Origin: Butyrivibrio fibrisolvens 16/4
Lineage (GTDB): Bacteria; Bacillota; Clostridia; Lachnospirales; Lachnospiraceae
Length of the DNA: 64,000 nucleotides
NCBI GenBank assembly: GCA_000209815.1
Contig: FP929036.1
Coordinates: 2,946,650-3,010,649 of the forward strand
Reading direction: 5' to 3'
The notes under the pieces are model-generated. The model did not search any database. It saw only the letters and a program-made list of their open reading frames with translations, and had not been told where the DNA came from. A program made the translations under genes and the position numbers. Below, one piece after another: positions 1 through 64,000 of this stretch; the first letter of the stretch is position 1; the number at the start of each line of letters is the position of its first letter.

Positions 1-53
1 GTCCAATCGGATGACTCTCTTGTATAATGCTTTGTAATCTCGAATAGAGAAAC

Positions 54-70
54 GATTATCTCTTTGAGAA
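54..70. repeat. attL core direct repeat
   Basis: This 17-bp sequence is identical to 7915-7931. On the minus strand it spells the last rpsI codons (Phe-Ser-Lys-Arg-stop) plus two bases. It marks the far junction of the IME. Identity stops at base 71 on one side and base 53 on the other. Confidence 0.85.
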
Positions 71-120
71 TTTTTTCACTGCCTTAAGTGCTATGTTTGT
101 GGCATTTACAGGGCGAGTTG

Positions 121-147
121 CTGTTTACCTGCTGCGTACGGTAGAAA
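121..147 (+). repeat. Sub-terminal repeat near attL (probable integrase arm site)
   Basis: The stretch holds CTGTTTAC and CTGCGTACGGTAGAAA. It closely resembles 7777-7813 near the other end, which has CTGTCTAC, CTGTTTAC and CTGCTTACGGTACAAA in the same orientation. Short direct repeats just inside both ends are what arm-type integrase or Xis sites look like. The binding role is inferred. Confidence 0.45.
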
Positions 148-326
148 GCTCAGGGCTACTGTATGCTGCCGGTGGCAACTTTAATAACTGCGATCAAAAA
201 TAATACTCTGATTTTACTTTCTACTCATTAAATCTTTATCTGTTGTAAGATTATCTTCCGATATATCTTTCTTAGCGGAGCACACGGGACTTAAACCAAA
301 GGTTCACAATGTACCCACAGCTCTAA

Positions 327-546
327 TTAATCCGTTATTTCTCCTCCAGCCTCTCTAAGATCAAACAATGAAACGATCTTAAACTCTTTCTTTTCAGTAT
401 CCACATCCCTAAACCAGATGCTTCCACTATTGATACATGCGCCCTGCCAGTTCGCCCATAGATCTGATATGTCCCATGATGCAAGTGCGGTCATCTCTTC
501 CTCATTAAATGCTTTTTTAAGAATAGGTATGCTTATCGTTATTCAT
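327..546 (-). CDS. Small hypothetical protein, one frame break
   Basis: A reading frame on the minus strand encodes about 65 residues rich in acidic and aromatic residues, including WDISDLW, SIWFRDVDTEKK and FDLREAGGEITD before the stop. The nearest ATG (546) is one base out of frame, consistent with the many single-base indels here. It lies directly after the LysR gene on the same strand with no clear ribosome binding site. I do not recognise the family. It could be a real small cargo gene or the remnant of a longer one. Confidence 0.4.
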
Positions 547-559
547 TTTACTAAAATGT

Positions 560-1443
560 TTATGCCACCGGTAGGATTTCCTCACATATTGCACGGATCT
601 CTTCACTGAAAACAGTATCTTTTGGCCAGATGAAGGTAAAATCATGTTTTACCCTAAAGTCGTCAAGGGGGATTGTTTTCAGATATCCGGACTGCAGTCC
701 GGATGCAACCGCTGCTTTATATAAAAAGGTGATGCCACAGTCTTTTTCAATAAGGCTTATTATGGCATGCATGTTCTCCACCTGGATAAAATTCCTAAAA
801 TCACTTGTAGAGTAATTGTTCAAGGCAAGAGCTCTTTCTAATATATTGCGCGTTCCTGAACCGGGTTCTCTTATAAGAATTCGCTCGGGAAAGAGATCTT
901 TTATCACGCGCGGTTTCTGAGTGAAAGAGTGCTTTGCCGAACAGACAGAAACGAACTCTTCTTTGCTAAAAAGCAGCGTTTCATAATCATTTTCAGGAAA
1001 ATATCCTTCTACAAGTGCAAAATCTATAACCCCCTCGGAGAGTTTTTTAAGAAGCTCCGATGTGTTGCCAAATGTAATCTTAAGATTAGTATCCGGGTGA
1101 TTTTTATATAATCACTGATCGGATCAGCAATTATGTATTCTCCTATGGTCATGGTGACACCAAAAGAGATGTCTTTTAAGCCATGGTTATTCTGTGAAAG
1201 TATTTCTTTGAGACTTTCATCATCATTTTTTATCTGATTCATTTTTTTATACAGGAGTTTTCCGTTGTCAGTTAGAAAAAGTTTTTTTCCATCCTGAGTA
1301 AACAGCTTTGTCCCGTATTCATTTTCAAGATGATGTATGTGTTGAGAAACAGCGGGCTGAGTAATATTCAGCTCCTTAGCCGCCTTGGTGAAATTGAGGT
1401 GTCTGCAAACGCAGAGGAAAGTATCTATTCTGAAATCCAGCAT
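560..1443 (-). pseudogene. LysR-family transcriptional regulator, single-base frameshift
   Basis: The reconstructed protein is 294 residues, normal for LysR regulators. The N-terminal winged helix-turn-helix is clear (FTKAAKELNITQPAVSQHI at about 18-36), followed by a substrate-binding domain (ITFGNTSELLKKLSEGVIDFALVEG in two parts). A missing A in an A-run near 1101 splits it. It is divergent from the YeiH-type permease, as yeiE and yeiH are in other bacteria, so it probably controls that gene in response to a small-molecule effector. The break may be a sequencing error rather than decay, because similar indels occur across the window. Confidence 0.8.
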
Positions 1444-1570
1444 AATCAGTCCTCCCTAACGATAAGAAATGTTTATGGATATATAATAATATATAATTTT
1501 ATCTTTTTCAAAAGACAGAATATAATAAGACCTACGAAAGAACAGATTAAAAAGAGAGAGAGGTCTTGAG
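1444..1570. promoter_or_regulatory. Divergent lysR / yeiH-like intergenic region
   Basis: This 127-bp AT-rich gap separates the divergent regulator and permease genes and must hold both promoters. The LysR start is preceded by GGGAGGA, and the permease ATG at 1571 by a purine-rich GAGAGAGG at 1556-1563. A LysR operator is expected here, but I could not pick one with confidence. Confidence 0.5.
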
Positions 1571-2609
1571 ATGGATTTTTTTGAAAAAGAATTACATGGG
1601 AGTAATAGTATGCTTCACTATTGCAGTTCCTTCATGGCTCCTGGGAAAGCGCTTCCCTGTCGTTGGCGGAGCGGTGATTGCAATCATTCTGGGCATGATA
1701 ATAGCCCTGTTCTGGAATGACAAGGGGAAGACGGCTGATGGAATAAAGTTTACATCAAAGATAATTCTGCAGGCGGCTGTTGTCCTCCTTGGATTTGGTA
1801 TGAATCTTTCGGTCGTTCTTCAGACCGGAAAACAGTCACTTCCTATAATTATCTGCACGATTTCAACATCGCTTATCCTATCATGGATTCTTCATAAGGT
1901 TATGAATATCAAAGGAAACACAGCTACTCTTATCGGAGTTGGCTCATCAATATGCGGCGGCTCAGCAATAGCAGCTACGGCTCCTGTCATTGATGCGGAT
2001 GATGATGAAGTGGCACAGGCAATTTCTGTGATATTTTTCTTTAACGTGCTGGCAGCACTTCTTTTTCCTTCGCTGGGAAAGCTTATAGGTTTTGATATCA
2101 CAACAGGAGAGGCTTTCGGTATTTTTGCGGGAACTGCAGTTAATGATACTTCTTCCGTCACTGCAGCTGCATCAACCTGGGACAGCATGTGGAACCTGGG
2201 GAATCAGACTCTTGATAAGGCAGTTACGGTCAAGCTTACAAGAACACTGGCTATCATACCTATTACACTGGTACTTGCGTATCTGAGGGCAAGGGAAGCA
2301 AAAAAGGATGGAAGTTCGACAAATGGCTTTAGCTTTAGAAGAGCATTTCCGATGTTCATAGTCTTCTTTGTGATTGCTTCAATTATCACAACTATTTGCT
2401 TGAGAGCAGGTGTCCCTTCTTATGTTTTTAAGCCACTTAAGGAACTTAGCAAGTTCTTTATAATAATGGCCATGGCTGCTATTGGCTTGAACAGTAACAT
2501 AATCAAACTAATTAAATCAGGTGGGAAGCCGATTTTGCTTGGCGGCTGTTGCTGGATCGGAATAACAGTTGTCTGCCTTTTGATGCAGCATGTAATGGGG
2601 ATATGGTAA
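1571..2609 (+). CDS. YeiH/UPF0324 family membrane permease (putative sulfate exporter family)
   Basis: This is a polytopic membrane protein of about 345 residues with roughly ten hydrophobic segments. It carries the family signature [14 protein letters not shown] around residue 118, and [15 protein letters not shown] further on. Members are annotated as putative sulfate exporters, but the substrate is not established. The ATG at 1571 has a good ribosome binding site (GAGAGAGG, 7 nt spacing) but is out of frame by one base in a run of seven T; with six T it reads [13 protein letters not shown] and the frame is open. A TTG at 1566 opens the frame as written. It is divergent from the LysR gene and convergent with the ArsR-like gene. 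Confidence 0.8.
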
Positions 2610-2636
2610 AGACCTGAGTCTGAATAAAGTTCCACA

Positions 2637-2957
2637 TTACGGTTCTCCCTTACAGCACTTGCCGGTGGTTTCATTACAGAGAGTTTTTATAAAACCACAG
2701 AATTCCTTCATGATGTCCGTGTTTATTGAATAGTAGTGCCACTTACCTTCTTTCCTGTCTTTAACCAAGCCCGAATCCACAAGTATCTTCATGTGATGAG
2801 AGAGAGTCGGCTGTGTAATATCAAACTTTTCAAGAAGCTTACATCCGCATTTCTCCTGATCAGAAACCAGAAGAACCGGACATGAGATTTTGCACTCTCT
2901 GTTGTCATTCATAAAACCAGCGTATCCAATACCCATCCTGTTCAATATTATGTGCAT
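2637..2957 (-). CDS. ArsR-family regulator, N-terminus probably degenerate
   Basis: The C-terminal two thirds match an ArsR winged helix: GCKLLEKFDITQPTLSHHM is the recognition helix, then the KEGKWHYYSI wing, and a tail with Cys residues (LCNETTGKCC) that could bind metal. The N-terminal part reads poorly against the usual start of the family. There is no ribosome binding site, and the ATG at 2957 lies immediately after the relaxase terminator. The 5' end therefore looks truncated or damaged. It is convergent with the YeiH-like gene. Confidence 0.65.
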   Translation of the reverse strand: MHIILNRMGIGYAGFMNDNRECKISCPVLLVSDQEKCGCKLLEKFDITQPTLSHHMKILVDSGLVKDRKEGKWHYYSINTDIMKEFCGFIKTLCNETTGKCCKGEP

Positions 2958-2964
2958 AAAACAA

Positions 2965-2980
2965 GGGCGTTTTCACGCCC
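2965..2980 (-). terminator. Intrinsic terminator after the relaxase gene
   Basis: A perfect 6-bp stem (GGGCGT/ACGCCC) with a 4-nt loop is followed on the minus strand by TTGTTTTAT. It lies 24 bp beyond the relaxase stop codon. Confidence 0.65.
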
Positions 2981-3003
2981 CTGCCTATTGCACTATCAGT
3001 TAT

Positions 3004-4083
3004 TCATCTCTCAGGTCTTAGATTATTCCTATTAAGATTTGGACTTTGCTGCTCCTTCCTCTGATCAACTATCGTCTGGCTTTCTCTTAGCTTTTGCAAA
3101 ATGCTTATTTTAGCCTTTTCAGCTACCTCAGGCTTCTTGGTCTTATCCCACCATTCCTTGAATGTTCTGAAGGCTTTCGAGACTAGTTTTCCCAGTGTGG
3201 TCTTAGGATTTTCGAGTGTTGCGTATCTCATGAATTCCTTTTTCATTTCTGTATTTACCACTGAGTCCACATATTGGTTAACTGTGCTTTCAATGTCCTC
3301 CTTCATTTCTTTAGCCGTTCCGTCCAGAGCTTCAATCTGTGTCTCCTTCTCCTGGCACTTATCTTCCAGCTTTTCATATTCTTGCTGCTTTAGCCTTAAG
3401 TAGAATTCTTTTGAGAAGTCGCTATTCCTTCCTTTTTCCTTTGGCTTTAAGGTTTCATCTCCAAAGATCTCCGGGTGGTCTATCATCTGATGCTCTACAA
3501 AATCGTGCATTAGATCTTGTATTTTTTCTAGTCTCTCCTGATCAAACACTTTTGTTTTTGCCACCTGTTTGCTTAGTCCTCGTTTGTATCCTGTTGCTAC
3601 CGGAACTCCTACTACGTGCATATGAGGGGAATCCTCATCCAAGTGTGTTACCGCCGATGCGATTTTGAATTCCGGAACTATCTCGTTTACATATTCAAGC
3701 TGTTCCCTCAATAGTGGCTTCATTGCATTCCACTGTTCTCTCGTCTTATCTGCCCAGAATTCCTTATCCCCTACTTGGAGAATTACCTCCGTAGCCACAT
3801 CATTCTTTTTACTTTCGGATACATACTCCAGATAATCATGGATCTGTCTGTCACTTCTTTTACCTTTGTTGTATTCCGCCAGTGCCTCAGAGAATTCCTT
3901 TTCATAAATCGCCTTTACATCATCGAGAATATTTACTTCACTCCCGACTTCCACTTCGATCATTTCTTCGTTATACTCTTCACTTTGAAATAGTCGAAGA
4001 TTGTGTTTACTCACCGAAACCACATCTCGTGTTTTAGTGAGCGAATGCTTTTTACATGAAATGTGAAATGTTACTGTTATCAT
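3004..4083 (-). CDS. MobV-family (Pre/Mob) conjugative relaxase
   Basis: This 359-residue protein would nick the element at oriT and lead the strand through a helper conjugation pore. The N-terminus has VSVSKHNLR, resembling the MobV motif I region. The histidine motif HLDEDSPHMH at about 150 is the metal-binding signature of the family. The C-terminal third is charged and probably coiled (EYEKLEDKCQEKETQIE). The start has AAAGGA 8 nt upstream. The ~200-bp gap upstream contains two perfect hairpins, a natural oriT. With no mating-pair genes nearby, it probably mobilizes in trans. Confidence 0.88.
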   Translation of the reverse strand: MITVTFHISCKKHSLTKTRDVVSVSKHNLRLFQSEEYNEEMIEVEVGSEVNILDDVKAIYEKEFSEALAEYNKGKRSDRQIHDYLEYVSESKKNDVATEVILQVGDKEFWADKTREQWNAMKPLLREQLEYVNEIVPEFKIASAVTHLDEDSPHMHVVGVPVATGYKRGLSKQVAKTKVFDQERLEKIQDLMHDFVEHQMIDHPEIFGDETLKPKEKGRNSDFSKEFYLRLKQQEYEKLEDKCQEKETQIEALDGTAKEMKEDIESTVNQYVDSVVNTEMKKEFMRYATLENPKTTLGKLVSKAFRTFKEWWDKTKKPEVAEKAKISILQKLRESQTIVDQRKEQQSPNLNRNNLRPER

Positions 4084-4138
4084 AAACTAAATCCTTTCGT
4101 ATTTTTTTGCCGCCGGCAGGCCCCTCGGAGAGCCCCCC

Positions 4139-4197
4139 GGATAATGATGTGTAATGTCATTATCCATAGGGGGTTACCCATAACGCCACGTTATGGG
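4139..4197 (-). other. Candidate oriT: two perfect hairpins upstream of the relaxase gene
   Basis: GGATAATGA (4139-4147) and TCATTATCC (4157-4165) form a 9-bp perfect stem. CCCATAAC (4177-4184) and GTTATGGG (4190-4197) form an 8-bp perfect stem with a 5-nt loop. They sit just upstream of the MobV gene, where oriT normally lies in this class. The nick site is not identified. Confidence 0.55.
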
Positions 4198-4288
4198 GAA
4201 GCTCGCTCCGCTCGCCTGCCAAACCATTCATTCCTTGGCTGATTATTACCGGAGCGTGTCACGCTCCCGTTCAATCCATCAAGGGAAA

Positions 4289-4522
4289 TCACCATCTAAA
4301 ATCCCTGTGCATTCCCACCATATCGAGGTAGTCCTGACGAGCTTTTTCCTTCTCCTCTTCTGTGGGTGCTGTCTTGAACTTTGAATAGATTTCATGCCTC
4401 ACTAGTTTTTCCATCTTGTCTTCAAGTTCTTTTTTGATCAGATCAGTATCTTCATCAAACTCAAAGACCAGTAATCGTACCAGCCTTATAAATAATTCCT
4501 GTGATATCTGTACGTTTTTCAT
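4289..4522 (-). CDS. Small conserved-looking IME protein, unknown function
   Basis: This 77-residue acidic, helical protein starts at ATG 4522 behind GAAAGGG with a 4-nt spacer. Residues 3-30 are mixed hydrophobic and acidic (ISQELFIRLVRLL, then FDEDTDLIKKELEDK); the rest is charged (EEEKEKARQDYLDMVGMHRDFRW). No domain is recognised. Its place between the relaxase and RepA genes suggests a mobilization or replication accessory role, which is inference only. Confidence 0.6.
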   Translation of the reverse strand: MKNVQISQELFIRLVRLLVFEFDEDTDLIKKELEDKMEKLVRHEIYSKFKTAPTEEEKEKARQDYLDMVGMHRDFRW

Positions 4523-4540
4523 TCGTCCCTTTCTTCTAGT

Positions 4541-4620
4541 CCGCAACAATGCAGTGTCTTTATCTTTTTACAACCTTGCAATCTTAAGAGTGTAACTTCA
4601 GATACCTTACATTGTTGCGG
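4541..4620. repeat. 11-bp perfect inverted repeat between the small ORF and repA
   Basis: CCGCAACAATG (4541-4551) and CATTGTTGCGG (4610-4620) are perfect inverted copies 58 bp apart. They fill the gap between two IME genes and touch the end of the repA-like gene. They could be a protein-binding or replication site, or the base of a large RNA hairpin. There is no T-run typical of a terminator. Confidence 0.5.
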
Positions 4621-4629
4621 TCTTGATTA

Positions 4630-5604
4630 TCATTCGTTCTCTTTCAATATCCAGTACCAGGTATTGTTGATTCTCCTGGCTTTTATCCCAAGTTCATTTT
4701 TGGCTATCTCCAGAGTTCTTTTTGATATATCCTCTTCTTTAGCCAGTTCTACTGCCTCGTTACTTGGGATCATATTATGGTCTTCAGCCAATTCTCTCAG
4801 AAGAGCTATCGCCTTTTCCTGCTTATTCGCTTTCGGTGCAATTCCTCCGAGAACTTCGTCTGCGGTTATTTCATAATCTCCAATCCACTCGAATCCCTTT
4901 TCTGATAATCTGAAGGCCTTTGAATGTCCAAATGCTGCTAAGTTGTTCTTTATTTGGACTATTGCCCTTAGTTCCGGTTCTCCTTCTATCCTTCCTACCA
5001 GCAGGACACTTCTTGCTACTGCGTAGAAGTCAATTGATCCCATCCCTCTATAGGCTGCCTTGTTTCCGGAAGCCTTGTTCATGTGTCCGATTAGGATGAT
5101 TGCACATTTGTACTTCTCCGCCAGAGCTCCCAGCTTCTTAGTCATATCTCTTGCTTCGTTAGCTCTATTCATATCCATTCCGCCTCCGAGATATGCCTGT
5201 AGTGGATCCAGAATCAAGAGTTTTGCTCCAGTCCTTATGATTGCCTGTTCAACTCTCTCATCTACCATTGATAGCGATTTATCACTCTCATCTATCACAT
5301 GGATTTTGGAGCAGTCAGCCCCGGCACCTTCAAGTCTTGGCTTTACTGTATCAGCCAGTCCGTCTTCTGCTGTCTGATATATGATGTTTATTGGTTCCTC
5401 ACTCTGCAGACCTGTATCTAACGAAATTCCTTTTGATAACTTCGCTGCTGCATTTAGTACAAAAGTTGTTTTTCCATCTCCGGGATCTCCCTGAATGATG
5501 GTAAGCTTTCCATATGGTATAAACGGATACCATAGCCAGGAAACTTCTTCAGCTTCTACATCTGACATCTGGATAAGCTTTAATTCTGGTTTGCTTGTTT
5601 CCAT
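4630..5604 (-). CDS. RepA-like AAA/RecA-fold replicative helicase
   Basis: This 324-residue protein has a Walker A motif GDPGDGKTT near residue 40, a Walker B-type LLILDPLQAY near 130, and ILIGHMNK near 165, as in AAA_25/RSF1010 RepA-type hexameric helicases of plasmids and IMEs. The C-terminus has a helix-turn-helix-like segment (SNEAVELAKEEDISKRTLEIA in two parts). The start has GGAGG 7 nt upstream. It probably supports autonomous replication of the excised circle. A convincing plus-strand promoter and terminator lie across its leader, suggesting antisense control. Confidence 0.8.
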   Translation of the reverse strand: METSKPELKLIQMSDVEAEEVSWLWYPFIPYGKLTIIQGDPGDGKTTFVLNAAAKLSKGISLDTGLQSEEPINIIYQTAEDGLADTVKPRLEGAGADCSKIHVIDESDKSLSMVDERVEQAIIRTGAKLLILDPLQAYLGGGMDMNRANEARDMTKKLGALAEKYKCAIILIGHMNKASGNKAAYRGMGSIDFYAVARSVLLVGRIEGEPELRAIVQIKNNLAAFGHSKAFRLSEKGFEWIGDYEITADEVLGGIAPKANKQEKAIALLRELAEDHNMIPSNEAVELAKEEDISKRTLEIAKNELGIKARRINNTWYWILKENE

Positions 5605-5630
5605 TTTGATTCCTCCAATCTTACTTTTTG

Positions 5631-5659
5631 TTGAACTTGGCCGGAACCCTTGCTATACT
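5631..5659 (+). promoter_or_regulatory. Sigma-70-type promoter for an RNA antisense to the repA leader
   Basis: TTGAAC (5631-5636) and TATACT (5654-5659) are separated by exactly 17 bp on the plus strand. No plus-strand gene follows; a terminator appears 40 bp downstream. Confidence 0.6.
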
Positions 5660-5665
5660 TTATTT

Positions 5666-5728
5666 AATCGAATTTACAAAAGCTCCGGCTTTTCATTCAC
5701 TCTCTTGTTACCAGCAAGAGAGTTTTTT
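5666..5728 (+). ncRNA. Predicted ~63-nt antisense RNA opposite the repA leader
   Basis: Transcription from the promoter at 5631-5659 would start near 5666. It would end at an intrinsic terminator with a 9-bp stem (ACTCTCTTG at 5699-5707, CAAGAGAGT at 5715-5723) and six T. The RNA runs opposite to the repA mRNA leader. Small counter-transcribed RNAs of this kind control Rep synthesis in many plasmids. The arrangement is seen; the function is inferred. Confidence 0.5.
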
Positions 5729-5732
5729 CATT

Positions 5733-5969
5733 TTAGACTGCTTCTGGACTAAAGTATCCAATCTCTTCCCATACCTTTCTGTCTGGACAATAGTAGTTGT
5801 ATTCACTGGAATTCTCTTTCTTCATGGCATATCCAAATTTGAATATCCCCTGCTGGATTCCAATTCTTACGAACTGTGCATCCTTGTGCATTGCCTCGGC
5901 AACCTCAGTTATAGGAACATTTCTACCGGTAAATCTTGGTAGTTCTACATATAACTTTTTGTCTTCCAT
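5733..5969 (-). CDS. Excisionase-like small DNA-binding protein
   Basis: This 78-residue protein starts at ATG 5969 behind a strong GGAGGTG. A longer in-frame ATG at 6050 lies inside the operator region and is unlikely. VPITEVAEAMHKDAQFVRIGIQ is a MerR/excisionase-type helix-turn-helix, followed by a wing (FKFGYAMKK) and a C-terminal Trp. Proteins like this direct excision or activate mobility genes. Its promoter is divergent from the XRE gene and bears a perfect palindromic operator. Confidence 0.65.
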   Translation of the reverse strand: MEDKKLYVELPRFTGRNVPITEVAEAMHKDAQFVRIGIQQGIFKFGYAMKKENSSEYNYYCPDRKVWEEIGYFSPEAV

Positions 5970-5990
5970 ACTTTTCACCTCCCTTCTTTC

Positions 5991-6096
5991 AAAATACGAA
6001 TTATCAGTTCGTATTTTGATAATACGTCTTAGTAATTCATTTGTCAACACAAAATATGTATTTATAATTCGTATTACGTTCTTGCAATTCGTATTA
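5991..6096. promoter_or_regulatory. Divergent xis/XRE promoter switch with palindromic operators
   Basis: On the minus strand TTGACA (6042-6047) and TATTAT (6019-6024) are 17 bp apart. On the plus strand TTGTCA (6041-6046) and TATAAT (6063-6068) are 16 bp apart, so the two -35 boxes overlap. AAAATACGAA (5991-6000) and TTCGTATTTT (6008-6017) form a perfect 10-bp inverted repeat just downstream of the minus -10. AATTCGTATTA occurs at 6066-6076 and 6086-6096, exactly 20 bp apart, over the start of the plus transcript. This is a typical repressor-controlled switch; the XRE protein is the likely repressor. Confidence 0.7.
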
Positions 6097-6128
6097 CTAC
6101 ATGTTACAATTCACACAAGGAGGTCAGT

Positions 6129-6655
6129 ATGATGAATAATAGATCTGATATTGGAAATAGAATTAAGCAGGCCCGCAAAGCTCAGCACCTCAGTCAGACT
6201 GAACTGGCTAACAGGCTAGGCAAAACTATGCGTACCGTACAGAAATATGAAAGCGGTGAAATAGAACCTTCAATAGGTATACTGAATGAGATCGCAAATA
6301 TTCTTAATATCTCCCCAGCAGAACTAATTGGATATCAGAAGAAGAACATCACTTTAGATACTCTCTCAGATGTCCTCTATGTTCTAAACGAATTAAATAA
6401 AAAGCAGGTCTTCACTTCAATATAGACGTAAATCGCCCACCAAAAACTGAAGAGTGGAGCTGTAGCCTTAAATTCATGGGAAACGATGAGATAGCAGAAA
6501 ACAACGCAGATCTCTGCCTTTTTCTGGAAAGATACGCAGATGAACGAGAAAGCCTTGAACAAGGCCTATCAAATGAAGATAGATTTAATCACTGGTTTGA
6601 AACAGAACTTGCATACTACGCAAATGTAGCATTGCCCGATAAGAAAGGTGATTAA
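6129..6655 (+). pseudogene. XRE-family repressor with C-terminal extension, single-base frameshift
   Basis: Restoring one A in an A-run near 6405 gives a 175-residue protein. Residues 8-64 are an HTH_3 domain (IKQARKAQHLSQTELANRL, then VQKYESGEIEPS). The C-terminal ~80 residues are acidic and aromatic (RPPKTEEWSCSLKFM, FNHWFETELAYYA) and not recognised. The start has AAGGAGG 5-8 nt upstream. It lies in the same direction as the integrase and probably represses the divergent excisionase gene and itself. Confidence 0.75.
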
Positions 6656-6709
6656 GGGACTATCCCCTTTTTCATAAATTACCTGAGCATCAAAGGAGGT
6701 CGATAATAC

Positions 6710-7760
6710 TTGAAATTACCAAACGGATATGGAAGTGTTATGAAAATGTCCGGGAAACGCAGAAAGCCCTATATGGTAAGAGTAACCACCGGATGGACCA
6801 TTGATCCGGAAAAAGGTACCAAAAAGCAGACGTACAATGTCATAGGATATGCTGAAACCAAGCAGGAAGGATTGCAAATGCTATCAGATTATCATCAGAA
6901 TCCATTTGATACAAAAGCAGCCAAAATGACATTCACAGACGTATATAATGCCTGGTCTGAAGCAAAGTATCCTACCATCTCTAAATCCAATGTGCATGGG
7001 TATACAGCCTCATATAACGTATGTGGCACCCTTTACAACAAAACTTTTAGAGATATAAGGCTGGCAGAGCTTCAGAATGTCATTGATACCTGCGGAAAAA
7101 ATTATCCTACACTCCGTAAGATCAAAGTCCTTTTCAATCAGCTTTACGATTACGCTCTTAAGAACGATATCTGTAACAAGGACTATTCCGAATTTGTAGA
7201 TATCCTCAAGTATAAGGATAAAAATCCAAACAAGGTTGAGAGAGATATCTTTTCAAAAGCTGAGATTGACAGGTTATGGGAACTCAAGGATGATCCGTTC
7301 TACCAGACAGTACTGATGCTGATTTACAACGGCTGTAGAATATCTGAACTACTGGATTTGGAAAAGAAAATGTTCATCTTGAAGAACAGTATTTCGATGT
7401 GATACTAAGTAAGACTGAAAATGGTATCAGAAAGGTTCCTATAGCAGATAAGGTTCTACCATTCTACAAAGCCTGGTATGAATCCTCTGACTGTGAATAC
7501 CTTCTTCACACAGATGACAACAAAAATTCACCTACAGGAACTATAAAGACAGCTACTGGACACCACTAATAGAAAACCTTGGTATGGAGCACAATCCTCA
7601 TGATACTAGGCACACCTGCATATCAATGCTGGCGGAAGCTCATGTGGATCCTACAATGATAAAGAAAATCGTAGGACACTCCGGAGCAATGTCTCTGACA
7701 GAGAAAGTGTACACACACCTTGATATTCAGTCTCTGGTAGAAGCAATAAATAAAATCTAA
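6710..7760 (+). pseudogene. int: Tyrosine recombinase (phage-type integrase), two single-base frameshifts
   Basis: The reconstructed protein is about 350 residues. It has an N-terminal AP2-like/SAM-like core-binding region and a C-terminal catalytic domain with NGCRISELL (first Arg), HDTRHT (His-x-x-Arg), GHSGAMSLTEKVYTH (His and the nucleophile Tyr). Single A deletions near 7367 and 7535 break the frame; the sequence is otherwise intact. The start is TTG 6710 behind AAGGAGGT. It lies about 150 bp from the attR core in rpsI, the usual place for the integrase of such elements. If the indels are real the element cannot excise by itself. Confidence 0.85.
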
Positions 7761-7773
7761 GACTTGATAATTT

Positions 7774-7814
7774 TGCTGTCTACCTGCTGTTTACTCGCTG
7801 CTTACGGTACAAAA
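7774..7814 (+). repeat. Sub-terminal repeats near attR (probable integrase arm sites)
   Basis: Three tandem related motifs occur: CTGTCTAC, CTGTTTAC and CTGCTTACGGTACAAA. Two counterparts lie at 121-147 near the other end. Binding by integrase or excisionase is inferred. Confidence 0.45.
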
Positions 7815-7860
7815 TTTTCTGCGTTTCACCACAACTGAATACAATTATAGATAAAAGAAA

Positions 7861-7889
7861 AACCCCAGAAACACTGAGTTTCTGAGGTT
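7861..7889 (-). terminator. Terminator at the integrase/rpsI convergence
   Basis: A 12-bp stem (AACCCCAGAAAC with GTTTCTGAGGTT, one G-U pair on the minus-strand RNA) with a 5-nt loop is followed on the minus strand by TTTTTCTTTTA. It lies inside the IME and would terminate rpsI after integration, replacing the native terminator. It may also end the convergent integrase transcript. Confidence 0.7.
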
Positions 7890-7914
7890 TGTAAATTCTT
7901 TTTGAATCTCGAAA

Positions 7915-7931
7915 GATTATCTCTTTGAGAA
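7915..7931. repeat. attR core within the 3' end of rpsI
   Basis: This 17-bp copy is identical to 54-70. It includes the rpsI stop codon and the codons for the last four residues. Confidence 0.85.
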
Positions 7932-8309
7932 CTGAGGTGCGCGACGAGCAGCCTTTAAGCCGTACTTCTTACGCTCCTTCATACGAGGATCTCTTGTAAG
8001 GAATCCTGCAGCCTTAAGTGTAGGTCTGAACTCAGAATCTACCTCAAGGAGTGCACGTGAGATACCGTGTCTGATAGCACCAGCCTGGCCAGTGTATCCG
8101 CCACCCTTAACGTTAACGATAACGTCAAACTTCTCTACAGTACCTGTAGCTACAAGTGGCTGACGAACAACTACCTTTAATGTCTCAAGACCAAGGTACT
8201 CGTCGATATCTCTCTTATTTATAGTGATCTTACCTGTGCCAGGTACAAGATATACTCTAGCAACTGAAGACTTTCTTCTACCAGTTCCATAATACTTTGT
8301 ATTAGCCAT
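7917..8309 (-). CDS. rpsI: 30S ribosomal protein S9
   Basis: The 130-residue protein has the full S9 fold with [14 protein letters not shown] at the start and the conserved tail ending APQFSKR, which reaches the P-site tRNA. The start has TAGGAGG 7 nt upstream. It is cotranscribed with rplM, 13 bp away. The last codons are supplied by the right attachment site of the IME and keep the normal sequence. Confidence 0.97.
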
Positions 8310-8322
8310 GATCTACCTCCTA

Positions 8323-8751
8323 TTAAAATGTAAGCACTTCTGGCTTCTGTGCCTGCTGCTTGTGATCTGGTCCAGCGTATACGAAAAGCTTTGTGTACAT
8401 CTGACGACCAAGTGGTCCCTTTGGAAGCATGCCCTTAACAGCGTGCTCGATAACTCTGTCAGGGTGTGTGTTGAGCATCTCACGAAGAGTTGTCTCCTTC
8501 ATACCACCAACATAGTCTGAGTGATGATAGTAGATCTTCTGATCAAGCTTCTTACCTGTAACCTTAATCTTCTCTGCATTAACTACGATAACATAGTCAC
8601 CACAATCAGCGTGTGGAGTGAAGACTGGCTTATTCTTACCTCTTAAAACCTTTGCAACTTCTGCACAAAGACGACCAAGTGTCTGTCCTTCTGCATCAAC
8701 TACATACCATTTTCTCTCAAGCTGAGATGGGTTTGGCATATAAGTATTCAT
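8323..8751 (-). CDS. rplM: 50S ribosomal protein L13
   Basis: This 142-residue protein starts at ATG 8751 behind [27 protein letters not shown] at the start and [20 protein letters not shown] near the end are L13 signatures. It heads the rplM-rpsI operon, with a strong promoter and a structured leader upstream. Confidence 0.97.
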
Positions 8752-8880
8752 TGAGAATTCCTCCTTAAATAAATCTGAAAAAGCTCCAAGAAAGTGATGT
8801 CCGGGCACTGTCTCGGAAAGTTATAGTAAAACCTGTCTCCGGGCTAATGGACACAAGTCTCCTTACTACATCAACTATGA
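8752..8880 (-). promoter_or_regulatory. Structured rplM leader (L13-leader-like)
   Basis: The ~125-nt 5' UTR between promoter and rplM contains complementary segments, for example TGTCC (8798-8802) with GGACA (8849-8853), and several CCGG/GAGACA repeats. Firmicutes rplM mRNAs often carry an autoregulatory L13 leader. I infer the same here but did not match a consensus. Confidence 0.4.
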
Positions 8881-8881
8881 C

Positions 8882-8910
8882 ATTCTACTATAGGAATCCA
8901 ATGACGTCAA
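8882..8910 (-). promoter_or_regulatory. Promoter of the rplM-rpsI operon
   Basis: On the minus strand TTGACG (8905-8910) and TAGAAT (8882-8887) are separated by 17 bp. Confidence 0.7.
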
Positions 8911-8948
8911 TATAAAATTTACGTTTTGGAGTAGAAAAATCATAAAAA

Positions 8949-8978
8949 ACCTCTGGTTGTATTATAACAGCCAGAGGT
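8949..8978 (-). terminator. Terminator of the GH43 gene
   Basis: An 8-bp stem (ACCTCTGG at 8949-8956, CCAGAGGT at 8971-8978) is followed on the minus strand by six T. It lies 18 bp beyond the reconstructed GH43 stop. Confidence 0.75.
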
Positions 8979-8995
8979 CATATTATAAACCAAAA

Positions 8996-11226
8996 TTATT
9001 CAATTTCAATAGTGATATTGTTAGAAACTGAGCCAGCTCCATTAAAGCCAAACTCTACACTTCCACCATTTCCAATAGATGCGTTCCATTCTACTGGTGT
9101 AATAACATAGTAATCGCCAGATTCCTTAAGATTTACATTCCAGATGGCATCAATCTTCACCTGACTCTTTTTAATCTTTGCAGTCCATCCGTTTACCTGA
9201 TGACCTGTAGAATTAGAGATTTTAACAGATGCAGTGTAACCTGAGCCCCAGCTGTTTACTGTAGCAGTTGCCTCAAGTCCCTTTCCACTTACAGTAGGTG
9301 AAGGTGTTGGTGTAGGCTGTGGTGTAGGCTGTGGTGTAGGTTGTGCTGCACCTGGCGCCTGACAAGGCTCAAATATCCACTCCTGATTTGGATTACCATA
9401 GTATAGCCACTGGCATACATTAGTACCATCAGTCTTTTTATGTTCATAAACATCTATATATTTAGTAGCTGAGGAAACCTTTGTGCCGATGGTATAAACA
9501 CCAAATTTTTTGTATTCTTAACTACAAATTTTTGAGCATCTCCTGAATATCCATGGTAAATACCGATATTTGCACCATCCACATTTTCTGCATTGGCCAC
9601 ATCGAGCATGAAGTTTCCAAGGCCAGAAGTCAATGTGATATATCCATCAGATGTGTTTTCAACATACCACTTCTGTCCATCCGCACCTGTTCCCCTAAAG
9701 ATGCACACGTTTGTACCAGCTTCTGCCTTGTCTCCCTCAACAGCCAAATATCTCTGGGAATTTGTATTCTTCAAATAATACCAGCCATTATCAATATGAG
9801 CTGTACTGTTATTGTTTACGTTCTGACCGCTTGGTTGAGGCTGAGGTGTTGGGGTTGGTGTTGGCTTATCTTCTACTGGGAAGAACTGCCAGTAATTAAA
9901 GTTCATCAGCGATCCACCATTACCCTTAAATGCGAAATACAAATCATGGCGTCCGCTCACTCCATTTACATCGCAATATTCTGTAACATATTTCTGCCAG
10001 TTGCCTGTGTTTGGAACCTTTATTGTGCCGATTGTTCTTCCAGTTAATGAATCCAAGTGAAGCTCAATAGTTCCACCTCCAGAAGGTGATGCAACTCTTG
10101 CAGCGAAAGCCTTTGCGCCGCTACCAAAATCAACATTCTTAACCTTGATCCAATCATTATTCTCGATGAAGGCTACATTCTGTGTGCCCTCTCCGCAAGC
10201 CTCTGTCTTGACTCCGCTTGAGAAACAAATTGTCTCAGCCTCTGTCTTAAGATATGGGTTAAGTGTAGCTATAGGATTTGGGCCTGCAGTAGACATCTTA
10301 ATTGTAGGGAAACTTCCATCAGGATTGTACTTAAACTCTTCCACTGCCACAGAACGAGCAAAGCCGCTGCCTCCTGGAAGTGCTCCATTATGATAGAAGA
10401 AATATGAGTGCCCCTTAAAATCAACTACACCGCAGTGATTTGTAAAGCTTCTGCCCTCTGTAGGCATGATGACACCTCGATAGGTCCAAGGGCCTGTAGG
10501 TGTTGGGCTTGTAGAATATGCAATATGTTCTGGAATTCCATTACCAGAGAAAAGCATGTAATAAAGATTGCCTCTCTTGTAGAACCATGGTCCCTCCTCG
10601 TATGCGCTGGAACGTCCTGCATATGGTCCAAAGCTTTGAGTAGTAGTGTTCACCTTGTTGATTCCACCTGAATATGAAATCATGTTTCGATTAAGTTTTA
10701 CATAGCATAAATTTGGATTTCCAAAATAGAGATATGCCTGTCCGTCTGAATCCACATAAACAGTAGGGTCGATAAAACCGTAACCCTGACATAGAGGATG
10801 TCCTAGTGCATCCTTGAATGGACCTGTTGGGCTATCAGATACAGCCACACCGATAGAATTGCCGCCCTGTTTTGCAATGACAGGAACATAGTAATAGAAT
10901 TTGCCGCCTCGCTCTACCACCTGTCCTGCCCAGGCATCAGATTTTGCCCAGCTAAATGTGTTGAGCGAGCATACTACACCATGGTCTGTCCAGTTAACCA
11001 TGTCCTTTGTAGAGTAACAGTGCCAATCTCTCATGTCATAATAATCGGCTCCGTCCTCATCGTGACCTGTGTACACATACACAGTGTCCCCATAGACCAT
11101 AGGTGCTGGATCAGTGGAATAGATTGTTTGTACGATTGGATTGTCAGCCTTTGCCATAGTCGGATTCATACCGGCCAAAACAAGAGCTGCCGCAAGCAAC
11201 CCAATCATCCCCCTTCTTTTTTTCAT
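8996..11226 (-). pseudogene. Secreted modular GH43 arabinosidase/xylosidase (GH43-CBM6-ricin-type-CBM2), single frameshift
   Basis: Restoring one A near 9508 gives a 743-residue secreted enzyme. A signal peptide (to about residue 27) precedes a five-bladed GH43 domain (STDPAPMVYGDTVYVYTGHD start; FIDPTVYVDSDGQAYLYFGN; YEEGPWFYKR, which holds the general acid Glu). Next come a CBM6-like domain (about 330-455), a Pro-Thr linker, a ricin-type beta-trefoil (CBM13-like) domain, a second PT linker and a CBM2-like domain (VNSWGSGYTASVKISN; GWTAKI). It probably releases arabinose or xylose from arabinoxylan; the exact specificity is unclear. It interrupts the common truA-rplM order and has its own terminator. 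Confidence 0.8.
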
Positions 11227-11338
11227 TAATTCTCCCTTTCTCTCCCCCTATTTTTTATTCATAACTCCCTATATGACGATTATACCATATCTATATAATT
11301 ATGTAGCACAACATTGAAATTTCCACCAACATGTAAAA

Positions 11339-11360
11339 AAGCTTCCGAACATGGAAGCTT
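11339..11360 (-). terminator. Terminator after truA
   Basis: A perfect 8-bp stem (AAGCTTCC/GGAAGCTT, 6-nt loop) is followed by six T on the minus strand, 10 bp after the truA stop. It closes the long vanW-to-truA gene run. Confidence 0.8.
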
Positions 11361-11369
11361 ACATTACAT

Positions 11370-12107
11370 CTATTCTTCGTATTCAATTCCAATCATAGTA
11401 AGGCCATGTGCTGGGGCTGTTGGGCCAGCCAGCTCGCGGTTGCGACCACGGAATATCTCAAGCATATACATTGGTTCCATTTCACCTGCACCTACTTTGA
11501 TAAGTGTACCTGCAATGATACGAACCATATTGTAAAGGAAGCCATCTCCTGTAAGGCGGATGTGAATTACGTCATCTTCCTTATATACCTTTGCAGTGTA
11601 AATAGTGCGGACACGGGATTTTACCTGTGCCTTTACAGATGAGAAGGATGTGAAATCGTGCTGACCGATTAAATAAGCAGCTGCCTCATTCATCTTTTCT
11701 ACATCCAAATCATAATAATAATGGAATGTATCCTTGCGCTTTGTAGGATCTGGCATCTTGCGGTTTAAAATCTTGTACTCGTAGGTCTTGCGGCAGGCTG
11801 CATATCTAGGATGAAAATCATCCTCCACCTGGCAGGAATATTGAACCACAATATCATCTGGTAGGCGCTGATTAAGTGCAAAGCTGATTTTATCAGCAGG
11901 CATTCTGGAATTAGTATCGAAAACTGCCACATTGCCAAGGGAATGTACACCTGCATCAGTACGGCTTGCACCCATGATTGAGATAGGCTCTTGCAAAAGA
12001 TCTGTAAGAGCCTCGTTTAATTTCTGTTCAATTGTCACTCCGTTTGGCTGAATCTGCCAACCAGAATAGTTTGACCCGTCATAGGCCACAACAATCATTA
12101 CTCGCAT
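11370..12107 (-). CDS. truA: tRNA pseudouridine(38-40) synthase TruA
   Basis: The 245-residue length is typical. YDGSNYSGWQIQP at the start and ASRTDAGVHSLGNVA, which holds the catalytic Asp, are TruA signatures; GDGFLYNMVRIIAGTL is the conserved C-terminal motif. It follows ecfT by one base and is probably translationally coupled. Confidence 0.95.
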   Translation of the reverse strand: MRVMIVVAYDGSNYSGWQIQPNGVTIEQKLNEALTDLLQEPISIMGASRTDAGVHSLGNVAVFDTNSRMPADKISFALNQRLPDDIVVQYSCQVEDDFHPRYAACRKTYEYKILNRKMPDPTKRKDTFHYYYDLDVEKMNEAAAYLIGQHDFTSFSSVKAQVKSRVRTIYTAKVYKEDDVIHIRLTGDGFLYNMVRIIAGTLIKVGAGEMEPMYMLEIFRGRNRELAGPTAPAHGLTMIGIEYEE

Positions 12108-12108
12108 A

Positions 12109-12908
12109 TTATAAAATTACCTTTGCTGAATAAAAAACTATTAAATAAATTGCTATACAAATGTAAGCACGCTGATCTAAAGATGAGTACTGAAGTGGGC
12201 GCATCTTTGTCCTGCCCTCTCCTCCATTATAGCATCTTGCTTCCATAGCAAATGACAAATCATTAGCTCGTCTAAAGGCTGAAACAAAAAGTGGAACCAA
12301 AAGTGGAACCATATTCTTTGCCTTTTTGATAAGACCGCCTGACTCGAAATCGGCTCCTCTTGCCATCTGAGCCTTCATGATTTTATCTGTCTCCTCAATG
12401 AGGATTGGGATAAATCTAAGGGCAATGGACATCATCATTGAGATTTCATGAACAGGGACATTAAATTTCTTCATAAAACCAAGTGATTTTTCCATACCAT
12501 CAGTGAGCTGATTTGGTGTAGTTGTAAGTGTCATTACTGATGTACCGATAATAAGAAGGACCATTCTGCTAGTCATAAGCACTGCATTCTTAAGACCTAC
12601 ATCTGAAACTGTGAAAATCCAGAAAGAAATAATAGTTCTTCCAGGTGTTAAAAACAGATTAAATAATCCGGCAATAATCAGTAATATCACGATAGAACGA
12701 AGGCCCTTTACCATAAAAGAAAAGGAACGTGACTCATTCTGATGATTCCAATTAATGTGATAAGCACTGCAGCAAAAAGCACCACATTATTAGCTGAAAA
12801 AAGAGTAATTATAAAAATCAGCGTACCAAATAGCTTCACTCTTGGATCCAGTGAGTGAAGTATTGATTCTGCTGGATAATATTGTCCTAAGGTTATTTCA
12901 CGTAGCAT
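12109..12908 (-). pseudogene. ecfT: ECF transporter transmembrane subunit EcfT, single frameshift
   Basis: Adding one T in a T-run near 12721 yields a 266-residue membrane protein. It begins REITLGQYYPAESILHSLDPRVKL, in two parts, the usual EcfT start. It ends with the ATPase-coupling helices (MKAQMARGADFESGG, holding the Ala-Arg-Gly motif; FRRANDLSFAMEARCY). It overlaps the 3' end of the ATPase gene by 16 bp. With EcfA it forms the shared energizing module for vitamin-binding S components, which would be encoded elsewhere. Confidence 0.88.
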
Positions 12909-14656
12909 AAAATTTCTTCCTTTGCTTCATCTACAGTAGTGGCATCTGTTCTTACATCAAGCCCTGCAGCCTTTAAATCATTCATTACATAAGTGACCTG
13001 TGGCGCAGCAAGACCCATCTTTTCAAGCTCCTTGTAATGAGCAAAGACCTCCTTTGGCGCACCATCAAATGCAGGCTTTCCAGCATCCATAACGATGATT
13101 CTATCTACGTAATTAGCCACATCCTCCATTGAATGAGATACAAGAATAACAGTGTCTCCACGCTTCTTGTGCATCTCTGCAATCATTCCTAAGATATCAT
13201 CCCTGCCCTTAGGGTCAAGACCTGCTGTAGGCTCATCCAAAATAATAACATTTGGCTTCATTGCGATAACACCTGCAATGGCAGCACGACGCTTCTGTCC
13301 ACCTGAAAGCTCGAATGGCGATGCAAGATAAAACTCCTCTGGAAGACCAACCAAGCCAAGAGCCTCGTAGGCTCTCTTAATCTGCTCCTTCTCATCAAGT
13401 CCCTGATTCTTAGGACCAAACTGAACATCCTTAAATACAGTAGTCTCGAAAAGCTGATGCTCTGGGTACTGGAATACCATTCCTACCTGAGTGCGAAGCT
13501 CCTTTATATCGTAGTCCTTGTCATAGATGTCCTGTCCGCGATAATAAATATGTCCCTCTGTAGCCTTAATAAGACCGTTTAAATGCTGAACGAGTGTTGA
13601 TTTACCACTACCTGTGTGCCCAATAACGCCTATGAATTCTCCCTCCTTAATAGAAAGGCTGACATCATCAAGTGCTGTAACCTCATAGGCTGTGCCCGGG
13701 CTGTATTTATATGAAACATGGTCTAAAATCAACTCATTATTAGAGGCCTTTTCTGAAGCCTTATCACCTGCAGCGCGAGAAACTGTATGGCTAGCAGCCT
13801 GTGTCTTCTCAAGCTTTAGAATATTTTCTACAAGCTCTTCTCTGGTAAGGATACACTCAGGGAGTGGAAGTCCTGATTTTCTAAGCTCGTGAGCCAAAAG
13901 TGTAACCTGTGGCACATCAAGGCTATGCTCCTTTAAAAGCTCCACGTCCTTAAAGATTTCACGAGGAGTGCCTTCCATAAAGACCTTGCCCTTTTCCATT
14001 ACAAAAACGTAATCAGAATCTACTACCTCTTCCATGTAATGGGTAATAAGGATAACTGTGATTCCCTTTTCCTTATTAAGAGTATGAACGGCCTGAAGCA
14101 CGTCCTTTCTTCCATCAGGATCAAGCATAGCTGTAGGCTCGTCTAAAATAATGCACTTTGGCTCCATAGCCATAACGCCAGCGATTGCCACGCGCTGCTT
14201 CTGTCCACCAGAAAGCTTGTTAGGTGAATGACTCTTGTATTTCTGCATGCCTACCATCTTCAGAGATTTATCTACCCTCTTAACAATCTCCTCAGTTGGA
14301 ACACCTATATTCTCAGGTCCAAAAGCCACATCCTCGTCAACTACCGATGCAATAATCTGATTGTCTGGATTTTGGAAAACCATTCCTGCAGTCTGACGAA
14401 CTGCAAAAGTGAACTCATCATCAGAGGTATTCATTCCATCAACATAAAGTGTTCCCTCAGATGGTGTAAGAAGTGCATTGATGTGCTTGGCGAAAGTGGA
14501 TTTGCCAGAGCCATTATGTCCTAAAATAGAGATAAACTGGCCTGGTTCCACATTAAGATTAACGTGGTCGAGGGCAACCTGGATAGACTCCACGTTCCCC
14601 TCTTCATCACGTCTTATATATTCATGTACTAAATTCTTTGATTTGATAATCGACAT
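12893..14656 (-). CDS. ecfA: Fused ECF transporter ATPase EcfA1-EcfA2
   Basis: One 587-residue protein holds two complete ABC ATPases. Half one (1-280) has GHNGSGKST, the signature LSGGQKQR and LDEPTAMLDP. Half two (about 310-587) has GHTGSGKST, LSGGQKRR and LDEPTAGLDP. A linker rich in Ala, Ser and Lys (about 283-306) joins them. In most Firmicutes these are two adjacent genes. The ATG at 14656 lies 9 bp after the trmL stop. Confidence 0.92.
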   Translation of the reverse strand: MSIIKSKNLVHEYIRRDEEGNVESIQVALDHVNLNVEPGQFISILGHNGSGKSTFAKHINALLTPSEGTLYVDGMNTSDDEFTFAVRQTAGMVFQNPDNQIIASVVDEDVAFGPENIGVPTEEIVKRVDKSLKMVGMQKYKSHSPNKLSGGQKQRVAIAGVMAMEPKCIILDEPTAMLDPDGRKDVLQAVHTLNKEKGITVILITHYMEEVVDSDYVFVMEKGKVFMEGTPREIFKDVELLKEHSLDVPQVTLLAHELRKSGLPLPECILTREELVENILKLEKTQAASHTVSRAAGDKASEKASNNELILDHVSYKYSPGTAYEVTALDDVSLSIKEGEFIGVIGHTGSGKSTLVQHLNGLIKATEGHIYYRGQDIYDKDYDIKELRTQVGMVFQYPEHQLFETTVFKDVQFGPKNQGLDEKEQIKRAYEALGLVGLPEEFYLASPFELSGGQKRRAAIAGVIAMKPNVIILDEPTAGLDPKGRDDILGMIAEMHKKRGDTVILVSHSMEDVANYVDRIIVMDAGKPAFDGAPKEVFAHYKELEKMGLAAPQVTYVMNDLKAAGLDVRTDATTVDEAKEEILCYVK

Positions 14657-14665
14657 TGGTACCCA

Positions 14666-15163
14666 CTATTCCTTCCAGTTGAGTCTATGTAAATTACCCT
14701 CGGTCTCTAACCCAAGGAAATCATTCTGTCTCAGTGCCTCATACAAAATGATTGCAACTGAATTTGATAAATTAAGTGAACGTATATCATGTCCCATAGG
14801 AATACGAACACAATTCTCCTCATTGTCCACAAGAATTTCCTCAGGGATTCCTGCGCTTTCCTTGCCGAACATTATGTAGCAGTCTGGCTCGTAATTAACC
14901 TCTGTATGAGTACGTTTGGCCTTTGTAGTGGCCATATAAATCTTTGCATCTGGATTCTTAGCCTTGAAATCATCCCAGTCATCATAACGGAAGACCTCTA
15001 GCTTATCCCAGTAATCCATGCCTGCACGCTTCACAGTCTTGTCTGTAAGGACAAAGCCCAAAGGCTCGATTAAGTGAAGGCGTGTGCCTGTGGCACAGCA
15101 TGTTCGCCCGATGTTTCCAGTGTTCGCTGGAATTTCAGGCTCATGTAATATAATATTAAGCAT
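14666..15163 (-). CDS. trmL: tRNA (cytidine/uridine-34-2'-O)-methyltransferase, SPOUT family
   Basis: The 165-residue length fits TrmL. Motifs are EPEIPANTGNIGRTCCATG at the start, FGKESAGIPEEIL, and the C-terminal knot IPMGHDIRSLNLSNSVAI. It methylates the wobble base of tRNA-Leu. It overlaps the aminotransferase gene by 8 bp. Confidence 0.93.
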   Translation of the reverse strand: MLNIILHEPEIPANTGNIGRTCCATGTRLHLIEPLGFVLTDKTVKRAGMDYWDKLEVFRYDDWDDFKAKNPDAKIYMATTKAKRTHTEVNYEPDCYIMFGKESAGIPEEILVDNEENCVRIPMGHDIRSLNLSNSVAIILYEALRQNDFLGLETEGNLHRLNWKE

Positions 15164-16325
15164 TTCTTAATTCCTTTATAAATTCTTCAATACGGTCCAT
15201 GGCCTTTTTCAACGCCTCTAATGAGTACGCATAGGAAATACGCACATTGCCTTCTCCGCTGTCGCCAAAAGCTGTGCCTGGTACTACAGCTACTTCCTTT
15301 TCCTTGAGAAGGCGAGTACAGAATTCCTCTGAAGACATTCCAAACTCTGCAATCGATGGGAAAATATAAAAAGCGCCGTAAGGCTCGAAGCATTTGATTC
15401 CCATTTTCTTGAAGCGATTAACGAGATAACGACGACGGTCATTATATTCCTCTCGCATATTTGCAACATCCTCATCGCAATCACGTATTGCTGTGACAGC
15501 TGCATACTGACTAGTTGTTGGTGCACACATAATAGCAAACTGATGGATTTTTGTCATCTGCTTTACTATTTCTGCTGGTGCGCAAACGTATCCTAATCTC
15601 CAGCCTGTCATAGCATGGCTCTTTGAAAAACCATTGATATAGATAGTGCGCTCCTTCATTCCTGGGAAGGATGCAATAGATACATGTCCCTCTCCAGTGT
15701 AAGTAAGCTCACCGTAAATTTCGTCTGTTAGAACGAATAAATCGTATTTTTTTACAAGCTCAACAATTGGCTCTAAATCAGCCTTTTCCATAACAGCGCC
15801 TGTTGGGTTGTTAGGGAATGGCATAATAAGAATCTTTGTCTTGTCAGTAATGGCTGCCTCTAATTCCTCTGGCTTAAGACGGAATTCGTTTTCCTCTTTA
15901 AGATTGATAGCTACTGGAACGCCCCCAGCCAAAATGGTACAAGGCTCGTATGAAACGTAGCTAGGCTGAGGAATAAGCACCTCATCACCTGGATCAAGCA
16001 TGGCACGAAGTGCCACGTCGATACCCTCTGAACCACCAACAGTCATAAGCATCTCTGTAAGTGGATCGTAATGCAAATCATAGTGGCGCTTGAGGAAATC
16101 TGCAATCTCCACACGAAGCTCCTTCAAACCAGAATTAGAAGTATAGAAAGTGCGGCCTCTCTCCAATGAATAGATAGCCTCGTCGCGAACCTTCCAAGGT
16201 GTATCAAAATCAGGCTCGCCAACACCAAGTGAAATAGCATCTGGCATCTCTGCCACAATATCAAAAAACTTTCTAATGCCCGAAGGCTTTATCTCTGTGA
16301 TCGTTTTATTTAGAGGGTTTCTCAT
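15156..16325 (-). CDS. PLP-dependent class I/II aminotransferase
   Basis: This 389-residue fold-type I enzyme has the PLP lysine in GFSKSHAMTGWRLGY, plus FPNNPTGAV and TDEIYGEL. It resembles the aromatic or aspartate aminotransferases that pair with an Lrp/AsnC regulator in Firmicutes. It overlaps the upstream Lrp gene by 4 bp, so the two are translationally coupled. The amino acid substrate cannot be fixed from sequence. Confidence 0.92.
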   Translation of the reverse strand: MRNPLNKTITEIKPSGIRKFFDIVAEMPDAISLGVGEPDFDTPWKVRDEAIYSLERGRTFYTSNSGLKELRVEIADFLKRHYDLHYDPLTEMLMTVGGSEGIDVALRAMLDPGDEVLIPQPSYVSYEPCTILAGGVPVAINLKEENEFRLKPEELEAAITDKTKILIMPFPNNPTGAVMEKADLEPIVELVKKYDLFVLTDEIYGELTYTGEGHVSIASFPGMKERTIYINGFSKSHAMTGWRLGYVCAPAEIVKQMTKIHQFAIMCAPTTSQYAAVTAIRDCDEDVANMREEYNDRRRYLVNRFKKMGIKCFEPYGAFYIFPSIAEFGMSSEEFCTRLLKEKEVAVVPGTAFGDSGEGNVRISYAYSLEALKKAMDRIEEFIKELRNA

Positions 16326-16804
16326 AAGCTCACCTTCTCCCTCTCATCAACATGCTTTTCTGCCATAATAATGCCGTGATCCTTGTATTTCTTTAATACA
16401 AAGTTGGTCTGTGTAGAAAGCACTGAGTCAAGTGGAGAAAGCTTTGCAGAAACAAAATCTGCTACCTCTCTAAGTGTATGTCCCTCGATAGAAACCATGA
16501 AATCATAGCTTCCTGAAATAAGATAAACAGCATCAACCTCTGGATAGTTGTAGATGCGCTCTGCGACCTTATCAAATCCCATTCCTCTCTGTGGAGTAAC
16601 GCGAACCTCGATAAGTGCTGAAACCTTTTCTACGCTGGCTTTTTCCCAGTTGATAAGTGTAGGATAGCCGCAGATTACGTGCTCGTTTTCCATAGCCTCC
16701 AGCTCATTCATAACTGTAGTCTGGTCGCAGCCAAGCATCATAGCCAAATCGCTCAAATCTATTTTGCTGTTGTGCTCAATATAAGTTAAAATCTTCTCTC
16801 TCAT
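16322..16804 (-). CDS. Lrp/AsnC-family transcriptional regulator
   Basis: Starting at ATG 16804 behind AAAGGGGA gives 160 residues. An N-terminal HTH (IDLSDLAMMLGCDQTTVMNEL) precedes an AsnC/RAM ligand-binding domain (VYLISGSYDFMVSIEG). It very likely senses an amino acid and regulates the overlapping aminotransferase gene. An upstream in-frame ATG at 16849 lacks a ribosome binding site. Confidence 0.9.
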   Translation of the reverse strand: MREKILTYIEHNSKIDLSDLAMMLGCDQTTVMNELEAMENEHVICGYPTLINWEKASVEKVSALIEVRVTPQRGMGFDKVAERIYNYPEVDAVYLISGSYDFMVSIEGHTLREVADFVSAKLSPLDSVLSTQTNFVLKKYKDHGIIMAEKHVDEREKVSL

Positions 16805-16829
16805 AATAAAATCCCCTTTCGGTGCAAGT

Positions 16830-17810
16830 CTATACGTTATAAAGTGCATCAGTTTTCGGAGGCTCTAAAAAACGTACCTCTTCTCCATTCAAGATGCATC
16901 TGTCATTTGAAGAGTTGGACTTCCCGATAATGGCGGATGCTACCCCCGCATCTGCTAATTTTCTAACAAGTCCATTTCCATCATTTGTTGCTATAAGCAT
17001 AGCCCCAGATGAAATGAGCTCGTAAGGATTGATTCCAAAAAACTCACATACCTCTATAGTCTCCTGCTTTACAGGGATTGCTTTCAAATCAATATCAAGA
17101 CCTACTCCTGAAGCCTCTCCCATCTCCCAAAGAGCTCCGAAGATGCCGCCTTCTGTAACGTCATGCATAGCTGCCACGCCGTGGTATACAGCGATACGGC
17201 TTTCTGGAAGAACACTAAGATACTGATCAAATCCCTTTGCTGTATCAACGAGTGACTGTGGCAATCTGGTAAGAAGCTGTTCCTCGTGGTCCTTTGCAAT
17301 AATGGATGTTCCCTCCAGGCCAATCCACTTCGTAAGTACGATATCCATATCAGGCTTGGCCCCGCCAGTGGAAACCATCTGACCTTTTTTAACCTTACCA
17401 ACAGCTGTCACAGAAATAAGTGGCTGATTAACAGCCTCTGTAACCTCTGTATGACCGCCGATAACCTGAACATTGTAACGTTTGCAGGCGTTGTCCACCT
17501 GCTCCATTATATATTTAAGCTTGGCCTCTCTCATTCGTGGTGTGAGAAGTACAGTAAGAAGAATGCCTATAGGCTCTGCTCCTGCACTGGCCAAATCATT
17601 TACAGAGATAGTAACGGCAAGCTCACCGATATCTGAGGCTGTGCCGGTGATAGGATCTGTAGATAAAACCATCTCCTCGTCTGGAGCCAACTGCACTGTA
17701 GCACAATCCTCTCCAATAGATGGACCACTACCTACCTCTGGTCTTTTAACATGTAATTGTTTTATGACAGAGCGCTTAAGTACGCTCTCTGGTAACTTTC
17801 CAATTTCCAT
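16830..17810 (-). CDS. AIR synthase-related (HypE/PurM-like) protein
   Basis: This 326-residue protein has PurM/HypE-type features: GPSIGEDCATVQL near the start, VNDLASAGAEPIGILLTVLL, GGHTEVT and HDVTEGGIFGALWEM. These form an ATP-binding fold that activates oxygen or carboxyl groups. No hydrogenase genes are nearby, so it is probably the widespread Clostridia AIR-synthase-like protein of unknown substrate. Confidence 0.85.
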   Translation of the reverse strand: MEIGKLPESVLKRSVIKQLHVKRPEVGSGPSIGEDCATVQLAPDEEMVLSTDPITGTASDIGELAVTISVNDLASAGAEPIGILLTVLLTPRMREAKLKYIMEQVDNACKRYNVQVIGGHTEVTEAVNQPLISVTAVGKVKKGQMVSTGGAKPDMDIVLTKWIGLEGTSIIAKDHEEQLLTRLPQSLVDTAKGFDQYLSVLPESRIAVYHGVAAMHDVTEGGIFGALWEMGEASGVGLDIDLKAIPVKQETIEVCEFFGINPYELISSGAMLIATNDGNGLVRKLADAGVASAIIGKSNSSNDRCILNGEEVRFLEPPKTDALYNV

Positions 17811-17828
17811 AATAAGTCCTAATCTATA

Positions 17829-19486
17829 CTAGTTTGCAGGTACTGCTGGTGTCTCGGTTCCTTCCGCTGGGGCAGGTGCTGCCTCTGCTGGTGGTGCAGT
17901 GCCTTCTGCTGGTGCTACCTCTGTGGCAGGCGCTGCATTTGTGACCTGATACTTTGGTGTAATAACAAATGGTGTGGTATTGGCAACCCCTGGAGCATAT
18001 GTAGCAATAGCATTAGCTATTGTAGCTGCATCCTGAGTGGCAACCGCCTGAAGCATTGCATAAGAAAGGTTTGCATCAAGAGAAGCAATACCTACAGTAA
18101 CTGTTCTGTTTGATGGATTGTATTTACTATTATTATAAACATCGCGGCTAACCTCTTCACCATTTTCATAAACAATCTTCCAAAGGCGAGCTGTGTAGCC
18201 TGTATGACCACTGACTGTGGTAGTCATCTTTCCAAGTGGCACATTAGGATCTGCAACCCAGGTAGTGTTTTGAACATTAACACCAGTAATCTCTGTTTCG
18301 TAATCTACAGAATGGGATGGATCATCCTCTTCCTTGCCGTAAATATTGAAATAAGCATTGCTTCCATCACAATAACCTTCTATATATATAGGATAGCTTT
18401 TATTATTCTTAATCTGAAAATCCTTTCCACCTGACTCTGAAATAGCTGCATCCATAGATGGCTTTACATAGGTAACAATCATTGAGTGAGAGCTTCTGGT
18501 AACAACTGAAAGCTCCGCTTCACGAACGGCACCATAAAGTGTAGTAGATACCTGACAAATACCTCCGCCGTAGGTCTCTACTGTAGTACCGTTTTCGTAT
18601 GAACCTGCAAGCATATATCCATTTTCTGCTGTAAAAGGAGTGATTGCTCCAAGCACTGAAAATTCGTCTCCTGGGTAAAGAATAGTGCCATTGATAAAGC
18701 CTACACCATTGGCAACATTATTTTTCTGGCCTTTGAAGATGAGCTGTAATCTGTACTGAAGGAACCAAGCAAATCCTTAATCTCTGCCAGCTCTTCCTTG
18801 CTTCCTCTAGGCTCTTTTACCTCCGTAACAAGCTCTACTGTAGTATCTCCACCATCCCACTCATTTTCGATGTAATTTACAAGCTCTGCTGCTGATTCCT
18901 GAATCTGTACAACTACGCCAGCCTTTCCTTCATGAAATACAAACTGGCCATTTTCGCGTGTAAGATAATCATCGCTGGCCTCATCATTTACCTGAGAAGA
19001 GGCACTGTTAAGATATAAAGCTACACCGTTTTTATCTGCTCCTAAAGAAAGAGGAAAATCCTTTCCACGTCCTTCCTCTAAATCCTTGCTGGCCTTAAAT
19101 CGCTCTGCTACATTTCCTGTAGAACCATAAGTAGCTGCCTTTTCAAGAACGTCTTTATTCTTTGCACCTATGCAAAGATCTGCTCCTGTAGCTGTAAAGG
19201 TCTGTCCATTAGCTGACAGGGTAAAAACTGCCTTTTCGTAATCTGAAAAATAGCTATCAACAACATCCTGGGCCTCAGTAACAGTCTTGCCTGAAACATC
19301 TGTCCCACCAATGCTGATTCCGTTTGGAATTATTCTGTTGTCCGTTTCAACTTCTTCGGCAACTGCCTCAGCTTCCTCATTGGCCAGCTCTTCCTGAGAA
19401 ACGTCTGGCTCCTCAGCAAATGCAGTGACGGGAGTAGCTAAAATCATTGTTGATGCAAGTAATAATGATAAAGCTTTTCTTTTCAT
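17829..19486 (-). pseudogene. Secreted VanW-family protein, single frameshift
   Basis: Adding one A near 18738 restores a 552-residue protein. It has a signal peptide (KRKALSLLLASTMILATPVTAFA), one or two peptidoglycan-binding-4-like repeats (IGGTDVSGKTVTEAQDVVD), and a VanW domain (YPGDEFSVLGAI; YGGGICQVSTTLYGAV; SHSM). The tail is rich in Ala, Pro and Glu. The start ATG 19486 is preceded by AAGAGGCG; the in-frame 19510 start is less likely. VanW proteins occur at the cell wall; their biochemical role is not settled. Confidence 0.85.
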
Positions 19487-19531
19487 AACATATCGCCTCT
19501 TGATTGACATAATTTTTCGTAAAAATTAAAA

Positions 19532-19632
19532 TTATATTATAAAAGCAGCTGCAATGGTGGTAATGAGCATACTAAGCACTACAATCACCAATACAATGCT
19601 GGCTATAATCTGATGTTTTTACTACGTTTCAT
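19532..19632 (-). CDS. Very small single-pass membrane protein (candidate)
   Basis: Restoring one A in the run near 19615 gives a 33-residue peptide with a basic start (MKRSKKHQ) and one hydrophobic helix ending in AAAFII. It resembles the tiny DUF4044-like membrane peptides of Firmicutes in layout only. It lies 46 bp upstream of the VanW start on the same strand. No Shine-Dalgarno is obvious, so it may be chance. Confidence 0.35.
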
Positions 19633-19675
19633 ATTAAATACCTCATTTAAATCTTTAAGAAAAGGAGATTCCACT

Positions 19676-20278
19676 ATGGGTTTTCGCGGCTTTCCTATAT
19701 TACCGTTTTTCCTATTATTCTTAGTTCTTTTGGCGCTGAGACTTCATCATCTGAAAGCCAAGCGCGAACAGCAGGAGGCAGAATTCTGGGCCAAAGAACG
19801 CCAGGCAAATATCACCCCTGCAAAAGATATATCTAATCTAAGATATATTACCATTCCAATAGAGAAATTTCCATTAAATTTTAGCACTGATGAGGAAGTA
19901 ATTGAAATAGAAAACAGATTAAAAGAATTATCTACACATCGGCTTTTAAATCTAACAGGTGTCACGAATACAGACCTGAAACTCACCTACGGAGTTCCTA
20001 ATTTTGAAACCATGAGTAAAATCGGCGATGATTTCGATGAGGCCTGCGTGCTTTTAAACAAATATGCCAAGGCACTTATGGAAGAAGGCAGGACTGATGA
20101 TGTGATTACAGTATTGGAATTTGCCGTAGGTATAGGCACAGATATTAGCGAGTCCTACACTACCCTTGCTAATTGCTACAAACAAAAACAAATGGATTCC
20201 AAGCTTGATTTACTTAGAACCCAAATTGAACAAAGCACATTATTATTGAAGGAATCCATTTTAGAAAAAATAGGTTAA
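19676..20278 (+). CDS. Membrane-anchored TPR-like hypothetical protein
   Basis: The 200-residue protein starts at ATG 19676 behind AAGGAGA, with an N-terminal transmembrane helix (ILPFFLLFLVLLALRL). The C-terminal part is helical and repeat-like (ALMEEGRTDDVITVLEFAV; SYTTLANCYKQKQMDSKLDLL in parts), as in TPR folds. The middle has IPIEKFPLNFSTDEEVIEIENRL in parts. No function is known. It is a lone plus-strand gene convergent with the coiled-coil surface gene. Confidence 0.75.
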   Translation: MGFRGFPILPFFLLFLVLLALRLHHLKAKREQQEAEFWAKERQANITPAKDISNLRYITIPIEKFPLNFSTDEEVIEIENRLKELSTHRLLNLTGVTNTDLKLTYGVPNFETMSKIGDDFDEACVLLNKYAKALMEEGRTDDVITVLEFAVGIGTDISESYTTLANCYKQKQMDSKLDLLRTQIEQSTLLLKESILEKIG

Positions 20279-20283
20279 ATATA

Positions 20284-20308
20284 GCCAGCTCCTGGGAGCT
20301 GGCCTTTA
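20284..20308. terminator. Terminator between convergent genes
   Basis: A perfect 8-bp stem (GCCAGCTC/GAGCTGGC, 4-nt loop) is followed on the plus strand by CTTTATTTTT. It ends the 19676 gene and may also serve the converging minus-strand gene. Confidence 0.7.
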
Positions 20309-20320
20309 TTTTTGTGTATT

Positions 20321-22078
20321 TTACTTTACCTTTTCCTCTTCCTCGTCTTTTCTTCTCTTGAAAATTGCAAAGAATGCTGCTAATCCGCCAAGTACTGGAA
20401 GGGCTGTACCGTTCCACTTTGTAACTGTCTTTTCAACATCTGCCTTCTTAGCAATATCTGCTTCGGCAATAATTGTTGTCTCGATTTCCTCTGGAGCCTC
20501 TACATCTACAACTGCAAGAGGTGCAGATACATCTTCAAGTCTCTCCATTGTATTTGTCTGTGCAGGTGCTACCGGTGAAGGAGGCTGGTTTCTTGTTGGT
20601 TCGCTGAAATCAACTCTGGTCTGAACACCAGCTGCTGGTGATGTAACAACATCATCGATTCCGCCCACACTTTCAACTGAAATTGTAGCCTGAGTAGCTG
20701 ACTGAGAAGCTGCAGCCTGAGCTCTTGCTGCTCTAGCCCTTGCTTCTGCTTCTCTTGCCTCAGCTTCTTTTGCAAGAGCCTCCGCAATACGAGCAGAAAT
20801 AACATTAGCCTTATCCTTAAGATTATTGATTGTAGAATCAAATCCATCAATCTTTGAGCTAACATCCTTAATGCTCTCCTGGATAGTATTAATCTGATCA
20901 GAAATATGCTCTAAGGATGTAGTAATGTTATTAATCTTTTCGTTAATAGTAGTAATCTTAGTAGTGATGGCCGCTACAACATTAGGATATTCCTCACGAT
21001 TCTTTACATCCTGCTGATATTCCTTTTGGCTATACCAATCGACACCCTTCTTGTGCTGTCCTTCTTCTGCATAGAAGCCATCTGTTTCATCTCTCATAGC
21101 TGCATGGAAAGTATAACCAAAAACCTTCTGGTCCTTAATCTTTCCAGCAACATTTTTCTCATAAGTAGAAACCTTATGTGGATCCTCTGTCCATACTTTA
21201 TATGTAGGAGTCTTTTCAACTACATTGATTCCTGCCACAATTTCAGAATCATTTTCATTTACTCCATCTCCCTTAAAGAGAGAATTGCCATCTGCATCGC
21301 AGGTTACATAGTCAAAATATCGTTCTACATAAACAGGCTGTCCATCTATTTCCTTTACATACTTTACGCAGAAATGCTTGTTATCATAATCCTTATTGAA
21401 ATTCTCGCCAAAGAATACCTTGTCGGCATCCTCTGCCTTAACTTCTCCTGTAAGAAGAAGCTTGTAAAGAATCATTTCCTTTGCAAGAGAACGACCTTCT
21501 TTTTCGTAGTAATTTCCAATGCTAAGATTCTTGTGCTGCTCTTTTAATGCCTCTCTGGCAGCAGTTTCTTCATCCATCTTGTCCTGTACATCTTTCTGCT
21601 GCTCATCAAGTCCTTCATGATTATATCCAGCATCTTCATAAGCCTGATTTACATCAGCAAGCTCCTGCTCAGCCTCTGCTCTTTCAGCCTGTGCTGCCTC
21701 CAGCTCACCAGTCTTAATCTGCTGCTGTTCCTCAGCGTCAGCAAGCTCCTCTTCAAGTGCTCCCAGCTCTTCTTCTGCTGCAACCTTCGCTTCTTCTGTG
21801 GCTGTTATTTCTGACTCTATCTCTTCAACTGAAACATTTTCAATTTCATCAGCAACAACCTCTGTGGTTGGCTCTGAAACTGATTCCGAAACTGCCTCAG
21901 TAACTGCTTCCTTTGTTACCTCTGTAGTAACCTCGATTACACCTGTCTCAGAGATGCCCATACTCTCTTCAACGTTCTGTGCATATGCTAGATTTGCATC
22001 GCCAAGAGCTGATGCGCCTCCTACAGATGCACCTGTAATAGCTACTCCTTTTAATACCTTAAAAATTTTCTTTCCCAT
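20321..22078 (-). CDS. Coiled-coil surface protein with atypical LPxxG-like anchor
   Basis: The 585-residue protein starts at ATG 22078 behind AGGAGA. It has a signal peptide to about residue 33, a Thr/Val/Glu-rich segment, a long coiled coil (about 80-160, for example EEELGALEEELADAEEQ), a globular centre (about 180-350), a second coiled coil with EAEAREAEARARAAR, and a Pro-rich linker. The C-terminus has LPVLGG, then a hydrophobic stretch and KRRKDEEEE, like a sorting signal with an unusual pentapeptide. It follows the SipW-sortase gene and has a reversed copy of the operator found upstream of the pilus operons. Confidence 0.75.
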   Translation of the reverse strand: MGKKIFKVLKGVAITGASVGGASALGDANLAYAQNVEESMGISETGVIEVTTEVTKEAVTEAVSESVSEPTTEVVADEIENVSVEEIESEITATEEAKVAAEEELGALEEELADAEEQQQIKTGELEAAQAERAEAEQELADVNQAYEDAGYNHEGLDEQQKDVQDKMDEETAAREALKEQHKNLSIGNYYEKEGRSLAKEMILYKLLLTGEVKAEDADKVFFGENFNKDYDNKHFCVKYVKEIDGQPVYVERYFDYVTCDADGNSLFKGDGVNENDSEIVAGINVVEKTPTYKVWTEDPHKVSTYEKNVAGKIKDQKVFGYTFHAAMRDETDGFYAEEGQHKKGVDWYSQKEYQQDVKNREEYPNVVAAITTKITTINEKINNITTSLEHISDQINTIQESIKDVSSKIDGFDSTINNLKDKANVISARIAEALAKEAEAREAEARARAARAQAAASQSATQATISVESVGGIDDVVTSPAAGVQTRVDFSEPTRNQPPSPVAPAQTNTMERLEDVSAPLAVVDVEAPEEIETTIIAEADIAKKADVEKTVTKWNGTALPVLGGLAAFFAIFKRRKDEEEEKVK

Positions 22079-22135
22079 GTATAACTCTCCTATACTCATA
22101 CACTCACATTCGAAAATATTATCGGCACCAACATC

Positions 22136-22191
22136 ATTATATTAACCCCGACTTAAGAAAATCATTTGCCAATATTTAACTTTTCTTGCCA
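22136..22191 (-). promoter_or_regulatory. Promoter region with reversed TTGCCA direct repeat
   Basis: TTGCCA occurs on the plus strand at 22166-22171 and 22186-22191, exactly 20 bp apart. A minus-strand TATAAT (22136-22141) lies 24 bp from the nearer half-site, with no good -35 box. The half-sites face opposite to the gene, unlike the three copies upstream of the pilus operons. Confidence 0.5.
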
Positions 22192-22210
22192 GGATTTATT
22201 ACTATAAAGT

Positions 22211-23449
22211 TTAATATAAATAAGAATCACATTCATATCCATGGACTGTAAATCTCATCCCCTCTGAAGAGCAGGTTGAAAGGGTAATAATCTTATCAGA
22301 AGAAGCAGGACTTAAGCCTGTTTTCTTATATGAATATCTAACTAAATCATCAATATATTTCTGGAATTCCGGATTATCATAATATGGAACTGTGTATACC
22401 CATGAAGCTGGCTCAGTATCAAAATAAGAGAATATCTCAAATCTTCTTTTGCCTTCTTTAGTGATAATCTGAAAATATTTGTGCTGTTCAAAGAAATCTT
22501 CTTCTGTCTTATAAAATTTCAACTTTCCAAACATTGAAAGATTTCTCATGTTATGGCCGTAGATGATATTGTGGCAATCACTTAAATCAGCCAGATTGTA
22601 CCCCTCCAGAAAGATACTACCTGCAGTGGCATATTCCTTATCCAAGGTTCTGCGTAAATAAGTCTCATCATCCCCAGAAAACAAAATAGGATAGCTTATA
22701 TCTGTGCCCTCCACATATAGCCAGCCAATAACATCTGGATTGACATCAGAAAGGGATGCTAAATCCACATCAATCATATCAGTCCAATCCTGAGCTACTA
22801 CTACATCCTGGGCATTTTTCACATAGGCTTGTTCCAATGAATCATAGAGGTTTTCAGATTTCTGGTATCCCATATATATGTATGCAAAGCCTCCAAGAGA
22901 ACCGCATACAATAACAATACCTAAGGCTAATATTATCTTTGGATTTATTCTGCCTGCTCCTTTTGTAGAATCAGTTTTTTCTGATTGCCTTTTCTCCCCA
23001 ATATTAGAAAGCAGAATCCCCACAATCAAAAGGATAAATGCAACAATCTTTCCAGTAGTTTCAGAAATAAGGGCGGCCAACTTTCCATATAATGGAAAAT
23101 GAGCAATCACCCTGCCTCTTACATTTGTATAGGCTACCGGCATAAAATCAGCTGCCGCATTAGCATCACCTTTGGTGTGAATAAGCATGTCTTCTGTGTC
23201 TATAGACTCTATTCTGTGAGTCACCACACTAGCCCCTGAATCAAAGGCAATCACATCCCCCTGCTGCAAATCGTTAAAGGCTACGGGCTTCACATAGACT
23301 ATAGACCCAATAGAGATTTCCGGTTCCATAGAACCTGAAACAACATTAAACTCCTGAATTCCTATAATCCGTGGAATGGCCAGGGGAAGACATCCAGCTA
23401 TGATTAGCAAAATTATTAAATTCCCCAATAGCTTTAAAATCTTTACCAT
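22211..23449 (-). CDS. SipW-type signal peptidase I fused to a class B sortase
   Basis: This 412-residue protein has two enzyme halves. Residues 1-155 are an ER/SipW-type signal peptidase: an N-terminal membrane helix, SGSMEP (Ser40), VTHRIE (His78 in place of the bacterial Lys) and a C-terminal membrane helix. After a charged linker (about 152-170) and a further membrane helix (170-195) comes a class B sortase: VNPDVIGWLYVEGTDISYP, IIYGHNM (His299), LSTCSSEG (Cys393) and MRFTVHG (Arg399). It would cleave SipW-type precursors and anchor proteins at the same site. It is last in cluster A, whose upstream genes encode SipW-type substrates. One caution: an extra A in a six-A run in the linker would create a stop, but the sortase half has no other start codon that keeps its membrane helix. 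Confidence 0.85.
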   Translation of the reverse strand: MVKILKLLGNLIILLIIAGCLPLAIPRIIGIQEFNVVSGSMEPEISIGSIVYVKPVAFNDLQQGDVIAFDSGASVVTHRIESIDTEDMLIHTKGDANAAADFMPVAYTNVRGRVIAHFPLYGKLAALISETTGKIVAFILLIVGILLSNIGEKRQSEKTDSTKGAGRINPKIILALGIVIVCGSLGGFAYIYMGYQKSENLYDSLEQAYVKNAQDVVVAQDWTDMIDVDLASLSDVNPDVIGWLYVEGTDISYPILFSGDDETYLRRTLDKEYATAGSIFLEGYNLADLSDCHNIIYGHNMRNLSMFGKLKFYKTEEDFFEQHKYFQIITKEGKRRFEIFSYFDTEPASWVYTVPYYDNPEFQKYIDDLVRYSYKKTGLSPASSDKIITLSTCSSEGMRFTVHGYECDSYLY

Positions 23450-23472
23450 AAAATAATTTTACCACAAATTTA

Positions 23473-23498
23473 TAGGGACGACCAATAAGTCGTCCCTA
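23473..23498 (-). other. Perfect hairpin between operon genes
   Basis: A 10-bp perfect stem (TAGGGACGAC/GTCGTCCCTA, 6-nt loop) sits in the 66-bp gap before the SipW-sortase gene. It lacks a strong T-run, so it looks like a partial terminator or mRNA-stability hairpin that lowers downstream expression. Confidence 0.5.
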
Positions 23499-23515
23499 AA
23501 TCACTAATTTCAATA

Positions 23516-24556
23516 TTAATTTCGATTTTTCTTATCGTAATTTGCTCTCATTGTACCTATTACAGCAATAGTTGCAATCAGTAATCCGATAAAAGCTACT
23601 ATGATGAGATAACGCATATATTGAGTATATACAGCCACCTTATCAACAGCCTCTGGTACCTCCTCATCAGGAATCTCTTCTATTTCCTCAATACCCCTAG
23701 GTACTGTGTCGTCACCGATTTGTGTTTCCTCATCCCCTGCTGCATCACCAGCAGTTTCGTTATTTGCCCCATTGTCACCAGCTACTGCATTGCCACCGGC
23801 TGCAGGATTTCTGTTTGTTACGATACCTGCATTTTCTGCTACCTGACCTGGAATAATCTGATATGTATACTGAGGATCACCAACTACTGTAGAGTACTCT
23901 GTATTTGTAGTCTCTGTATAAACAGTATTGGTTCCAGCCTTTATCTTCTTATAAGTAAACACCAGCTCCTGATCCTTTTTCAGGCTCTTTACATGGATGT
24001 TTAACATCTGAGGAAGGTATCCTTCCACATATCTGTAAGGCACGTAAACCTCTTCGCCTTCTGCTCCATAATAAGTAGCAGTATCAAGTAATGTAGCCCC
24101 TGCCTCATCCTGGTACTTTACTGTATAAGGAACTACATCGCCTACACCATAGGCTATAACATAAGTCTCATCTCCAGTAACCTGAATTGCTGAAGGAGCA
24201 AGATTCTTATCTCCACTTCTGCGAAAGCCCTTTACATAATATTTAGCCAATTCTACAGGATTGCCCTCATCATCAACTGTAGATGTTGGAGTTATCTGAA
24301 CAGCTGTCTGAGGAGTAAAGTTGAAGGAATCTCCGTAATTAAGACCTGTAAATTCCAAGCAATCCTCGCTAATCTTCTTGTCGCTAACAGCGTCTGTGAA
24401 GGTTGCTCCCTCTTCACCTGTACCACCAAGAACAATCTTAATGGTATAGGTGTATTTGGCCTCTTCAGCGGAAGCCACTGTAGAAAATGAAATCATACCT
24501 GTAAATGCAACTAATAATGATAGGATTAAGCCGATAATTCTTTTTGTTGTTTTCAT
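23516..24556 (-). CDS. Secreted MucBP-like membrane-anchored protein (cluster A)
   Basis: The 346-residue protein has a signal peptide (to about 30), then a MucBP-like domain (VPYTVKYQDEAGATLLD through DQELVFTYKK, about 140-205). A Gly/Asn/Ala-rich linker and the acidic segment GDDTVPRGIEEIEEIPDEE precede a C-terminal membrane helix and basic tail. It matches the cluster B protein at 44023-45099 in order and features (VKGLRVAG/VKGFRRSG, YVVAYGVGE/YVIAYGVGD). No LPXTG is present. It is probably a surface scaffold for the SipW-dependent structure. Confidence 0.75.
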   Translation of the reverse strand: MKTTKRIIGLILSLLVAFTGMISFSTVASAEEAKYTYTIKIVLGGTGEEGATFTDAVSDKKISEDCLEFTGLNYGDSFNFTPQTAVQITPTSTVDDEGNPVELAKYYVKGFRRSGDKNLAPSAIQVTGDETYVIAYGVGDVVPYTVKYQDEAGATLLDTATYYGAEGEEVYVPYRYVEGYLPQMLNIHVKSLKKDQELVFTYKKIKAGTNTVYTETTNTEYSTVVGDPQYTYQIIPGQVAENAGIVTNRNPAAGGNAVAGDNGANNETAGDAAGDEETQIGDDTVPRGIEEIEEIPDEEVPEAVDKVAVYTQYMRYLIIVAFIGLLIATIAVIGTMRANYDKKNRN

Positions 24557-24562
24557 ATTAGG

Positions 24563-25378
24563 CTACCTCCTCCCGTTGTTTTTAGCAGCTATGAAATATA
24601 ATCCAATAAGTAAAATACCAATGAGTAATGTTACTGTACAAATGATAAGTGGTAAAATGCTGTCGCCAGTTACTGGGCCACCGCCTGCCAGCGGAATTGA
24701 AGGATCGTTGATTGCAACTACCTCTGTACCACCTGGGATTGTGTAAACGACTCTTCGTGTCTTGGTATTAGTAATAACCTTTGTCTCTGGTTTTGGATTT
24801 GGTGTATCCTCTACTCCAAACTTAAAATCAATCTGTGCCAGCTTCTGCATATAGTCGCTATCCTGAGAATTTCCATCCAGGCTGATTACCAATGTAACCT
24901 TTCCTGAGCTGCCACCTGCAAGTGTTCCTATGCCAAAATATGTTTTCTCATCCGCTTCAAGATTTCCCTGAACCTGATGTAAACCGACTATTGAAGATTC
25001 TCCACCAACCAAATCATTGCTGTAGAGGTCTGTCTTTTTACCATTAGCCTCGTAATACAGCTTGTAAGTATAAGCACCACCAGCTGCATCACCTTCATCC
25101 TCCAGAGAATCGATAACATCTGTGCTAAGGTAAAAGTCTGCAGATTTTCCAGCATCATTCTTATAAGTAACCTCGTATGTAAATGTATCTCCTGGCATTA
25201 CATTCTGGATAGTAGCCTTATCAACACTATAAGATGAATCATCTAGCTTGCTTCCAGTATATATTACATTCCAGCTTGCCTTTGCATCGTCTTTAGCATT
25301 TGCTGTTAGCCCTTGTCCTAAAAGTCCTGCTACAGTCAATGCCAGAGCAAGGACCAAATTCATATATTTTATTTTCAT
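24563..25378 (-). CDS. Secreted protein with PxTGDS-type sorting signal (cluster A)
   Basis: The 271-residue protein has a signal peptide (to about 28), one beta-rich domain with NVMPGDTFTYEVTYKNDAGKS in parts (about 60-80), and a C-terminal anchor: INDPSIPLAGGGPVTGDS, then a hydrophobic helix and KNNGRR. GPVTG before the helix resembles a class B sortase motif more than LPXTG. The paralog at 45102-45950 has NPSTGDS in the same place. The fused sortase two genes downstream is the likely enzyme. Confidence 0.75.
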   Translation of the reverse strand: MKIKYMNLVLALALTVAGLLGQGLTANAKDDAKASWNVIYTGSKLDDSSYSVDKATIQNVMPGDTFTYEVTYKNDAGKSADFYLSTDVIDSLEDEGDAAGGAYTYKLYYEANGKKTDLYSNDLVGGESSIVGLHQVQGNLEADEKTYFGIGTLAGGSSGKVTLVISLDGNSQDSDYMQKLAQIDFKFGVEDTPNPKPETKVITNTKTRRVVYTIPGGTEVVAINDPSIPLAGGGPVTGDSILPLIICTVTLLIGILLIGLYFIAAKNNGRR

Positions 25379-25394
25379 GGCTTGCTCCTTTCCA

Positions 25395-26120
25395 CTACTG
25401 TGTAATAGATACTATGTCGCCGTCGTCTATAGCTGAACATGTTGCCTTTACGCCCCAGGCTGCATATATTGCTTCCTCTGCGTTGTGGGTCTGAACTGCA
25501 TCTGCTCTTATTGAAACATCTACTCTCTGTCCATCGTAAACATATTCGTGAGTGATAGTGGATTCTGTTGTAACATCCTTTACTATCTGTGTTACCTTAT
25601 TATCCACTGTGATTCCTGTTATAAAGGAAGCTTCCTGTCCACACTCAAGAGGCTTTTTCAGATAATACACTGTCTGTTCCTTATATTTATCATTATTATT
25701 AGATTCAGCCTCATTGATTATCCATCCATCTGCAACCTCTAGCTTGATTAATGCAGGGTCTAAGGTCTGATTCTTCTTTCCATCTGCATTTTTCCAGCTC
25801 TTCTGAACCACGACTCTTACGTATTCCTTATATCCTGTCTCCTCGTTAGAGTTATTAACAATCTTTACTGTCTCAGGATACTTTTTTCCAATGTCTATAA
25901 AGCCTTTTTCCTCGATATCATTTTCGATTGCCGGGAAGGTAAGCTTTCCATCAGCAATATCACCTGTAATATCTACCGAAAATACTGCGGTGGAGAAGTT
26001 TACATGTTCTGCAGCTGTCTGATACATAATTGCTGCTCTTGTAGCTCCAACGCTGCTTGCTCCTAATACTATCAACCCTAATGCCAAAATCATTAGAGGA
26101 CTTTTATAAAATTTTTTCAT
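25395..26120 (-). CDS. TasA/camelysin-like SipW-dependent protein, medium size (cluster A)
   Basis: It starts at ATG 26120 (8 nt after AGGAGG; the ATG at 26126 is too close). The 241-residue protein has a SipW-type N-terminus: a hydrophobic helix then GASSVGATRAAI. The mature part is beta-rich (YPETVKIVNNSNEETGYKEYVRVVV in parts; DVSIRADAVQTHNAEEAI). The last motif recurs in the paralog at 45965-46783 (KVEARVDAVQAHSAEEAI). These are probable fibre or matrix subunits released by the signal peptidase half of the fusion protein. Confidence 0.75.
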   Translation of the reverse strand: MKKFYKSPLMILALGLIVLGASSVGATRAAIMYQTAAEHVNFSTAVFSVDITGDIADGKLTFPAIENDIEEKGFIDIGKKYPETVKIVNNSNEETGYKEYVRVVVQKSWKNADGKKNQTLDPALIKLEVADGWIINEAESNNNDKYKEQTVYYLKKPLECGQEASFITGITVDNKVTQIVKDVTTESTITHEYVYDGQRVDVSIRADAVQTHNAEEAIYAAWGVKATCSAIDDGDIVSITQ

Positions 26121-26135
26121 ATTCATCCCCTCCTA

Positions 26136-26639
26136 TTATTGACCAAGATTGTAGTTGCTCTGACTGATTGCTACTGCATCCCAGATTACATTTCCATTTT
26201 CATCGTAGGCAACCTTTGTGGCTTCCTGAACGATGATTACGTTAAATGTACCTGTATCTCCAACCTTTCGGGTAATGGCTAATGTTAAAGGAGTATCAAC
26301 TGGAGTTGATTCTCCAGGAGCGATTGGATTAGCGTAATAGTAATAACCATCTCCTCCATCTGACCATCCTTCTGTTACAGTAAGTGTAACAGTGCAGTTG
26401 TCAGGATAGATTGCCTTTGCTCTTACGAATATTGGATAATCACCAGTATTTTTGATGGTGATTTTCTTTGTAAGATCCTCCACTTTTTCATCAATCTCAG
26501 GAGTACCATCGCCTACGCTGATTTTGAATCCTCCCTGGGTCTGAATAGTGTCTGTAAAGAATGCCATTGCCGGTTTTACAGCAACCGTACTTATTACCAA
26601 AGCAATGGCTGCAATTATAAATAACAACTTTGTTTTCAT
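26136..26639 (-). CDS. TasA/camelysin-like SipW-dependent protein, small (cluster A)
   Basis: The 167-residue protein begins with a hydrophobic helix and VKPAMAFFTDTIQTQG, a classical SipW-dependent signal. The domain has ITIKNTGDYPIFVRAKAIY and GDGYYYYANPIAPGEST. The paralog at 46773-47303 shares VAVKPAMAF.TDT, the NTGD[YL]P motif and GYYYY. It is an expected structural subunit with the medium-size protein. Confidence 0.78.
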   Translation of the reverse strand: MKTKLLFIIAAIALVISTVAVKPAMAFFTDTIQTQGGFKISVGDGTPEIDEKVEDLTKKITIKNTGDYPIFVRAKAIYPDNCTVTLTVTEGWSDGGDGYYYYANPIAPGESTPVDTPLTLAITRKVGDTGTFNVIIVQEATKVAYDENGNVIWDAVAISQSNYNLGQ

Positions 26640-26657
26640 AATAAGTTACCTCACATT

Positions 26658-27677
26658 CTATCTAGGACTATTATCCTGCCATACAGGATTGCCATCTTCA
26701 TCGTCAACAAATACGTTCTCTGCTGCAATACCGCCAACAATTAGGTTACCGTTTGATTCGTTTTCAAAAGCAGCTTCTTTTGTTTCGTCTGCTACGATTG
26801 TTATATCCGTTACTGTGTCTTTTCCATCCACTGGCTTGTAGCTTGCGCCTGAGTATGTTTCCTTTACTGTAACAACTGCTGTTGCCGGGAACTCTACATC
26901 AAGAAGTCTTTCTGCCGTGTGACTGTTTGCGAATTCCTGTGCTGTGAAATCAAGCTTATATACATTGTTGATTACTTCCTTGCCATCTAAAACTGCCTTT
27001 ACCTCGTAAACGAAGCTTGCATCTCCAAGATTTACATTGTAATTCTTAAGTGTCTTTACTATCTTTAGCTTTCCAATTCTTGGTGTATCGCTGGCCTTAA
27101 GCTTAAATGTCACATTATAATTCCACTCATCTGAACCTTCGCCTGTAGTAATATATGTACTTTCTGGAGCGAGAATCACATAAGGAGTGAATTCATACAG
27201 GTATCTGTCATCAGTGGCATCCTCAGGAACATATAGATACAGGCCGGCTTCTGAAAGTGGTGCTATTGCTCTGCTTTCTCCCTCACCTCTGTTGATAGTA
27301 AGTGTTTTTACTTCTGTAGCATTAGCTGATGCTGTAACAGCTTTGCTTACTATCTCTGACTTGATTGTATCAACAGTTGGCTTGTTTCCTAACACTGCAA
27401 GATTAACTCCGGAATTTTCAAATCCTTCTGCCAAAGTCAGGTCTCCTGTTTCGCTCATTTTAGCAACCTTATATAATTTGATGGTTACAGTGCCCTGATA
27501 CTTTGTAGCGAATGTTGAACCATCTGCGTTATCAACCTCCGCTGTTATTTTCACTGGCTTTGAAAGATCAACTCTTTCTGCAGCCTTCAGGCACTGGGCT
27601 CCAACTCCTACGATACATAGGGCTAAAGCTAAACATATTCCCATCAGACCTTTTTTTCTTAAATTTAACTTAATCAC
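26658..27677 (-). CDS. Secreted Cna-B/DUF5979-like pilin-type protein without LPXTG (cluster A)
   Basis: The start is GTG 27677 behind AAGGGAG. The 339-residue protein has a signal peptide, an N-terminal domain shared with the minor pilin at 36040-36858 (GTVTIKLYKVAKM; GLYLYVPEDATDDRYLYEFTPYVILAP in parts), and a C-terminal DUF5979-like domain (GKLKIVKTL start; TVKETYSGASY; AFENE). It ends in an acidic tail with no sorting signal or membrane helix. Its C-terminal domain matches the end of the cluster B adhesin at 47296. How it is held on the cell is unclear. Confidence 0.7.
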   Translation of the reverse strand: MIKLNLRKKGLMGICLALALCIVGVGAQCLKAAERVDLSKPVKITAEVDNADGSTFATKYQGTVTIKLYKVAKMSETGDLTLAEGFENSGVNLAVLGNKPTVDTIKSEIVSKAVTASANATEVKTLTINRGEGESRAIAPLSEAGLYLYVPEDATDDRYLYEFTPYVILAPESTYITTGEGSDEWNYNVTFKLKASDTPRIGKLKIVKTLKNYNVNLGDASFVYEVKAVLDGKEVINNVYKLDFTAQEFANSHTAERLLDVEFPATAVVTVKETYSGASYKPVDGKDTVTDITIVADETKEAAFENESNGNLIVGGIAAENVFVDDEDGNPVWQDNSPR

Positions 27678-27787
27678 TGGCGACTCCCTTCCAAGCCACT
27701 AGGCCTTCATACATTATTACTAACCACTAACCTACATCACCTAGAAGAATGCATCATTTAAATGCCCTCTTCTTGTTGATGTATTTC

Positions 27788-27833
27788 GGATTATCTCCCC
27801 GCCGTCGTACCAACGGCGACGGGGAAACAATCC
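27788..27833 (-). other. GC-rich hairpin after the cluster A pilin gene
   Basis: Nested pairings GGATT/AATCC (27788-27792, 27829-27833), CCCCG/CGGGG (27797-27801, 27820-27824) and CCGT/ACGG form a strong structure within a 163-bp gap. There is no T-run. It could protect pilin mRNA or partly stop transcription before the minor genes. The rest of the gap shows nothing else. Confidence 0.45.
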
Positions 27834-27840
27834 TTATATC

Positions 27841-29265
27841 CTACTTAATGGATTTGTTCTTCTTATTTTTGTTGATGAAGTATAATGCTGCTGCAATACT
27901 CATAAACAATACTCCAAGTCCTGTGAAAGCTGCTGTACCGCTACCACCTGTAAATGGAAGTTGGATAAGTGTTGTATCACCAAGACTTCCTGTAGCCTTC
28001 TGCTCCTCAACTATAACATCATTTGATGTCTTTTCTGTTGTCCAGGTAAGTACGATAGGAGTGTCCTTTACAGAGTAACCTGTTGGTGCTGAGTACTCCT
28101 GTGCGGTGTACTGAATATCGCTTTCTTCATCGTAATCACGATCGAAACCATAAGCTTTTGCCTTACCATACTCATCTGTTGTAATCTTTGAAGCTGCTTC
28201 GATTGTGTCTACCCAGCCTGTTAACTTACCATCCTTATCAAGTGTTGCGTATTTGTCTCCCTTAAGGATTACAAACTGTGCACCTGCAAGTGGCTTATTA
28301 TTTTCGTTGAGCTTTGTAATTTCAACTTCACCAGTTACTACTTTGAAAGTAGATGGTGTTCCATTGTGTCCCCAGTAATTAGGAATCGCTTCATTGTCCA
28401 TTACCAATGCTGTAATGTTTGCAGAATATGTAAGGATGATTTCCTTGCCTGCGTTTGCATTATCATTTGTAATAAACTGATCTAAAGGAATAATGCAGCT
28501 TTCTGTGCCATCTGCATTTGTGATTACATCAACTTCGATTGTTCCTGCAGTACTTCCCATTGTATAGCCAACAGACATCTTATTATTTGTTGCCTTATAC
28601 TTACCACCTGTTAATGTATCTTTAATACTTACTAAATATCCTGTTGTTTCATCTGCTACAGCTCCTGCTGGAACGTATGGCATTACTGTTTTTACTGTGT
28701 AAACAACATCTTCTGTCTGCTCGATAAATGTTACCTCAGATGTCTTTTCAATCTGATTCTTCTGCATCTTTGCATTTACAAGTGCATTTGTAAGTTTACC
28801 TACGCCATTATTGTCAAAATCGAAACCTACGTAAGCAATCATGTTCTTGTAAATATATTCGCCAGAAGTATCTGTTGCCTGAATGAGATATAATCCAGCT
28901 TCAGTAACTGTAATAACATTTCCGTTTACTCCAGTAGTATTATCGCAAGTAAGATTAGCGAAGGCATCCAATCTGGCACTTTCACTGGCATCCTTATAAG
29001 CTTCGATAGGATCCTGGTCAGATGCTGTCTTAAGGGAATTGAAAGCTGCTTTAACATCAGCGTTATCAACTATCTCCCAACCGCCTGTATCAGTATTTCT
29101 TAAAATCTGCATATAAGCAATTGTTGCGCCCTGAGTCAAATTCTGAACTGTAATTGTTACTGTCTCTTCAATGGTATCTGTTTCTGAAGCAGCTGCTGTA
29201 ATGGTCATTGCAAACATCATAACCATTGCCAGAGCAAGTGCTAAAATTTTTCTTACTCTCTTCAT
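27841..29265 (-). CDS. Major pilin-type LPFTG surface protein (cluster A)
   Basis: The 474-residue protein has a signal peptide (to about 27), an N-terminal pilin domain, a middle domain, and a SpaA/Cna-B domain (GEVEITKLNENNKPLAGAQF, then the E-box YTAQEYSAPTGY). The anchor is QLPFTGGSG plus a hydrophobic helix and KNKKNK. The E-box Glu and domain Lys residues suggest internal isopeptide bonds. It lies 12 bp after the VWA adhesin gene. No class C sortase is in this cluster; the pair at 36882-38631 could polymerize it. Confidence 0.88.
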   Translation of the reverse strand: MKRVRKILALALAMVMMFAMTITAAASETDTIEETVTITVQNLTQGATIAYMQILRNTDTGGWEIVDNADVKAAFNSLKTASDQDPIEAYKDASESARLDAFANLTCDNTTGVNGNVITVTEAGLYLIQATDTSGEYIYKNMIAYVGFDFDNNGVGKLTNALVNAKMQKNQIEKTSEVTFIEQTEDVVYTVKTVMPYVPAGAVADETTGYLVSIKDTLTGGKYKATNNKMSVGYTMGSTAGTIEVDVITNADGTESCIIPLDQFITNDNANAGKEIILTYSANITALVMDNEAIPNYWGHNGTPSTFKVVTGEVEITKLNENNKPLAGAQFVILKGDKYATLDKDGKLTGWVDTIEAASKITTDEYGKAKAYGFDRDYDEESDIQYTAQEYSAPTGYSVKDTPIVLTWTTEKTSNDVIVEEQKATGSLGDTTLIQLPFTGGSGTAAFTGLGVLFMSIAAALYFINKNKKNKSIK

Positions 29266-29277
29266 AGGTTTACCTCC

Positions 29278-32200
29278 TTATTCGATGAACCATTTACTAA
29301 CGGTGTACTCTAACCTTTTTCTGTTTCTGTAGAATAGGAATACTGATGTAAGCATCATCATAATTCCACCTACTGTTGTTACGTAAATTCCTCTTCCACC
29401 TGTCTGTGGTAAGACATATGCCTCACCCTTCTTGAAGTTCTTGTAGTAGAAGGTGTAAGTAACTTCATTTCTGTTTTTCAGCTGTGGCTGAACCACGATT
29501 GTTTCGTGTGCTGTTCCATCAGCATCGTAAGGTGTTATTGTAGGTACGTTTTCTTCATCAAGTGCTATCTTCCAATACTCCCCTGTATTGATGTAGCCAA
29601 GTGGTGTTGCGGTTTCTTTAATTACATATTCAGCGTTTGGTTCAATTTCATCCTTGTTCCAAATAATAAGTCCTTCTTGTCCTTCCTGATTTGTACTAGA
29701 GCCTGTAGTGTATGTAGCATTTGTATCAACCTTAATCATTTCAAATGCTGCATTGCTAAGTCTCTGTCCAGCCTCTCCATTTTCATCTGTCTTGTAGATT
29801 TCCCAAGAATTCTTAAAGTGAACTGGTACTACTGGCTTAGGGAATAATTCTTCTTCACCATCAACACCTAAGAATGTAAAGGTTGTACGAGCATATTTAC
29901 CATTTTCACTACTGTCATTGGTGTAGAATCCAGGTTTAAGTGAAGAAATCTGATTTGTTGAAATTTCCTCTCCCTCATCCTCTGGTCTTTCTTCACCTGT
30001 ATCATTATTGTAGTGATCTGTTAAATCATCACCTACATCTGGATAAGTCTGGTTATTGAAATAATATTCATAAGCTGAATCAGTAGGTTCAATCTTGAAC
30101 TTAACTGAATACTCATAACCTTTGTCCAGATAATAATCATTAGGGAAATCTAATATAACCTTATCTCCTTGAATTTCTGCTTCCAGCTTAACTCCTGAAC
30201 CATCAGGTATTGTGTATGTAGCTTTTTCAGACATTACACCATTTTCATCAATACGACCATCTGTCCAGTAGCTTGCGTCGTTTGTAAGTGACTGACCATC
30301 TTTGCTAACGTTTATGTAGAAAATGCTGTTTGGTGTAAACTTAACATTGCTGCTTAGCTTATCTACCATCACTACATTGTTAGCATATGCTTTAACTGGC
30401 TCACCTGGAACTGTTGCACCTGTATGGATTGTTGAAATAACACCTGCAAGGCCTTCCAATGTATTACTTACATCTGTAATGTCGATATTGTAAGCAGCCT
30501 TATGATCTGCTGGCGCTGTATTGTGATTCTTCAAGTTATTAAGAATCGTTTCTCCTTCAATGTAATTATTTGTTGCAGTATATCTACCATTTCTGTAGGT
30601 GTAATATCTTACAGATTCCAAACCAATTCCTATTGCGTAGAAGTAATCACACTTTAAATTTTCAGCAGCTGTATAAGATGCATTCTCAATTTGAGATGTG
30701 AAATAACTTCCGTTACCGTGCAGATCATTTCCTACACCTGAACCATAGTATGTTGGCTGACCATCTGTAAGGAATAAGACAATCTTCTTTGCATTTGGTC
30801 TGTCTGACTCTGGCTGCTTCTTCTCAAACTCCTTTTGAGCTAAGTCCATACCGGCCTGATAATTTGTTCCTCGTCCAATATCTACATTATTATCTTCATT
30901 GATGGCTGTTGTTACATACTGTTTAACATTTGATGTATTTAACCATCCACCACCTCTTACAGCAGCTCTTGTTGCAAAATCGATAACCTCCCATTTAGCA
31001 TCTACATCTTCTTTTTCTGCTATGTTATCAATCATATTATCAACAGCTGATTTTAAGAGCTGAATTCTAGTTTTGTCGCCATGCGTTTCTGTCATTGAAT
31101 GTGACTTATCAATTAAAACGATAATATCAACATTAAGCTTATCTACCTGTACGATATCTTCCTCTTCATTGATTCGAGGTGTAGTTTCTTCATAAGGACC
31201 TTTAAACTTAATTGTTAAACTGTATTTATCCTGTGATTTTCCGTTTTTCTAATATCCTCTACAAACTTACTTGCTGTAGCCTTCTTATAATCTGACTCGA
31301 ACAATGTAGTTTCGCAGTTCTTAAACTTTATTTCTTTTGTAGCATCATTAGTTACTTGAATCTCAACTGTTCTATCCTCATTGTAGTCATAATCGTATGT
31401 CTCAACTTTTTCTTCTCCGTCGAAGATCTGAGTAGTGAACAATGTTGGATAATCTTTAAATTCGTATGTATCTGGGCTCTTTCTAATACCTGTTTCTGAT
31501 ATTACATATTCGCCAGCAGTTACAGTTAAGAACGATGCTGTCTCACCTGTGTGGAGAGTAAATTCTCCATTTGTGTTAGTAGTAAGTTGTGTATTTCCTA
31601 TCTTATAAGCGGCATCACCAATCGCTGCGCCATTCTTATCTGTTAATTTGAAAATATATTCTGCATCGTTATCTGTTGATGCTGAACCTGTAGCTACTTT
31701 CTTAACTTTTAATAAAACATCCTCTCTGTAATAAAGCTTAACTACTACTTTTGCTGCACTACTTGATGTAGAGAAAGGTACGTTAGCAACTGATGTATTA
31801 CCTCCATTAAAGAAATCTAGTGAATAGCTATATCCCTGGTAAGTTGAACCTGATCTCTTAGGCTTCCAGGTCTTTACCTCTACTTCACTGTTATTGTTAA
31901 CATATACAGCCTTTACATATTTGTATCCTGCTATTTCTTTTCCAGCTAAAGTTTTAATATCTGTAGCAGTAAGATTATTCTGATCAACTGTTGCTGAAGC
32001 AGGTGTGATAGTTGGCTGTGTAGCAAGCTCTTCTCCATCAGAACCTACATATTTGAAATCTACTGTAATTTTTCTGGTTGTATTGCCTGCCGACCAGGTA
32101 ATGATGTAGGTTGAGAAGCTGTCATTTGTAAATACCGCTTCCATAACTGAAACACTGCTGTTAAGGGCTATGTTTGCATCACCTGATGTTGATAAGTTTT

Positions 32201-33061
32201 CAAGCTTTGATGTTGTTGAATCAATGTGCATCAACTCAACATCAATTTTTCTTGCTTCTGCAAGCACCTCATCATTAACTGGATTAACTGCTTCCTTATA
32301 GCTCATCGAAACTGTTACATCACCGTCAGGTTCTTTTTCTTCTCCAGTTTCAATATCTATGAAGCTAATGTCGTAAGCCAGGAATCCGATTACATCTTTT
32401 TGCTTTCCTCAGATTTCTCGTCTAACTTCTTAATGACTTCTTCAAAGGCTTCCTTTGTTTCTTCAACGCCTTCCTTAACTGGTACAACCTTAAGGTCTGC
32501 ATTTTCAGGAACTGCTCCGGAAACTGTTACGATCACTTCTTCGTCTTCGTAAACAAGTACTGGATCTGGAAGTCTTTCATATCCACAGTAGATGCAAGTT
32601 CCTTCTTCGTCGTACTCACAAGTCTCTGTGTACTCTTCCATATCGCACTCTTCACATTTAACTGTATGAGTGCCGTCCTTATTAGAGGTGTAGATGAGTT
32701 TGTGTTCACAGGTTTCTTCTTCAGGATCAGTTTCTTCTAATTCTTCTGATTCATCTGCCCCTTCGGATTCTTCCGTGTCATCTTCATCAGACGGTTCTTT
32801 CACCTCATCCCCTTCTGGGATTTCTGCCCCCTCTTCTGATTCCTCATCAATAAGGGCTGTCTCCTCATCAGGATTTGGAAGCTGCTGATCTGATTCAGAA
32901 TCTGGTTCTGCTAAATCAGCAGCTTCATCGGTGACCTCTACAGATTCATCAGCAACTGGAATTTCTTCTAATTCTGCAAATGCTGATGCTGACATTGTCA
33001 AATATAAAGCTGCGATAATGCTTAATGAGATAATTCTATTGAATAAAGATTTTCTTTTCAT
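29278..33061 (-). pseudogene. Large VWA-domain pilus tip adhesin with LPQTG, two frameshifts
   Basis: Restoring single A residues near 32396 and 31248 gives one 1261-residue protein. It has a signal peptide, an acidic low-complexity region, a Cys-rich C-x-x-C segment (about 140-185), Cna-B-like domains, and a von Willebrand A domain whose MIDAS reads DKSHS with FLTDGQPT further on. A SpaA domain (ETATPLGYINTGEYWKI) precedes the anchor LPQTGGRG, a helix and basic residues. This layout matches sortase-pilus tip adhesins. The start ATG 33061 fits the signal peptide. It heads cluster A, under a TTGCCA-repeat promoter. Confidence 0.85.
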
Positions 33062-33168
33062 ATAATTCTTCCTCACTAAAACCAAAACACTGAATCAACA
33101 CCTTCTCAAAAACTGTTTCAAATGGTACGGTACGTAACTCCGTTATTCGAAATAATTTTTGTAAGGGT

Positions 33169-33228
33169 AGAATATCATTTATTTTGTGACAAATCTGTGA
33201 ACTGGCACGAGTTGTCAGATAGTGGCAA
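33169..33228 (-). promoter_or_regulatory. Cluster A promoter with TTGCCA direct repeat
   Basis: On the minus strand TTGCCA (33223-33228) and GTGCCA (33203-33208) are exactly 20 bp apart. A -10-like TATTCT (33169-33174) lies 28 bp downstream. The start codon is 142 bp from the nearer half-site. The same layout occurs at 43936 and 50370. Confidence 0.6.
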
Positions 33229-33338
33229 GAACTGTTATAAATAGATATACAACTTGTGAAATGACTGTGAAAAACATTACTATGTAATTTTTTCACTACA
33301 AAATAGGTTTGAGAATTTTTGAGAATCTAAGATTGGAA

Positions 33339-33620
33339 TTATCGCAAGAAGTCTGGGAATGCGCTTGTCCTCGTCTTCTTGCGATAAATTCTTGCTGATT
33401 TTGATTGAAATTTATCGCAGCACTCCCCGAGAGCCCGCATTTCTCCGTTGGCTTGCGATAAATGTCTGCTGATTTTGATTAATATTTATCGCAAACCAAC
33501 GACAATATGCTGCTTCACAGACTTCTTGTGATAAATTCTTGAGATTTTGGCTTGATTTTTGGTTGTGACTTATCACAGCACCCCACTTGAGGCCGCATTC
33601 CTCCGTTTCCTTGCGATAAA
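33339..33620. repeat. Array 1: four 49-52-bp palindromic repeats
   Basis: Units lie at 33339-33387, 33411-33462, 33485-33535 and 33569-33620. Each is bounded by TTATCGCAA-like and TTGCGATAA-like ends. Unit 1 has a perfect 13-bp stem and a 23-nt loop. Loops differ but share pieces with array 2. Spacers are 22-33 bp and partly alike. The array ends 21 bp from the stop of the nuclease-like gene. Confidence 0.8.
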
Positions 33621-33641
33621 CCAGTAAATCATTATATTTAT

Positions 33642-34382
33642 CTACAACTTCATAAGTACTAGTGCTGCTTCAGCTTCTGAATAAGTAAATGGATTATGCC
33701 TAGTTTCAAAAGTAAAAATCACATTCTTTCCTGGCACCAATCCATACTCATAATATGTCTTCATTTTATTAAAGGCAGCCCTGGCATAATCTGCATCATC
33801 CATCTTTCCAAAATGCTCCCAATAAACTATTTCATTCGTATTAGGATTAATCAAGGTGAAATCAGGATAATATGTCTGCTTTCCTATCACTAGCTCACTT
33901 TCGTATCTAAACATAATTCCATAATTATTCAATACCATATCAATAAACGCCTCTGATTTGGAACGCACTTTATGTCCTGAAGGGCATGGTACATTACACT
34001 GCTCTGTATAATGAGGATTAGTCTTATAATCTTGATTCTCCCAATCTGCTACTACATTAGAAATATTTTTCCTAAGTAATTCTTGATAACTCTCATCCTG
34101 TAAAAATTTTTCAAATTTCTTCTGGGCAGTATTCTGACTTAAAAGCTGACTTTCTAAGTTTCCTTTCGTTTCAAGCAAATAATTTTTCTTTAACAAATAG
34201 TATTTCTTCATTGCAAGTTTTTCCGCTAAAGTTCTATTTGCCTTTGACAAATACTGCCTTGCCTGCCCATTAATATAATACCATCTGTATGAACCATTAT
34301 TGGTGTAGGCTTTTAATTCTCCTGGCGGTAAAATCTCAAGAGCTTTTTCTATTTCTAATAATTCTTTTTCAATATTATTCAA
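33642..34382 (-). CDS. PD-(D/E)XK nuclease-like protein of unknown role
   Basis: The 246-residue protein has a helical N-terminal half and a C-terminal half that fits a PD-(D/E)XK nuclease fold: RSKSEAFIDMVLNNYGIMF (conserved Glu), YYPDFTLINP (Asp), then YWEHFGKMDD, where Glu-His may replace Glu-x-Lys, and a C-terminal VIFTFETRHNPF. The closing QARQYLSKANRTLAEKLA is a helix near residue 40. It is flanked by two arrays of palindromic repeats. No methylase or helicase partner is nearby. Function is not known. Confidence 0.65.
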   Translation of the reverse strand: MNNIEKELLEIEKALEILPPGELKAYTNNGSYRWYYINGQARQYLSKANRTLAEKLAMKKYYLLKKNYLLETKGNLESQLLSQNTAQKKFEKFLQDESYQELLRKNISNVVADWENQDYKTNPHYTEQCNVPCPSGHKVRSKSEAFIDMVLNNYGIMFRYESELVIGKQTYYPDFTLINPNTNEIVYWEHFGKMDDADYARAAFNKMKTYYEYGLVPGKNVIFTFETRHNPFTYSEAEAALVLMKL

Positions 34383-34793
34383 CTTATTTCTATAATACTT
34401 TTCTATAACTAATACTCCTTTATTCTAAATTACTATTCTATTTCTGTAACTGCATACTGACCAAACAATAAAATTGTCAGCAAGAATCATATTTTTTGTT
34501 GGATATGAAAATAAGTAAATCCTATTTCATAGTATTTACGTTTCCTATTTTCAGATGAATAAAAAGTAAACTTTTGGGGATCAATAAAGATTGAATGTTA
34601 GAATTGATATTCCAATAATTATATAAACTGTTAGTTATATTTGTATCGCGTTTGTAAAAAGACCAATGAATAATAACATATATTAAAATTTTGCACAACT
34701 ACATTTAACAAAGGGATGTAAATCTATTATATGAGGCCCCCTCTACATTGTTGTCAAGCATATATAACTTTTGCATTAACAATAATGCTCTTA
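34383..34793. other. 410-bp AT-rich gap without recognised features
   Basis: The stretch is upstream of the nuclease-like gene and must contain its promoter. Both strands lack coding frames with ribosome binding sites. The sequence is strongly AT-rich with no strong hairpin that I could see. Confidence 0.5.
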
Positions 34794-35065
34794 TTTATCG
34801 CAAAGCAATGATAACAAGCAGTTTCTCAGACTTTCTGTGATAATTTTTTACTAAATATAGCATAAAATTATCGCAAGATAATGGAGGAATGCAGGCTTAA
34901 GCGATGTGTTGCGATAAATATATTTCAAAATTGGGCATTTATTTATCGCAAGCCAACGACAGTATGCTGCTTCACAGTCCTCTTGCGATAAATTCTTGAG
35001 ATTATGACTTGATATTTATCGCAAGAAAACCTGGAAAGCGCTTGTCCTCGTCTTCTTGCGATAAA
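34794..35065. repeat. Array 2: four 51-bp palindromic repeats with 73-74-bp period
   Basis: Units lie at 34794-34844, 34868-34918, 34942-34992 and 35015-35065, with spacers of 22-23 bp. Ends are TTTATCGCAA and TTGCGATAAA, with some variants. Unit 7 (34942) is close to unit 3 of array 1, and unit 8 (35015) to unit 1, including the shared loop piece GCGCTTGTCCTCGTCTTC. The spacer TTCTTGAGATT recurs in both arrays. Confidence 0.8.
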
Positions 35066-35074
35066 TATAGAGAA

Positions 35075-35373
35075 TTATTTTAATTGAATTTTAGAAACAC
35101 CCCAGATGCAAAGCATAAGTATTAGTATCGCCAATAATGAACAAATAAAGGTTTCAACTTCGAAACTTCCTGTTCTAATAAAATCAATAACTGTTGGCAC
35201 CAATCCTATAATAATTATAAATGAGTGCTTCATTAAAAACTGAAAAAAGAAAGCTTCTTATTATCAGCATTAATAATATTTTTCAGGTTATTAATAAACT
35301 CAGTTTTAAATCCATTTCTAAAAAGCTTTCGATTACATTTTTTTCTAATTTGCTCATCAGTATTTTTTCCCAT
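35075..35373 (-). CDS. Small two-helix membrane protein, single frame break
   Basis: ATG 35373 is preceded by AGGAGA. The first half is basic (MGKNTDEQIRKKCNRKLFRN); adding one T in a T-run near 35250 opens the second half, which has two hydrophobic helices (HSFIIIIGLVPTVIDF; ICSLLAILILMLCIWGV). The total is about 99 residues. No family is recognised. It lies 23 bp after the flavodoxin gene on the same strand, so it may be cotranscribed with it. Confidence 0.55.
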
Positions 35374-35396
35374 TTCTGTCTCCTATAAACTTCGGT

Positions 35397-35843
35397 CTAC
35401 CATTCTTTTACATCTGCGGCTGAAAATACTAGCTTAGCATCCACAGATTCTGCTCCTTCAACATAAGGCTGAAGTTTCTCGGCGGTTTTGCCTATTTTGC
35501 TTCCACCAGAGGTGGCAAAAGCCATGACCTTCTTACCTGTCCAATTGTAGCCTTGGCAGAATGTGTTAATTACTCTAGGAGCTGCACCGTACCAAATAGG
35601 GAATCCAATATATACAGTGTCATACTGCTCAAAGTCATCGACCTTTCCCTGTACAGGAACGTCCTTCTTGCCGAACTGCTCTTTATTGCATCTGGCAAGT
35701 GGATTAGTCCATTTGATATCTGCTTTTGTATATGGTTCTACTGGAACAATCTCAAAAATATCTGCCTCAATCATTTCTGCAAATTCTTTTGCAACCTTAG
35801 CTGTTGTTCCTTCTGCACTAAAATAAGTCACTAATGTACTCAT
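35397..35843 (-). CDS. Flavodoxin-like protein
   Basis: The 148-residue protein has the FMN phosphate-loop region YFSAEGTTAKVAKEF near the start and the flavin-binding GFPIWYGAAPRVI and ATSGGSKIGKT further on. These match short flavodoxins/NADPH-FMN-type electron carriers in Clostridia. A TATAAT-like -10 lies at 35917-35922 upstream. It is isolated from redox partners. Confidence 0.9.
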   Translation of the reverse strand: MSTLVTYFSAEGTTAKVAKEFAEMIEADIFEIVPVEPYTKADIKWTNPLARCNKEQFGKKDVPVQGKVDDFEQYDTVYIGFPIWYGAAPRVINTFCQGYNWTGKKVMAFATSGGSKIGKTAEKLQPYVEGAESVDAKLVFSAADVKEW

Positions 35844-35988
35844 AATGTATTAACCTCCCTTATAATGCGCTACACTTTTGTTGCGATTAGTTTAGCACTT
35901 GTAGTTCTTTTTTCCAATTATACTTGGCAAAAATTCAGCTCTATAGTGGAAAATGTGAGAGATCCAGATACCTTGCGCACTATAAAAA

Positions 35989-36016
35989 GGAGCCCAAGTG
36001 TGAAACACTGAGCTCC
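35989..36016 (-). terminator. Terminator of the cluster B pilus operon
   Basis: GGAGC (35989-35993) pairs with GCTCC (36012-36016), with a continuing imperfect stem. On the minus strand it is followed by TTTTTAT. It lies 23 bp after the minor pilin stop. Confidence 0.65.
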
Positions 36017-36039
36017 ATAAAATCCTATTAATATTCATT

Positions 36040-36858
36040 TTATTGCTTGCTAGTATTCCTGTTATTGAAATACCAGATAATCATCCCCATACCAATGATA
36101 AAGGCTATTCCACAAAGAACTATAGGAAGTAGGCTGTCGCCAGTCTTTGGTCTTCCTCCAAAAAGAGGTACCTGTGAACCCATTTCAATTACATCTTCAT
36201 CAAACTCTATGATTTCCTCTGGATGCTTTGGTGTAGGGTCTTCTGGGATTGTTACCTCTATAGGTGTCTCAGAAGGCTTTAGGATAAAGCTGACATCATA
36301 TTTCCAGGTGTCATGTCCAGATGTTTTACCGCTGGCAATATACTCGCTACTAGGAGCGTAAATGATATATGGGATAAAGCTGTAATTATATTTTGCATCA
36401 GATGCTTCTCTTGGAATATAAAGATATATTCCAGCCCCGGCCTTTATGGATATAGTACCTGAGAAGCTGCCATTGTTTCTAGAAGCAGTAATACAATAAT
36501 CTGCTGCCTGTCCCTTTACTGCCGCAATGGCAGGACCGACAATCTTCTTTTCCACATCTGCAACCACAGGCTTATTAGATAGAACTGATAAATCTATATT
36601 TGCATCAGCATATCTAGATAAAAGCTGTGGGTTTCCTGCCTCGTCTAAATCTGCAATCTTATATAAATCTATATTAACTGTTCCATTATATGTTTTGCTA
36701 AATACAGAGGAATCATCCTCTCCTATCTGTGCTGTGATATTTATATTTGCGTTCTTATCTATATGAGTAGCAGCTGAAACATTACAAACTGCTGCACCAA
36801 AAACTACAACCGTAGTAGCAACAAGCACAATTGCCTTCTTGATTTTTTTCAATAACAT
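36040..36858 (-). CDS. Minor pilin/basal protein with PKTGDS sorting signal (cluster B)
   Basis: The 272-residue protein has a signal peptide (to about 29) and a beta-rich domain resembling the N-terminal half of the cluster A protein at 26658 (GTVNIDLYKIADL; GIYLYIPREASDAKYNYSF in parts). A Pro/Glu linker precedes VPLFGGRPKTGDS, a membrane helix and a short basic tail. RPKTG differs from the LPXTG of the pilins, so a class B-type sortase such as the fused enzyme may anchor it. It is last in the pilus operon. Confidence 0.78.
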   Translation of the reverse strand: MLLKKIKKAIVLVATTVVVFGAAVCNVSAATHIDKNANINITAQIGEDDSSVFSKTYNGTVNIDLYKIADLDEAGNPQLLSRYADANIDLSVLSNKPVVADVEKKIVGPAIAAVKGQAADYCITASRNNGSFSGTISIKAGAGIYLYIPREASDAKYNYSFIPYIIYAPSSEYIASGKTSGHDTWKYDVSFILKPSETPIEVTIPEDPTPKHPEEIIEFDEDVIEMGSQVPLFGGRPKTGDSLLPIVLCGIAFIIGMGMIIWYFNNRNTSKQ

Positions 36859-36881
36859 TTCTGAAAAATAACTCCCTTAGC

Positions 36882-37757
36882 TTATTTCTCTTTAAATATG
36901 ACCCTGAGAATCAAAATGATTACCAGAACAAGAATAGCTCCAGCTATTCCAAAGATTAAGTAATAATCCTTTACTGTCTCTACAACAGCCTCTGCTCCTG
37001 TAGGAACAGCATCCTCTCCCAGATATTCAATTCTTGTTCCCCGTACAAGAAGCCTGTGGGTGTTTACACCGTATGGTGTACAGGTAAATAGAGTAACGTA
37101 ATCCTTATCTGGTTCCACCTTCATCAATTCTGAAAGTGTATCAATGTCTTCAGCCTCAATCATGGTATTTATTTCATCAACCTCGTAGGCTAATGTCTCA
37201 TCCAATACATGGATGTAAAATTTATCACCGATTTCCAGCTGATCTATATTGGTAAAGAGCTCTGCACTAGGCAAACCTCTGTGACCTACTAATACTGAAT
37301 GGGTGCCCAATCCTCCTATAGGAAGTGCGGTACCATTTAGATGTCCAAGAGCATTTTGAATGTACTCATCAAAAGTACCGTGCATAATGGACAGCTTTAT
37401 ATTTATCTTTGGGATGGATAGATAACCCATTACTCCATCCCCATTTAGATTTAATACAGAATAATACTCTGAATCCAAAAATTCCTGTGTAGGAGTGATT
37501 GCATTTCCATCAGCTCCGGTAGCAAAGGCATCTGTACCGATAGCATTTACCACTATGCCTTCGTTAAATGCACGGGCGGCAGCCCATTGAGCTGAGTAAT
37601 CCTCCGTAGTCATCTCTGAAAGAGAATCCTCGTAATCGTTGATTACCTGATTTTGGACATAATTATTCCATTCATTTGAAATGGTTGGATAAGCCAATGC
37701 TATGGCCCCTCCAAAAAACAATGCAAAAATAATTATTTTTAGTATTATCTGTTTCAA
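36882..37757 (-). CDS. Class C sortase (pilin polymerase) 2
   Basis: The 291-residue protein has N- and C-terminal membrane helices and a class C catalytic core: VLVGHRGLPSAELF (His), FTCTPYGVNTHRLLVRG (Cys and Arg). It probably links pilins through LPXTG. The upstream sortase gene is 7 bp away; two class C sortases in tandem are common in pilus operons. Confidence 0.93.
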   Translation of the reverse strand: MKQIILKIIIFALFFGGAIALAYPTISNEWNNYVQNQVINDYEDSLSEMTTEDYSAQWAAARAFNEGIVVNAIGTDAFATGADGNAITPTQEFLDSEYYSVLNLNGDGVMGYLSIPKINIKLSIMHGTFDEYIQNALGHLNGTALPIGGLGTHSVLVGHRGLPSAELFTNIDQLEIGDKFYIHVLDETLAYEVDEINTMIEAEDIDTLSELMKVEPDKDYVTLFTCTPYGVNTHRLLVRGTRIEYLGEDAVPTGAEAVVETVKDYYLIFGIAGAILVLVIILILRVIFKEK

Positions 37758-37764
37758 CTGTCAC

Positions 37765-38631
37765 TTACCTCTTATTGTGTTTCTTATCGTATAAATACAA
37801 AATCGTAATAAAAGCAGCTACTGTTAAAAGACCAACTATAACCCAAAGAAGGTAATTAGTTCGAAGGCTGACAACACCAAAGGCTGGTGTCTTTGCATCC
37901 TCTAAAAGAGTAGGTGTGTATTCTACTCTGTGTCCCCGGACCATAAGTCGCTGGGTGTTTACGCCGTAAGGAGTGCAGGTAATTAATGTACATAAATCCT
38001 CACCATCCTCCACAGCAAGAAGTGATGTATCCTCTGGCTCCACAACATCAATAGAATCTATCTCATAGGCATAATATTCATCAAGAATGATTATGAAGAA
38101 ATCCTCACCTATCTTTACCTTATCCAAATCTGTAAAAAGAGTGGCACTAGGCAGGCCTCTGTGGGCGGACAAAACCGAATGGGTGCTAGGCCCACCAACT
38201 GGAAGGGATGAACCCTCCAGATGTCCTACACCTACCTGCAATACATCTTCATTTGTTGTATGGAAAATTGGGAGCTTTATATTGATAGATGGAATCTGGA
38301 TGTATCCCATTATTCCATCGCCTCCCACATTGAGAATACTCATGTATCTTTCATCTACGCCATTAGCCTCTGCCTCCGCAAAGGAATCTGGCAGGATGCT
38401 TGGTAGCAAATCTTCATTGTAAAGATATGCCTTTTCAAGCTCCGCTTCTGTATTGATACTTCCTTCTTCAATAGCGGTAGAAACAGCCTCTGTATAATTG
38501 TTTACAAGAGTGGACTGGACGTGATTGTTCCAGATATTCGCCAAAAGGGGATACAACAGCAAGGACAAGCCAGCAATCATCAAAGCACCTATTCCAATAA
38601 GCTTGTAATATGTTTTAAAAAATGCCTTCAT
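37765..38631 (-). CDS. Class C sortase (pilin polymerase) 1
   Basis: The 288-residue protein has an N-terminal helix, catalytic SVLSAHRGLPSATLF and LITCTPYGVNTQRLMVRG, and a C-terminal helix with a basic end. A lid motif is not obvious. It follows the backbone pilin gene after a strong hairpin. It is similar in length and motifs to the next gene. Confidence 0.93.
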   Translation of the reverse strand: MKAFFKTYYKLIGIGALMIAGLSLLLYPLLANIWNNHVQSTLVNNYTEAVSTAIEEGSINTEAELEKAYLYNEDLLPSILPDSFAEAEANGVDERYMSILNVGGDGIMGYIQIPSINIKLPIFHTTNEDVLQVGVGHLEGSSLPVGGPSTHSVLSAHRGLPSATLFTDLDKVKIGEDFFIIILDEYYAYEIDSIDVVEPEDTSLLAVEDGEDLCTLITCTPYGVNTQRLMVRGHRVEYTPTLLEDAKTPAFGVVSLRTNYLLWVIVGLLTVAAFITILYLYDKKHNKR

Positions 38632-38650
38632 ATTCCACCTGACCTCTCCT

Positions 38651-38691
38651 TGATGCTGTATGCTCTGCCAAAAAAGGCAGAGCCTGCATCA
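38651..38691 (-). other. Strong hairpin between pilin and sortase genes
   Basis: GCTCTGCC (38662-38669) and GGCAGAGC (38676-38683) form a perfect 8-bp stem, extended by TGATGC/GCATCA at 38651 and 38686. No T-run follows. It could stabilise pilin mRNA or reduce read-through into the sortase genes, as at 27788-27833 in cluster A. Confidence 0.55.
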
Positions 38692-38726
38692 ATTATTTAA
38701 TCATCATAACATGAATATGTGTCTAT

Positions 38727-40204
38727 TTAGTTTACAGAGTCCTTTTTCTTTGTAAGAAAGTAAAGGGCTGCTGCTGCAGACATAAGGATAATACCAAGTA
38801 CTGTGAAGATTGTTGTACCGATACCACCAGTGAATGGAAGCTTTGCAAGCTTTGAGTTAAAGAACTCAGTTGTTTTATGAAGCTCACGCTTCTGATCTTC
38901 AGTCATATTCTCGTACTTGACTGTCTTGAGGTCCTTACTCTGATCCTTAATAGTTACACAAAGCTTATCTCTATTAATTGCATAACCTTCTGGAGCCTCT
39001 GTCTCCTCGAAGATGTAATCGCCCTCTTCAAGACCCTTAACTGTTAACTTACCAAGTGTATCCTTCTCACTAGATGTCTCAACTGTTGAAGATACAACTA
39101 AGTTACCATCTTTAAATGCATACTTCTCTGCTGAGTACTCAACATTATTCTGATATAACTCATATGCATTATCTACTGTGTTATAAACGAACTGAAGTGT
39201 ATTATTCTTGTGTGTAATTACGAACTTTGCACCACCAAGAAGCTCAGTTTTATTTGAATTATACTTTGTAAGCTCAATATCTGCAGAATATCCATAAACC
39301 TCAGGTGGAGTATTTTTAGGCTCTCCATTTTCCTTCAACTCATATGTGCTGTCATAAGCCTGGTTAACATATCCATTTACACCAAGAACTGTTGCATCAT
39401 ATTCGATAGTAAGTGTCTTGCCTGCATTAGCATTTTCAACACCTGCTGCTACAAGCTCTGAAAGATCCATTGTATAAAGAACTGAACCATATTTTGCTAC
39501 ACCAGCATCAAAAGAAAAGCCATCAATTTGATCATTGTTAAGGAATACCTTTACTTCCTTAGGTGCTGAAAGATTTGTTGCCTTATCATATACCTTATAT
39601 GTTGTGTTTTTAAATCCTTCATGTAAGGAACTGTAGATGTAAGTACAAAATGAACATCCTGTCCTGCATGAGCAAGGCTATCTTTCTCTTCCTTCTCTAC
39701 AGTGTTTTCTGAACCCTTTGCCTTTATTTCAACAATCTCTGTCTCAGTAACATACCTACCAGCTTCTGTTGTCTTGTAAGCTACTGCTACCATTGTGTTG
39801 TACTGTACCTTTGTACCAACAGCCTTAATCATATAAACACCGCCAGCAAGACCATCAAATTTAAGGTCTTCTCCATTATAAGAAATAGCTTTCTTTACTG
39901 GCTTTGCATCATTATCATTTTTCTTGATTGCAGCAGCTAAAGCATCATTAAGATCTTTAGCATTAAATTCAGGCTTAAGCTCAGCATTGTATGCAGCCTT
40001 AGCCCAATCCTTAATCTCAATTGTATTGTTTTTAGAATCGATAGTTGCGAGTGTGTACACTGAAACTTCTGTCTTCTCATCTCTAGTAGAGATATTTGTC
40101 ACTTTAATTGTTGCTGTTTCATCTGCAGCAAAAGCTGTAACGCTCATTGCCATCATCATTACTGCAGCTAAAGCAGTAGCGATAATCTTCTTGAAATTCT
40201 TCAT
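38727..40204 (-). pseudogene. Backbone pilin with LPFTG (cluster B), single frameshift
   Basis: Adding one A near 39622 gives a 492-residue pilin. It has a signal peptide (to about 26), an N-terminal domain, a middle domain (KYGSVLYTMDLSELV), a SpaA-like domain (GGAKFVITHKN) with E-box FEETEAPEGY, and the anchor KLPFTGGIG plus helix and KKK. It follows the fibro-slime adhesin by 11 bp and precedes two class C sortases. It is the likely shaft subunit of the pilus. Confidence 0.88.
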
Positions 40205-40215
40205 TTCATTTCTCC

Positions 40216-43200
40216 TTATAACTTTAAAATTTTCTTTTTGTTTTTGTATAACAACAGCGATGCCAACATCATAAGTAGAACTCCGCCGATTGTGTAAAGG
40301 ATTGGTCCCCTTCCGCCTGTAGCTGGAAGTGTGTAGGCGATTTCATTTTCAAAGGCAAATGTAGTTGTTTTAATAACAGCTCCATTTGACATTGACTGCT
40401 CTGAAACTGACATTTTATCAGATAAATCTCCCTGCTTTGACATATAAGCACTTACACCATTTTCTCTATCGATGGTGATGTGCCATACATCCTGGCTCAT
40501 TGTATATCCTACTGGAGCAATTGTTTCAGAAAGGCTGTAAGTTCCCACTGGAATCTCCACTGGATTATTGCCCTTCTTTCTGTCATTTTTGGACGAGTAC
40601 CATAAAACTTCGCCATCCTGCTGGCTCTTTCCATAGTACTTGTTTTTAGAACCCTGGGATCCTCCGACGAGAGTAAACTCTGCGCCCATAAGTGTTCTGC
40701 CAGAAGTGCTTTTCTTAATTAACTTCCAGTCAAACACCTTTACTAATACATTTTCAAACTCAGCGACTTTTTTGTATGCTACTGAATTAACATTATTCTC
40801 CCTGGTAGCATTAAAATCTATCAAAGCACTACGCTCACCAAAAGCGTCTTGCTTGTTATCAACTGTGATTTTTGTATCATAGTTATTTAATGAATATCCA
40901 TTCTTGGAACGAACATCAATCTCTGAAATCCGATATTTGTTCTCCATTAATCCATCAAACACAGCAGTCTCATTAGCTTTTAATGCAAACTGGCCATATT
41001 CATTTGTAGTTAAAACTTTGTCGCCAACTACGTAGCTGACGTTAGCGCAAGGTCTATAATAACTCTGTCCATACCAACCGGTATTCACCTGCTCTAGTAC
41101 AAAAACGTAATCTGCATCAGCATCAAGTATTCTTGCATCTGGATAAGATACCTTTTTGCTGACAGTAAGCTTCTTTGCGTACCTAGTAGGATTATTCTTT
41201 ATAGCAGTAACCTTAGTGCAGGCATCGTATACCTGCCTTCCATAATCACCAAAAGACAGAACCTGTGCCTGACTATTAACCGCATATAGTTCCTGTGACT
41301 GGCTTCCATCCTTGTATGCTGTGAGCACCATCTTCCATATGGCACCCTCTGCCTGATTGTAGCCTTCCGGTGCCTGGGTTTCCTTCATGTAATAGGTCTT
41401 TACTGCCCTATCACTGTTTCTAGGAATAACACCTGCTGAAAGTCCGGTAAACTGGATAGTTCCATTTCCATCAGAATTTGCAACCGCTGAAATACCATTA
41501 TCCATATGAGCAATGCTATTCTCTGAACAAGACTCATCTGTGTAAAGAGTAAACTTTGCATTTGCAAGTCCTCTTCTATTTTCGTCTACCTTAAGACCTG
41601 TGAAATCTACAGTTCTTGTCTCTGTTTTAGAGAAATTGTAACTGATCTTACAGTTTGATTCGTGAGCGCCTCGCTCGAAATATACAACAGTAAGAATATG
41701 CTCCTTCCTGCTAAACTCTTCTCTACTGCCTACTCCAAGATATTTCCAAAGGCTCCCCTTCTCATCAAAGCTTATATTTGATTTAGCAGTAATATATCTG
41801 GATTCATCCACAACATAACAGCTGTTATCAACTGAGGATGTGAGAATGTTTTCCTTATCTCCCTGAATGAGAACTGTACCATTTTGAAAATCAATCTGTC
41901 CCTTTACGGCATCGTGAACACCACCAAGGTCAAGCACCAGCTGATTGTCTACATATACGAAAACATCATCATCACCAGAGAATTTGAATACTGCTGGCTT
42001 ACCATCATCAGTAAGTCCATCCTCGGCGATGCAAAAGCTAATAGGAAGCATCATTCCGAAATGATTGTCACTATTTGCAAATGGTCTGAATTCCTTTTTA
42101 TCAATTGAGTCAGGCTTTGGTGTAACCTTTCCAGATCTATATGAATACTCTCCCTCGTATCGATAGGTCTTACTATCTAATGTCCAAAAGCCTGAATCAT
42201 CCAGATTAAACTGAACATCTACATTGTCGTGATACTCTGTAATGTAGTTTTTATAATGATTGTTGTAATAAAGGTATGCCCCATAATTAGGGAAGAATTC
42301 TTTATCAGTGCGTCTGTACTGATCTGATAGATTAAACTGTCCATCAACAAGCCAATCTGCTGCAAGTCCCTGATATACCTGTCTTTCGCGGCAGTGATTG
42401 TTAAGAGAACCTGTCTGACCAGAGCCAAACATAAACTGATCACCAAAGGCTCTGTTTTCTTTTCCCTCTGCATTTCCTGTCTGAATACCATTTACATAAT
42501 TAACAAGCTTGGCATTACGAATAAATGAATTATTTTCCAAAAGCTTTGCCGTACGTGGTCGAAGGTCAACCAAAAGAGCATTTACTACTCTATTGTCATC
42601 ATACATAGCTCTAAGATTAAAATCTAAGGTGCAGGTAGTTTGATAATTTTCTGGCAAGTACTGTTGATCAGGCCATTTATTTCTTATACTATCTCCTGTT
42701 TCGCTGTTTGCATCATAATGGTACAAAGAAACTCTTGCTATGTAATAGTTTTCCGGAGCAGTAACTGTGAATGTAAAATCCTGAACAGTTTTAGACCAGC
42801 CATAAACGAATACCCTGTCATTATTTGCAGGAGCTATTTCGTGTGGTGCATAATCAAAATTGTTTTGATGGTAAACTCTAAGGGCAACTCTACCGTTATT
42901 CCAGCTATTTGCCGGCTTCTTATTCTCATTTTTTGATTCTACGTAATCTATGAAATTGTAAGCCTTATTTGCCCTTAAGGTGCCATATGCACAATCCTTG
43001 TATAAGAATTTCTTCTCCCCAGGCAGTTGCTTTTTTTGATATGAAGTCAGCACATAATAGGAAAAGCTGTCTGCCTCGAAAGAAACTGTGCCCCCTTCGA
43101 TTTCCGAACCTATAGCCTCAACAGTATCATCGTCCTTCATATGTACTACTGCATCAGTGTCCACAGTGTCTGATTCGATTGTAATTCTGACGTTGTGATC

Positions 43201-43809
43201 CTCTTTAGGCTCGATTTCCTCTCCATCAGCCTCAAATCGAAGATCGAAGGCATAGTAGCTTTCCACGCCCTCAGCAGGAACTGCATCGTCTACCAGTTCC
43301 TTTTCTGAGCTGGAAAGCTCTACTTTGTCTGCTAAAAACTCAACATCCACATCAAATGTTCCTGCTGGAACAAAAGCTGTTATATTAAAATCTCCCTTTT
43401 TAACATTGAATGTCTTGTCTTCCTGGCCCTCTTCTTGGTCCTCTGGATTATCTAAGCCTTCTAGTTCTTCCATGTCAGAAACTTCTTCTGTCTCTTCTTC
43501 AGAATCTTCTGTGGTGTCTTCTGCTTCGGGATTGTCTATTGATGATTCTTCTTGGGAATTTGTACTATTTGAATTTGAACTAACTTCTTCAGAATTTGTT
43601 TGAGTGTTGCTTGGATTAGTTGATATATCTTCAGAATTGGTAGTGCTATTATTATCTATTGTATTGCTTAATTCGGTATTGCTAGTATTTTCTTCGCTAA
43701 GGTACACATCTTCTGTGCTGGCAGCATAGACAGATACCTGAGTGGAGAACAGCATCGCTACCGAAAGACCACTACAAAGTAATCTTCGTAAGATAGGATA
43801 CTTTTTCAT
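40216..43809 (-). CDS. Large fibro-slime/PA14-like LPATG adhesin (cluster B)
   Basis: The 1197-residue protein has a signal peptide (to about 30), a Ser/Thr/Asn/Glu-rich region (about 32-135), a beta domain, and a fibro-slime/PA14-like carbohydrate-binding region (FKFSGDDDVFVYVDNQLVLD; GGVHDAVKGQIDF; LTVVYFERGAHESNCKISY). Two or more Cna-B/SpaA repeats follow (FTGLKVDENRRGLANAKF; ETQAPEGY), then the anchor LPATGGRG, a helix and KNKKK. It is the probable tip protein. The C-terminal architecture parallels the adhesin at 47296, which lacks the anchor. Confidence 0.88.
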   Translation of the reverse strand: MKKYPILRRLLCSGLSVAMLFSTQVSVYAASTEDVYLSEENTSNTELSNTIDNNSTTNSEDISTNPSNTQTNSEEVSSNSNSTNSQEESSIDNPEAEDTTEDSEEETEEVSDMEELEGLDNPEDQEEGQEDKTFNVKKGDFNITAFVPAGTFDVDVEFLADKVELSSSEKELVDDAVPAEGVESYYAFDLRFEADGEEIEPKEDHNVRITIESDTVDTDAVVHMKDDDTVEAIGSEIEGGTVSFEADSFSYYVLTSYQKKQLPGEKKFLYKDCAYGTLRANKAYNFIDYVESKNENKKPANSWNNGRVALRVYHQNNFDYAPHEIAPANNDRVFVYGWSKTVQDFTFTVTAPENYYIARVSLYHYDANSETGDSIRNKWPDQQYLPENYQTTCTLDFNLRAMYDDNRVVNALLVDLRPRTAKLLENNSFIRNAKLVNYVNGIQTGNAEGKENRAFGDQFMFGSGQTGSLNNHCRERQVYQGLAADWLVDGQFNLSDQYRRTDKEFFPNYGAYLYYNNHYKNYITEYHDNVDVQFNLDDSGFWTLDSKTYRYEGEYSYRSGKVTPKPDSIDKKEFRPFANSDNHFGMMLPISFCIAEDGLTDDGKPAVFKFSGDDDVFVYVDNQLVLDLGGVHDAVKGQIDFQNGTVLIQGDKENILTSSVDNSCYVVDESRYITAKSNISFDEKGSLWKYLGVGSREEFSRKEHILTVVYFERGAHESNCKISYNFSKTETRTVDFTGLKVDENRRGLANAKFTLYTDESCSENSIAHMDNGISAVANSDGNGTIQFTGLSAGVIPRNSDRAVKTYYMKETQAPEGYNQAEGAIWKMVLTAYKDGSQSQELYAVNSQAQVLSFGDYGRQVYDACTKVTAIKNNPTRYAKKLTVSKKVSYPDARILDADADYVFVLEQVNTGWYGQSYYRPCANVSYVVGDKVLTTNEYGQFALKANETAVFDGLMENKYRISEIDVRSKNGYSLNNYDTKITVDNKQDAFGERSALIDFNATRENNVNSVAYKKVAEFENVLVKVFDWKLIKKSTSGRTLMGAEFTLVGGSQGSKNKYYGKSQQDGEVLWYSSKNDRKKGNNPVEIPVGTYSLSETIAPVGYTMSQDVWHITIDRENGVSAYMSKQGDLSDKMSVSEQSMSNGAVIKTTTFAFENEIAYTLPATGGRGPILYTIGGVLLMMLASLLLYKNKKKILKL

Positions 43810-43898
43810 TTATGTAACTGTAAAACTCCTTAATAACTTCGACACAAAAACAATGTGAACAACTGATGTATAAACTGTGTTCTTTTTGTGTCCGCAAA

Positions 43899-43961
43899 CT
43901 ATAATAATAGTTTTTTCCATATAAAAAAAGCGAATTGGCAATATTTATTTCATTTTGGCAA
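43899..43961 (-). promoter_or_regulatory. Cluster B pilus promoter with TTGCCA direct repeat
   Basis: On the minus strand TTGCCA lies at 43956-43961 and 43936-43941, exactly 20 bp apart. A -10-like TATTAT at 43901-43906 is 29 bp downstream. The start codon is 127 bp from the nearer half-site. The upstream half-site directly follows the T-run of the preceding terminator. Confidence 0.6.
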
Positions 43962-43962
43962 A

Positions 43963-43995
43963 AAATAATCTAGTCCATTGTGGACTAGATTATTT
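43963..43995 (-). terminator. Terminator ending the SipW-substrate operon of cluster B
   Basis: A perfect 15-bp stem with 3-nt loop (ends AATAATCTAGTCCA and TGGACTAGATTATT) is followed by six T on the minus strand, 27 bp after the stop at 44023. It separates the two halves of cluster B. Confidence 0.8.
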
Positions 43996-44022
43996 AAACA
44001 ATACCTTTTTCAATTTTAAATT

Positions 44023-45099
44023 CTATCTATTACGTTTTCTACTTACATAGTAAGTTGTAATTATTACAGCAATGATAAGAATTATTGTAATAACAGCTAT
44101 AGTAACAAGAACTCGTGATAGACCTGAGCGTTGATTCTGACCTCCTAAAGGAGTATCTGTTTCTGGAATTTCTATTCCAAGAGGAGTATCTGGATCAGTG
44201 ATTGTAGTTTCATCAGAACCCTCTGCAGATTCACCAGCAGCATCTCCTTCACCTTCTGCTCCAGCTTCTGCAGCCTCTGCTCCTTCTGCTGCCCCGGCTG
44301 CTCCTGCCTCAGTTCCGGCAGCTGCAATTTCACGATTGTTAACAACTGTATTTCCAGTATTAGTATTTGTTCTTACCTGAGGTTCACCCTCCACATATTC
44401 ATAATCATAGGTATATGTAGGTGTACCATTAATATACTGAATAGAAGTGATTTCCTTGTAGGTCACATTCTCTTTTTCTGTAGGAGCCTTGTAAGTAAAT
44501 ACAACCTCCTGCTTGTCAGTATTTAATATAATATCTTTTGATTCTACATCAGGTGTATAGCCTGTAATATGCTCCGCTGGAACCTTTATGCTTTCACCCT
44601 TGCCTGCATACAAAGTGATTGGTGAAGCAACTGCATTTCCCTTCTCATCAACAAACTTGACGATATAAGAAATAACCTCTCCTACACCGTAGGCAACTAC
44701 ATAGGTCTCATCCTTATCAAATACAATATCGCTGGAGATGATTGCATCTGCTCCGGCAACTCTAAGTCCCTTCACATAATGCTTTTTCACACCGTTAGAA
44801 TCAGCCTTAATATCGATTGCTTCGCAAATGGCATTTCTTGAAAGAGTTTTAGGACTGCTACTGTTGTAGTTTTCCGTAATAACCAGCTTATTTCCCTGGA
44901 TGTTTGAGGCACTGTATCCCATTGCTTCAATCTTAGAAGTGTTAAATGAAGCTTCTTTGCTTTCTCCTAAATTTCCAAGAGAAATAGTAACTGTATACTT
45001 AGTATCAGTAGCTTCAGCCCTAACTGATAATGTAAGCATCAAAGAAAATGCAAACATCACAGCCAGAAGGCCACCTAAATATTTCTTAATTCCCTTCAT
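44023..45099 (-). CDS. Secreted MucBP-like membrane-anchored protein (cluster B)
   Basis: The 358-residue protein has a signal peptide (to about 31), a MucBP-like part (ISYIVKFVDEKGNAVASPI to QEVVFTYKAP, about 145-205), an Ala/Glu/Gly-rich linker, TDPDTPLGIEIPETDTPLGG, and a C-terminal membrane helix with a basic tail. It is the paralog of 23516-24556. It is last in this operon, 2 bp after the preceding gene. Confidence 0.75.
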   Translation of the reverse strand: MKGIKKYLGGLLAVMFAFSLMLTLSVRAEATDTKYTVTISLGNLGESKEASFNTSKIEAMGYSASNIQGNKLVITENYNSSSPKTLSRNAICEAIDIKADSNGVKKHYVKGLRVAGADAIISSDIVFDKDETYVVAYGVGEVISYIVKFVDEKGNAVASPITLYAGKGESIKVPAEHITGYTPDVESKDIILNTDKQEVVFTYKAPTEKENVTYKEITSIQYINGTPTYTYDYEYVEGEPQVRTNTNTGNTVVNNREIAAAGTEAGAAGAAEGAEAAEAGAEGEGDAAGESAEGSDETTITDPDTPLGIEIPETDTPLGGQNQRSGLSRVLVTIAVITIILIIAVIITTYYVSRKRNR

Positions 45100-45101
45100 A
45101 A

Positions 45102-45950
45102 TTAGGCTACCTCCTTTTTTCTATTAATCCCCATTGCTACAGCATAGATAATCAGCATCATACCAAGAACAAATAACGCACTGCAGATTGCCATTACCAC
45201 AATTGAATCTCCAGTACTTGGATTTCCTCCTGCCAGAGGCACATCTGAATCATCGATTACCACAAGCTCTGTTCCATTATCAAGAGTTTTTACAATCTGT
45301 TTAACGATTGTCTTCTTTTCAGAAACAGCCACCTGTTTTGTTATTGTGTTTGTCTTAGTAATATTTTTGATTATTGTTTTATGCTTTTCAGCATTTTCCG
45401 TTGACTCTGCCTTAAAGAAAAATGCCAAAGCTGCATCCTTATCCCCGTAGATGTTTGGCTGAGAGTCACCATCTAATTTGATTGATACAACTACCTTGCC
45501 TGAGCCATTTGCTGGAATGCTTCCAAGAGAGAAGTATAAACCATCGTCACCACTAACCTGTTTTAAACCAACAGCTGCGGTTGCATCACCACCGATAGTC
45601 TCGCTATCAAACAGCTCTGAACCATTATTAGTGATTTTATAAGAGTATGCGCCGCCAACATTTCCCTCTTCCAATGAATTCAAAACATCGGCATTCATAT
45701 AAAAATCAGCACTCTCTGTTGTGTTGTTCTTATACTGAATAGTGTAGGAAATTGTGTCCCCTGGCATAGCCCCCTGAACTGGCTTGTAATCATCCTTGTA
45801 TGTAGATGTAAAATCCACATCACTCTTTCCGTTATAGGTCACTGTCCATCCTGAACCAAGAGTTTCTGCGTTAGCACTTAGCACAGAACCTGTAAAACCT
45901 GCTGCAACAAGAGTTAATGCAAGAACCAAATTTTTTATTATTTTTTTCAT
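45102..45950 (-). CDS. Secreted protein with NPSTGDS sorting signal (cluster B)
   Basis: The 282-residue protein parallels 24563-25378: signal peptide, domain with AMPGDTISYTIQYKNNT, and the anchor DDSDVPLAGGNPSTGDS followed by a membrane helix and NRKK. NPSTG is close to the NPxTG-type motifs of class B sortases. The predicted enzyme is the fused protein at 22211. Confidence 0.78.
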   Translation of the reverse strand: MKKIIKNLVLALTLVAAGFTGSVLSANAETLGSGWTVTYNGKSDVDFTSTYKDDYKPVQGAMPGDTISYTIQYKNNTTESADFYMNADVLNSLEEGNVGGAYSYKITNNGSELFDSETIGGDATAAVGLKQVSGDDGLYFSLGSIPANGSGKVVVSIKLDGDSQPNIYGDKDAALAFFFKAESTENAEKHKTIIKNITKTNTITKQVAVSEKKTIVKQIVKTLDNGTELVVIDDSDVPLAGGNPSTGDSIVVMAICSALFVLGMMLIIYAVAMGINRKKEVA

Positions 45951-45964
45951 CTTACACTCTCCTC

Positions 45965-46783
45965 CTACAGATTAGTGTCATCTATCTTTACAATAGTTCC
46001 ATTACTATCAATCTGAGCTTTTACACCCCAGGCACCAAGGATAGCTTCCTCAGCTGAATGAGCTTGCACTGCATCAACTCTGGCCTCTACCTTAAAGGTC
46101 TTTCCATCATAACCATAAGTACTGTTACTTTCGATTATGTAACCCTCTTCGGTCTCAGTTTTGGTAGTAGTCTTTGTTATATCATCTAAAATCTTTTCAT
46201 CAAATGTAATAGACTCTATAACTTTGCTTGTATTTTTATTATCGGTATTATCGATTGGTTTCTTAGAGTATAAAATAATCTCTTCACCAGAAGCTAAATC
46301 AACTTCACCCCAATCGCTGGTTTTATTTAGCTTTATGATTGATGGATCAAGAGTAGTATCTTTCTTTCCGTTCTCATCCACCCAATACTTTCTGATAACT
46401 ACTCTAACGTACTCTGCACCACTACTACCATCTGATTCTTTGTCATCTGATGTAGGATTAACCACTCTGATATTCTCAGGATATGGTGTCTCCACAACCA
46501 GCTTCTCTTTGCCACTCTTTACAGCAGCAAGAGATGTAAATACCAACTCCCCTGTAACCTCTTTACCATCCTTTACAGCGGCAACAGTTACATAATCTTC
46601 TTTATTAGGATCAGTGCTTCTATCCTCCTGAAGCTTAACCCCAATACTTGCTGTTTCAAATCCAACATTTTCTACAGTAGCTTTGTCAGCACTAACAGCT
46701 TTAGTGGCTCCAAAAGCACCACCAGATGCAAGAATTAATCCTGCAGCTAAAAGGAATAAAGGATGTTTAAGATTAATCTTCAT
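45965..46783 (-). CDS. TasA/camelysin-like SipW-dependent protein, medium size (cluster B)
   Basis: It starts at ATG 46783, which overlaps the previous gene's end by 11 bp and has GGAGG 8 nt upstream; the in-frame ATG 46801 is too early. The 272-residue protein has a SipW-like N-terminus (GGAFGATKAVSADKATV), then YPENIRVVNP and a C-terminal VDAVQAHSAEEAILGAWGVKA, shared with 25395-26120 (VDAVQTHNAEEAIYAAWGVKA-like). Translational coupling to the small partner suggests fixed stoichiometry. Confidence 0.75.
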   Translation of the reverse strand: MKINLKHPLFLLAAGLILASGGAFGATKAVSADKATVENVGFETASIGVKLQEDRSTDPNKEDYVTVAAVKDGKEVTGELVFTSLAAVKSGKEKLVVETPYPENIRVVNPTSDDKESDGSSGAEYVRVVIRKYWVDENGKKDTTLDPSIIKLNKTSDWGEVDLASGEEIILYSKKPIDNTDNKNTSKVIESITFDEKILDDITKTTTKTETEEGYIIESNSTYGYDGKTFKVEARVDAVQAHSAEEAILGAWGVKAQIDSNGTIVKIDDTNL

Positions 46784-47303
46784 TTGTAGCACCTCCTTCA
46801 TTCTGTGTTGGTGTAGTTATAGATGTTTCTTTTGCTATCTTTTCGTCCCAGCCTGCAGATCCATCATTTTTAACTCTGGCTGCCTCAGCAACAACTACAA
46901 CATTAAATTCTTCATCTGCAGTGTTCTTAGGATCTATCTTTACATATAATTCATTAGATGTTTTACCTGGCTCGATTATTGAATCGTAGTAGTAATAACC
47001 ATCTTTTTCAGACCACCCTTTTGAACTATCCTTATCAAAGATAAGCCCCTGTGTTCTTCCAACTATAACCTTTACTCTTGCATACACTGGTAAATCGCCA
47101 GTGTTTTCAACAGAGATAACCTTGATATCCTTTTCGATACGCTCCTTTGGGATTATCTCGATTTTCTTATCTGATAAATGTACTATTGATGTACCTGCTG
47201 TATTATGTGTGTCTGTCAAGAAAGCCATGGCTGGCTTTACTGCAACTGCACTTATCATTAGAAGAGCAGCAGCGACAATCACTAAATATTTCTTTTTAAT
47301 CAT
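46773..47303 (-). CDS. TasA/camelysin-like SipW-dependent protein, small (cluster B)
   Basis: The 176-residue protein begins with a hydrophobic helix and AVKPAMAFLTDTHNTAG, a SipW-type signal. The domain has VISVENTGDLPVYARVKVIV and DGYYYYDSIIEPGKTS. Its ATG overlaps the adhesin stop by 8 bp. It is the paralog of 26136-26639. Confidence 0.78.
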   Translation of the reverse strand: MIKKKYLVIVAAALLMISAVAVKPAMAFLTDTHNTAGTSIVHLSDKKIEIIPKERIEKDIKVISVENTGDLPVYARVKVIVGRTQGLIFDKDSSKGWSEKDGYYYYDSIIEPGKTSNELYVKIDPKNTADEEFNVVVVAEAARVKNDGSAGWDEKIAKETSITTPTQNEGGATNED

Positions 47304-50244
47304 TATCGCTCACCTCCTCCTCTTCTTCTGGCTGAACCGGCTCAACAATTACGGCTTCGCCCTTTCTAAATAATAAATTCTTGATTCTATCAAAGATATT
47401 TGTGATGCTGATGCTTCCATAAATATCATTGTAGTTGTAATCATTTACGAACTTGACCTCTGAAGTCTTGCTATCCTCAATAGTTACATTGATGGTCTTG
47501 TCTGCTGCAACCTTACCAGTACCAGAAACAACCTCTGCACTCTTTAGGTCATAGCTTCCACCACTGTAAACCTCTGAAACAGTAACCTCTGTGTCACTAG
47601 GAATTGTAATGGCTTCTACCTTCTTTGTGCCAGGTCCTGTAAATGAAAGTGGATATACTTTGCTATATTCCTTATCCCCAATCTTGTAATAAACCTCAAA
47701 TGCAAATGTGGCAGTGCCACCTGTCTTATAGTATCCCTCGAGCTTCTTTGTAATCACAAGCTTTCCTGGCTGCTTTTCAATATTCTTAATAGCCTTTACA
47801 TTTGTGCTGTTTTCTCCATCTGTAATGGAAATCTTCTTTGCATCATTTGTTTCAGCTGTAAGACTCTTAGAAGTAACTCCACCAGTCTTTGCTGTAATAT
47901 CTAATTTCCAAACTGCGTTTCCAGGAAGTCTGTAGCCTGAAGGTGCTTCAGTTTCTTTCATATAGAAGGTCTTATTAATCTGAGCTGTTGTACTTGTAAG
48001 AACCCCTATTGAAAGGTCCGTAAATTTGATTGTTCCCTTAGCATCAGAAACTGCTTTCTTAGGATTACCACTTCCATCTAAAATAGGAGTTTTGCATTCA
48101 GCATCTTCAAATAATCTAAACTCTGCTCCTGCAAGTGGCTTGCTATCCTTATCAACCTTTAAACCTTCAAACTCTACATCTACAGGCTCGTCTTTATTAA
48201 AGTTGTAGCTGATTCTGCAGTTAGAAAGATTTCCACCTCTTTCAAAGTAGATAACTGTAAGAGTGTGCTCCTCTTTGCTGAAGTTTGAAAGGCTGGTTCC
48301 TAAAACCTTATAAAGGTTTGTATTGCCCATTCCCTTGTTTTGATAAACAGTGTTATCAATAGAAGATGTGAGCTTGCTATTGTAATCTCCCTGAATTAAA
48401 ACATCACCAGTCTGGAAATTAATCTGACCTCTGATGATGTCGTGAATACCGCCAAGGTCTAATACAAGCTTTCCATCAACGTATACAAAAACATCATCGT
48501 CTCCGGAGAACTTGAATATTGTTGGATTACCATTTGTCTTTCCATCACTGTTAACAGAGAACTTGATTGGAAGGTACATTGCAAAATGATCATCATTTCC
48601 GAATGGTCTAAACTGTTCCTTGCCGCTAACAGGTGCTAATTCATTTTCTGAATTTAATTCGTATCTAGAGCTAGCACTGTCTATAGTCCAATATCCCTGC
48701 TTATCTTTTCTGAAAATAACAGAGGCATCTGATCGATAATCAGTAATGTATTTATCATACTTTGCTCTGTTTGCTTCGTATGTATCAGCATTTGGGAATG
48801 CCTCATTTGAATTACCAGTAGCAAGCTTAAAGCCGCCAGCTGTTATATCAAGTGTATCAGAGGCAAGTCCCTGATATACCTGCTCGTAATAGCAATTATT
48901 GCTCCCTGTACCCTTGCCATCGTTAAATAGGAATTCACTTCCTAGATTGTTTGCATTATTTTTATAATTTACAAATGTTGCGCCGCTTACTGTAGTTGTA
49001 GTGTCTCCATCCCACTCTACAGGAATAGGACGCAATCCAATAACAACCTCGTTTACCTTGTAGTTTCTTCCTATTCTATCCAGCTTAAGTGTTGCATCAA
49101 AAGAAGTCTGATATTTTCCAGATGGTTTCTTGGCACCAATAACTTCCTTTGGATTTGGTCCTGCAATTCCCACATAATCAATGTAGTAATTCTCTGGTGC
49201 TTTGAAATGGAATGTGAATTCACTATCATTATCACTTCCATATATGAAGCATCTATTGCCTCTTGCAGGAGCGATAGTGGCAAAACCATTATCTAAGTTA
49301 TAGCTATGTAATCTAACAGCATAGCTGTCCTTATCTGCTACTTCAAAAACAGTTCTTGTGTTCTCAAGATGCTTCTCTTCTGTAGCACATGATCCGTATG
49401 CACTATCCTTGTAAAGAACAGAATCTGTTCCAAACTCTGGCTCAGAAAAAGCTACAAGTAAGAATGGTGAAAACTCAGTAGCGCTGAATGTATTTCCTTC
49501 GCCAACCTGAGTATAGCTTTCACTATTAGAGAAATGGAAAACCTTGTCAGCAGTAAAATCCAAACCGTTAATACTGATTTGTACGCTCTTACCCTCTTTA
49601 GGCTGTACCTTTTCTTCGCCTGATACAAAGCTAATATCAAAAGCTGCAGACCCACTAACTACCTTTTCTGTATAAGAAGCCTTAACTGCTGCAAGCATCT
49701 CTGAAAGATCACCTTCGCCAACAGGTGCAAGCTTTAATGCAACATCAGATGCCTCGAAAGTATCAGGCTCTATTGTGGCACATACATTGTAGTTTCCCAG
49801 CTTTTCTGAAAGCTCTATAGCTTCCTCAGGCTCTTCCTTTTCTGGGTCTGTCTCTGTCTTATCTGGATTTTCTTCGTCTGGATTCTCCTCATCCGGATTC
49901 TTTGGATTCTCCTCATCCGGATTCTTTGGATTTTCTACGTCCGGATTCTCTGGATTCTCTATATCTGGATTTTCTGGATTCTCTACATCTGGATTTTCTG
50001 GATTTTCCTTACAAGGCTGCGTAGGCTCCTCAGAATTTGGCTCCAGTTCATCCTCAATATTATTGGACCCCTCTGAAGCATTGTTTTCTCCCTGACCTTC
50101 TCCTAAAACAGTCTCAATCTGTGATTCAGGTGTAGTCGATGATGACGTATCTTCATTATCAGCATAAACGCCTATTGAAGATGTCATAATTAGCACTAGG
50201 GCTAGACTTAGGGATAATAATTTGTTTTTAAAAATCCTCATCAT
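47296..50244 (-). CDS. Large fibro-slime adhesin without LPXTG (cluster B)
   Basis: ATG 50244 (or 50241) behind AGAGGGAG gives 982 residues and a proper signal peptide (to about 28); the in-frame ATG 50316 does not. Domains in order: Glu/Asn/Pro repeats (about 62-125), a beta domain, a fibro-slime/PA14-like region (FKFSGDDDVFVYVDGKLVLD; GGIHDIIRGQINF; VIYFERGG), a SpaA domain (FEGLKVDKDSKPLAGAEF; MKETEAPSGY) and a DUF5979-like domain (GKLVITKKLEGY; VSEVYSGGSY). It ends in an acidic tail without sorting signal or membrane helix. It probably rides on the SipW-dependent fibre encoded next. Confidence 0.82.
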   Translation of the reverse strand: MMRIFKNKLLSLSLALVLIMTSSIGVYADNEDTSSSTTPESQIETVLGEGQGENNASEGSNNIEDELEPNSEEPTQPCKENPENPDVENPENPDIENPENPDVENPKNPDEENPKNPDEENPDEENPDKTETDPEKEEPEEAIELSEKLGNYNVCATIEPDTFEASDVALKLAPVGEGDLSEMLAAVKASYTEKVVSGSAAFDISFVSGEEKVQPKEGKSVQISINGLDFTADKVFHFSNSESYTQVGEGNTFSATEFSPFLLVAFSEPEFGTDSVLYKDSAYGSCATEEKHLENTRTVFEVADKDSYAVRLHSYNLDNGFATIAPARGNRCFIYGSDNDSEFTFHFKAPENYYIDYVGIAGPNPKEVIGAKKPSGKYQTSFDATLKLDRIGRNYKVNEVVIGLRPIPVEWDGDTTTTVSGATFVNYKNNANNLGSEFLFNDGKGTGSNNCYYEQVYQGLASDTLDITAGGFKLATGNSNEAFPNADTYEANRAKYDKYITDYRSDASVIFRKDKQGYWTIDSASSRYELNSENELAPVSGKEQFRPFGNDDHFAMYLPIKFSVNSDGKTNGNPTIFKFSGDDDVFVYVDGKLVLDLGGIHDIIRGQINFQTGDVLIQGDYNSKLTSSIDNTVYQNKGMGNTNLYKVLGTSLSNFSKEEHTLTVIYFERGGNLSNCRISYNFNKDEPVDVEFEGLKVDKDSKPLAGAEFRLFEDAECKTPILDGSGNPKKAVSDAKGTIKFTDLSIGVLTSTTAQINKTFYMKETEAPSGYRLPGNAVWKLDITAKTGGVTSKSLTAETNDAKKISITDGENSTNVKAIKNIEKQPGKLVITKKLEGYYKTGGTATFAFEVYYKIGDKEYSKVYPLSFTGPGTKKVEAITIPSDTEVTVSEVYSGGSYDLKSAEVVSGTGKVAADKTINVTIEDSKTSEVKFVNDYNYNDIYGSISITNIFDRIKNLLFRKGEAVIVEPVQPEEEEEVSDND
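49864..50007 (-). repeat. In-frame 24-bp repeats coding NP[EK]NPD[VIE]E
   Basis: At least five 24-bp units and shorter derivatives code for an acidic Asn-Pro repeat in the adhesin stalk. The near identity of the units suggests recent slippage or recombination, so copy number may vary between strains. Confidence 0.8.
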
Positions 50245-50334
50245 ATGCTCAACTCCCTCTAACCTTAAATATTTCACATAAATAAATGTGATATCAAGTA
50301 ATAAACTAAGAGGCACACAATGCCCCCAGATGTT

Positions 50335-50395
50335 ATGCTAAATCACTTACTTCTCAAAAAAAAGATATGTGGCAACAACTACTATTTTTTGGCAA
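50335..50395 (-). promoter_or_regulatory. Cluster B first-operon promoter with TTGCCA direct repeat
   Basis: On the minus strand TTGCCA lies at 50390-50395 and 50370-50375, exactly 20 bp apart. A -10-like TAGCAT (50335-50340) is 29 bp downstream. The start codon is 126 bp from the nearer half-site. It directly follows the terminator of the glycosyltransferase gene. Confidence 0.6.
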
Positions 50396-50399
50396 AAAA

Positions 50400-50430
50400 A
50401 TAATACCCAGCACTATTGTCTGAGTATTAT
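50400..50430 (-). terminator. Terminator of the glycosyltransferase gene
   Basis: ATAATAC (50400-50406) pairs with GTATTAT (50424-50430), extended by CAG/CTG. Seven T follow on the minus strand, running into the TTGCCA operator. Confidence 0.65.
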
Positions 50431-50497
50431 AAGTTAGCCGATATATATTTATGACTATTTTTAGTTAATTTGCGCCACTATCAAACAATTTTGTCGA

Positions 50498-51514
50498 TTA
50501 ATTAAAGCCAACAATTAGCTGTGCTATCTTGTAAGCTGTGATAGAAATTGCGCGTCCACCATGACCTGGAAGATTTGTAGTAGCACACATAAATCCATAG
50601 CGAAGCTTTCTGTATAGATAGTAATCCTGCTCCTTAATGTAAGCCCAAAGAGCTCTACGCTTTTCTAAATTCTCCTTTGTTCCACTCTTTAAAAGAAGTA
50701 CTGTAGAAATAACAGTAATCATCTCCAAGTAGTTGAACATATATTTTCTGGTGTGTTTGTTTGGAATATTTTTATAATCGTATGCCTCAAGCATAAGCTT
50801 GTTAACCTTAATCTGCTGATCGATACGGGAAATCATTACCTTCTCATTAACAGACTGATCGTCTCTACCGATGTAGTAACGATAGAAATCTACATCAAGA
50901 TAGTACATAGTCTTAACATATGGAAGTGGATGATATACGTAAAGATTGTCCACATAGAAGGTATGCTTTGGAAGCTCTAATCCACATTCTCTAAGGAGCT
51001 TTGTACGATAGATGACAGAATGCATCAAAATGTACTGGCCCTTTCTGAAATGTCCACAATCATCCCAAGTGAAATATCTATTCTTAGGAAGGTTTGAATA
51101 TGACATAACCTTTTTATGGAGTGCGCCTTCCTTGTCGTATACGAAGTTGGAAATGAGCATATCAAGATTCTTTCCATCCTCCACTGCCTGACGAAGTGTA
51201 GCAAGAATCTTGTCGTAAGCCTCCTCATCAACCCAGTCATCTGAGTCTACCACCTTAAAGAATAGACCTGTAGCATTTTTAAGACCAGTATTAACAGCCT
51301 GTCCGTGTCCACCATTCTCCTGGTGTACAGCCTTAACGATTGTAGGGTGCTCTGCCGCAAGTCTGTCAGCTATCTCTGCTGTGTTATCCTTTTGTGAACC
51401 GTCATCTACAATGATGATTTCTACATCCTCTCCACCGTGAAGAAGAGTCTCAACACAATGTTCCATATATGCTGCAGAATTGTAACAAGGCACTGCAAAA
51501 GACAATAATTTCAT
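50498..51514 (-). CDS. Family 2 glycosyltransferase
   Basis: The 338-residue GT-A enzyme has FAVPCYNSAAYMEHCVETLL at the start, VDDGSQKDNTAEI, and KVVDSDDWVDEEAYDKI, holding the DxD-like metal site. The C-terminus lacks clear membrane helices. It probably transfers a sugar to a cell-surface glycan. Its ribosome binding site (GAGGAGA) lies 20 bp after the terminator of the upstream GH3 gene. Confidence 0.9.
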   Translation of the reverse strand: MKLLSFAVPCYNSAAYMEHCVETLLHGGEDVEIIIVDDGSQKDNTAEIADRLAAEHPTIVKAVHQENGGHGQAVNTGLKNATGLFFKVVDSDDWVDEEAYDKILATLRQAVEDGKNLDMLISNFVYDKEGALHKKVMSYSNLPKNRYFTWDDCGHFRKGQYILMHSVIYRTKLLRECGLELPKHTFYVDNLYVYHPLPYVKTMYYLDVDFYRYYIGRDDQSVNEKVMISRIDQQIKVNKLMLEAYDYKNIPNKHTRKYMFNYLEMITVISTVLLLKSGTKENLEKRRALWAYIKEQDYYLYRKLRYGFMCATTNLPGHGGRAISITAYKIAQLIVGFN

Positions 51515-51536
51515 AAGATAATCTCCTCAAAAAATA

Positions 51537-51558
51537 CGAGGACGGTTGCCCGTCCTCG
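51537..51558 (-). terminator. Terminator after the membrane-bound GH3 gene
   Basis: A perfect 9-bp stem (CGAGGACGG/CCGTCCTCG, 4-nt loop) is followed by TATTTTTT on the minus strand. It ends the GH3-GtrA-GH3 run. Confidence 0.8.
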
Positions 51559-51603
51559 ATTAGTAACCTAAATGATTTTATCAAATTAGGATATTTAGTT
51601 CAA

Positions 51604-54540
51604 CTATTCAGCCTCTACTACTGCAGGCTCAACCTCTTTCTTTTTCTTTAAGTATGTTTTGATTGCACGATACTCAAGGAATGCAATGAGGAGGATAAGA
51701 ACAGCATCTACAGCGTAAAGAAGCTTAACCCAATTTGGAAGGCCAGCCTTAACAGCGCTGTCATAAGCACGGCTGTTTACTACTGTATAAAGAATGTTCT
51801 TTGAAGCCTGTCTCATAGCGATAACAGATGTTGCAGAAGTCTGATCTGTAACTGTTGACTGTGGTGTCTCGTAAGTTGCAAGCATAAGGTCACAACCATT
51901 TCTGATCATTCTGTCTGAATCCTGGTAACCATAGCCACCAAAGTAATCTGTCTCTGCAAGGCCCTTGAAGCCCCACTCACCACGAAGTACTGTGTTAAGA
52001 AGTGGTGAACAAGCCTCAGCTGGGATTGTACCAATATTGTTGAATGCTACCATTGTTGCAGCTGGATTAGCATTCTTGAATGTAATTTCGAAAGACTTAA
52101 GATAAATCTCACGAAGTGACTGCTCATTAAGCCATGTACAAAGGAGACCTGTACGGTTTGTTTCCTGATCGTTTGTTGCAAAATGCTTTACGTAAGAGTA
52201 TACGCCGTGATCTCTAGCGCCCTGTACTGCGTTTGCACACATCCAACCTGCAAGAACTCCATCCTCTGAGTAGTACTCGAAGTTACGTCCTGCAAATGCT
52301 GAACGATGTGTGTTTGTAGCTGGAGCATACCAACCAGATACATCCATCTCGTTAGCCATCTTACCGATTGAATCACCAAATGCGTGTGCAAGGTCTTTGT
52401 TCCATGTGCAAGCAATCATAACCGCTGCTGGGAAACCGATAGAACCCTGTCCTGTAAAGTTGTTGTTGATTGAAGCAGGACCATCACAATCGTATGTCAT
52501 AACCTTGCCAATTGAATCAACTGCTGAAGTCTCATATCCACCAAGTGCGATAAGAGTATTCATATCAGCTACTGTAAGCTCATCAAGAAGCTCATCCCAC
52601 TTAGCATCGTCATAATCTACGCCGCGAAGATCAGCAAGTTTAAGACCATTCTTTGCGCCTGTTGTAGGCATAACGTCTGAATCGTTGTTATATGCTGTTG
52701 GGTCGTAGTTTGTCTCATTGAAGTATGTAGCCTTAAGCTCTTTGCCCATCTCAAATGATGTTGGAGCTGCTGTAGCTACGTCGTAGTTAGCAAAACCATC
52801 TGCTCTTGAAAGGTACTCGAAGTTCTCGCCCTTAGCAAAATCAAACTGGTTTGTAGCTGCAACTACATCAGAATCACGCTTATTGTTTTCATCATAAACT
52901 ACTGTAGATGCTACTGTAACCTTATCTGTAGCAATCTTGTTGTGTGCATCTGAGTTAATAGAAATCTCATAGTCACCAGCCTCAAGAACATAGCATCCCT
53001 CACCGTTAACATCGTAAGAAGCCATCTCCTCTACTGGGAATGAAACAGAAACTGTCTCTGAAGCACCTGGCTCAAGCATACCTGTCTTTGCAAACTCAAT
53101 AAGGTTTGCTGCAGACTTTTCAATACCACCGTTTGTATAAGGAGGGTTGTAGTAAACCTCTACTACGTCCTTACCAGCGACATCGCCAGTATTTGTAACT
53201 GTTACATCAAATGAAACTGTCTTTCCGTCAGATGTTACATCACCCATTTCCTGAGTAAATGTTGTGTATGACAATCCATAACCAAATGGATATACAACCT
53301 GTGAATCATAATCGAATTCCATATTGCCAGCCTGAGCCTCAGCATAAGCTGTCTCATAGAATCTGTAGCCAACATAGATACCCTCTACGTAATTTACGAA
53401 TGTTGGGTATGACTTTCCGCCCTCAGCGAACATATTGTCTACGCCAAACTCTTCCATGTTTGTGTAATCAAAATCGCCAAAGTTGTTAGCTGTAGGTGTT
53501 GCGAATAAATCTGCAACGAATGTATCAGCTGTCTTACCTGAAGGATTTACCTTACCTGCAAGAATCTCACCAAGACCATCAAAACCTGTCTGGCCTGTAC
53601 CTGGGCAGTAAAGAACTGACTTAATCTGTGGATACTCATTTACAAAACCAAGCTCCATAGCGTTAGCAGAGTTTACTACTACGATAACCTTGTCAAAGTT
53701 TGCTGTAACTTCATCAAGAAGTGCCTGCTCTCTGTTTGAAAGCTCAAGATAAGACTTAGAAGCGTCTAAATCATCCTTCTGATCTGAGTAACGTACACCA
53801 GTTGCTCCAAAGAAGCTTGTGCCATCATCAGTATATGTATCTTCACCGTCATATGACTGTGGAAGATCTGCACCTTCACCACCTGAACGTGCAACGAAGA
53901 AAATTGCTGTATCAGAATAGTTCTTAGCATCTGAAATGAGGCTACCATACTCTGAAACCTTTGGTTCAGGAATTGTCCAATCCTGTCCCATCATACCAAC
54001 AGAAGGTCTCTCTGCTCTCCAGCCTGTATAGAAATCAACAAGATCCTTGTTGTATTCGATACCAGCGTCAGAAAGTCCTGTAAGGAAATCTACTGTAGGG
54101 TAAGCTGCTGAAAGAGCACCTGAACCTGTACCACCGTAGATTGGATTTGTTGAAGACCAACCAAAAATATTAACCTTTGCACCTTCTGCAAGTGGAAGCT
54201 GCTTATCATCATTTTTAAGAAGGACGATACCTTCCTCAGCGATTTCTGTACAAAGCTCCTTTGCCTCTGCAATAGAACCTTCAGAAATCTTTCCACCACC
54301 CATGGCCATATTAACCATTGAGTACATAGGAACTAATAAGATATTACTTACCACAATAACAAGTGCAAGTAAAAATGCAAGCCAAGCCTGCTTTCTGATA
54401 AAGCCCTTAAGTGGCTTCTTAACCTTCATCACTGCAACTGTGCAGATGATTGCGAGTGCAAGGACAACACCGATTACGATGAGCTGCACCTTGATTTGTT
54501 CGAGGACGGCAATAACGTCCGCAATGTTGATTGATAACAT
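51604..54540 (-). CDS. Membrane-anchored GH3 beta-glycosidase with swapped domain order
   Basis: ATG 54540 behind AAGGAG gives 978 residues. Two N-terminal helices (about 15-35 and 50-72) anchor it. The GH3 C-domain comes first (EEGIVLLKNDDKQLPL; GSGALSAAYPTVDFL), then a fibronectin-III-like part (VEVYYNPPY), then the barrel domain (SIGFPAAVMIACTWNKDL; GRNFEYYSEDGVLAG; VKHFATNDQETNR; the nucleophile Asp in LAETDYFGG). A last helix and Lys-rich tail follow. This reversed order is known in some rumen GH3 enzymes. It probably trims oligosaccharides at the membrane. Confidence 0.88.
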   Translation of the reverse strand: MLSINIADVIAVLEQIKVQLIVIGVVLALAIICTVAVMKVKKPLKGFIRKQAWLAFLLALVIVVSNILLVPMYSMVNMAMGGGKISEGSIAEAKELCTEIAEEGIVLLKNDDKQLPLAEGAKVNIFGWSSTNPIYGGTGSGALSAAYPTVDFLTGLSDAGIEYNKDLVDFYTGWRAERPSVGMMGQDWTIPEPKVSEYGSLISDAKNYSDTAIFFVARSGGEGADLPQSYDGEDTYTDDGTSFFGATGVRYSDQKDDLDASKSYLELSNREQALLDEVTANFDKVIVVVNSANAMELGFVNEYPQIKSVLYCPGTGQTGFDGLGEILAGKVNPSGKTADTFVADLFATPTANNFGDFDYTNMEEFGVDNMFAEGGKSYPTFVNYVEGIYVGYRFYETAYAEAQAGNMEFDYDSQVVYPFGYGLSYTTFTQEMGDVTSDGKTVSFDVTVTNTGDVAGKDVVEVYYNPPYTNGGIEKSAANLIEFAKTGMLEPGASETVSVSFPVEEMASYDVNGEGCYVLEAGDYEISINSDAHNKIATDKVTVASTVVYDENNKRDSDVVAATNQFDFAKGENFEYLSRADGFANYDVATAAPTSFEMGKELKATYFNETNYDPTAYNNDSDVMPTTGAKNGLKLADLRGVDYDDAKWDELLDELTVADMNTLIALGGYETSAVDSIGKVMTYDCDGPASINNNFTGQGSIGFPAAVMIACTWNKDLAHAFGDSIGKMANEMDVSGWYAPATNTHRSAFAGRNFEYYSEDGVLAGWMCANAVQGARDHGVYSYVKHFATNDQETNRTGLLCTWLNEQSLREIYLKSFEITFKNANPAATMVAFNNIGTIPAEACSPLLNTVLRGEWGFKGLAETDYFGGYGYQDSDRMIRNGCDLMLATYETPQSTVTDQTSATSVIAMRQASKNILYTVVNSRAYDSAVKAGLPNWVKLLYAVDAVLILLIAFLEYRAIKTYLKKKKEVEPAVVEAE

Positions 54541-54603
54541 TCTCTCTTCTCCTTCCATATCATCTATAACCAAAAGTGATTTGACACTTTGGATTATCAT
54601 TTA

Positions 54604-55158
54604 TTAATCGTTTGATTTTGGGGTTTCTGGGAAGATGATCTTGTTTACGAAGAAGAAGACCACCATAGAAACGCCTCCATTAAGTACTGTAGTTCCAATG
54701 TTGTATACGAATGGAGCTACAAACTTGCCTGCTACTGCAACCCAGATACAGTTGATTGAGTTTACGATGCAGGTAATTAAAATAAATGCAAGCACATACC
54801 AGGCAATCTGCTTGCCGGCCTTATCGTGATTGCGGAAAACCCAAAGCTTCTGAATTGGGAAATTGATGCATTCACCAATTACCATTGCAATCATATAAGC
54901 TGTGAAATATGCGAGACCGCCGTGGGCCTGATCATATCCTAAAATGTTCCACTGGAATGTCTCACCTGCGATTGTAAGTGGAATTCCTGGCCACCCAAAT
55001 GAGCGGTTTCCTAAAAATGCAAATGCTGCTGGTAAAAATGTAAGTAATAAATACTTAAACACAGTGATGGCATTACTTACGATTACAAATAAGCCACCCT
55101 CACGCACCCACTTGGCCACTGCAGGGTGCTTCTTGGCAAAATTATTCCAAAAATTCAT
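54604..55158 (-). CDS. GtrA-like membrane protein
   Basis: The 184-residue protein has four hydrophobic helices, including EGGLFVIVSNAITVFKYLLL, with the GtrA-type motif WVFRN at the second helix end. GtrA proteins are thought to flip polyprenyl-linked sugars for cell-surface glycosylation. It lies 63 bp upstream of the GH3 start and 100 bp after the other GH3. A structured RNA element precedes its ribosome binding site. Confidence 0.82.
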   Translation of the reverse strand: MNFWNNFAKKHPAVAKWVREGGLFVIVSNAITVFKYLLLTFLPAAFAFLGNRSFGWPGIPLTIAGETFQWNILGYDQAHGGLAYFTAYMIAMVIGECINFPIQKLWVFRNHDKAGKQIAWYVLAFILITCIVNSINCIWVAVAGKFVAPFVYNIGTTVLNGGVSMVVFFFVNKIIFPETPKSND

Positions 55159-55176
55159 ATCTAAATCTCCTACCTC

Positions 55177-55259
55177 GCCAGTTACGCTCTCAAGCCTGAG
55201 TATTGCTCCGTCGCGAGATTGGCTCCTTGAGCAAAACCCAGAGCTTGATAGCTACTGGC
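55177..55259 (-). promoter_or_regulatory. Structured leader element, copy 2 (before gtrA-like gene)
   Basis: Nested stems are GCCAGT/ACTGGC (55177-55182, 55254-55259), TCAAGC/GCTTGA (55190-55195, 55243-55248) and a 13-bp stem (55196-55208 with 55229-55241). The loop segment matches copy 1 at 57663-57682. Mismatches on the plus strand become G-U pairs in the minus-strand RNA, except one U-U. It ends 18 nt before the start codon, just above the ribosome binding site. Confidence 0.65.
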
Positions 55260-57610
55260 TATATATTATTTAATTTAGTTTCGTATTCCTTATTAGCTCT
55301 CTTATTTTTGAAGAAGCCTACGATTACGCCGCCTAGTCCGCGGAAGAAATGTCCGTTAACCATTGTTACGATGGATTCTGTCATTTCGCGGGATACGGCT
55401 CCGCCTGTCATCTTACTCATTGCTCTAAATGGCATATTGTAGATGAACATAATGTTAAGATCAGGAATACCCTTCTCGTAAGACTGATCAAGCTTACTCT
55501 TTAAGAACTTATAAACTAATCTTGCAAGTCCACTCTTTGCATCCTTCATCTGGCAGAAGGCATCGTTAATATCAAGTGGCCCTACCTTTTCCTCTACAAG
55601 AGGCTTCGCATAAAGCTTTTCAAACTCCTCGTAGTGAACGTTTCGAACCTTTCCTGACTTGTAGCTAGGAAGTGTTTCGATATCGTATGGAAGCTCTGTG
55701 ATAGTACCTGCCTTTGAGATAGTACCTGTAAGCTTAATATCTACTACGCTGGCACCAACATAAATCTGGTACTCACCGCCTTCGATTTCCCACTTGTTTG
55801 AAACAGTTGAGAAATATCGGAAGGTCTTGTCATCAAATGGAATCTCTACATCCACTGACTCTCCAGCCTTAATCCAAACCTTCTTGAAGCCCTTCAGCTC
55901 CTTCTTAGGACGGATAAGTCCTGTCTGCTCCTTACCAACATAAATCTGTGCAATCTCTGCACCATCGCGCTTACCCGTGTTTGTAATTGTGAATTTAACA
56001 CCGTTTTCTGAAACTGTAAGTGCGCTATATTCAAATGTGGTATAGCTAAGTCCAAATCCAAATGGGAACTGAACTGCAACCTCTGCTGTATCGTAATAAC
56101 GATATCCAATGAATGGTCCCTCGCGATACTGAAGATTTCTCTTCTCTGTACCTGCATAATTAACTATTGAACAATCCGCATATGCGAATGGATATGACTC
56201 GGAAAGCTTTCCTGTTGGAATCTCCTTACCAGTGATGATATCAAGGATGGCGCTTGCTCCAGCCTGTCCTGTAAGATATCCGTGAAGGAGTCCCTGTAAT
56301 TTATCAAGCCAAGGCATCTTTACAGATGAACCTGCACTCATAACACCTACTATATGCTTATTTGCAACTGCTAGGCTCTCTAATTCCTTAATCTGATACT
56401 CAGGAACGTCGATTGACATTCTGTCTCCGCCCTCAGACTCTGCAATTTCATCAAGTCCGAAGAAGAATAAAACAACATCTGCCTCAGATGGATTTTCTAC
56501 AACTGTAAGGTCGTAGTTCTTAATCTGATCTGCGATTGTCTCAACCTTTGTTGAATTAACCTGTGAACTACCTGAGCCCTGATAACGAGGCTTCTCCACA
56601 AATGGTCCTTTCAGACATACCTTTGCGCCAGCCTTGAGAGGAAGAATATCCTCATCATTCTTAAGAAGAACTGCTGAATTAATAAGAGCCTCCTTAGCAA
56701 TAGCGTGATGGGCTTCTTTATCGAATCCCTTTGTATGATCGTTATCCTTGAAATATATAGCAGCCTCTATAACAGGAAGAATAGCTTTATCAATTTCCTC
56801 CTCAGTGATGCGTCCATCCTCTACAGCAGCTAAAAGCTCTCTTGCAGAATCAAGACCAGGGTTTGGCATTTCTACGTTTGACTGACACTTAACACCAGCA
56901 ACATGGTCGTTACTTGCGCCCCAGTCTGTAACAACGATGCCATCAAAGCCCCACTCATTTCTAAGGATATCTACTAACAAGTGCTCGTTTTCATTAGCAT
57001 ACTTGCCATTTACCTCGTTGTAGGCTGACATAATTGTCTTTGCCCCACCTTCCTTAACAGCAATCTCGAATGCTGTAAGGTAAATCTCACGAAGTGTACG
57101 CTCATCAACAACAGCGTTCATTGCCATTCTGCGATACTCACGAGAGTTTACTGCAAAATGCTTTGGACAAGAATAAACGTGCTTGCTCTGAATGCCTCGT
57201 ACATAAGCTGCTGCCATCTTTCCAGCAAGGATTGGGTCCTCGCTAAAATATTCAAAATTACGTCCGCATAAAGGTGAGCGCTTCATATTAAGACCAGGTC
57301 CTAAAAGAACGTCTACATTCTGTGCAACTGCCTCTTCACCAAGAGCTGCACCTATTTTCTCGCCTATTTCTGGATCCCAGCTGTTTGCCACTGTGGCAGC
57401 TGTTGGGAAGCAGGTAGCTGGAAGTGATGCGTTAAGACCGAGATGATCTCCAGCTCCCTCCTGACGACGCAATCCGTGTGGTCCGTCAGAAAATGTGATT
57501 GAATTAACCCCTAAACGTGGAATATCACGAGATTCCCATTCGTTTTTACCGCTAAGAAGTGCGGCCTTCTCCATCAATGTAAGCTTTGAAATAATTTCTT
57601 TAGCGTCCAT
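55259..57610 (-). CDS. GH3 beta-glucosidase/xylosidase, intracellular
   Basis: The 783-residue protein has no signal peptide. The domains are in the usual order: barrel (FSDGPHGLRRQEG; LLGPGLNMKRSPLCGRNFEYFSEDP in parts; KHFAVNSREYRRM; nucleophile in VVTDWGASNDH), the C-domain (NSAVLLKNDEDILPL; GSGSSQVNSTK), and a fibronectin-III-like domain (TNTGKRDGAEIAQIYVG). A C-terminal extension of about 120 residues (FEKLYAKPL to the end) is not assigned. The start has GGAGGA 6 nt upstream. It likely hydrolyses imported oligosaccharides. Confidence 0.93.
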   Translation of the reverse strand: MDAKEIISKLTLMEKAALLSGKNEWESRDIPRLGVNSITFSDGPHGLRRQEGAGDHLGLNASLPATCFPTAATVANSWDPEIGEKIGAALGEEAVAQNVDVLLGPGLNMKRSPLCGRNFEYFSEDPILAGKMAAAYVRGIQSKHVYSCPKHFAVNSREYRRMAMNAVVDERTLREIYLTAFEIAVKEGGAKTIMSAYNEVNGKYANENEHLLVDILRNEWGFDGIVVTDWGASNDHVAGVKCQSNVEMPNPGLDSARELLAAVEDGRITEEEIDKAILPVIEAAIYFKDNDHTKGFDKEAHHAIAKEALINSAVLLKNDEDILPLKAGAKVCLKGPFVEKPRYQGSGSSQVNSTKVETIADQIKNYDLTVVENPSEADVVLFFFGLDEIAESEGGDRMSIDVPEYQIKELESLAVANKHIVGVMSAGSSVKMPWLDKLQGLLHGYLTGQAGASAILDIITGKEIPTGKLSESYPFAYADCSIVNYAGTEKRNLQYREGPFIGYRYYDTAEVAVQFPFGFGLSYTTFEYSALTVSENGVKFTITNTGKRDGAEIAQIYVGKEQTGLIRPKKELKGFKKVWIKAGESVDVEIPFDDKTFRYFSTVSNKWEIEGGEYQIYVGASVVDIKLTGTISKAGTITELPYDIETLPSYKSGKVRNVHYEEFEKLYAKPLVEEKVGPLDINDAFCQMKDAKSGLARLVYKFLKSKLDQSYEKGIPDLNIMFIYNMPFRAMSKMTGGAVSREMTESIVTMVNGHFFRGLGGVIVGFFKNKRANKEYETKLNNI

Positions 57611-57630
57611 AAATCCTCCATCTATAGTCC

Positions 57631-57713
57631 GGCAGTTACGCTCTCAAGCCTTAGTGTCACTCCGTCGCGAGATTGGCTCCTTGAGTAACACTAAGAGCTT
57701 GATATCTACTGCC
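57631..57713 (-). promoter_or_regulatory. Structured leader element, copy 1 (before GH3 gene)
   Basis: Nested stems are GGCAGT/ACTGCC (57631-57636, 57708-57713), TCAAGC/GCTTGA (57644-57649, 57697-57702), and a 12-bp stem (57651-57662 with 57683-57694). The 20-nt loop (57663-57682) is nearly identical to copy 2, while the 12-bp stem differs by compensated changes. It ends 20 nt before the GH3 ATG. Confidence 0.65.
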
Positions 57714-57751
57714 TCATCAAAAGATATTATTAATCTACCATGGAATAAAAA

Positions 57752-57777
57752 ACAAGTTGCCCGTCAGGACAACTTGT
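57752..57777 (-). terminator. Terminator of the histidine kinase gene
   Basis: An 11-bp stem (ACAAGTTGCCC with GGACAACTTGT, one mismatch-like G-U) is followed by TTTTTTATT on the minus strand. Confidence 0.75.
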
Positions 57778-57799
57778 CATTTATTCGTGATAACTTGCA

Positions 57800-59161
57800 T
57801 TATTTTTTTACAGATAGCAAAACCTTTACCTTGAACCAGCCATCATCATAGCTGCAATTCATAGCACCGCCATACTTTTCTGCCACCTGATTGATTGATT
57901 TAAGACCAAAGCCATGTTTGACATTATCTTTTTGGTAGTGCGAGGAAGATTGTTGCTTTTAAATATTCTGCGTTTCTGGCTGCTTCGTAAGCGCACATTT
58001 GCACTTTCCGAATAGTTCTCGCATTCTATTATTATAAATTGATTACGTGAATGTACTGACATGGTAATCAGTCTTTTTTCCAAATCCTCTACTTGCTGTG
58101 TAGCCTCGATGGCATTATCCAGGATATTTCCAAAAAGAGAACAAATATCTTTTACGTGAATATCTGCCAGCAAATCACCATCCACCATTGCATTTAAAGT
58201 GATATTCTTCTTCTGGCATTGCAGACTCTTTGTAGTAAGAATAACATCCAATACCTTATTTCCAGTGTTCATAAAGGATTCCTGAATGGCAATGGCCTGC
58301 TCCATATCCTCTAGAACCTCTGCACGACGATTAGGATCATCCTCATTTTTAAGAGCCATTACATAATGCTTCATATCGTGCATTTCCTTGCGAAGTGCCT
58401 CGGAATTATCAACAGCAAGCTTGTACTGTTCATACTGGCGCTGGAATAGCTGATTGATGGCAGTACTCTCATTCTTTAGAACCATCTCGTTTCGACGTCC
58501 CATCTCTGTCATCAGCATCAGCATGCCTCCGAAGTCAACAAGGGTTCTGACATACAGCATATTTTCTGTTGCTGAAAAAGGAGTCTTTGTTGTAATGAAA
58601 CTAATATTTGAAATAATAAAAGCTCCTACACCGGTGATTACGACACTGACAAGCTCCTTTGTATTAACATTCAGGTTGCGATTTGGGGTGATGTTTCCAC
58701 GTTCTACATTGAAATAAATAATATATGTGCATAAAAAGGTGATGAACATAACACAAAAGGATGCATCAAATGACTCCCTGTGTTCAAATCTGACCAACCA
58801 CACATATAGCTGCTTATACAGACTGGCTGCAAATTCTGCCAAAACAAAGGCATGGGTAGTAATAACTCCACAGTCCTTTGGCTTTATATCAAGCACCAGG
58901 TAAAGTGAAAGATACATCAGCCCAACTGCCCCCATCATTGTAATAATCCAAAAATGATAATGGCAAAATACCCGCTATAAACTGAAATACCACCTGAATC
59001 AAAAGGGCTCCTATGCATTGCATTACAAAGGTTCTGCCGTGGTATTTCCTCTTATAAATATTAAAATAAACAAATACCGCCAGCCATTCGGCAATAGCGG
59101 TAAATAATCTTGGTGTATCCTGCAAATTGGCAGGATTAAGAAATGCACTAAAATTCATCAT
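57800..59161 (-). pseudogene. GHKL-family sensor histidine kinase, two single-base indels
   Basis: With one T removed near 58954 and one A added near 57929 the protein is 453 residues. The N-terminal half has about six membrane helices. The C-terminal half has a kinase region (MHDMKHYVMALKNEDD, with the phospho-acceptor His), the N-box NILDNAIEATQQ and HGFGLKSINQVAEKYGG. This is the AgrC/NatK-like layout of kinases that act on LytTR regulators. Its gene lies 5 bp after the regulator gene. Confidence 0.85.
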
Positions 59162-59166
59162 CTCTC

Positions 59167-59871
59167 CTATAATATATCCTCAGTCAGTGCTGCCATAAAC
59201 TCCTTTTTACGGGCTCGACTAATGGGTAAAACCACCCCATTTGTAAGCACTACTTCTTCTTTTTGAACTGCCTCAACATATGAAAGATTCACCACATATG
59301 CATTGTGGCATTTGCTGAAACCATGCACTGAAAGCATCTCCTCAAAACGCTTTAGTGGTCCTGCAGTAACATAATCCTGGTCGCTACAATGTAAGATAAC
59401 ATTATTTCTCTGGCTTTCTATATAGTGCACTGTATCGCAATCAAGCTTAATCTGTTTGTCATCCACAGAGACCTTCATATAAACATGATTTTGCTTAGCC
59501 TGCACACGCTGAGTAGCCTTCACAAAAAGCTGCTCAAACTGTGTATAAGGTACTGGCTTTAAAACATAACCTAATGCATCTACTGCATAACCCTGCACAG
59601 CATACTGTACCGTAGAAGTAATAAAAATAATGATTACATCGGAATCCACCTTGCGAATCTTTTCCGCAGCAGCCATTCCATCTAAATGCTTCATCTGAAT
59701 ATCTAGTAGAATAATGTCAAACTGCCCTTTGTAATCATCCACCAAATCTATTCCATCTGGAAGATATGATATGGAAAACTCCTCATTATGTTCCTTGCCA
59801 TATTTATTTATGTAGTTCTTTAATAATGCGGCCTGCTCGGCCTCGTCCTCAACTATACATACATTAATCAT
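59167..59871 (-). CDS. LytTR-family response regulator
   Basis: ATG 59871 gives 234 residues and places the receiver start correctly (INVCIVEDEAEQAALL). The phospho-Asp is in ILLDIQMKHLDGM, with the conserved Lys in VLKPVPYTQFEQ. The C-terminal LytTR DNA-binding domain has YIESQRNNVILH and HNAYVVNLSYVEAV. LytTR proteins bind pairs of direct repeats about two helix turns apart, like the TTGCCA repeats in the surface island; whether it binds them is untested. Confidence 0.93.
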   Translation of the reverse strand: MINVCIVEDEAEQAALLKNYINKYGKEHNEEFSISYLPDGIDLVDDYKGQFDIILLDIQMKHLDGMAAAEKIRKVDSDVIIIFITSTVQYAVQGYAVDALGYVLKPVPYTQFEQLFVKATQRVQAKQNHVYMKVSVDDKQIKLDCDTVHYIESQRNNVILHCSDQDYVTAGPLKRFEEMLSVHGFSKCHNAYVVNLSYVEAVQKEEVVLTNGVVLPISRARKKEFMAALTEDIL

Positions 59872-60001
59872 GCTTATAAAATACAGCAAAATCTTTTTAT
59901 ACGCAAGAAGTACCCATCAGATTAGTTAACACTATAAACGTTTTACGGGAAAAACCGCCCATTGTATGCGCTTTGCGCGGTGGCGGGCTGTGGTAATAAA
60001 A

Positions 60002-60031
60002 AAACAGCCTAGCATTAAAGCTAGACTGTTT
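60002..60031 (-). terminator. Terminator of the prfA operon
   Basis: A 12-bp stem with one mismatch (AAACAGcCTAGC with GCTAGaCTGTTT, 6-nt loop) is followed by seven T on the minus strand, 6 bp after the prfA stop. A second GC-rich hairpin lies at about 59955-59990. Confidence 0.75.
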
Positions 60032-60036
60032 TTATA

Positions 60037-61110
60037 TTACTTGTCATTCATCTTTGCAAGCTTAGCAGCCTGATCTGCGGCAATGAGGGCATCGAGGATT
60101 TCCTGGATGTCTCCGTCCATAATCTTATCAAGCTTGTAAAGTGTAAGGTTGATACGATGGTCTGTAACACGTCCCTGTGGGAAGTTGTATGTACGAATCT
60201 TCTCCGCACGATCACCAGTACCAATCTGTGAGCGGCGCTCTGCTGCCTCAGCATCCTGCTGCTTCTGTAACTCTAAATCGTAAAGCTTTGCACGAAGGAG
60301 TGCGAAAGCCTTTTCCTTATTCTGAAGCTGTGACTTTTCTGTCTGGCTGTAGATAACAATGCCAGTTGGGTAGTGAGTAAGACGAACAGCTGAGTCTGTT
60401 GTATTGACACACTGACCACCGTTACCAGAAGCACGCATTACGTCTATACGAATATCCTTTTCCTCAATCTGAATATCAACTTCCTCTGCCTCTGGCATAA
60501 CTGCTACTGAGCAAGTAGATGTCTGGATACGTCCCTGTGACTCTGTCTCTGGAACACGCTGTACACGGTGTACACCTGACTCGTACTTAAGGATAGAATA
60601 AGCACCTGTTCCCTTAACCATGAACTCGATGTTCTTCATACCACCGATACCTGTCTCATCTGCCTCAAGAAGCTCTACCTTCCAGCCACGAGACTCTACA
60701 TAATGTACGTACATACGATAAATCTCTGCTGCGAAAAGTGCTGCCTCTTCACCGCCGGCACCTGCACGAATTTCAACGATAACGTTCTTGTCATCATTAG
60801 GATCCTTTGGAAGAAGTAAAATCTTGAGCTCCTGCTCTAATCTCTCAACCTCTGCCTTTGACTCGTTTAACTCTTCCTTTGCAAGCTCCTTCATCTCTTC
60901 ATCAGTCTCTTCATCTAAAAGAGCAAGTGAATCCTCAATGTTCTGCTTGTGAGATGTATACTGCTTATAAGCCTCTACGATAGGTGCAAGCTCTGCCTGC
61001 TCCTTCATGAGGGCTCTAAATCTTGCATTATCATTGGCAACATCTGGCTCAGAAAGTAAATTCATTACTTCCTCATATCTTAAAACTAAATCTTCTAATC
61101 TATCGAACAC
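60037..61110 (-). CDS. prfA: Peptide chain release factor 1
   Basis: The 357-residue length is standard. The GGQ motif sits in [19 protein letters not shown], and the codon-recognition region reads [13 protein letters not shown]. The start is GTG 61110 behind GGAGG. It follows prmC, whose product methylates the GGQ glutamine. The Cys after GGQ is unusual, but the fold is intact. Confidence 0.95.
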
Positions 61111-61163
61111 GCTAAAACCTCCATGTTGTATTTCAAAATTACTAATATCTATATCAAAAGACC

Positions 61164-61994
61164 CTATAAGTGTCCTTTAACTACTCTGTCATTTCCTGCC
61201 AAATCCTGTACTACCTCTACATCCTTGAAACCAGCATCAGTAAACAGTTTTGAAACATCCTGCCCCTGATCATATCCGATTTCTACTAGTAGCCAGCCAC
61301 CTTCATTAAGATAATCCTGTGCAGAAGCTGTAATCCTTCTGTAGAAAAGCAAACCGTCCTCTGTGCCATCCAAAGCAAGGCGTGGTTCGTGGTCCTTTAC
61401 CTCTACAGCAAGCCCCTCAACAACTGCTGTTGGGATGTATGGTGGATTAGAAACGATAGCATTAAATCTGCCCTGGACACCAGTAAATAAATCGCCCTTT
61501 TCAAAGGCAACCTTTTTACCGACGATACGTGTGCCATTTTCTCTGGCAACCACAAGTGCATCCTCAGAAATATCAACACCAATTCCTGAGAGCCCCTGTC
61601 CGAGAGCAACAAGAGAAATAATAACACATCCGCTGCCAGTACACAAATCTAAAACGTGACTTCCAGAAGGAATGACCTTTAAAGCCTCCTCCACAAGTGT
61701 CTCTGTGTCCTGTCTAGGAATGAGTACATGCTCATTAACCCAGAATGTAAGTCCCATAAAATCCTGCTCACCTGTAATATGCTGGAGTGGCACATGGCTG
61801 GCACGTCTAAGCAGGACCTCCTTATATTTGTACAATGTATTCTCTGGTATTTCCTCGCTCTGTTTTAGGAAATACTGAGCCTTTGTGATGCCGCTGACAA
61901 AAGATAGCAAAAGCCAAGCGTCTATCTTAGCATCTAAAATGTCTTCTGATTCAAGTAAAAGAATTCCTTTGTTTAACGCCTCTTTAAACGTCAT
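61164..61994 (-). CDS. prmC: Release factor glutamine methyltransferase
   Basis: ATG 61994 overlaps the end of the DUF1385 gene, with AAGGAG upstream; this gives 276 residues. The SAM site is [16 protein letters not shown] and the catalytic motif SNPPYIP. It methylates the GGQ Gln of RF1 and RF2, and its neighbour prfA is the target. Confidence 0.95.
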
Positions 61995-62918
61995 CTGAAC
62001 CGAACTCCTTCTTCTGAAAACCTTTCCAATCAAATATCGCTTCTACTGAAGCAATTCCTACCTCTATCATATCATCATCTGGCTCCATAACGGTAAGTTT
62101 TTGTAGCCATAAGCCAGGAGCTGAAATGATATTTACAAAACCATTGTCGTATCTTCCTGCAAGTCTGATGAATTCGTAAGATATACCTGCAATAACTGGA
62201 ATAAGTAAAAGACGAGCTATAAGCTTTATCCAGGTATTATCAAAGCTGATAAACATAAAAACAAAAACTGAAATAATAAATACTATAAAAATGAAGCTTG
62301 TACCACATCTTTTATGAAATCTTGTGGAAATTCTCACGTTTTCGACTGTAAGTGGCTTACCTGACTCCACACAATTAATGCATTTATGCTCTGCCCCGTG
62401 GTACATAAAGGTGCGCTTGATATCCTCCATTCTGGAAATCACCATAATATATATAATAAATATGGTGATGCGGATGATACCTTCAACAAATGCAATAAGC
62501 GGCTGAGATGAAACAAATTTATTTAATCCTAAGGAAATAAAATATGGCAATGCAAAGAAAATACCAAGAGCCAATACGAAAGAAAGCACCAGTGTGCCTC
62601 CCATTTCGGCTTTTTCTTTTCTTTCTACCTTTTTAACTCCTCAGCTGTAAGCTTTGTTTTGTCCACGGAATCTTCTTCATCCTCAAAGTATTCTGCAGAC
62701 TGCATCAAACTGCCTAATCCTATTACAAGGGAATCTACAAAAGAAACCATCCCCCTGATAATAGGAATCTTGCGCCATATATCGTTAATCTTTTTTGTGT
62801 TCTTTATTTCTACGGCTATCTCTTTGTCTGGCTTGCGCACTGCAACAGCATACTGATTGCCATTGCGCATCATAACGCCTTCCATTACCGCCTGACCGCC
62901 TATACCTGAATATTTCAT
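61984..62918 (-). pseudogene. DUF1385 membrane protein, single frameshift
   Basis: Adding one A near 62632 restores a 311-residue protein. The start GIGGQAVMEGVMMRNGNQYAVAVRKP, read in two parts, is the DUF1385 signature. The C-terminal half has about four membrane helices and GAEHKCINCVE with two Cys residues. The family usually sits between rpmE and prmC/prfA in Clostridia, as here. Function is unknown. Confidence 0.88.
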
Positions 62919-62951
62919 AAAAACCGCCTCTTGTTTACGCTAACACGGAAA

Positions 62952-62977
62952 AAGGGCTGAGACGAATCTCAACCCTT
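62952..62977 (-). terminator. Terminator after rpmE
   Basis: An 11-bp stem with one mismatch (AAGGGcTGAGA with TCTCAaCCCTT) and a 4-nt loop is followed by five T on the minus strand. Confidence 0.7.
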
Positions 62978-62995
62978 AAAAGTCCATAAAACAAA

Positions 62996-63202
62996 CTACT
63001 TTGCGTCAATACCGTACTTCTTATTGAACTTGTCAATACGTCCACGAGCCTGTGTAGCTTTCTGCTGGCCTGTGTAGAATGGATGACACTTTGAACAAAT
63101 TTCTACGTGGATGCTCTCCTTTGTAGAACCTGTAACGAATGTGTTACCACAGTTACATGTTACTGTAGCCTGATAATAATCTGGATGGATACCCTGTCTC
63201 AT
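62996..63202 (-). CDS. rpmE: 50S ribosomal protein L31 (zinc-binding type)
   Basis: The 68-residue protein begins [22 protein letters not shown]. The four Cys (C-x-C and C-x-x-C) form the zinc site of the C+ type L31. It ends with [11 protein letters not shown] promoter and a leader hairpin lie upstream. Confidence 0.97.
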
Positions 63203-63253
63203 TGATTTTCACCTCTCATTTAATAAATGTTTACAATTTCCAACTGTAAGTAT

Positions 63254-63332
63254 AGCTGTTTAAATGCGAGGGTCTCGCATTTCATCCCGATTAACAGCTC
63301 TAGTATTGTAGCATGTATTTTTTTTAATGCAA
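63254..63332 (-). promoter_or_regulatory. rpmE promoter and leader hairpin
   Basis: On the minus strand TTGCAT (63327-63332) and TACAAT (63305-63310) are 16 bp apart. The transcript would start near 63298 and fold at once: AGCTGTT/AACAGCT (63254-63260, 63293-63299) enclosing AATGCGAG/CTCGCATT (63263-63270, 63274-63281). L31 leaders with autoregulatory hairpins are known in Firmicutes; assignment to a known family was not tested. Confidence 0.55.
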
Positions 63333-63336
63333 CCTA

Positions 63337-64000
63337 TTATTTAATTTTTCTAAATCTAAAGAAGATAGCACCTGCAGCAAGTACAATAGCTGCTCCAATA
63401 AGAGCTAAAATAGCCTTTACTGCTCCTGAAAGACCTGTTTCTACAGCAGCTTCTGGAACCTGCTCATCAGCGATTACCTCTTCAGTATCCTCATTGCTCT
63501 CTACTGCTTCTTCTACATCAGCAGCTGTGTCTTCTGTCTCAGTCTCTACTGATTCTACAGTCTCCTCATCCTCTGCTACTTCCTCCTCAGAAGGCTCTTC
63601 GACATTTATTGTAGCTGGCTTCTTTGTAGAAGGCTTTACAACAGCTGGCTTTGTAGCCTCACCTGCAAGAGGTGTCTGTGCATCAGCTATTGTAACAGAT
63701 GTCTGAGCAGCTGTCTGCTGTGGATTAGATGATGATGCTCCACCAGTGCTTGATGAACCACCCGAAGACTGTCCACCTGAAGGCTGGCTTCCTGAACCTG
63801 AAGGAGCTGGAGCTGGGGCTGGGGTTGGCGTTGGAGCTGGTTCATAGCCCTTTACATAAACAGCCTCTGTAATACCCTTGTTTGTAGGAGTAGCCTTTAC
63901 CATAAATCCTTCGTCATCAAATGTAAGCTTATCTAAGCAAACCTCTCTATGATATCCAAATCCACCAGAAACCTGGCCAAGTGGAGTCATAAATCTGTGA
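63337..64000 (-). CDS. C-terminal part of an anchored GH43 glycosidase (runs off the window)
   Basis: The frame is open to 64000, so only the last ~221 residues are seen. PLGQVSGGFGYHREVCLDKL resembles the end of a GH43 barrel. Then come a short beta segment, a Pro/Thr/Ser linker, TIADAQTPLAGEATKP, an acidic spacer, and a C-terminal membrane helix with RFRK. The enzyme is probably secreted and attached to the cell surface. The TPLAG motif resembles the PLAGG segments of the proteins at 24563 and 45102. Confidence 0.65.
   Translation of the reverse strand, partial: HRFMTPLGQVSGGFGYHREVCLDKLTFDDEGFMVKATPTNKGITEAVYVKGYEPAPTPTPAPAPAPSGSGSQPSGGQSSGGSSSTGGASSSNPQQTAAQTSVTIADAQTPLAGEATKPAVVKPSTKKPATINVEEPSEEEVAEDEETVESVETETEDTAADVEEAVESNEDTEEVIADEQVPEAAVETGLSGAVKAILALIGAAIVLAAGAIFFRFRKIK

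Follow-up and report, generated by a model that had tools for sequence, protein, structure and literature searches.

Rumen bacteria probably use pili and other surface proteins to attach to plant material, and our literature search, which reached parts of the relevant papers, found none naming a regulator of pili or surface proteins in Pseudobutyrivibrio. Within a 64,000-nucleotide stretch of a Pseudobutyrivibrio genome (the window, whose numbering is used here unless a genome position is stated), three operons for such proteins are each preceded by a paired TTGCCA repeat. The original prediction suggested that the repeats are the target of one activator, a LytTR-type regulator encoded in the window itself.

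Paired repeats upstream of the pilus and adhesin operons

The repeats and the -10-like hexamers were found where they had been reported, and are listed here together with a fourth site.

33203 to 33228, minus strand: operator 1, TTGCCA-N14-GTGCCA, one mismatch, upstream of adhesin operon A
33169 to 33174, minus strand: -10-like TATTCT, 28 bp from operator 1
43936 to 43961, minus strand: operator 2, TTGCCA-N14-TTGCCA, exact, upstream of sortase-pilus operon B
43901 to 43906, minus strand: -10-like TATTAT, 29 bp from operator 2
50370 to 50395, minus strand: operator 3, TTGCCA-N14-TTGCCA, exact, upstream of operon C
50335 to 50340, minus strand: -10-like TAGCAT, 29 bp from operator 3
22166 to 22191, plus strand: operator 4, exact repeat, upstream of a surface-protein ORF on the minus strand and in reverse orientation to it
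22136 to 22141: TATAAT, the -10 of operator 4, 24 bp away

The start codons lie 126-142 bp from operators 1-3, the same distances that had been read before. Allowing up to one mismatch, the window holds four matches, compared with a mean of 0.59 in dinucleotide shuffles, and none of 100 shuffles reaches four. The motif's position is kept at matching pilus promoters, for each of which one or two related species were compared: operator 2 is conserved in genomes G009 and G005, operator 3 in G005, and the position of operator 1 carries an exact repeat in G009 and G008. Operator 1 is weak in a scan of its own genome (E 0.4), where a one-mismatch match inside an ORF at genome position 2342259 scores better; it reaches 25.3 bits with a position weight matrix (PWM) that excludes own-genome sites but includes the counterparts of operator 1 from relatives. 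These data confirm that the repeats at the three pilus-type operons are real. Operator 4 does not appear in the original prediction.

The genes behind the four operators are as follows.

29278 to 33061, minus strand: adhesin A region (VWA, DUF7604, SpaA, LPXTG), three ORFs here
27841 to 29265: second SpaA/LPXTG gene, after the adhesin A region
36040 to 43809, minus strand: operon B, encoding a 1197-aa SpaA/LPXTG pilin-like protein, a 217-aa protein, a 247-aa SpaA/LPXTG protein, two sortases and a 272-aa protein
44023 to 50244, minus strand: operon C, encoding a 1006-aa ORF with a SpaA domain, three short genes and a MucBP protein
20321 to 22099, minus strand: 592-aa secreted surface protein

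The counterpart of the adhesin A region in G009 is a single ORF of 1256 aa. Operon B has the composition of a sortase-assembled pilus, with sortases and LPXTG pilins that carry SpaA domains; a related-locus search with its 1197-aa pilin as the query returned no match. Operon C, whose 1006-aa ORF probably starts at 50241/50244, differs from such a pilus operon in showing neither a sortase gene of its own nor an LPXTG anchor in the lead protein: comparison of its five proteins with Pfam revealed SpaA in the lead protein, no sortase and no LPXTG match. The N-terminus of the 592-aa protein resembles those of 1700-aa surface proteins, which have reverse-oriented operators elsewhere.

The motif across the genome and the genus

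The genome-wide search that the original prediction had proposed shows the motif to be more frequent than chance allows. At spacings of 2-32, the 3.16-Mb genome contains 41 exact TTGCCA pairs. Because nine of these have spacing 14 and every other spacing has at most two (Poisson P ~2e-6), the repeats are not a product of chance. In three relatives, 24 of 126 pairs have spacing 14, and the runner-up spacing has 9. Across 29 genomes of the genus there are 198 exact matches (median 6), versus 2 for the reversed pattern, and 32 genomes of other genera give 9 versus 3. The motif is present in 28 of the 29 genus genomes, G020 being the sole exception.

About ten sites occur in the window's own genome, mostly at surface-protein genes. 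The motif therefore marks a genome-wide regulon, and while the sites at all three fibre or pilus operons stand as described, a scope restricted to pili is too narrow and was rejected. Two low-scoring model matches in the same genome, at 2262154 and 1260041, were dropped since no paired layout could be read there. A one-mismatch site 5' of a LytTR-GHKL gene pair at genome positions 6108-6827 was not counted because it scored low, at 10.3 bits under the first PWM and below 14 under the leave-out PWM.

Target counts refer to 47 loci, which represent part of the 198 exact genus matches. These loci hold 71 matches with at most one mismatch; removing the 9 that fall inside ORFs longer than 150 aa left 62 sites. 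Orthologous sites are not independent counts. Loci L131, L146, L147, L153 and L159, although chosen for a site, contributed none, and the one-mismatch matches at own-genome loci L037-L043 were inspected but lie outside the counts. One sequence model was built from 40 of 66 distinct sites.

Operator form and promoter geometry

The half-site spans roughly 9-14 bp and reads TTYTTGCCAraa, with its two copies 20 bp apart; in other genera it is about TGACGTTCnTGCCA. Measured from the operator, 18 of 40 forward promoters have their best -10 at 28-29 bp, and the other 22 have it elsewhere. For reverse promoters, the best -10 lies at 41-42 bp in 10 of 17 and elsewhere in 7. Operators 2 and 4 are among those whose best-scored -10 falls outside the preferred distances: for operator 2 the script favors TATAGT, which is 32 bp away and overlaps TATTAT, and the 24 bp of operator 4 misfits the distance preferred by reverse sites. 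With a spacer of 17 bp, a -10 at 28-29 bp in the forward orientation would put a weak -35 approximately 5-6 bp downstream of the pair's end.

A chance or functionless origin of the repeats could draw on the fact that TTGCCA is common as a single word and that one of the nine exact spacing-14 pairs, at genome position 2287198, sits inside a long ORF and is itself probably due to chance. Such an origin is contradicted by the spacing spectra, the conservation and the positioning of the -10, and we assign it a negligible probability.

Direct repeats two helix turns apart are typical of LytTR operators, and both the 20-bp period and the spacing peak agree with this. The motif has the arrangement of a LytTR operator, and binding by a LytTR protein is predicted. 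The proposal of one shared LytTR-type activator is well supported by the two-turn repeats, by the preferred -10 distance and by a constant link to one LytTR family, which is described below.

The LytTR gene of the window

The original prediction had named the following gene as the regulator.

59167 to 59871, minus strand: LytTR response regulator, with a GHKL kinase gene (57859-58938) and two GH3 genes nearby

It belongs to the LytTR family, it lies in the same chromosome region as the operators, and at several of its homologs' loci motif-bearing surface genes are found some 9-10 kb away. Its distribution in the genus nevertheless mismatches that of the motif. No ortholog (at least 63% identity) was found in seven motif-bearing genomes, namely G002, G013 and G021 (99% complete) and G001, G007, G023 and G026 (81-87% complete), and one is present in G020, the genome without the motif. 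No PWM match lies within 4 kb of this gene or its homologs at 39 loci, as far as the sequence covered them, and the promoter of the window gene reaches only -12.6 bits. In addition, the adjoining GH3 genes suggest a role in carbohydrate metabolism. In Butyrivibrio proteoclasticus, too, LytTR response regulators are found close to GH3 enzymes (PMC2914790, in excerpt), a setting that the window gene matches. On the evidence here, we rejected this gene as the motif's regulator, and activation of the pilus operons by its product, through binding at the three operators, is very improbable. As this case shows, the LytTR gene closest to a target operon may be the wrong candidate.

A distant LytTR regulator accompanies the motif

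A second LytTR response regulator is encoded outside the window, at genome positions 2258421-2259134. Its protein has a LytTR domain (29.2 bits against a Pfam cut-off of 22.6) and an N-terminal receiver (Response_reg, 80.2 bits). Orthologs at the same identity threshold occur in 27 of the 29 genus genomes; the two without are G020, which lacks the motif, and G026, which has it. One of the G026 sites, which resembles the regulator locus's second site, is only 239 bp away from the end of a contig, and an assembly gap is a plausible cause of the missing ortholog. All 27 orthologs are followed on the same strand by an operator, 6-99 bp past the stop codon (23 exact, 4 with one mismatch). On the other side, all 27 adjoin a divergent gene for a hybrid histidine kinase (HisKA-HATPase-REC-Hpt). 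Among 12 longer loci, 11 contain all or nearly all of this kinase gene, and in the twelfth it is cut.

We also scanned loci of homologs from other genera (33-38% identity) using a PWM trained on 41 sites from other Pseudobutyrivibrio genomes. Ten of 14 have a site above 14 bits, and in nine of the 14 copies a site lies upstream of the regulator or kinase operon. The G390 site scores only 14.6, and that of G254 lies between converging genes and not at an evident promoter. The other four stretches scanned yielded no site; in one stretch the ORF caller missed the regulator gene. Around six other LytTR genes of the window's own genome, no PWM site above 14 bits was found in the stretches scanned, which for one locus came to only ~3 kb.

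Unlike in other genera, no site with up to one mismatch precedes the regulator in its own genome, and a site 3' of the regulator gene could belong to the next gene only. Alternatively, the repeats could be read by an unrelated DNA-binding protein, with this LytTR protein the mere neighbor of one target gene: in Pseudobutyrivibrio, the site follows the LytTR gene and precedes a surface gene, and co-occurrence within one genus is compatible with other genus-wide regulators. We consider this unlikely in view of the similar sites upstream of homologous LytTR operons in other genera and of the two-turn repeats typical of LytTR operators.

Proposed mechanism

We consider it likely that the repeats are a LytTR-type operator bound by the regulator at 2258421-2259134, which would activate the pilus and adhesin operons and other surface loci. 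The mechanism is of a known kind, with the regulator reassigned from the gene at 59167-59871 to this one. The regulator would bind the paired half-sites, and its phosphorylated dimer at the operator would recruit RNA polymerase to forward promoters, where a weak -35 would follow the pair. Its targets would be the window's three pilus and adhesin operons and about seven other loci, mostly for secreted surface proteins, and the divergent hybrid kinase is the likely source of the signal. Most likely, then, one distant regulator switches on many surface proteins jointly.

The same regulator might instead mainly repress, like the LytTR protein CoxC, which acts as a repressor from an operator that overlaps the -35 (PMC11347149, in excerpt). 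At forward sites of the usual geometry, however, the proximal half-site would stop just short of the -35 position instead of covering it, and according to the same excerpt the majority of LytTR regulators are activators that bind upstream of the -35. Repression is accordingly an improbable alternative to the activation that we propose. The predicted operator, regulator and kinase, together with about ten target loci, make the question of regulation testable.

Comparison with known systems

In the canonical LytTR operator, two direct repeats of 9 bp have 10-13 bp between them (PMC11347149, in excerpt). Likewise, the TTYTTGCCA 9-mers here are separated by 11 bp, approximately two turns apart; at forward promoters with the preferred -10 distance they would stand upstream of the -35 position. 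The operator differs from LytTR operators in general in its half-site sequence and in the use of both orientations, each with its own preferred -10 distance. In the Streptococcus mutans LRS systems HdrR and BrsR, direct repeats 11-12 bp apart lie 4-11 bp upstream of the -35, and the autoregulation of these systems resembles the other-genus operons (accessible portion of PMC6193735). The partner of an LRS regulator is an inhibitory membrane protein, as the same portion states, whereas the regulator at 2258421-2259134 has a receiver domain and a kinase gene as its neighbor, and its predicted targets are mostly surface proteins.

LytTR-GHKL two-component systems are matched by the homologs in G421 and G254, which have an adjacent GHKL kinase gene, but not in Pseudobutyrivibrio, where the neighbor is always the HisKA-type kinase. 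One tentative scenario, which we regard as possible but somewhat less than even in probability, is a genus-wide surface switch: the LytTR regulator would have swapped an ancestral GHKL kinase for the hybrid kinase, and a site at its own promoter for one before the next gene, and would now act on an operator that works in both orientations, with a preferred promoter distance for each, to control pili, giant adhesins and other surface proteins.

The RcoM1 operator, TTCNNGCA (PMC11347149, in excerpt), comprises three repeats, and RcoM1 serves CO metabolism and has a protein architecture unlike that of the regulator here. Its operator has TTCNNGC in common with the half-site form TTCTTGCCA.

Direct repeats in the window

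TTGCCA-N14-TTGCCA direct repeats had been predicted at 33203, 43936 and 50370, with -10-like boxes 28, 29 and 29 bp away and start codons at 126-142 bp. All three repeats were found at those coordinates, that at 33203 with one mismatch, and the distances are correct; a scripted search for -10 boxes scored an overlapping one at 32 bp best for operator 2. The window also contains a fourth site, on the opposite strand to the other three.

33203 (-), operator 1, upstream of adhesin operon A
43936 (-), operator 2, upstream of sortase-pilus operon B
50370 (-), operator 3, upstream of operon C
22166-22191 (+), operator 4, exact repeat, reversed relative to surface-protein gene 20321-22099 (-)

Only 0.59 matches of this quality are expected per window, and four or more were reached in 0 of 100 dinucleotide shuffles.

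The adhesin gene behind operator 1 (29278-33061) is split into ORFs of 231, 363 and 605 aa that lie in three different frames, and its homolog in the related genome G009 is a single 1256-aa ORF; either the gene has been disrupted or the sequence contains errors. Adjoining operator 4 is a 412-aa protein (22211-23449) with a C-terminal sortase domain and a signal-peptidase-like N-terminus, whose S26 match falls just below the Pfam cut-off.

Spacing and distribution of the repeat

The cleanest control against chance is the distribution of spacings. Among 41 exact TTGCCA pairs spaced 2-32 bp apart in the genome, spacing 14 accounts for nine and every other spacing for at most two (Poisson P ~2e-6 for the excess); in three relatives, it accounts for 24 of 126 pairs, the runner-up for 9. 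Therefore, the motif does not occur genome-wide at the chance frequency that would have counted against the original prediction. The repeat is real and conserved. Eight exact pairs in this genome lie clear of long ORFs, two of them overlapping only short ones (72 and 88 aa), and rank as high-confidence sites, as do a one-mismatch site at 1724090 and window site 33203. The last of these is counted because it is conserved in relatives and not because of its whole-genome scan score (E of only 0.4).

Judged from the window LytTR protein (59167-59871, minus strand), which is 100% identical to its counterpart in Pseudobutyrivibrio sp. 49, the source organism is a Pseudobutyrivibrio. Of 29 genomes of this genus, 28 contain exact pairs (198 in total, median 6; reversed pattern, 2); the count for genome G010 is inflated by a repeated element. 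Thirty-two genomes of other genera yield nine exact pairs, spread over eight genomes, and three reversed ones; the motif is absent from 237 of the 397 genomes in the family sample. G010 carries many near-identical copies of TTGCCAGCAGAAATCTGGCTTTGCCA, single copies or variants of which occur elsewhere in the genus; they look like a dispersed repeat element that raises motif counts where present. Some sites have three successive half-sites in 20-bp steps (L064:17187-17232, L191:6026-6071 and G007:C23:11115-11160).

Identity of the regulator

The original prediction of a LytTR-type regulator holds insofar as the motif is tied to a LytTR clade, but the window LytTR proposed for the role is mismatched phylogenetically and has no operator match closer than 4 kb in the stretches scanned. 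Across the 29 genus genomes, no ortholog of it was found in G001, G002, G007, G013, G021, G023 or G026, all of which bear the motif and three of which are 99% complete, and an ortholog is present in G020, which lacks the motif. Its distribution thus does not follow the motif, and we rejected it as the operator's regulator. Thirty-nine loci of the window LytTR and its homologs (641 kb, some ending close to the gene) gave ten matches to the operator position weight matrix (PWM), most ~9-10 kb from the gene and the nearest 4 kb away inside an ORF; its own promoter scores -12.6 bits. The gene lies beside two GH3 glycosidase genes and near a GHKL kinase gene. The Butyrivibrio proteoclasticus LytTR regulators are each near a GH3 enzyme (PMC2914790); the window LytTR matches this setting, which suggests a carbohydrate-related role for it.

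We reassign the role of likely regulator to another of the genome's eight LytTR matches, the gene at 2258421-2259134, which has a site directly 3' of its stop codon. Of the 29 genus genomes, 27 encode an ortholog (at least 63% identity), and every one of these orthologs is followed, 6-99 bp beyond its stop codon and on its own strand, by a site, which is exact in 23 cases and has one mismatch in 4. The two genomes without an ortholog are G020, the sole genus genome lacking the motif, and G026, which has it. G026 is 81% complete and carries, 239 bp from the end of a contig, a site resembling in sequence the second site of the regulator locus, so the ortholog may be located in an assembly gap.

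Comparisons beyond the genus provide the strongest evidence linking the motif to this LytTR clade. In the family sample, 12 other genomes encode homologs of 33-38% identity, in 14 gene copies. These loci were scanned with a PWM whose training set was 41 sites drawn solely from other Pseudobutyrivibrio genomes, and 10 of the 14 have a site above 14 bits (only 14.6 in G390), with a consensus of approximately TGGCAGGAACGTCAATTTTCTGGCA. Nine of the ten precede the operon of the regulator or kinase, in reverse orientation; the G254 site is ~1.4 kb off, between converging genes. The scan found no site at G292, G219, one of two G334 copies, or one of two G366 copies, the last being a regulator gene missed by the ORF caller. 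Block-shuffled windows gave two matches of this level in 1.92 Mb, and no match was found in the 13-14 kb around five other LytTR genes of the source genome or the ~3 kb around a sixth. In the tree, one branch (support 97/94) unites the 2258421-2259134 orthologs with the site-bearing homologs from G254, G334, G366 and G421; the long-branched paralogs fall outside it.

Operator architecture and proposed mechanism

Two copies of TTYTTGCCAraa, 20 bp apart, make up the letters conserved over 66 distinct sites. Each window promoter was compared with its counterparts in one or two related species; these keep both half-sites, and several letters between and around them vary. The operator is used in both orientations: 28-29 bp is the distance to the best -10 for 18 of 40 forward sites (TTGCCA reading toward the gene), and 41-42 bp for 10 of 17 reverse sites. 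Operator 4, with its -10 at 24 bp, is outside the usual reverse distance. If the spacer is 17 bp, an operator of the usual forward geometry would end 5-6 bp upstream of the -35 position. LytTR sites are described as 9-bp direct repeats with 10-13 bp between, mostly upstream of -35 and activating (PMC11347149), and the LRS repeats of Streptococcus mutans are placed 4-11 bp upstream of -35 (PMC6193735). The present operator has this direct-repeat layout and, at forward sites of the usual geometry, may also have the position relative to -35; its half-site sequence is its own (compare TTCNNGCA for RcoM1; PMC11347149).

The 2258421-2259134 protein has receiver and LytTR domains. A divergent neighbour gene lies beside all 27 orthologs and, in the source genome, encodes a HisKA-HATPase-REC-Hpt hybrid kinase; two kinase neighbours checked in other genera are GHKL proteins. 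Most likely, a signal would pass through the hybrid kinase to the regulator, which would bind the operator and recruit RNA polymerase to promoters with weak -35 boxes, leading to production of pili and surface proteins; we infer the kinase pairing, binding and activation alike. The system is probably a LytTR regulon, unusual in its kinase neighbour and two-way operator.

Predicted target genes

In the loci examined, 62 sites were kept, giving 57 site-gene pairs. By a crude rule, 41 of the 57 paired genes, which include orthologs and are not independent counts, have a signal-peptide-like start, versus 140 of 520 other ORFs. Two similar proteins, each beside an operator site at separate loci, gave no match in a Pfam search (261 aa, L032:5009-5794; 246 aa, window 33642-34382). 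Some predicted targets are non-surface genes; for example, site 2609727 precedes an operon encoding MGS-like and ABC proteins and has a counterpart in two relatives.
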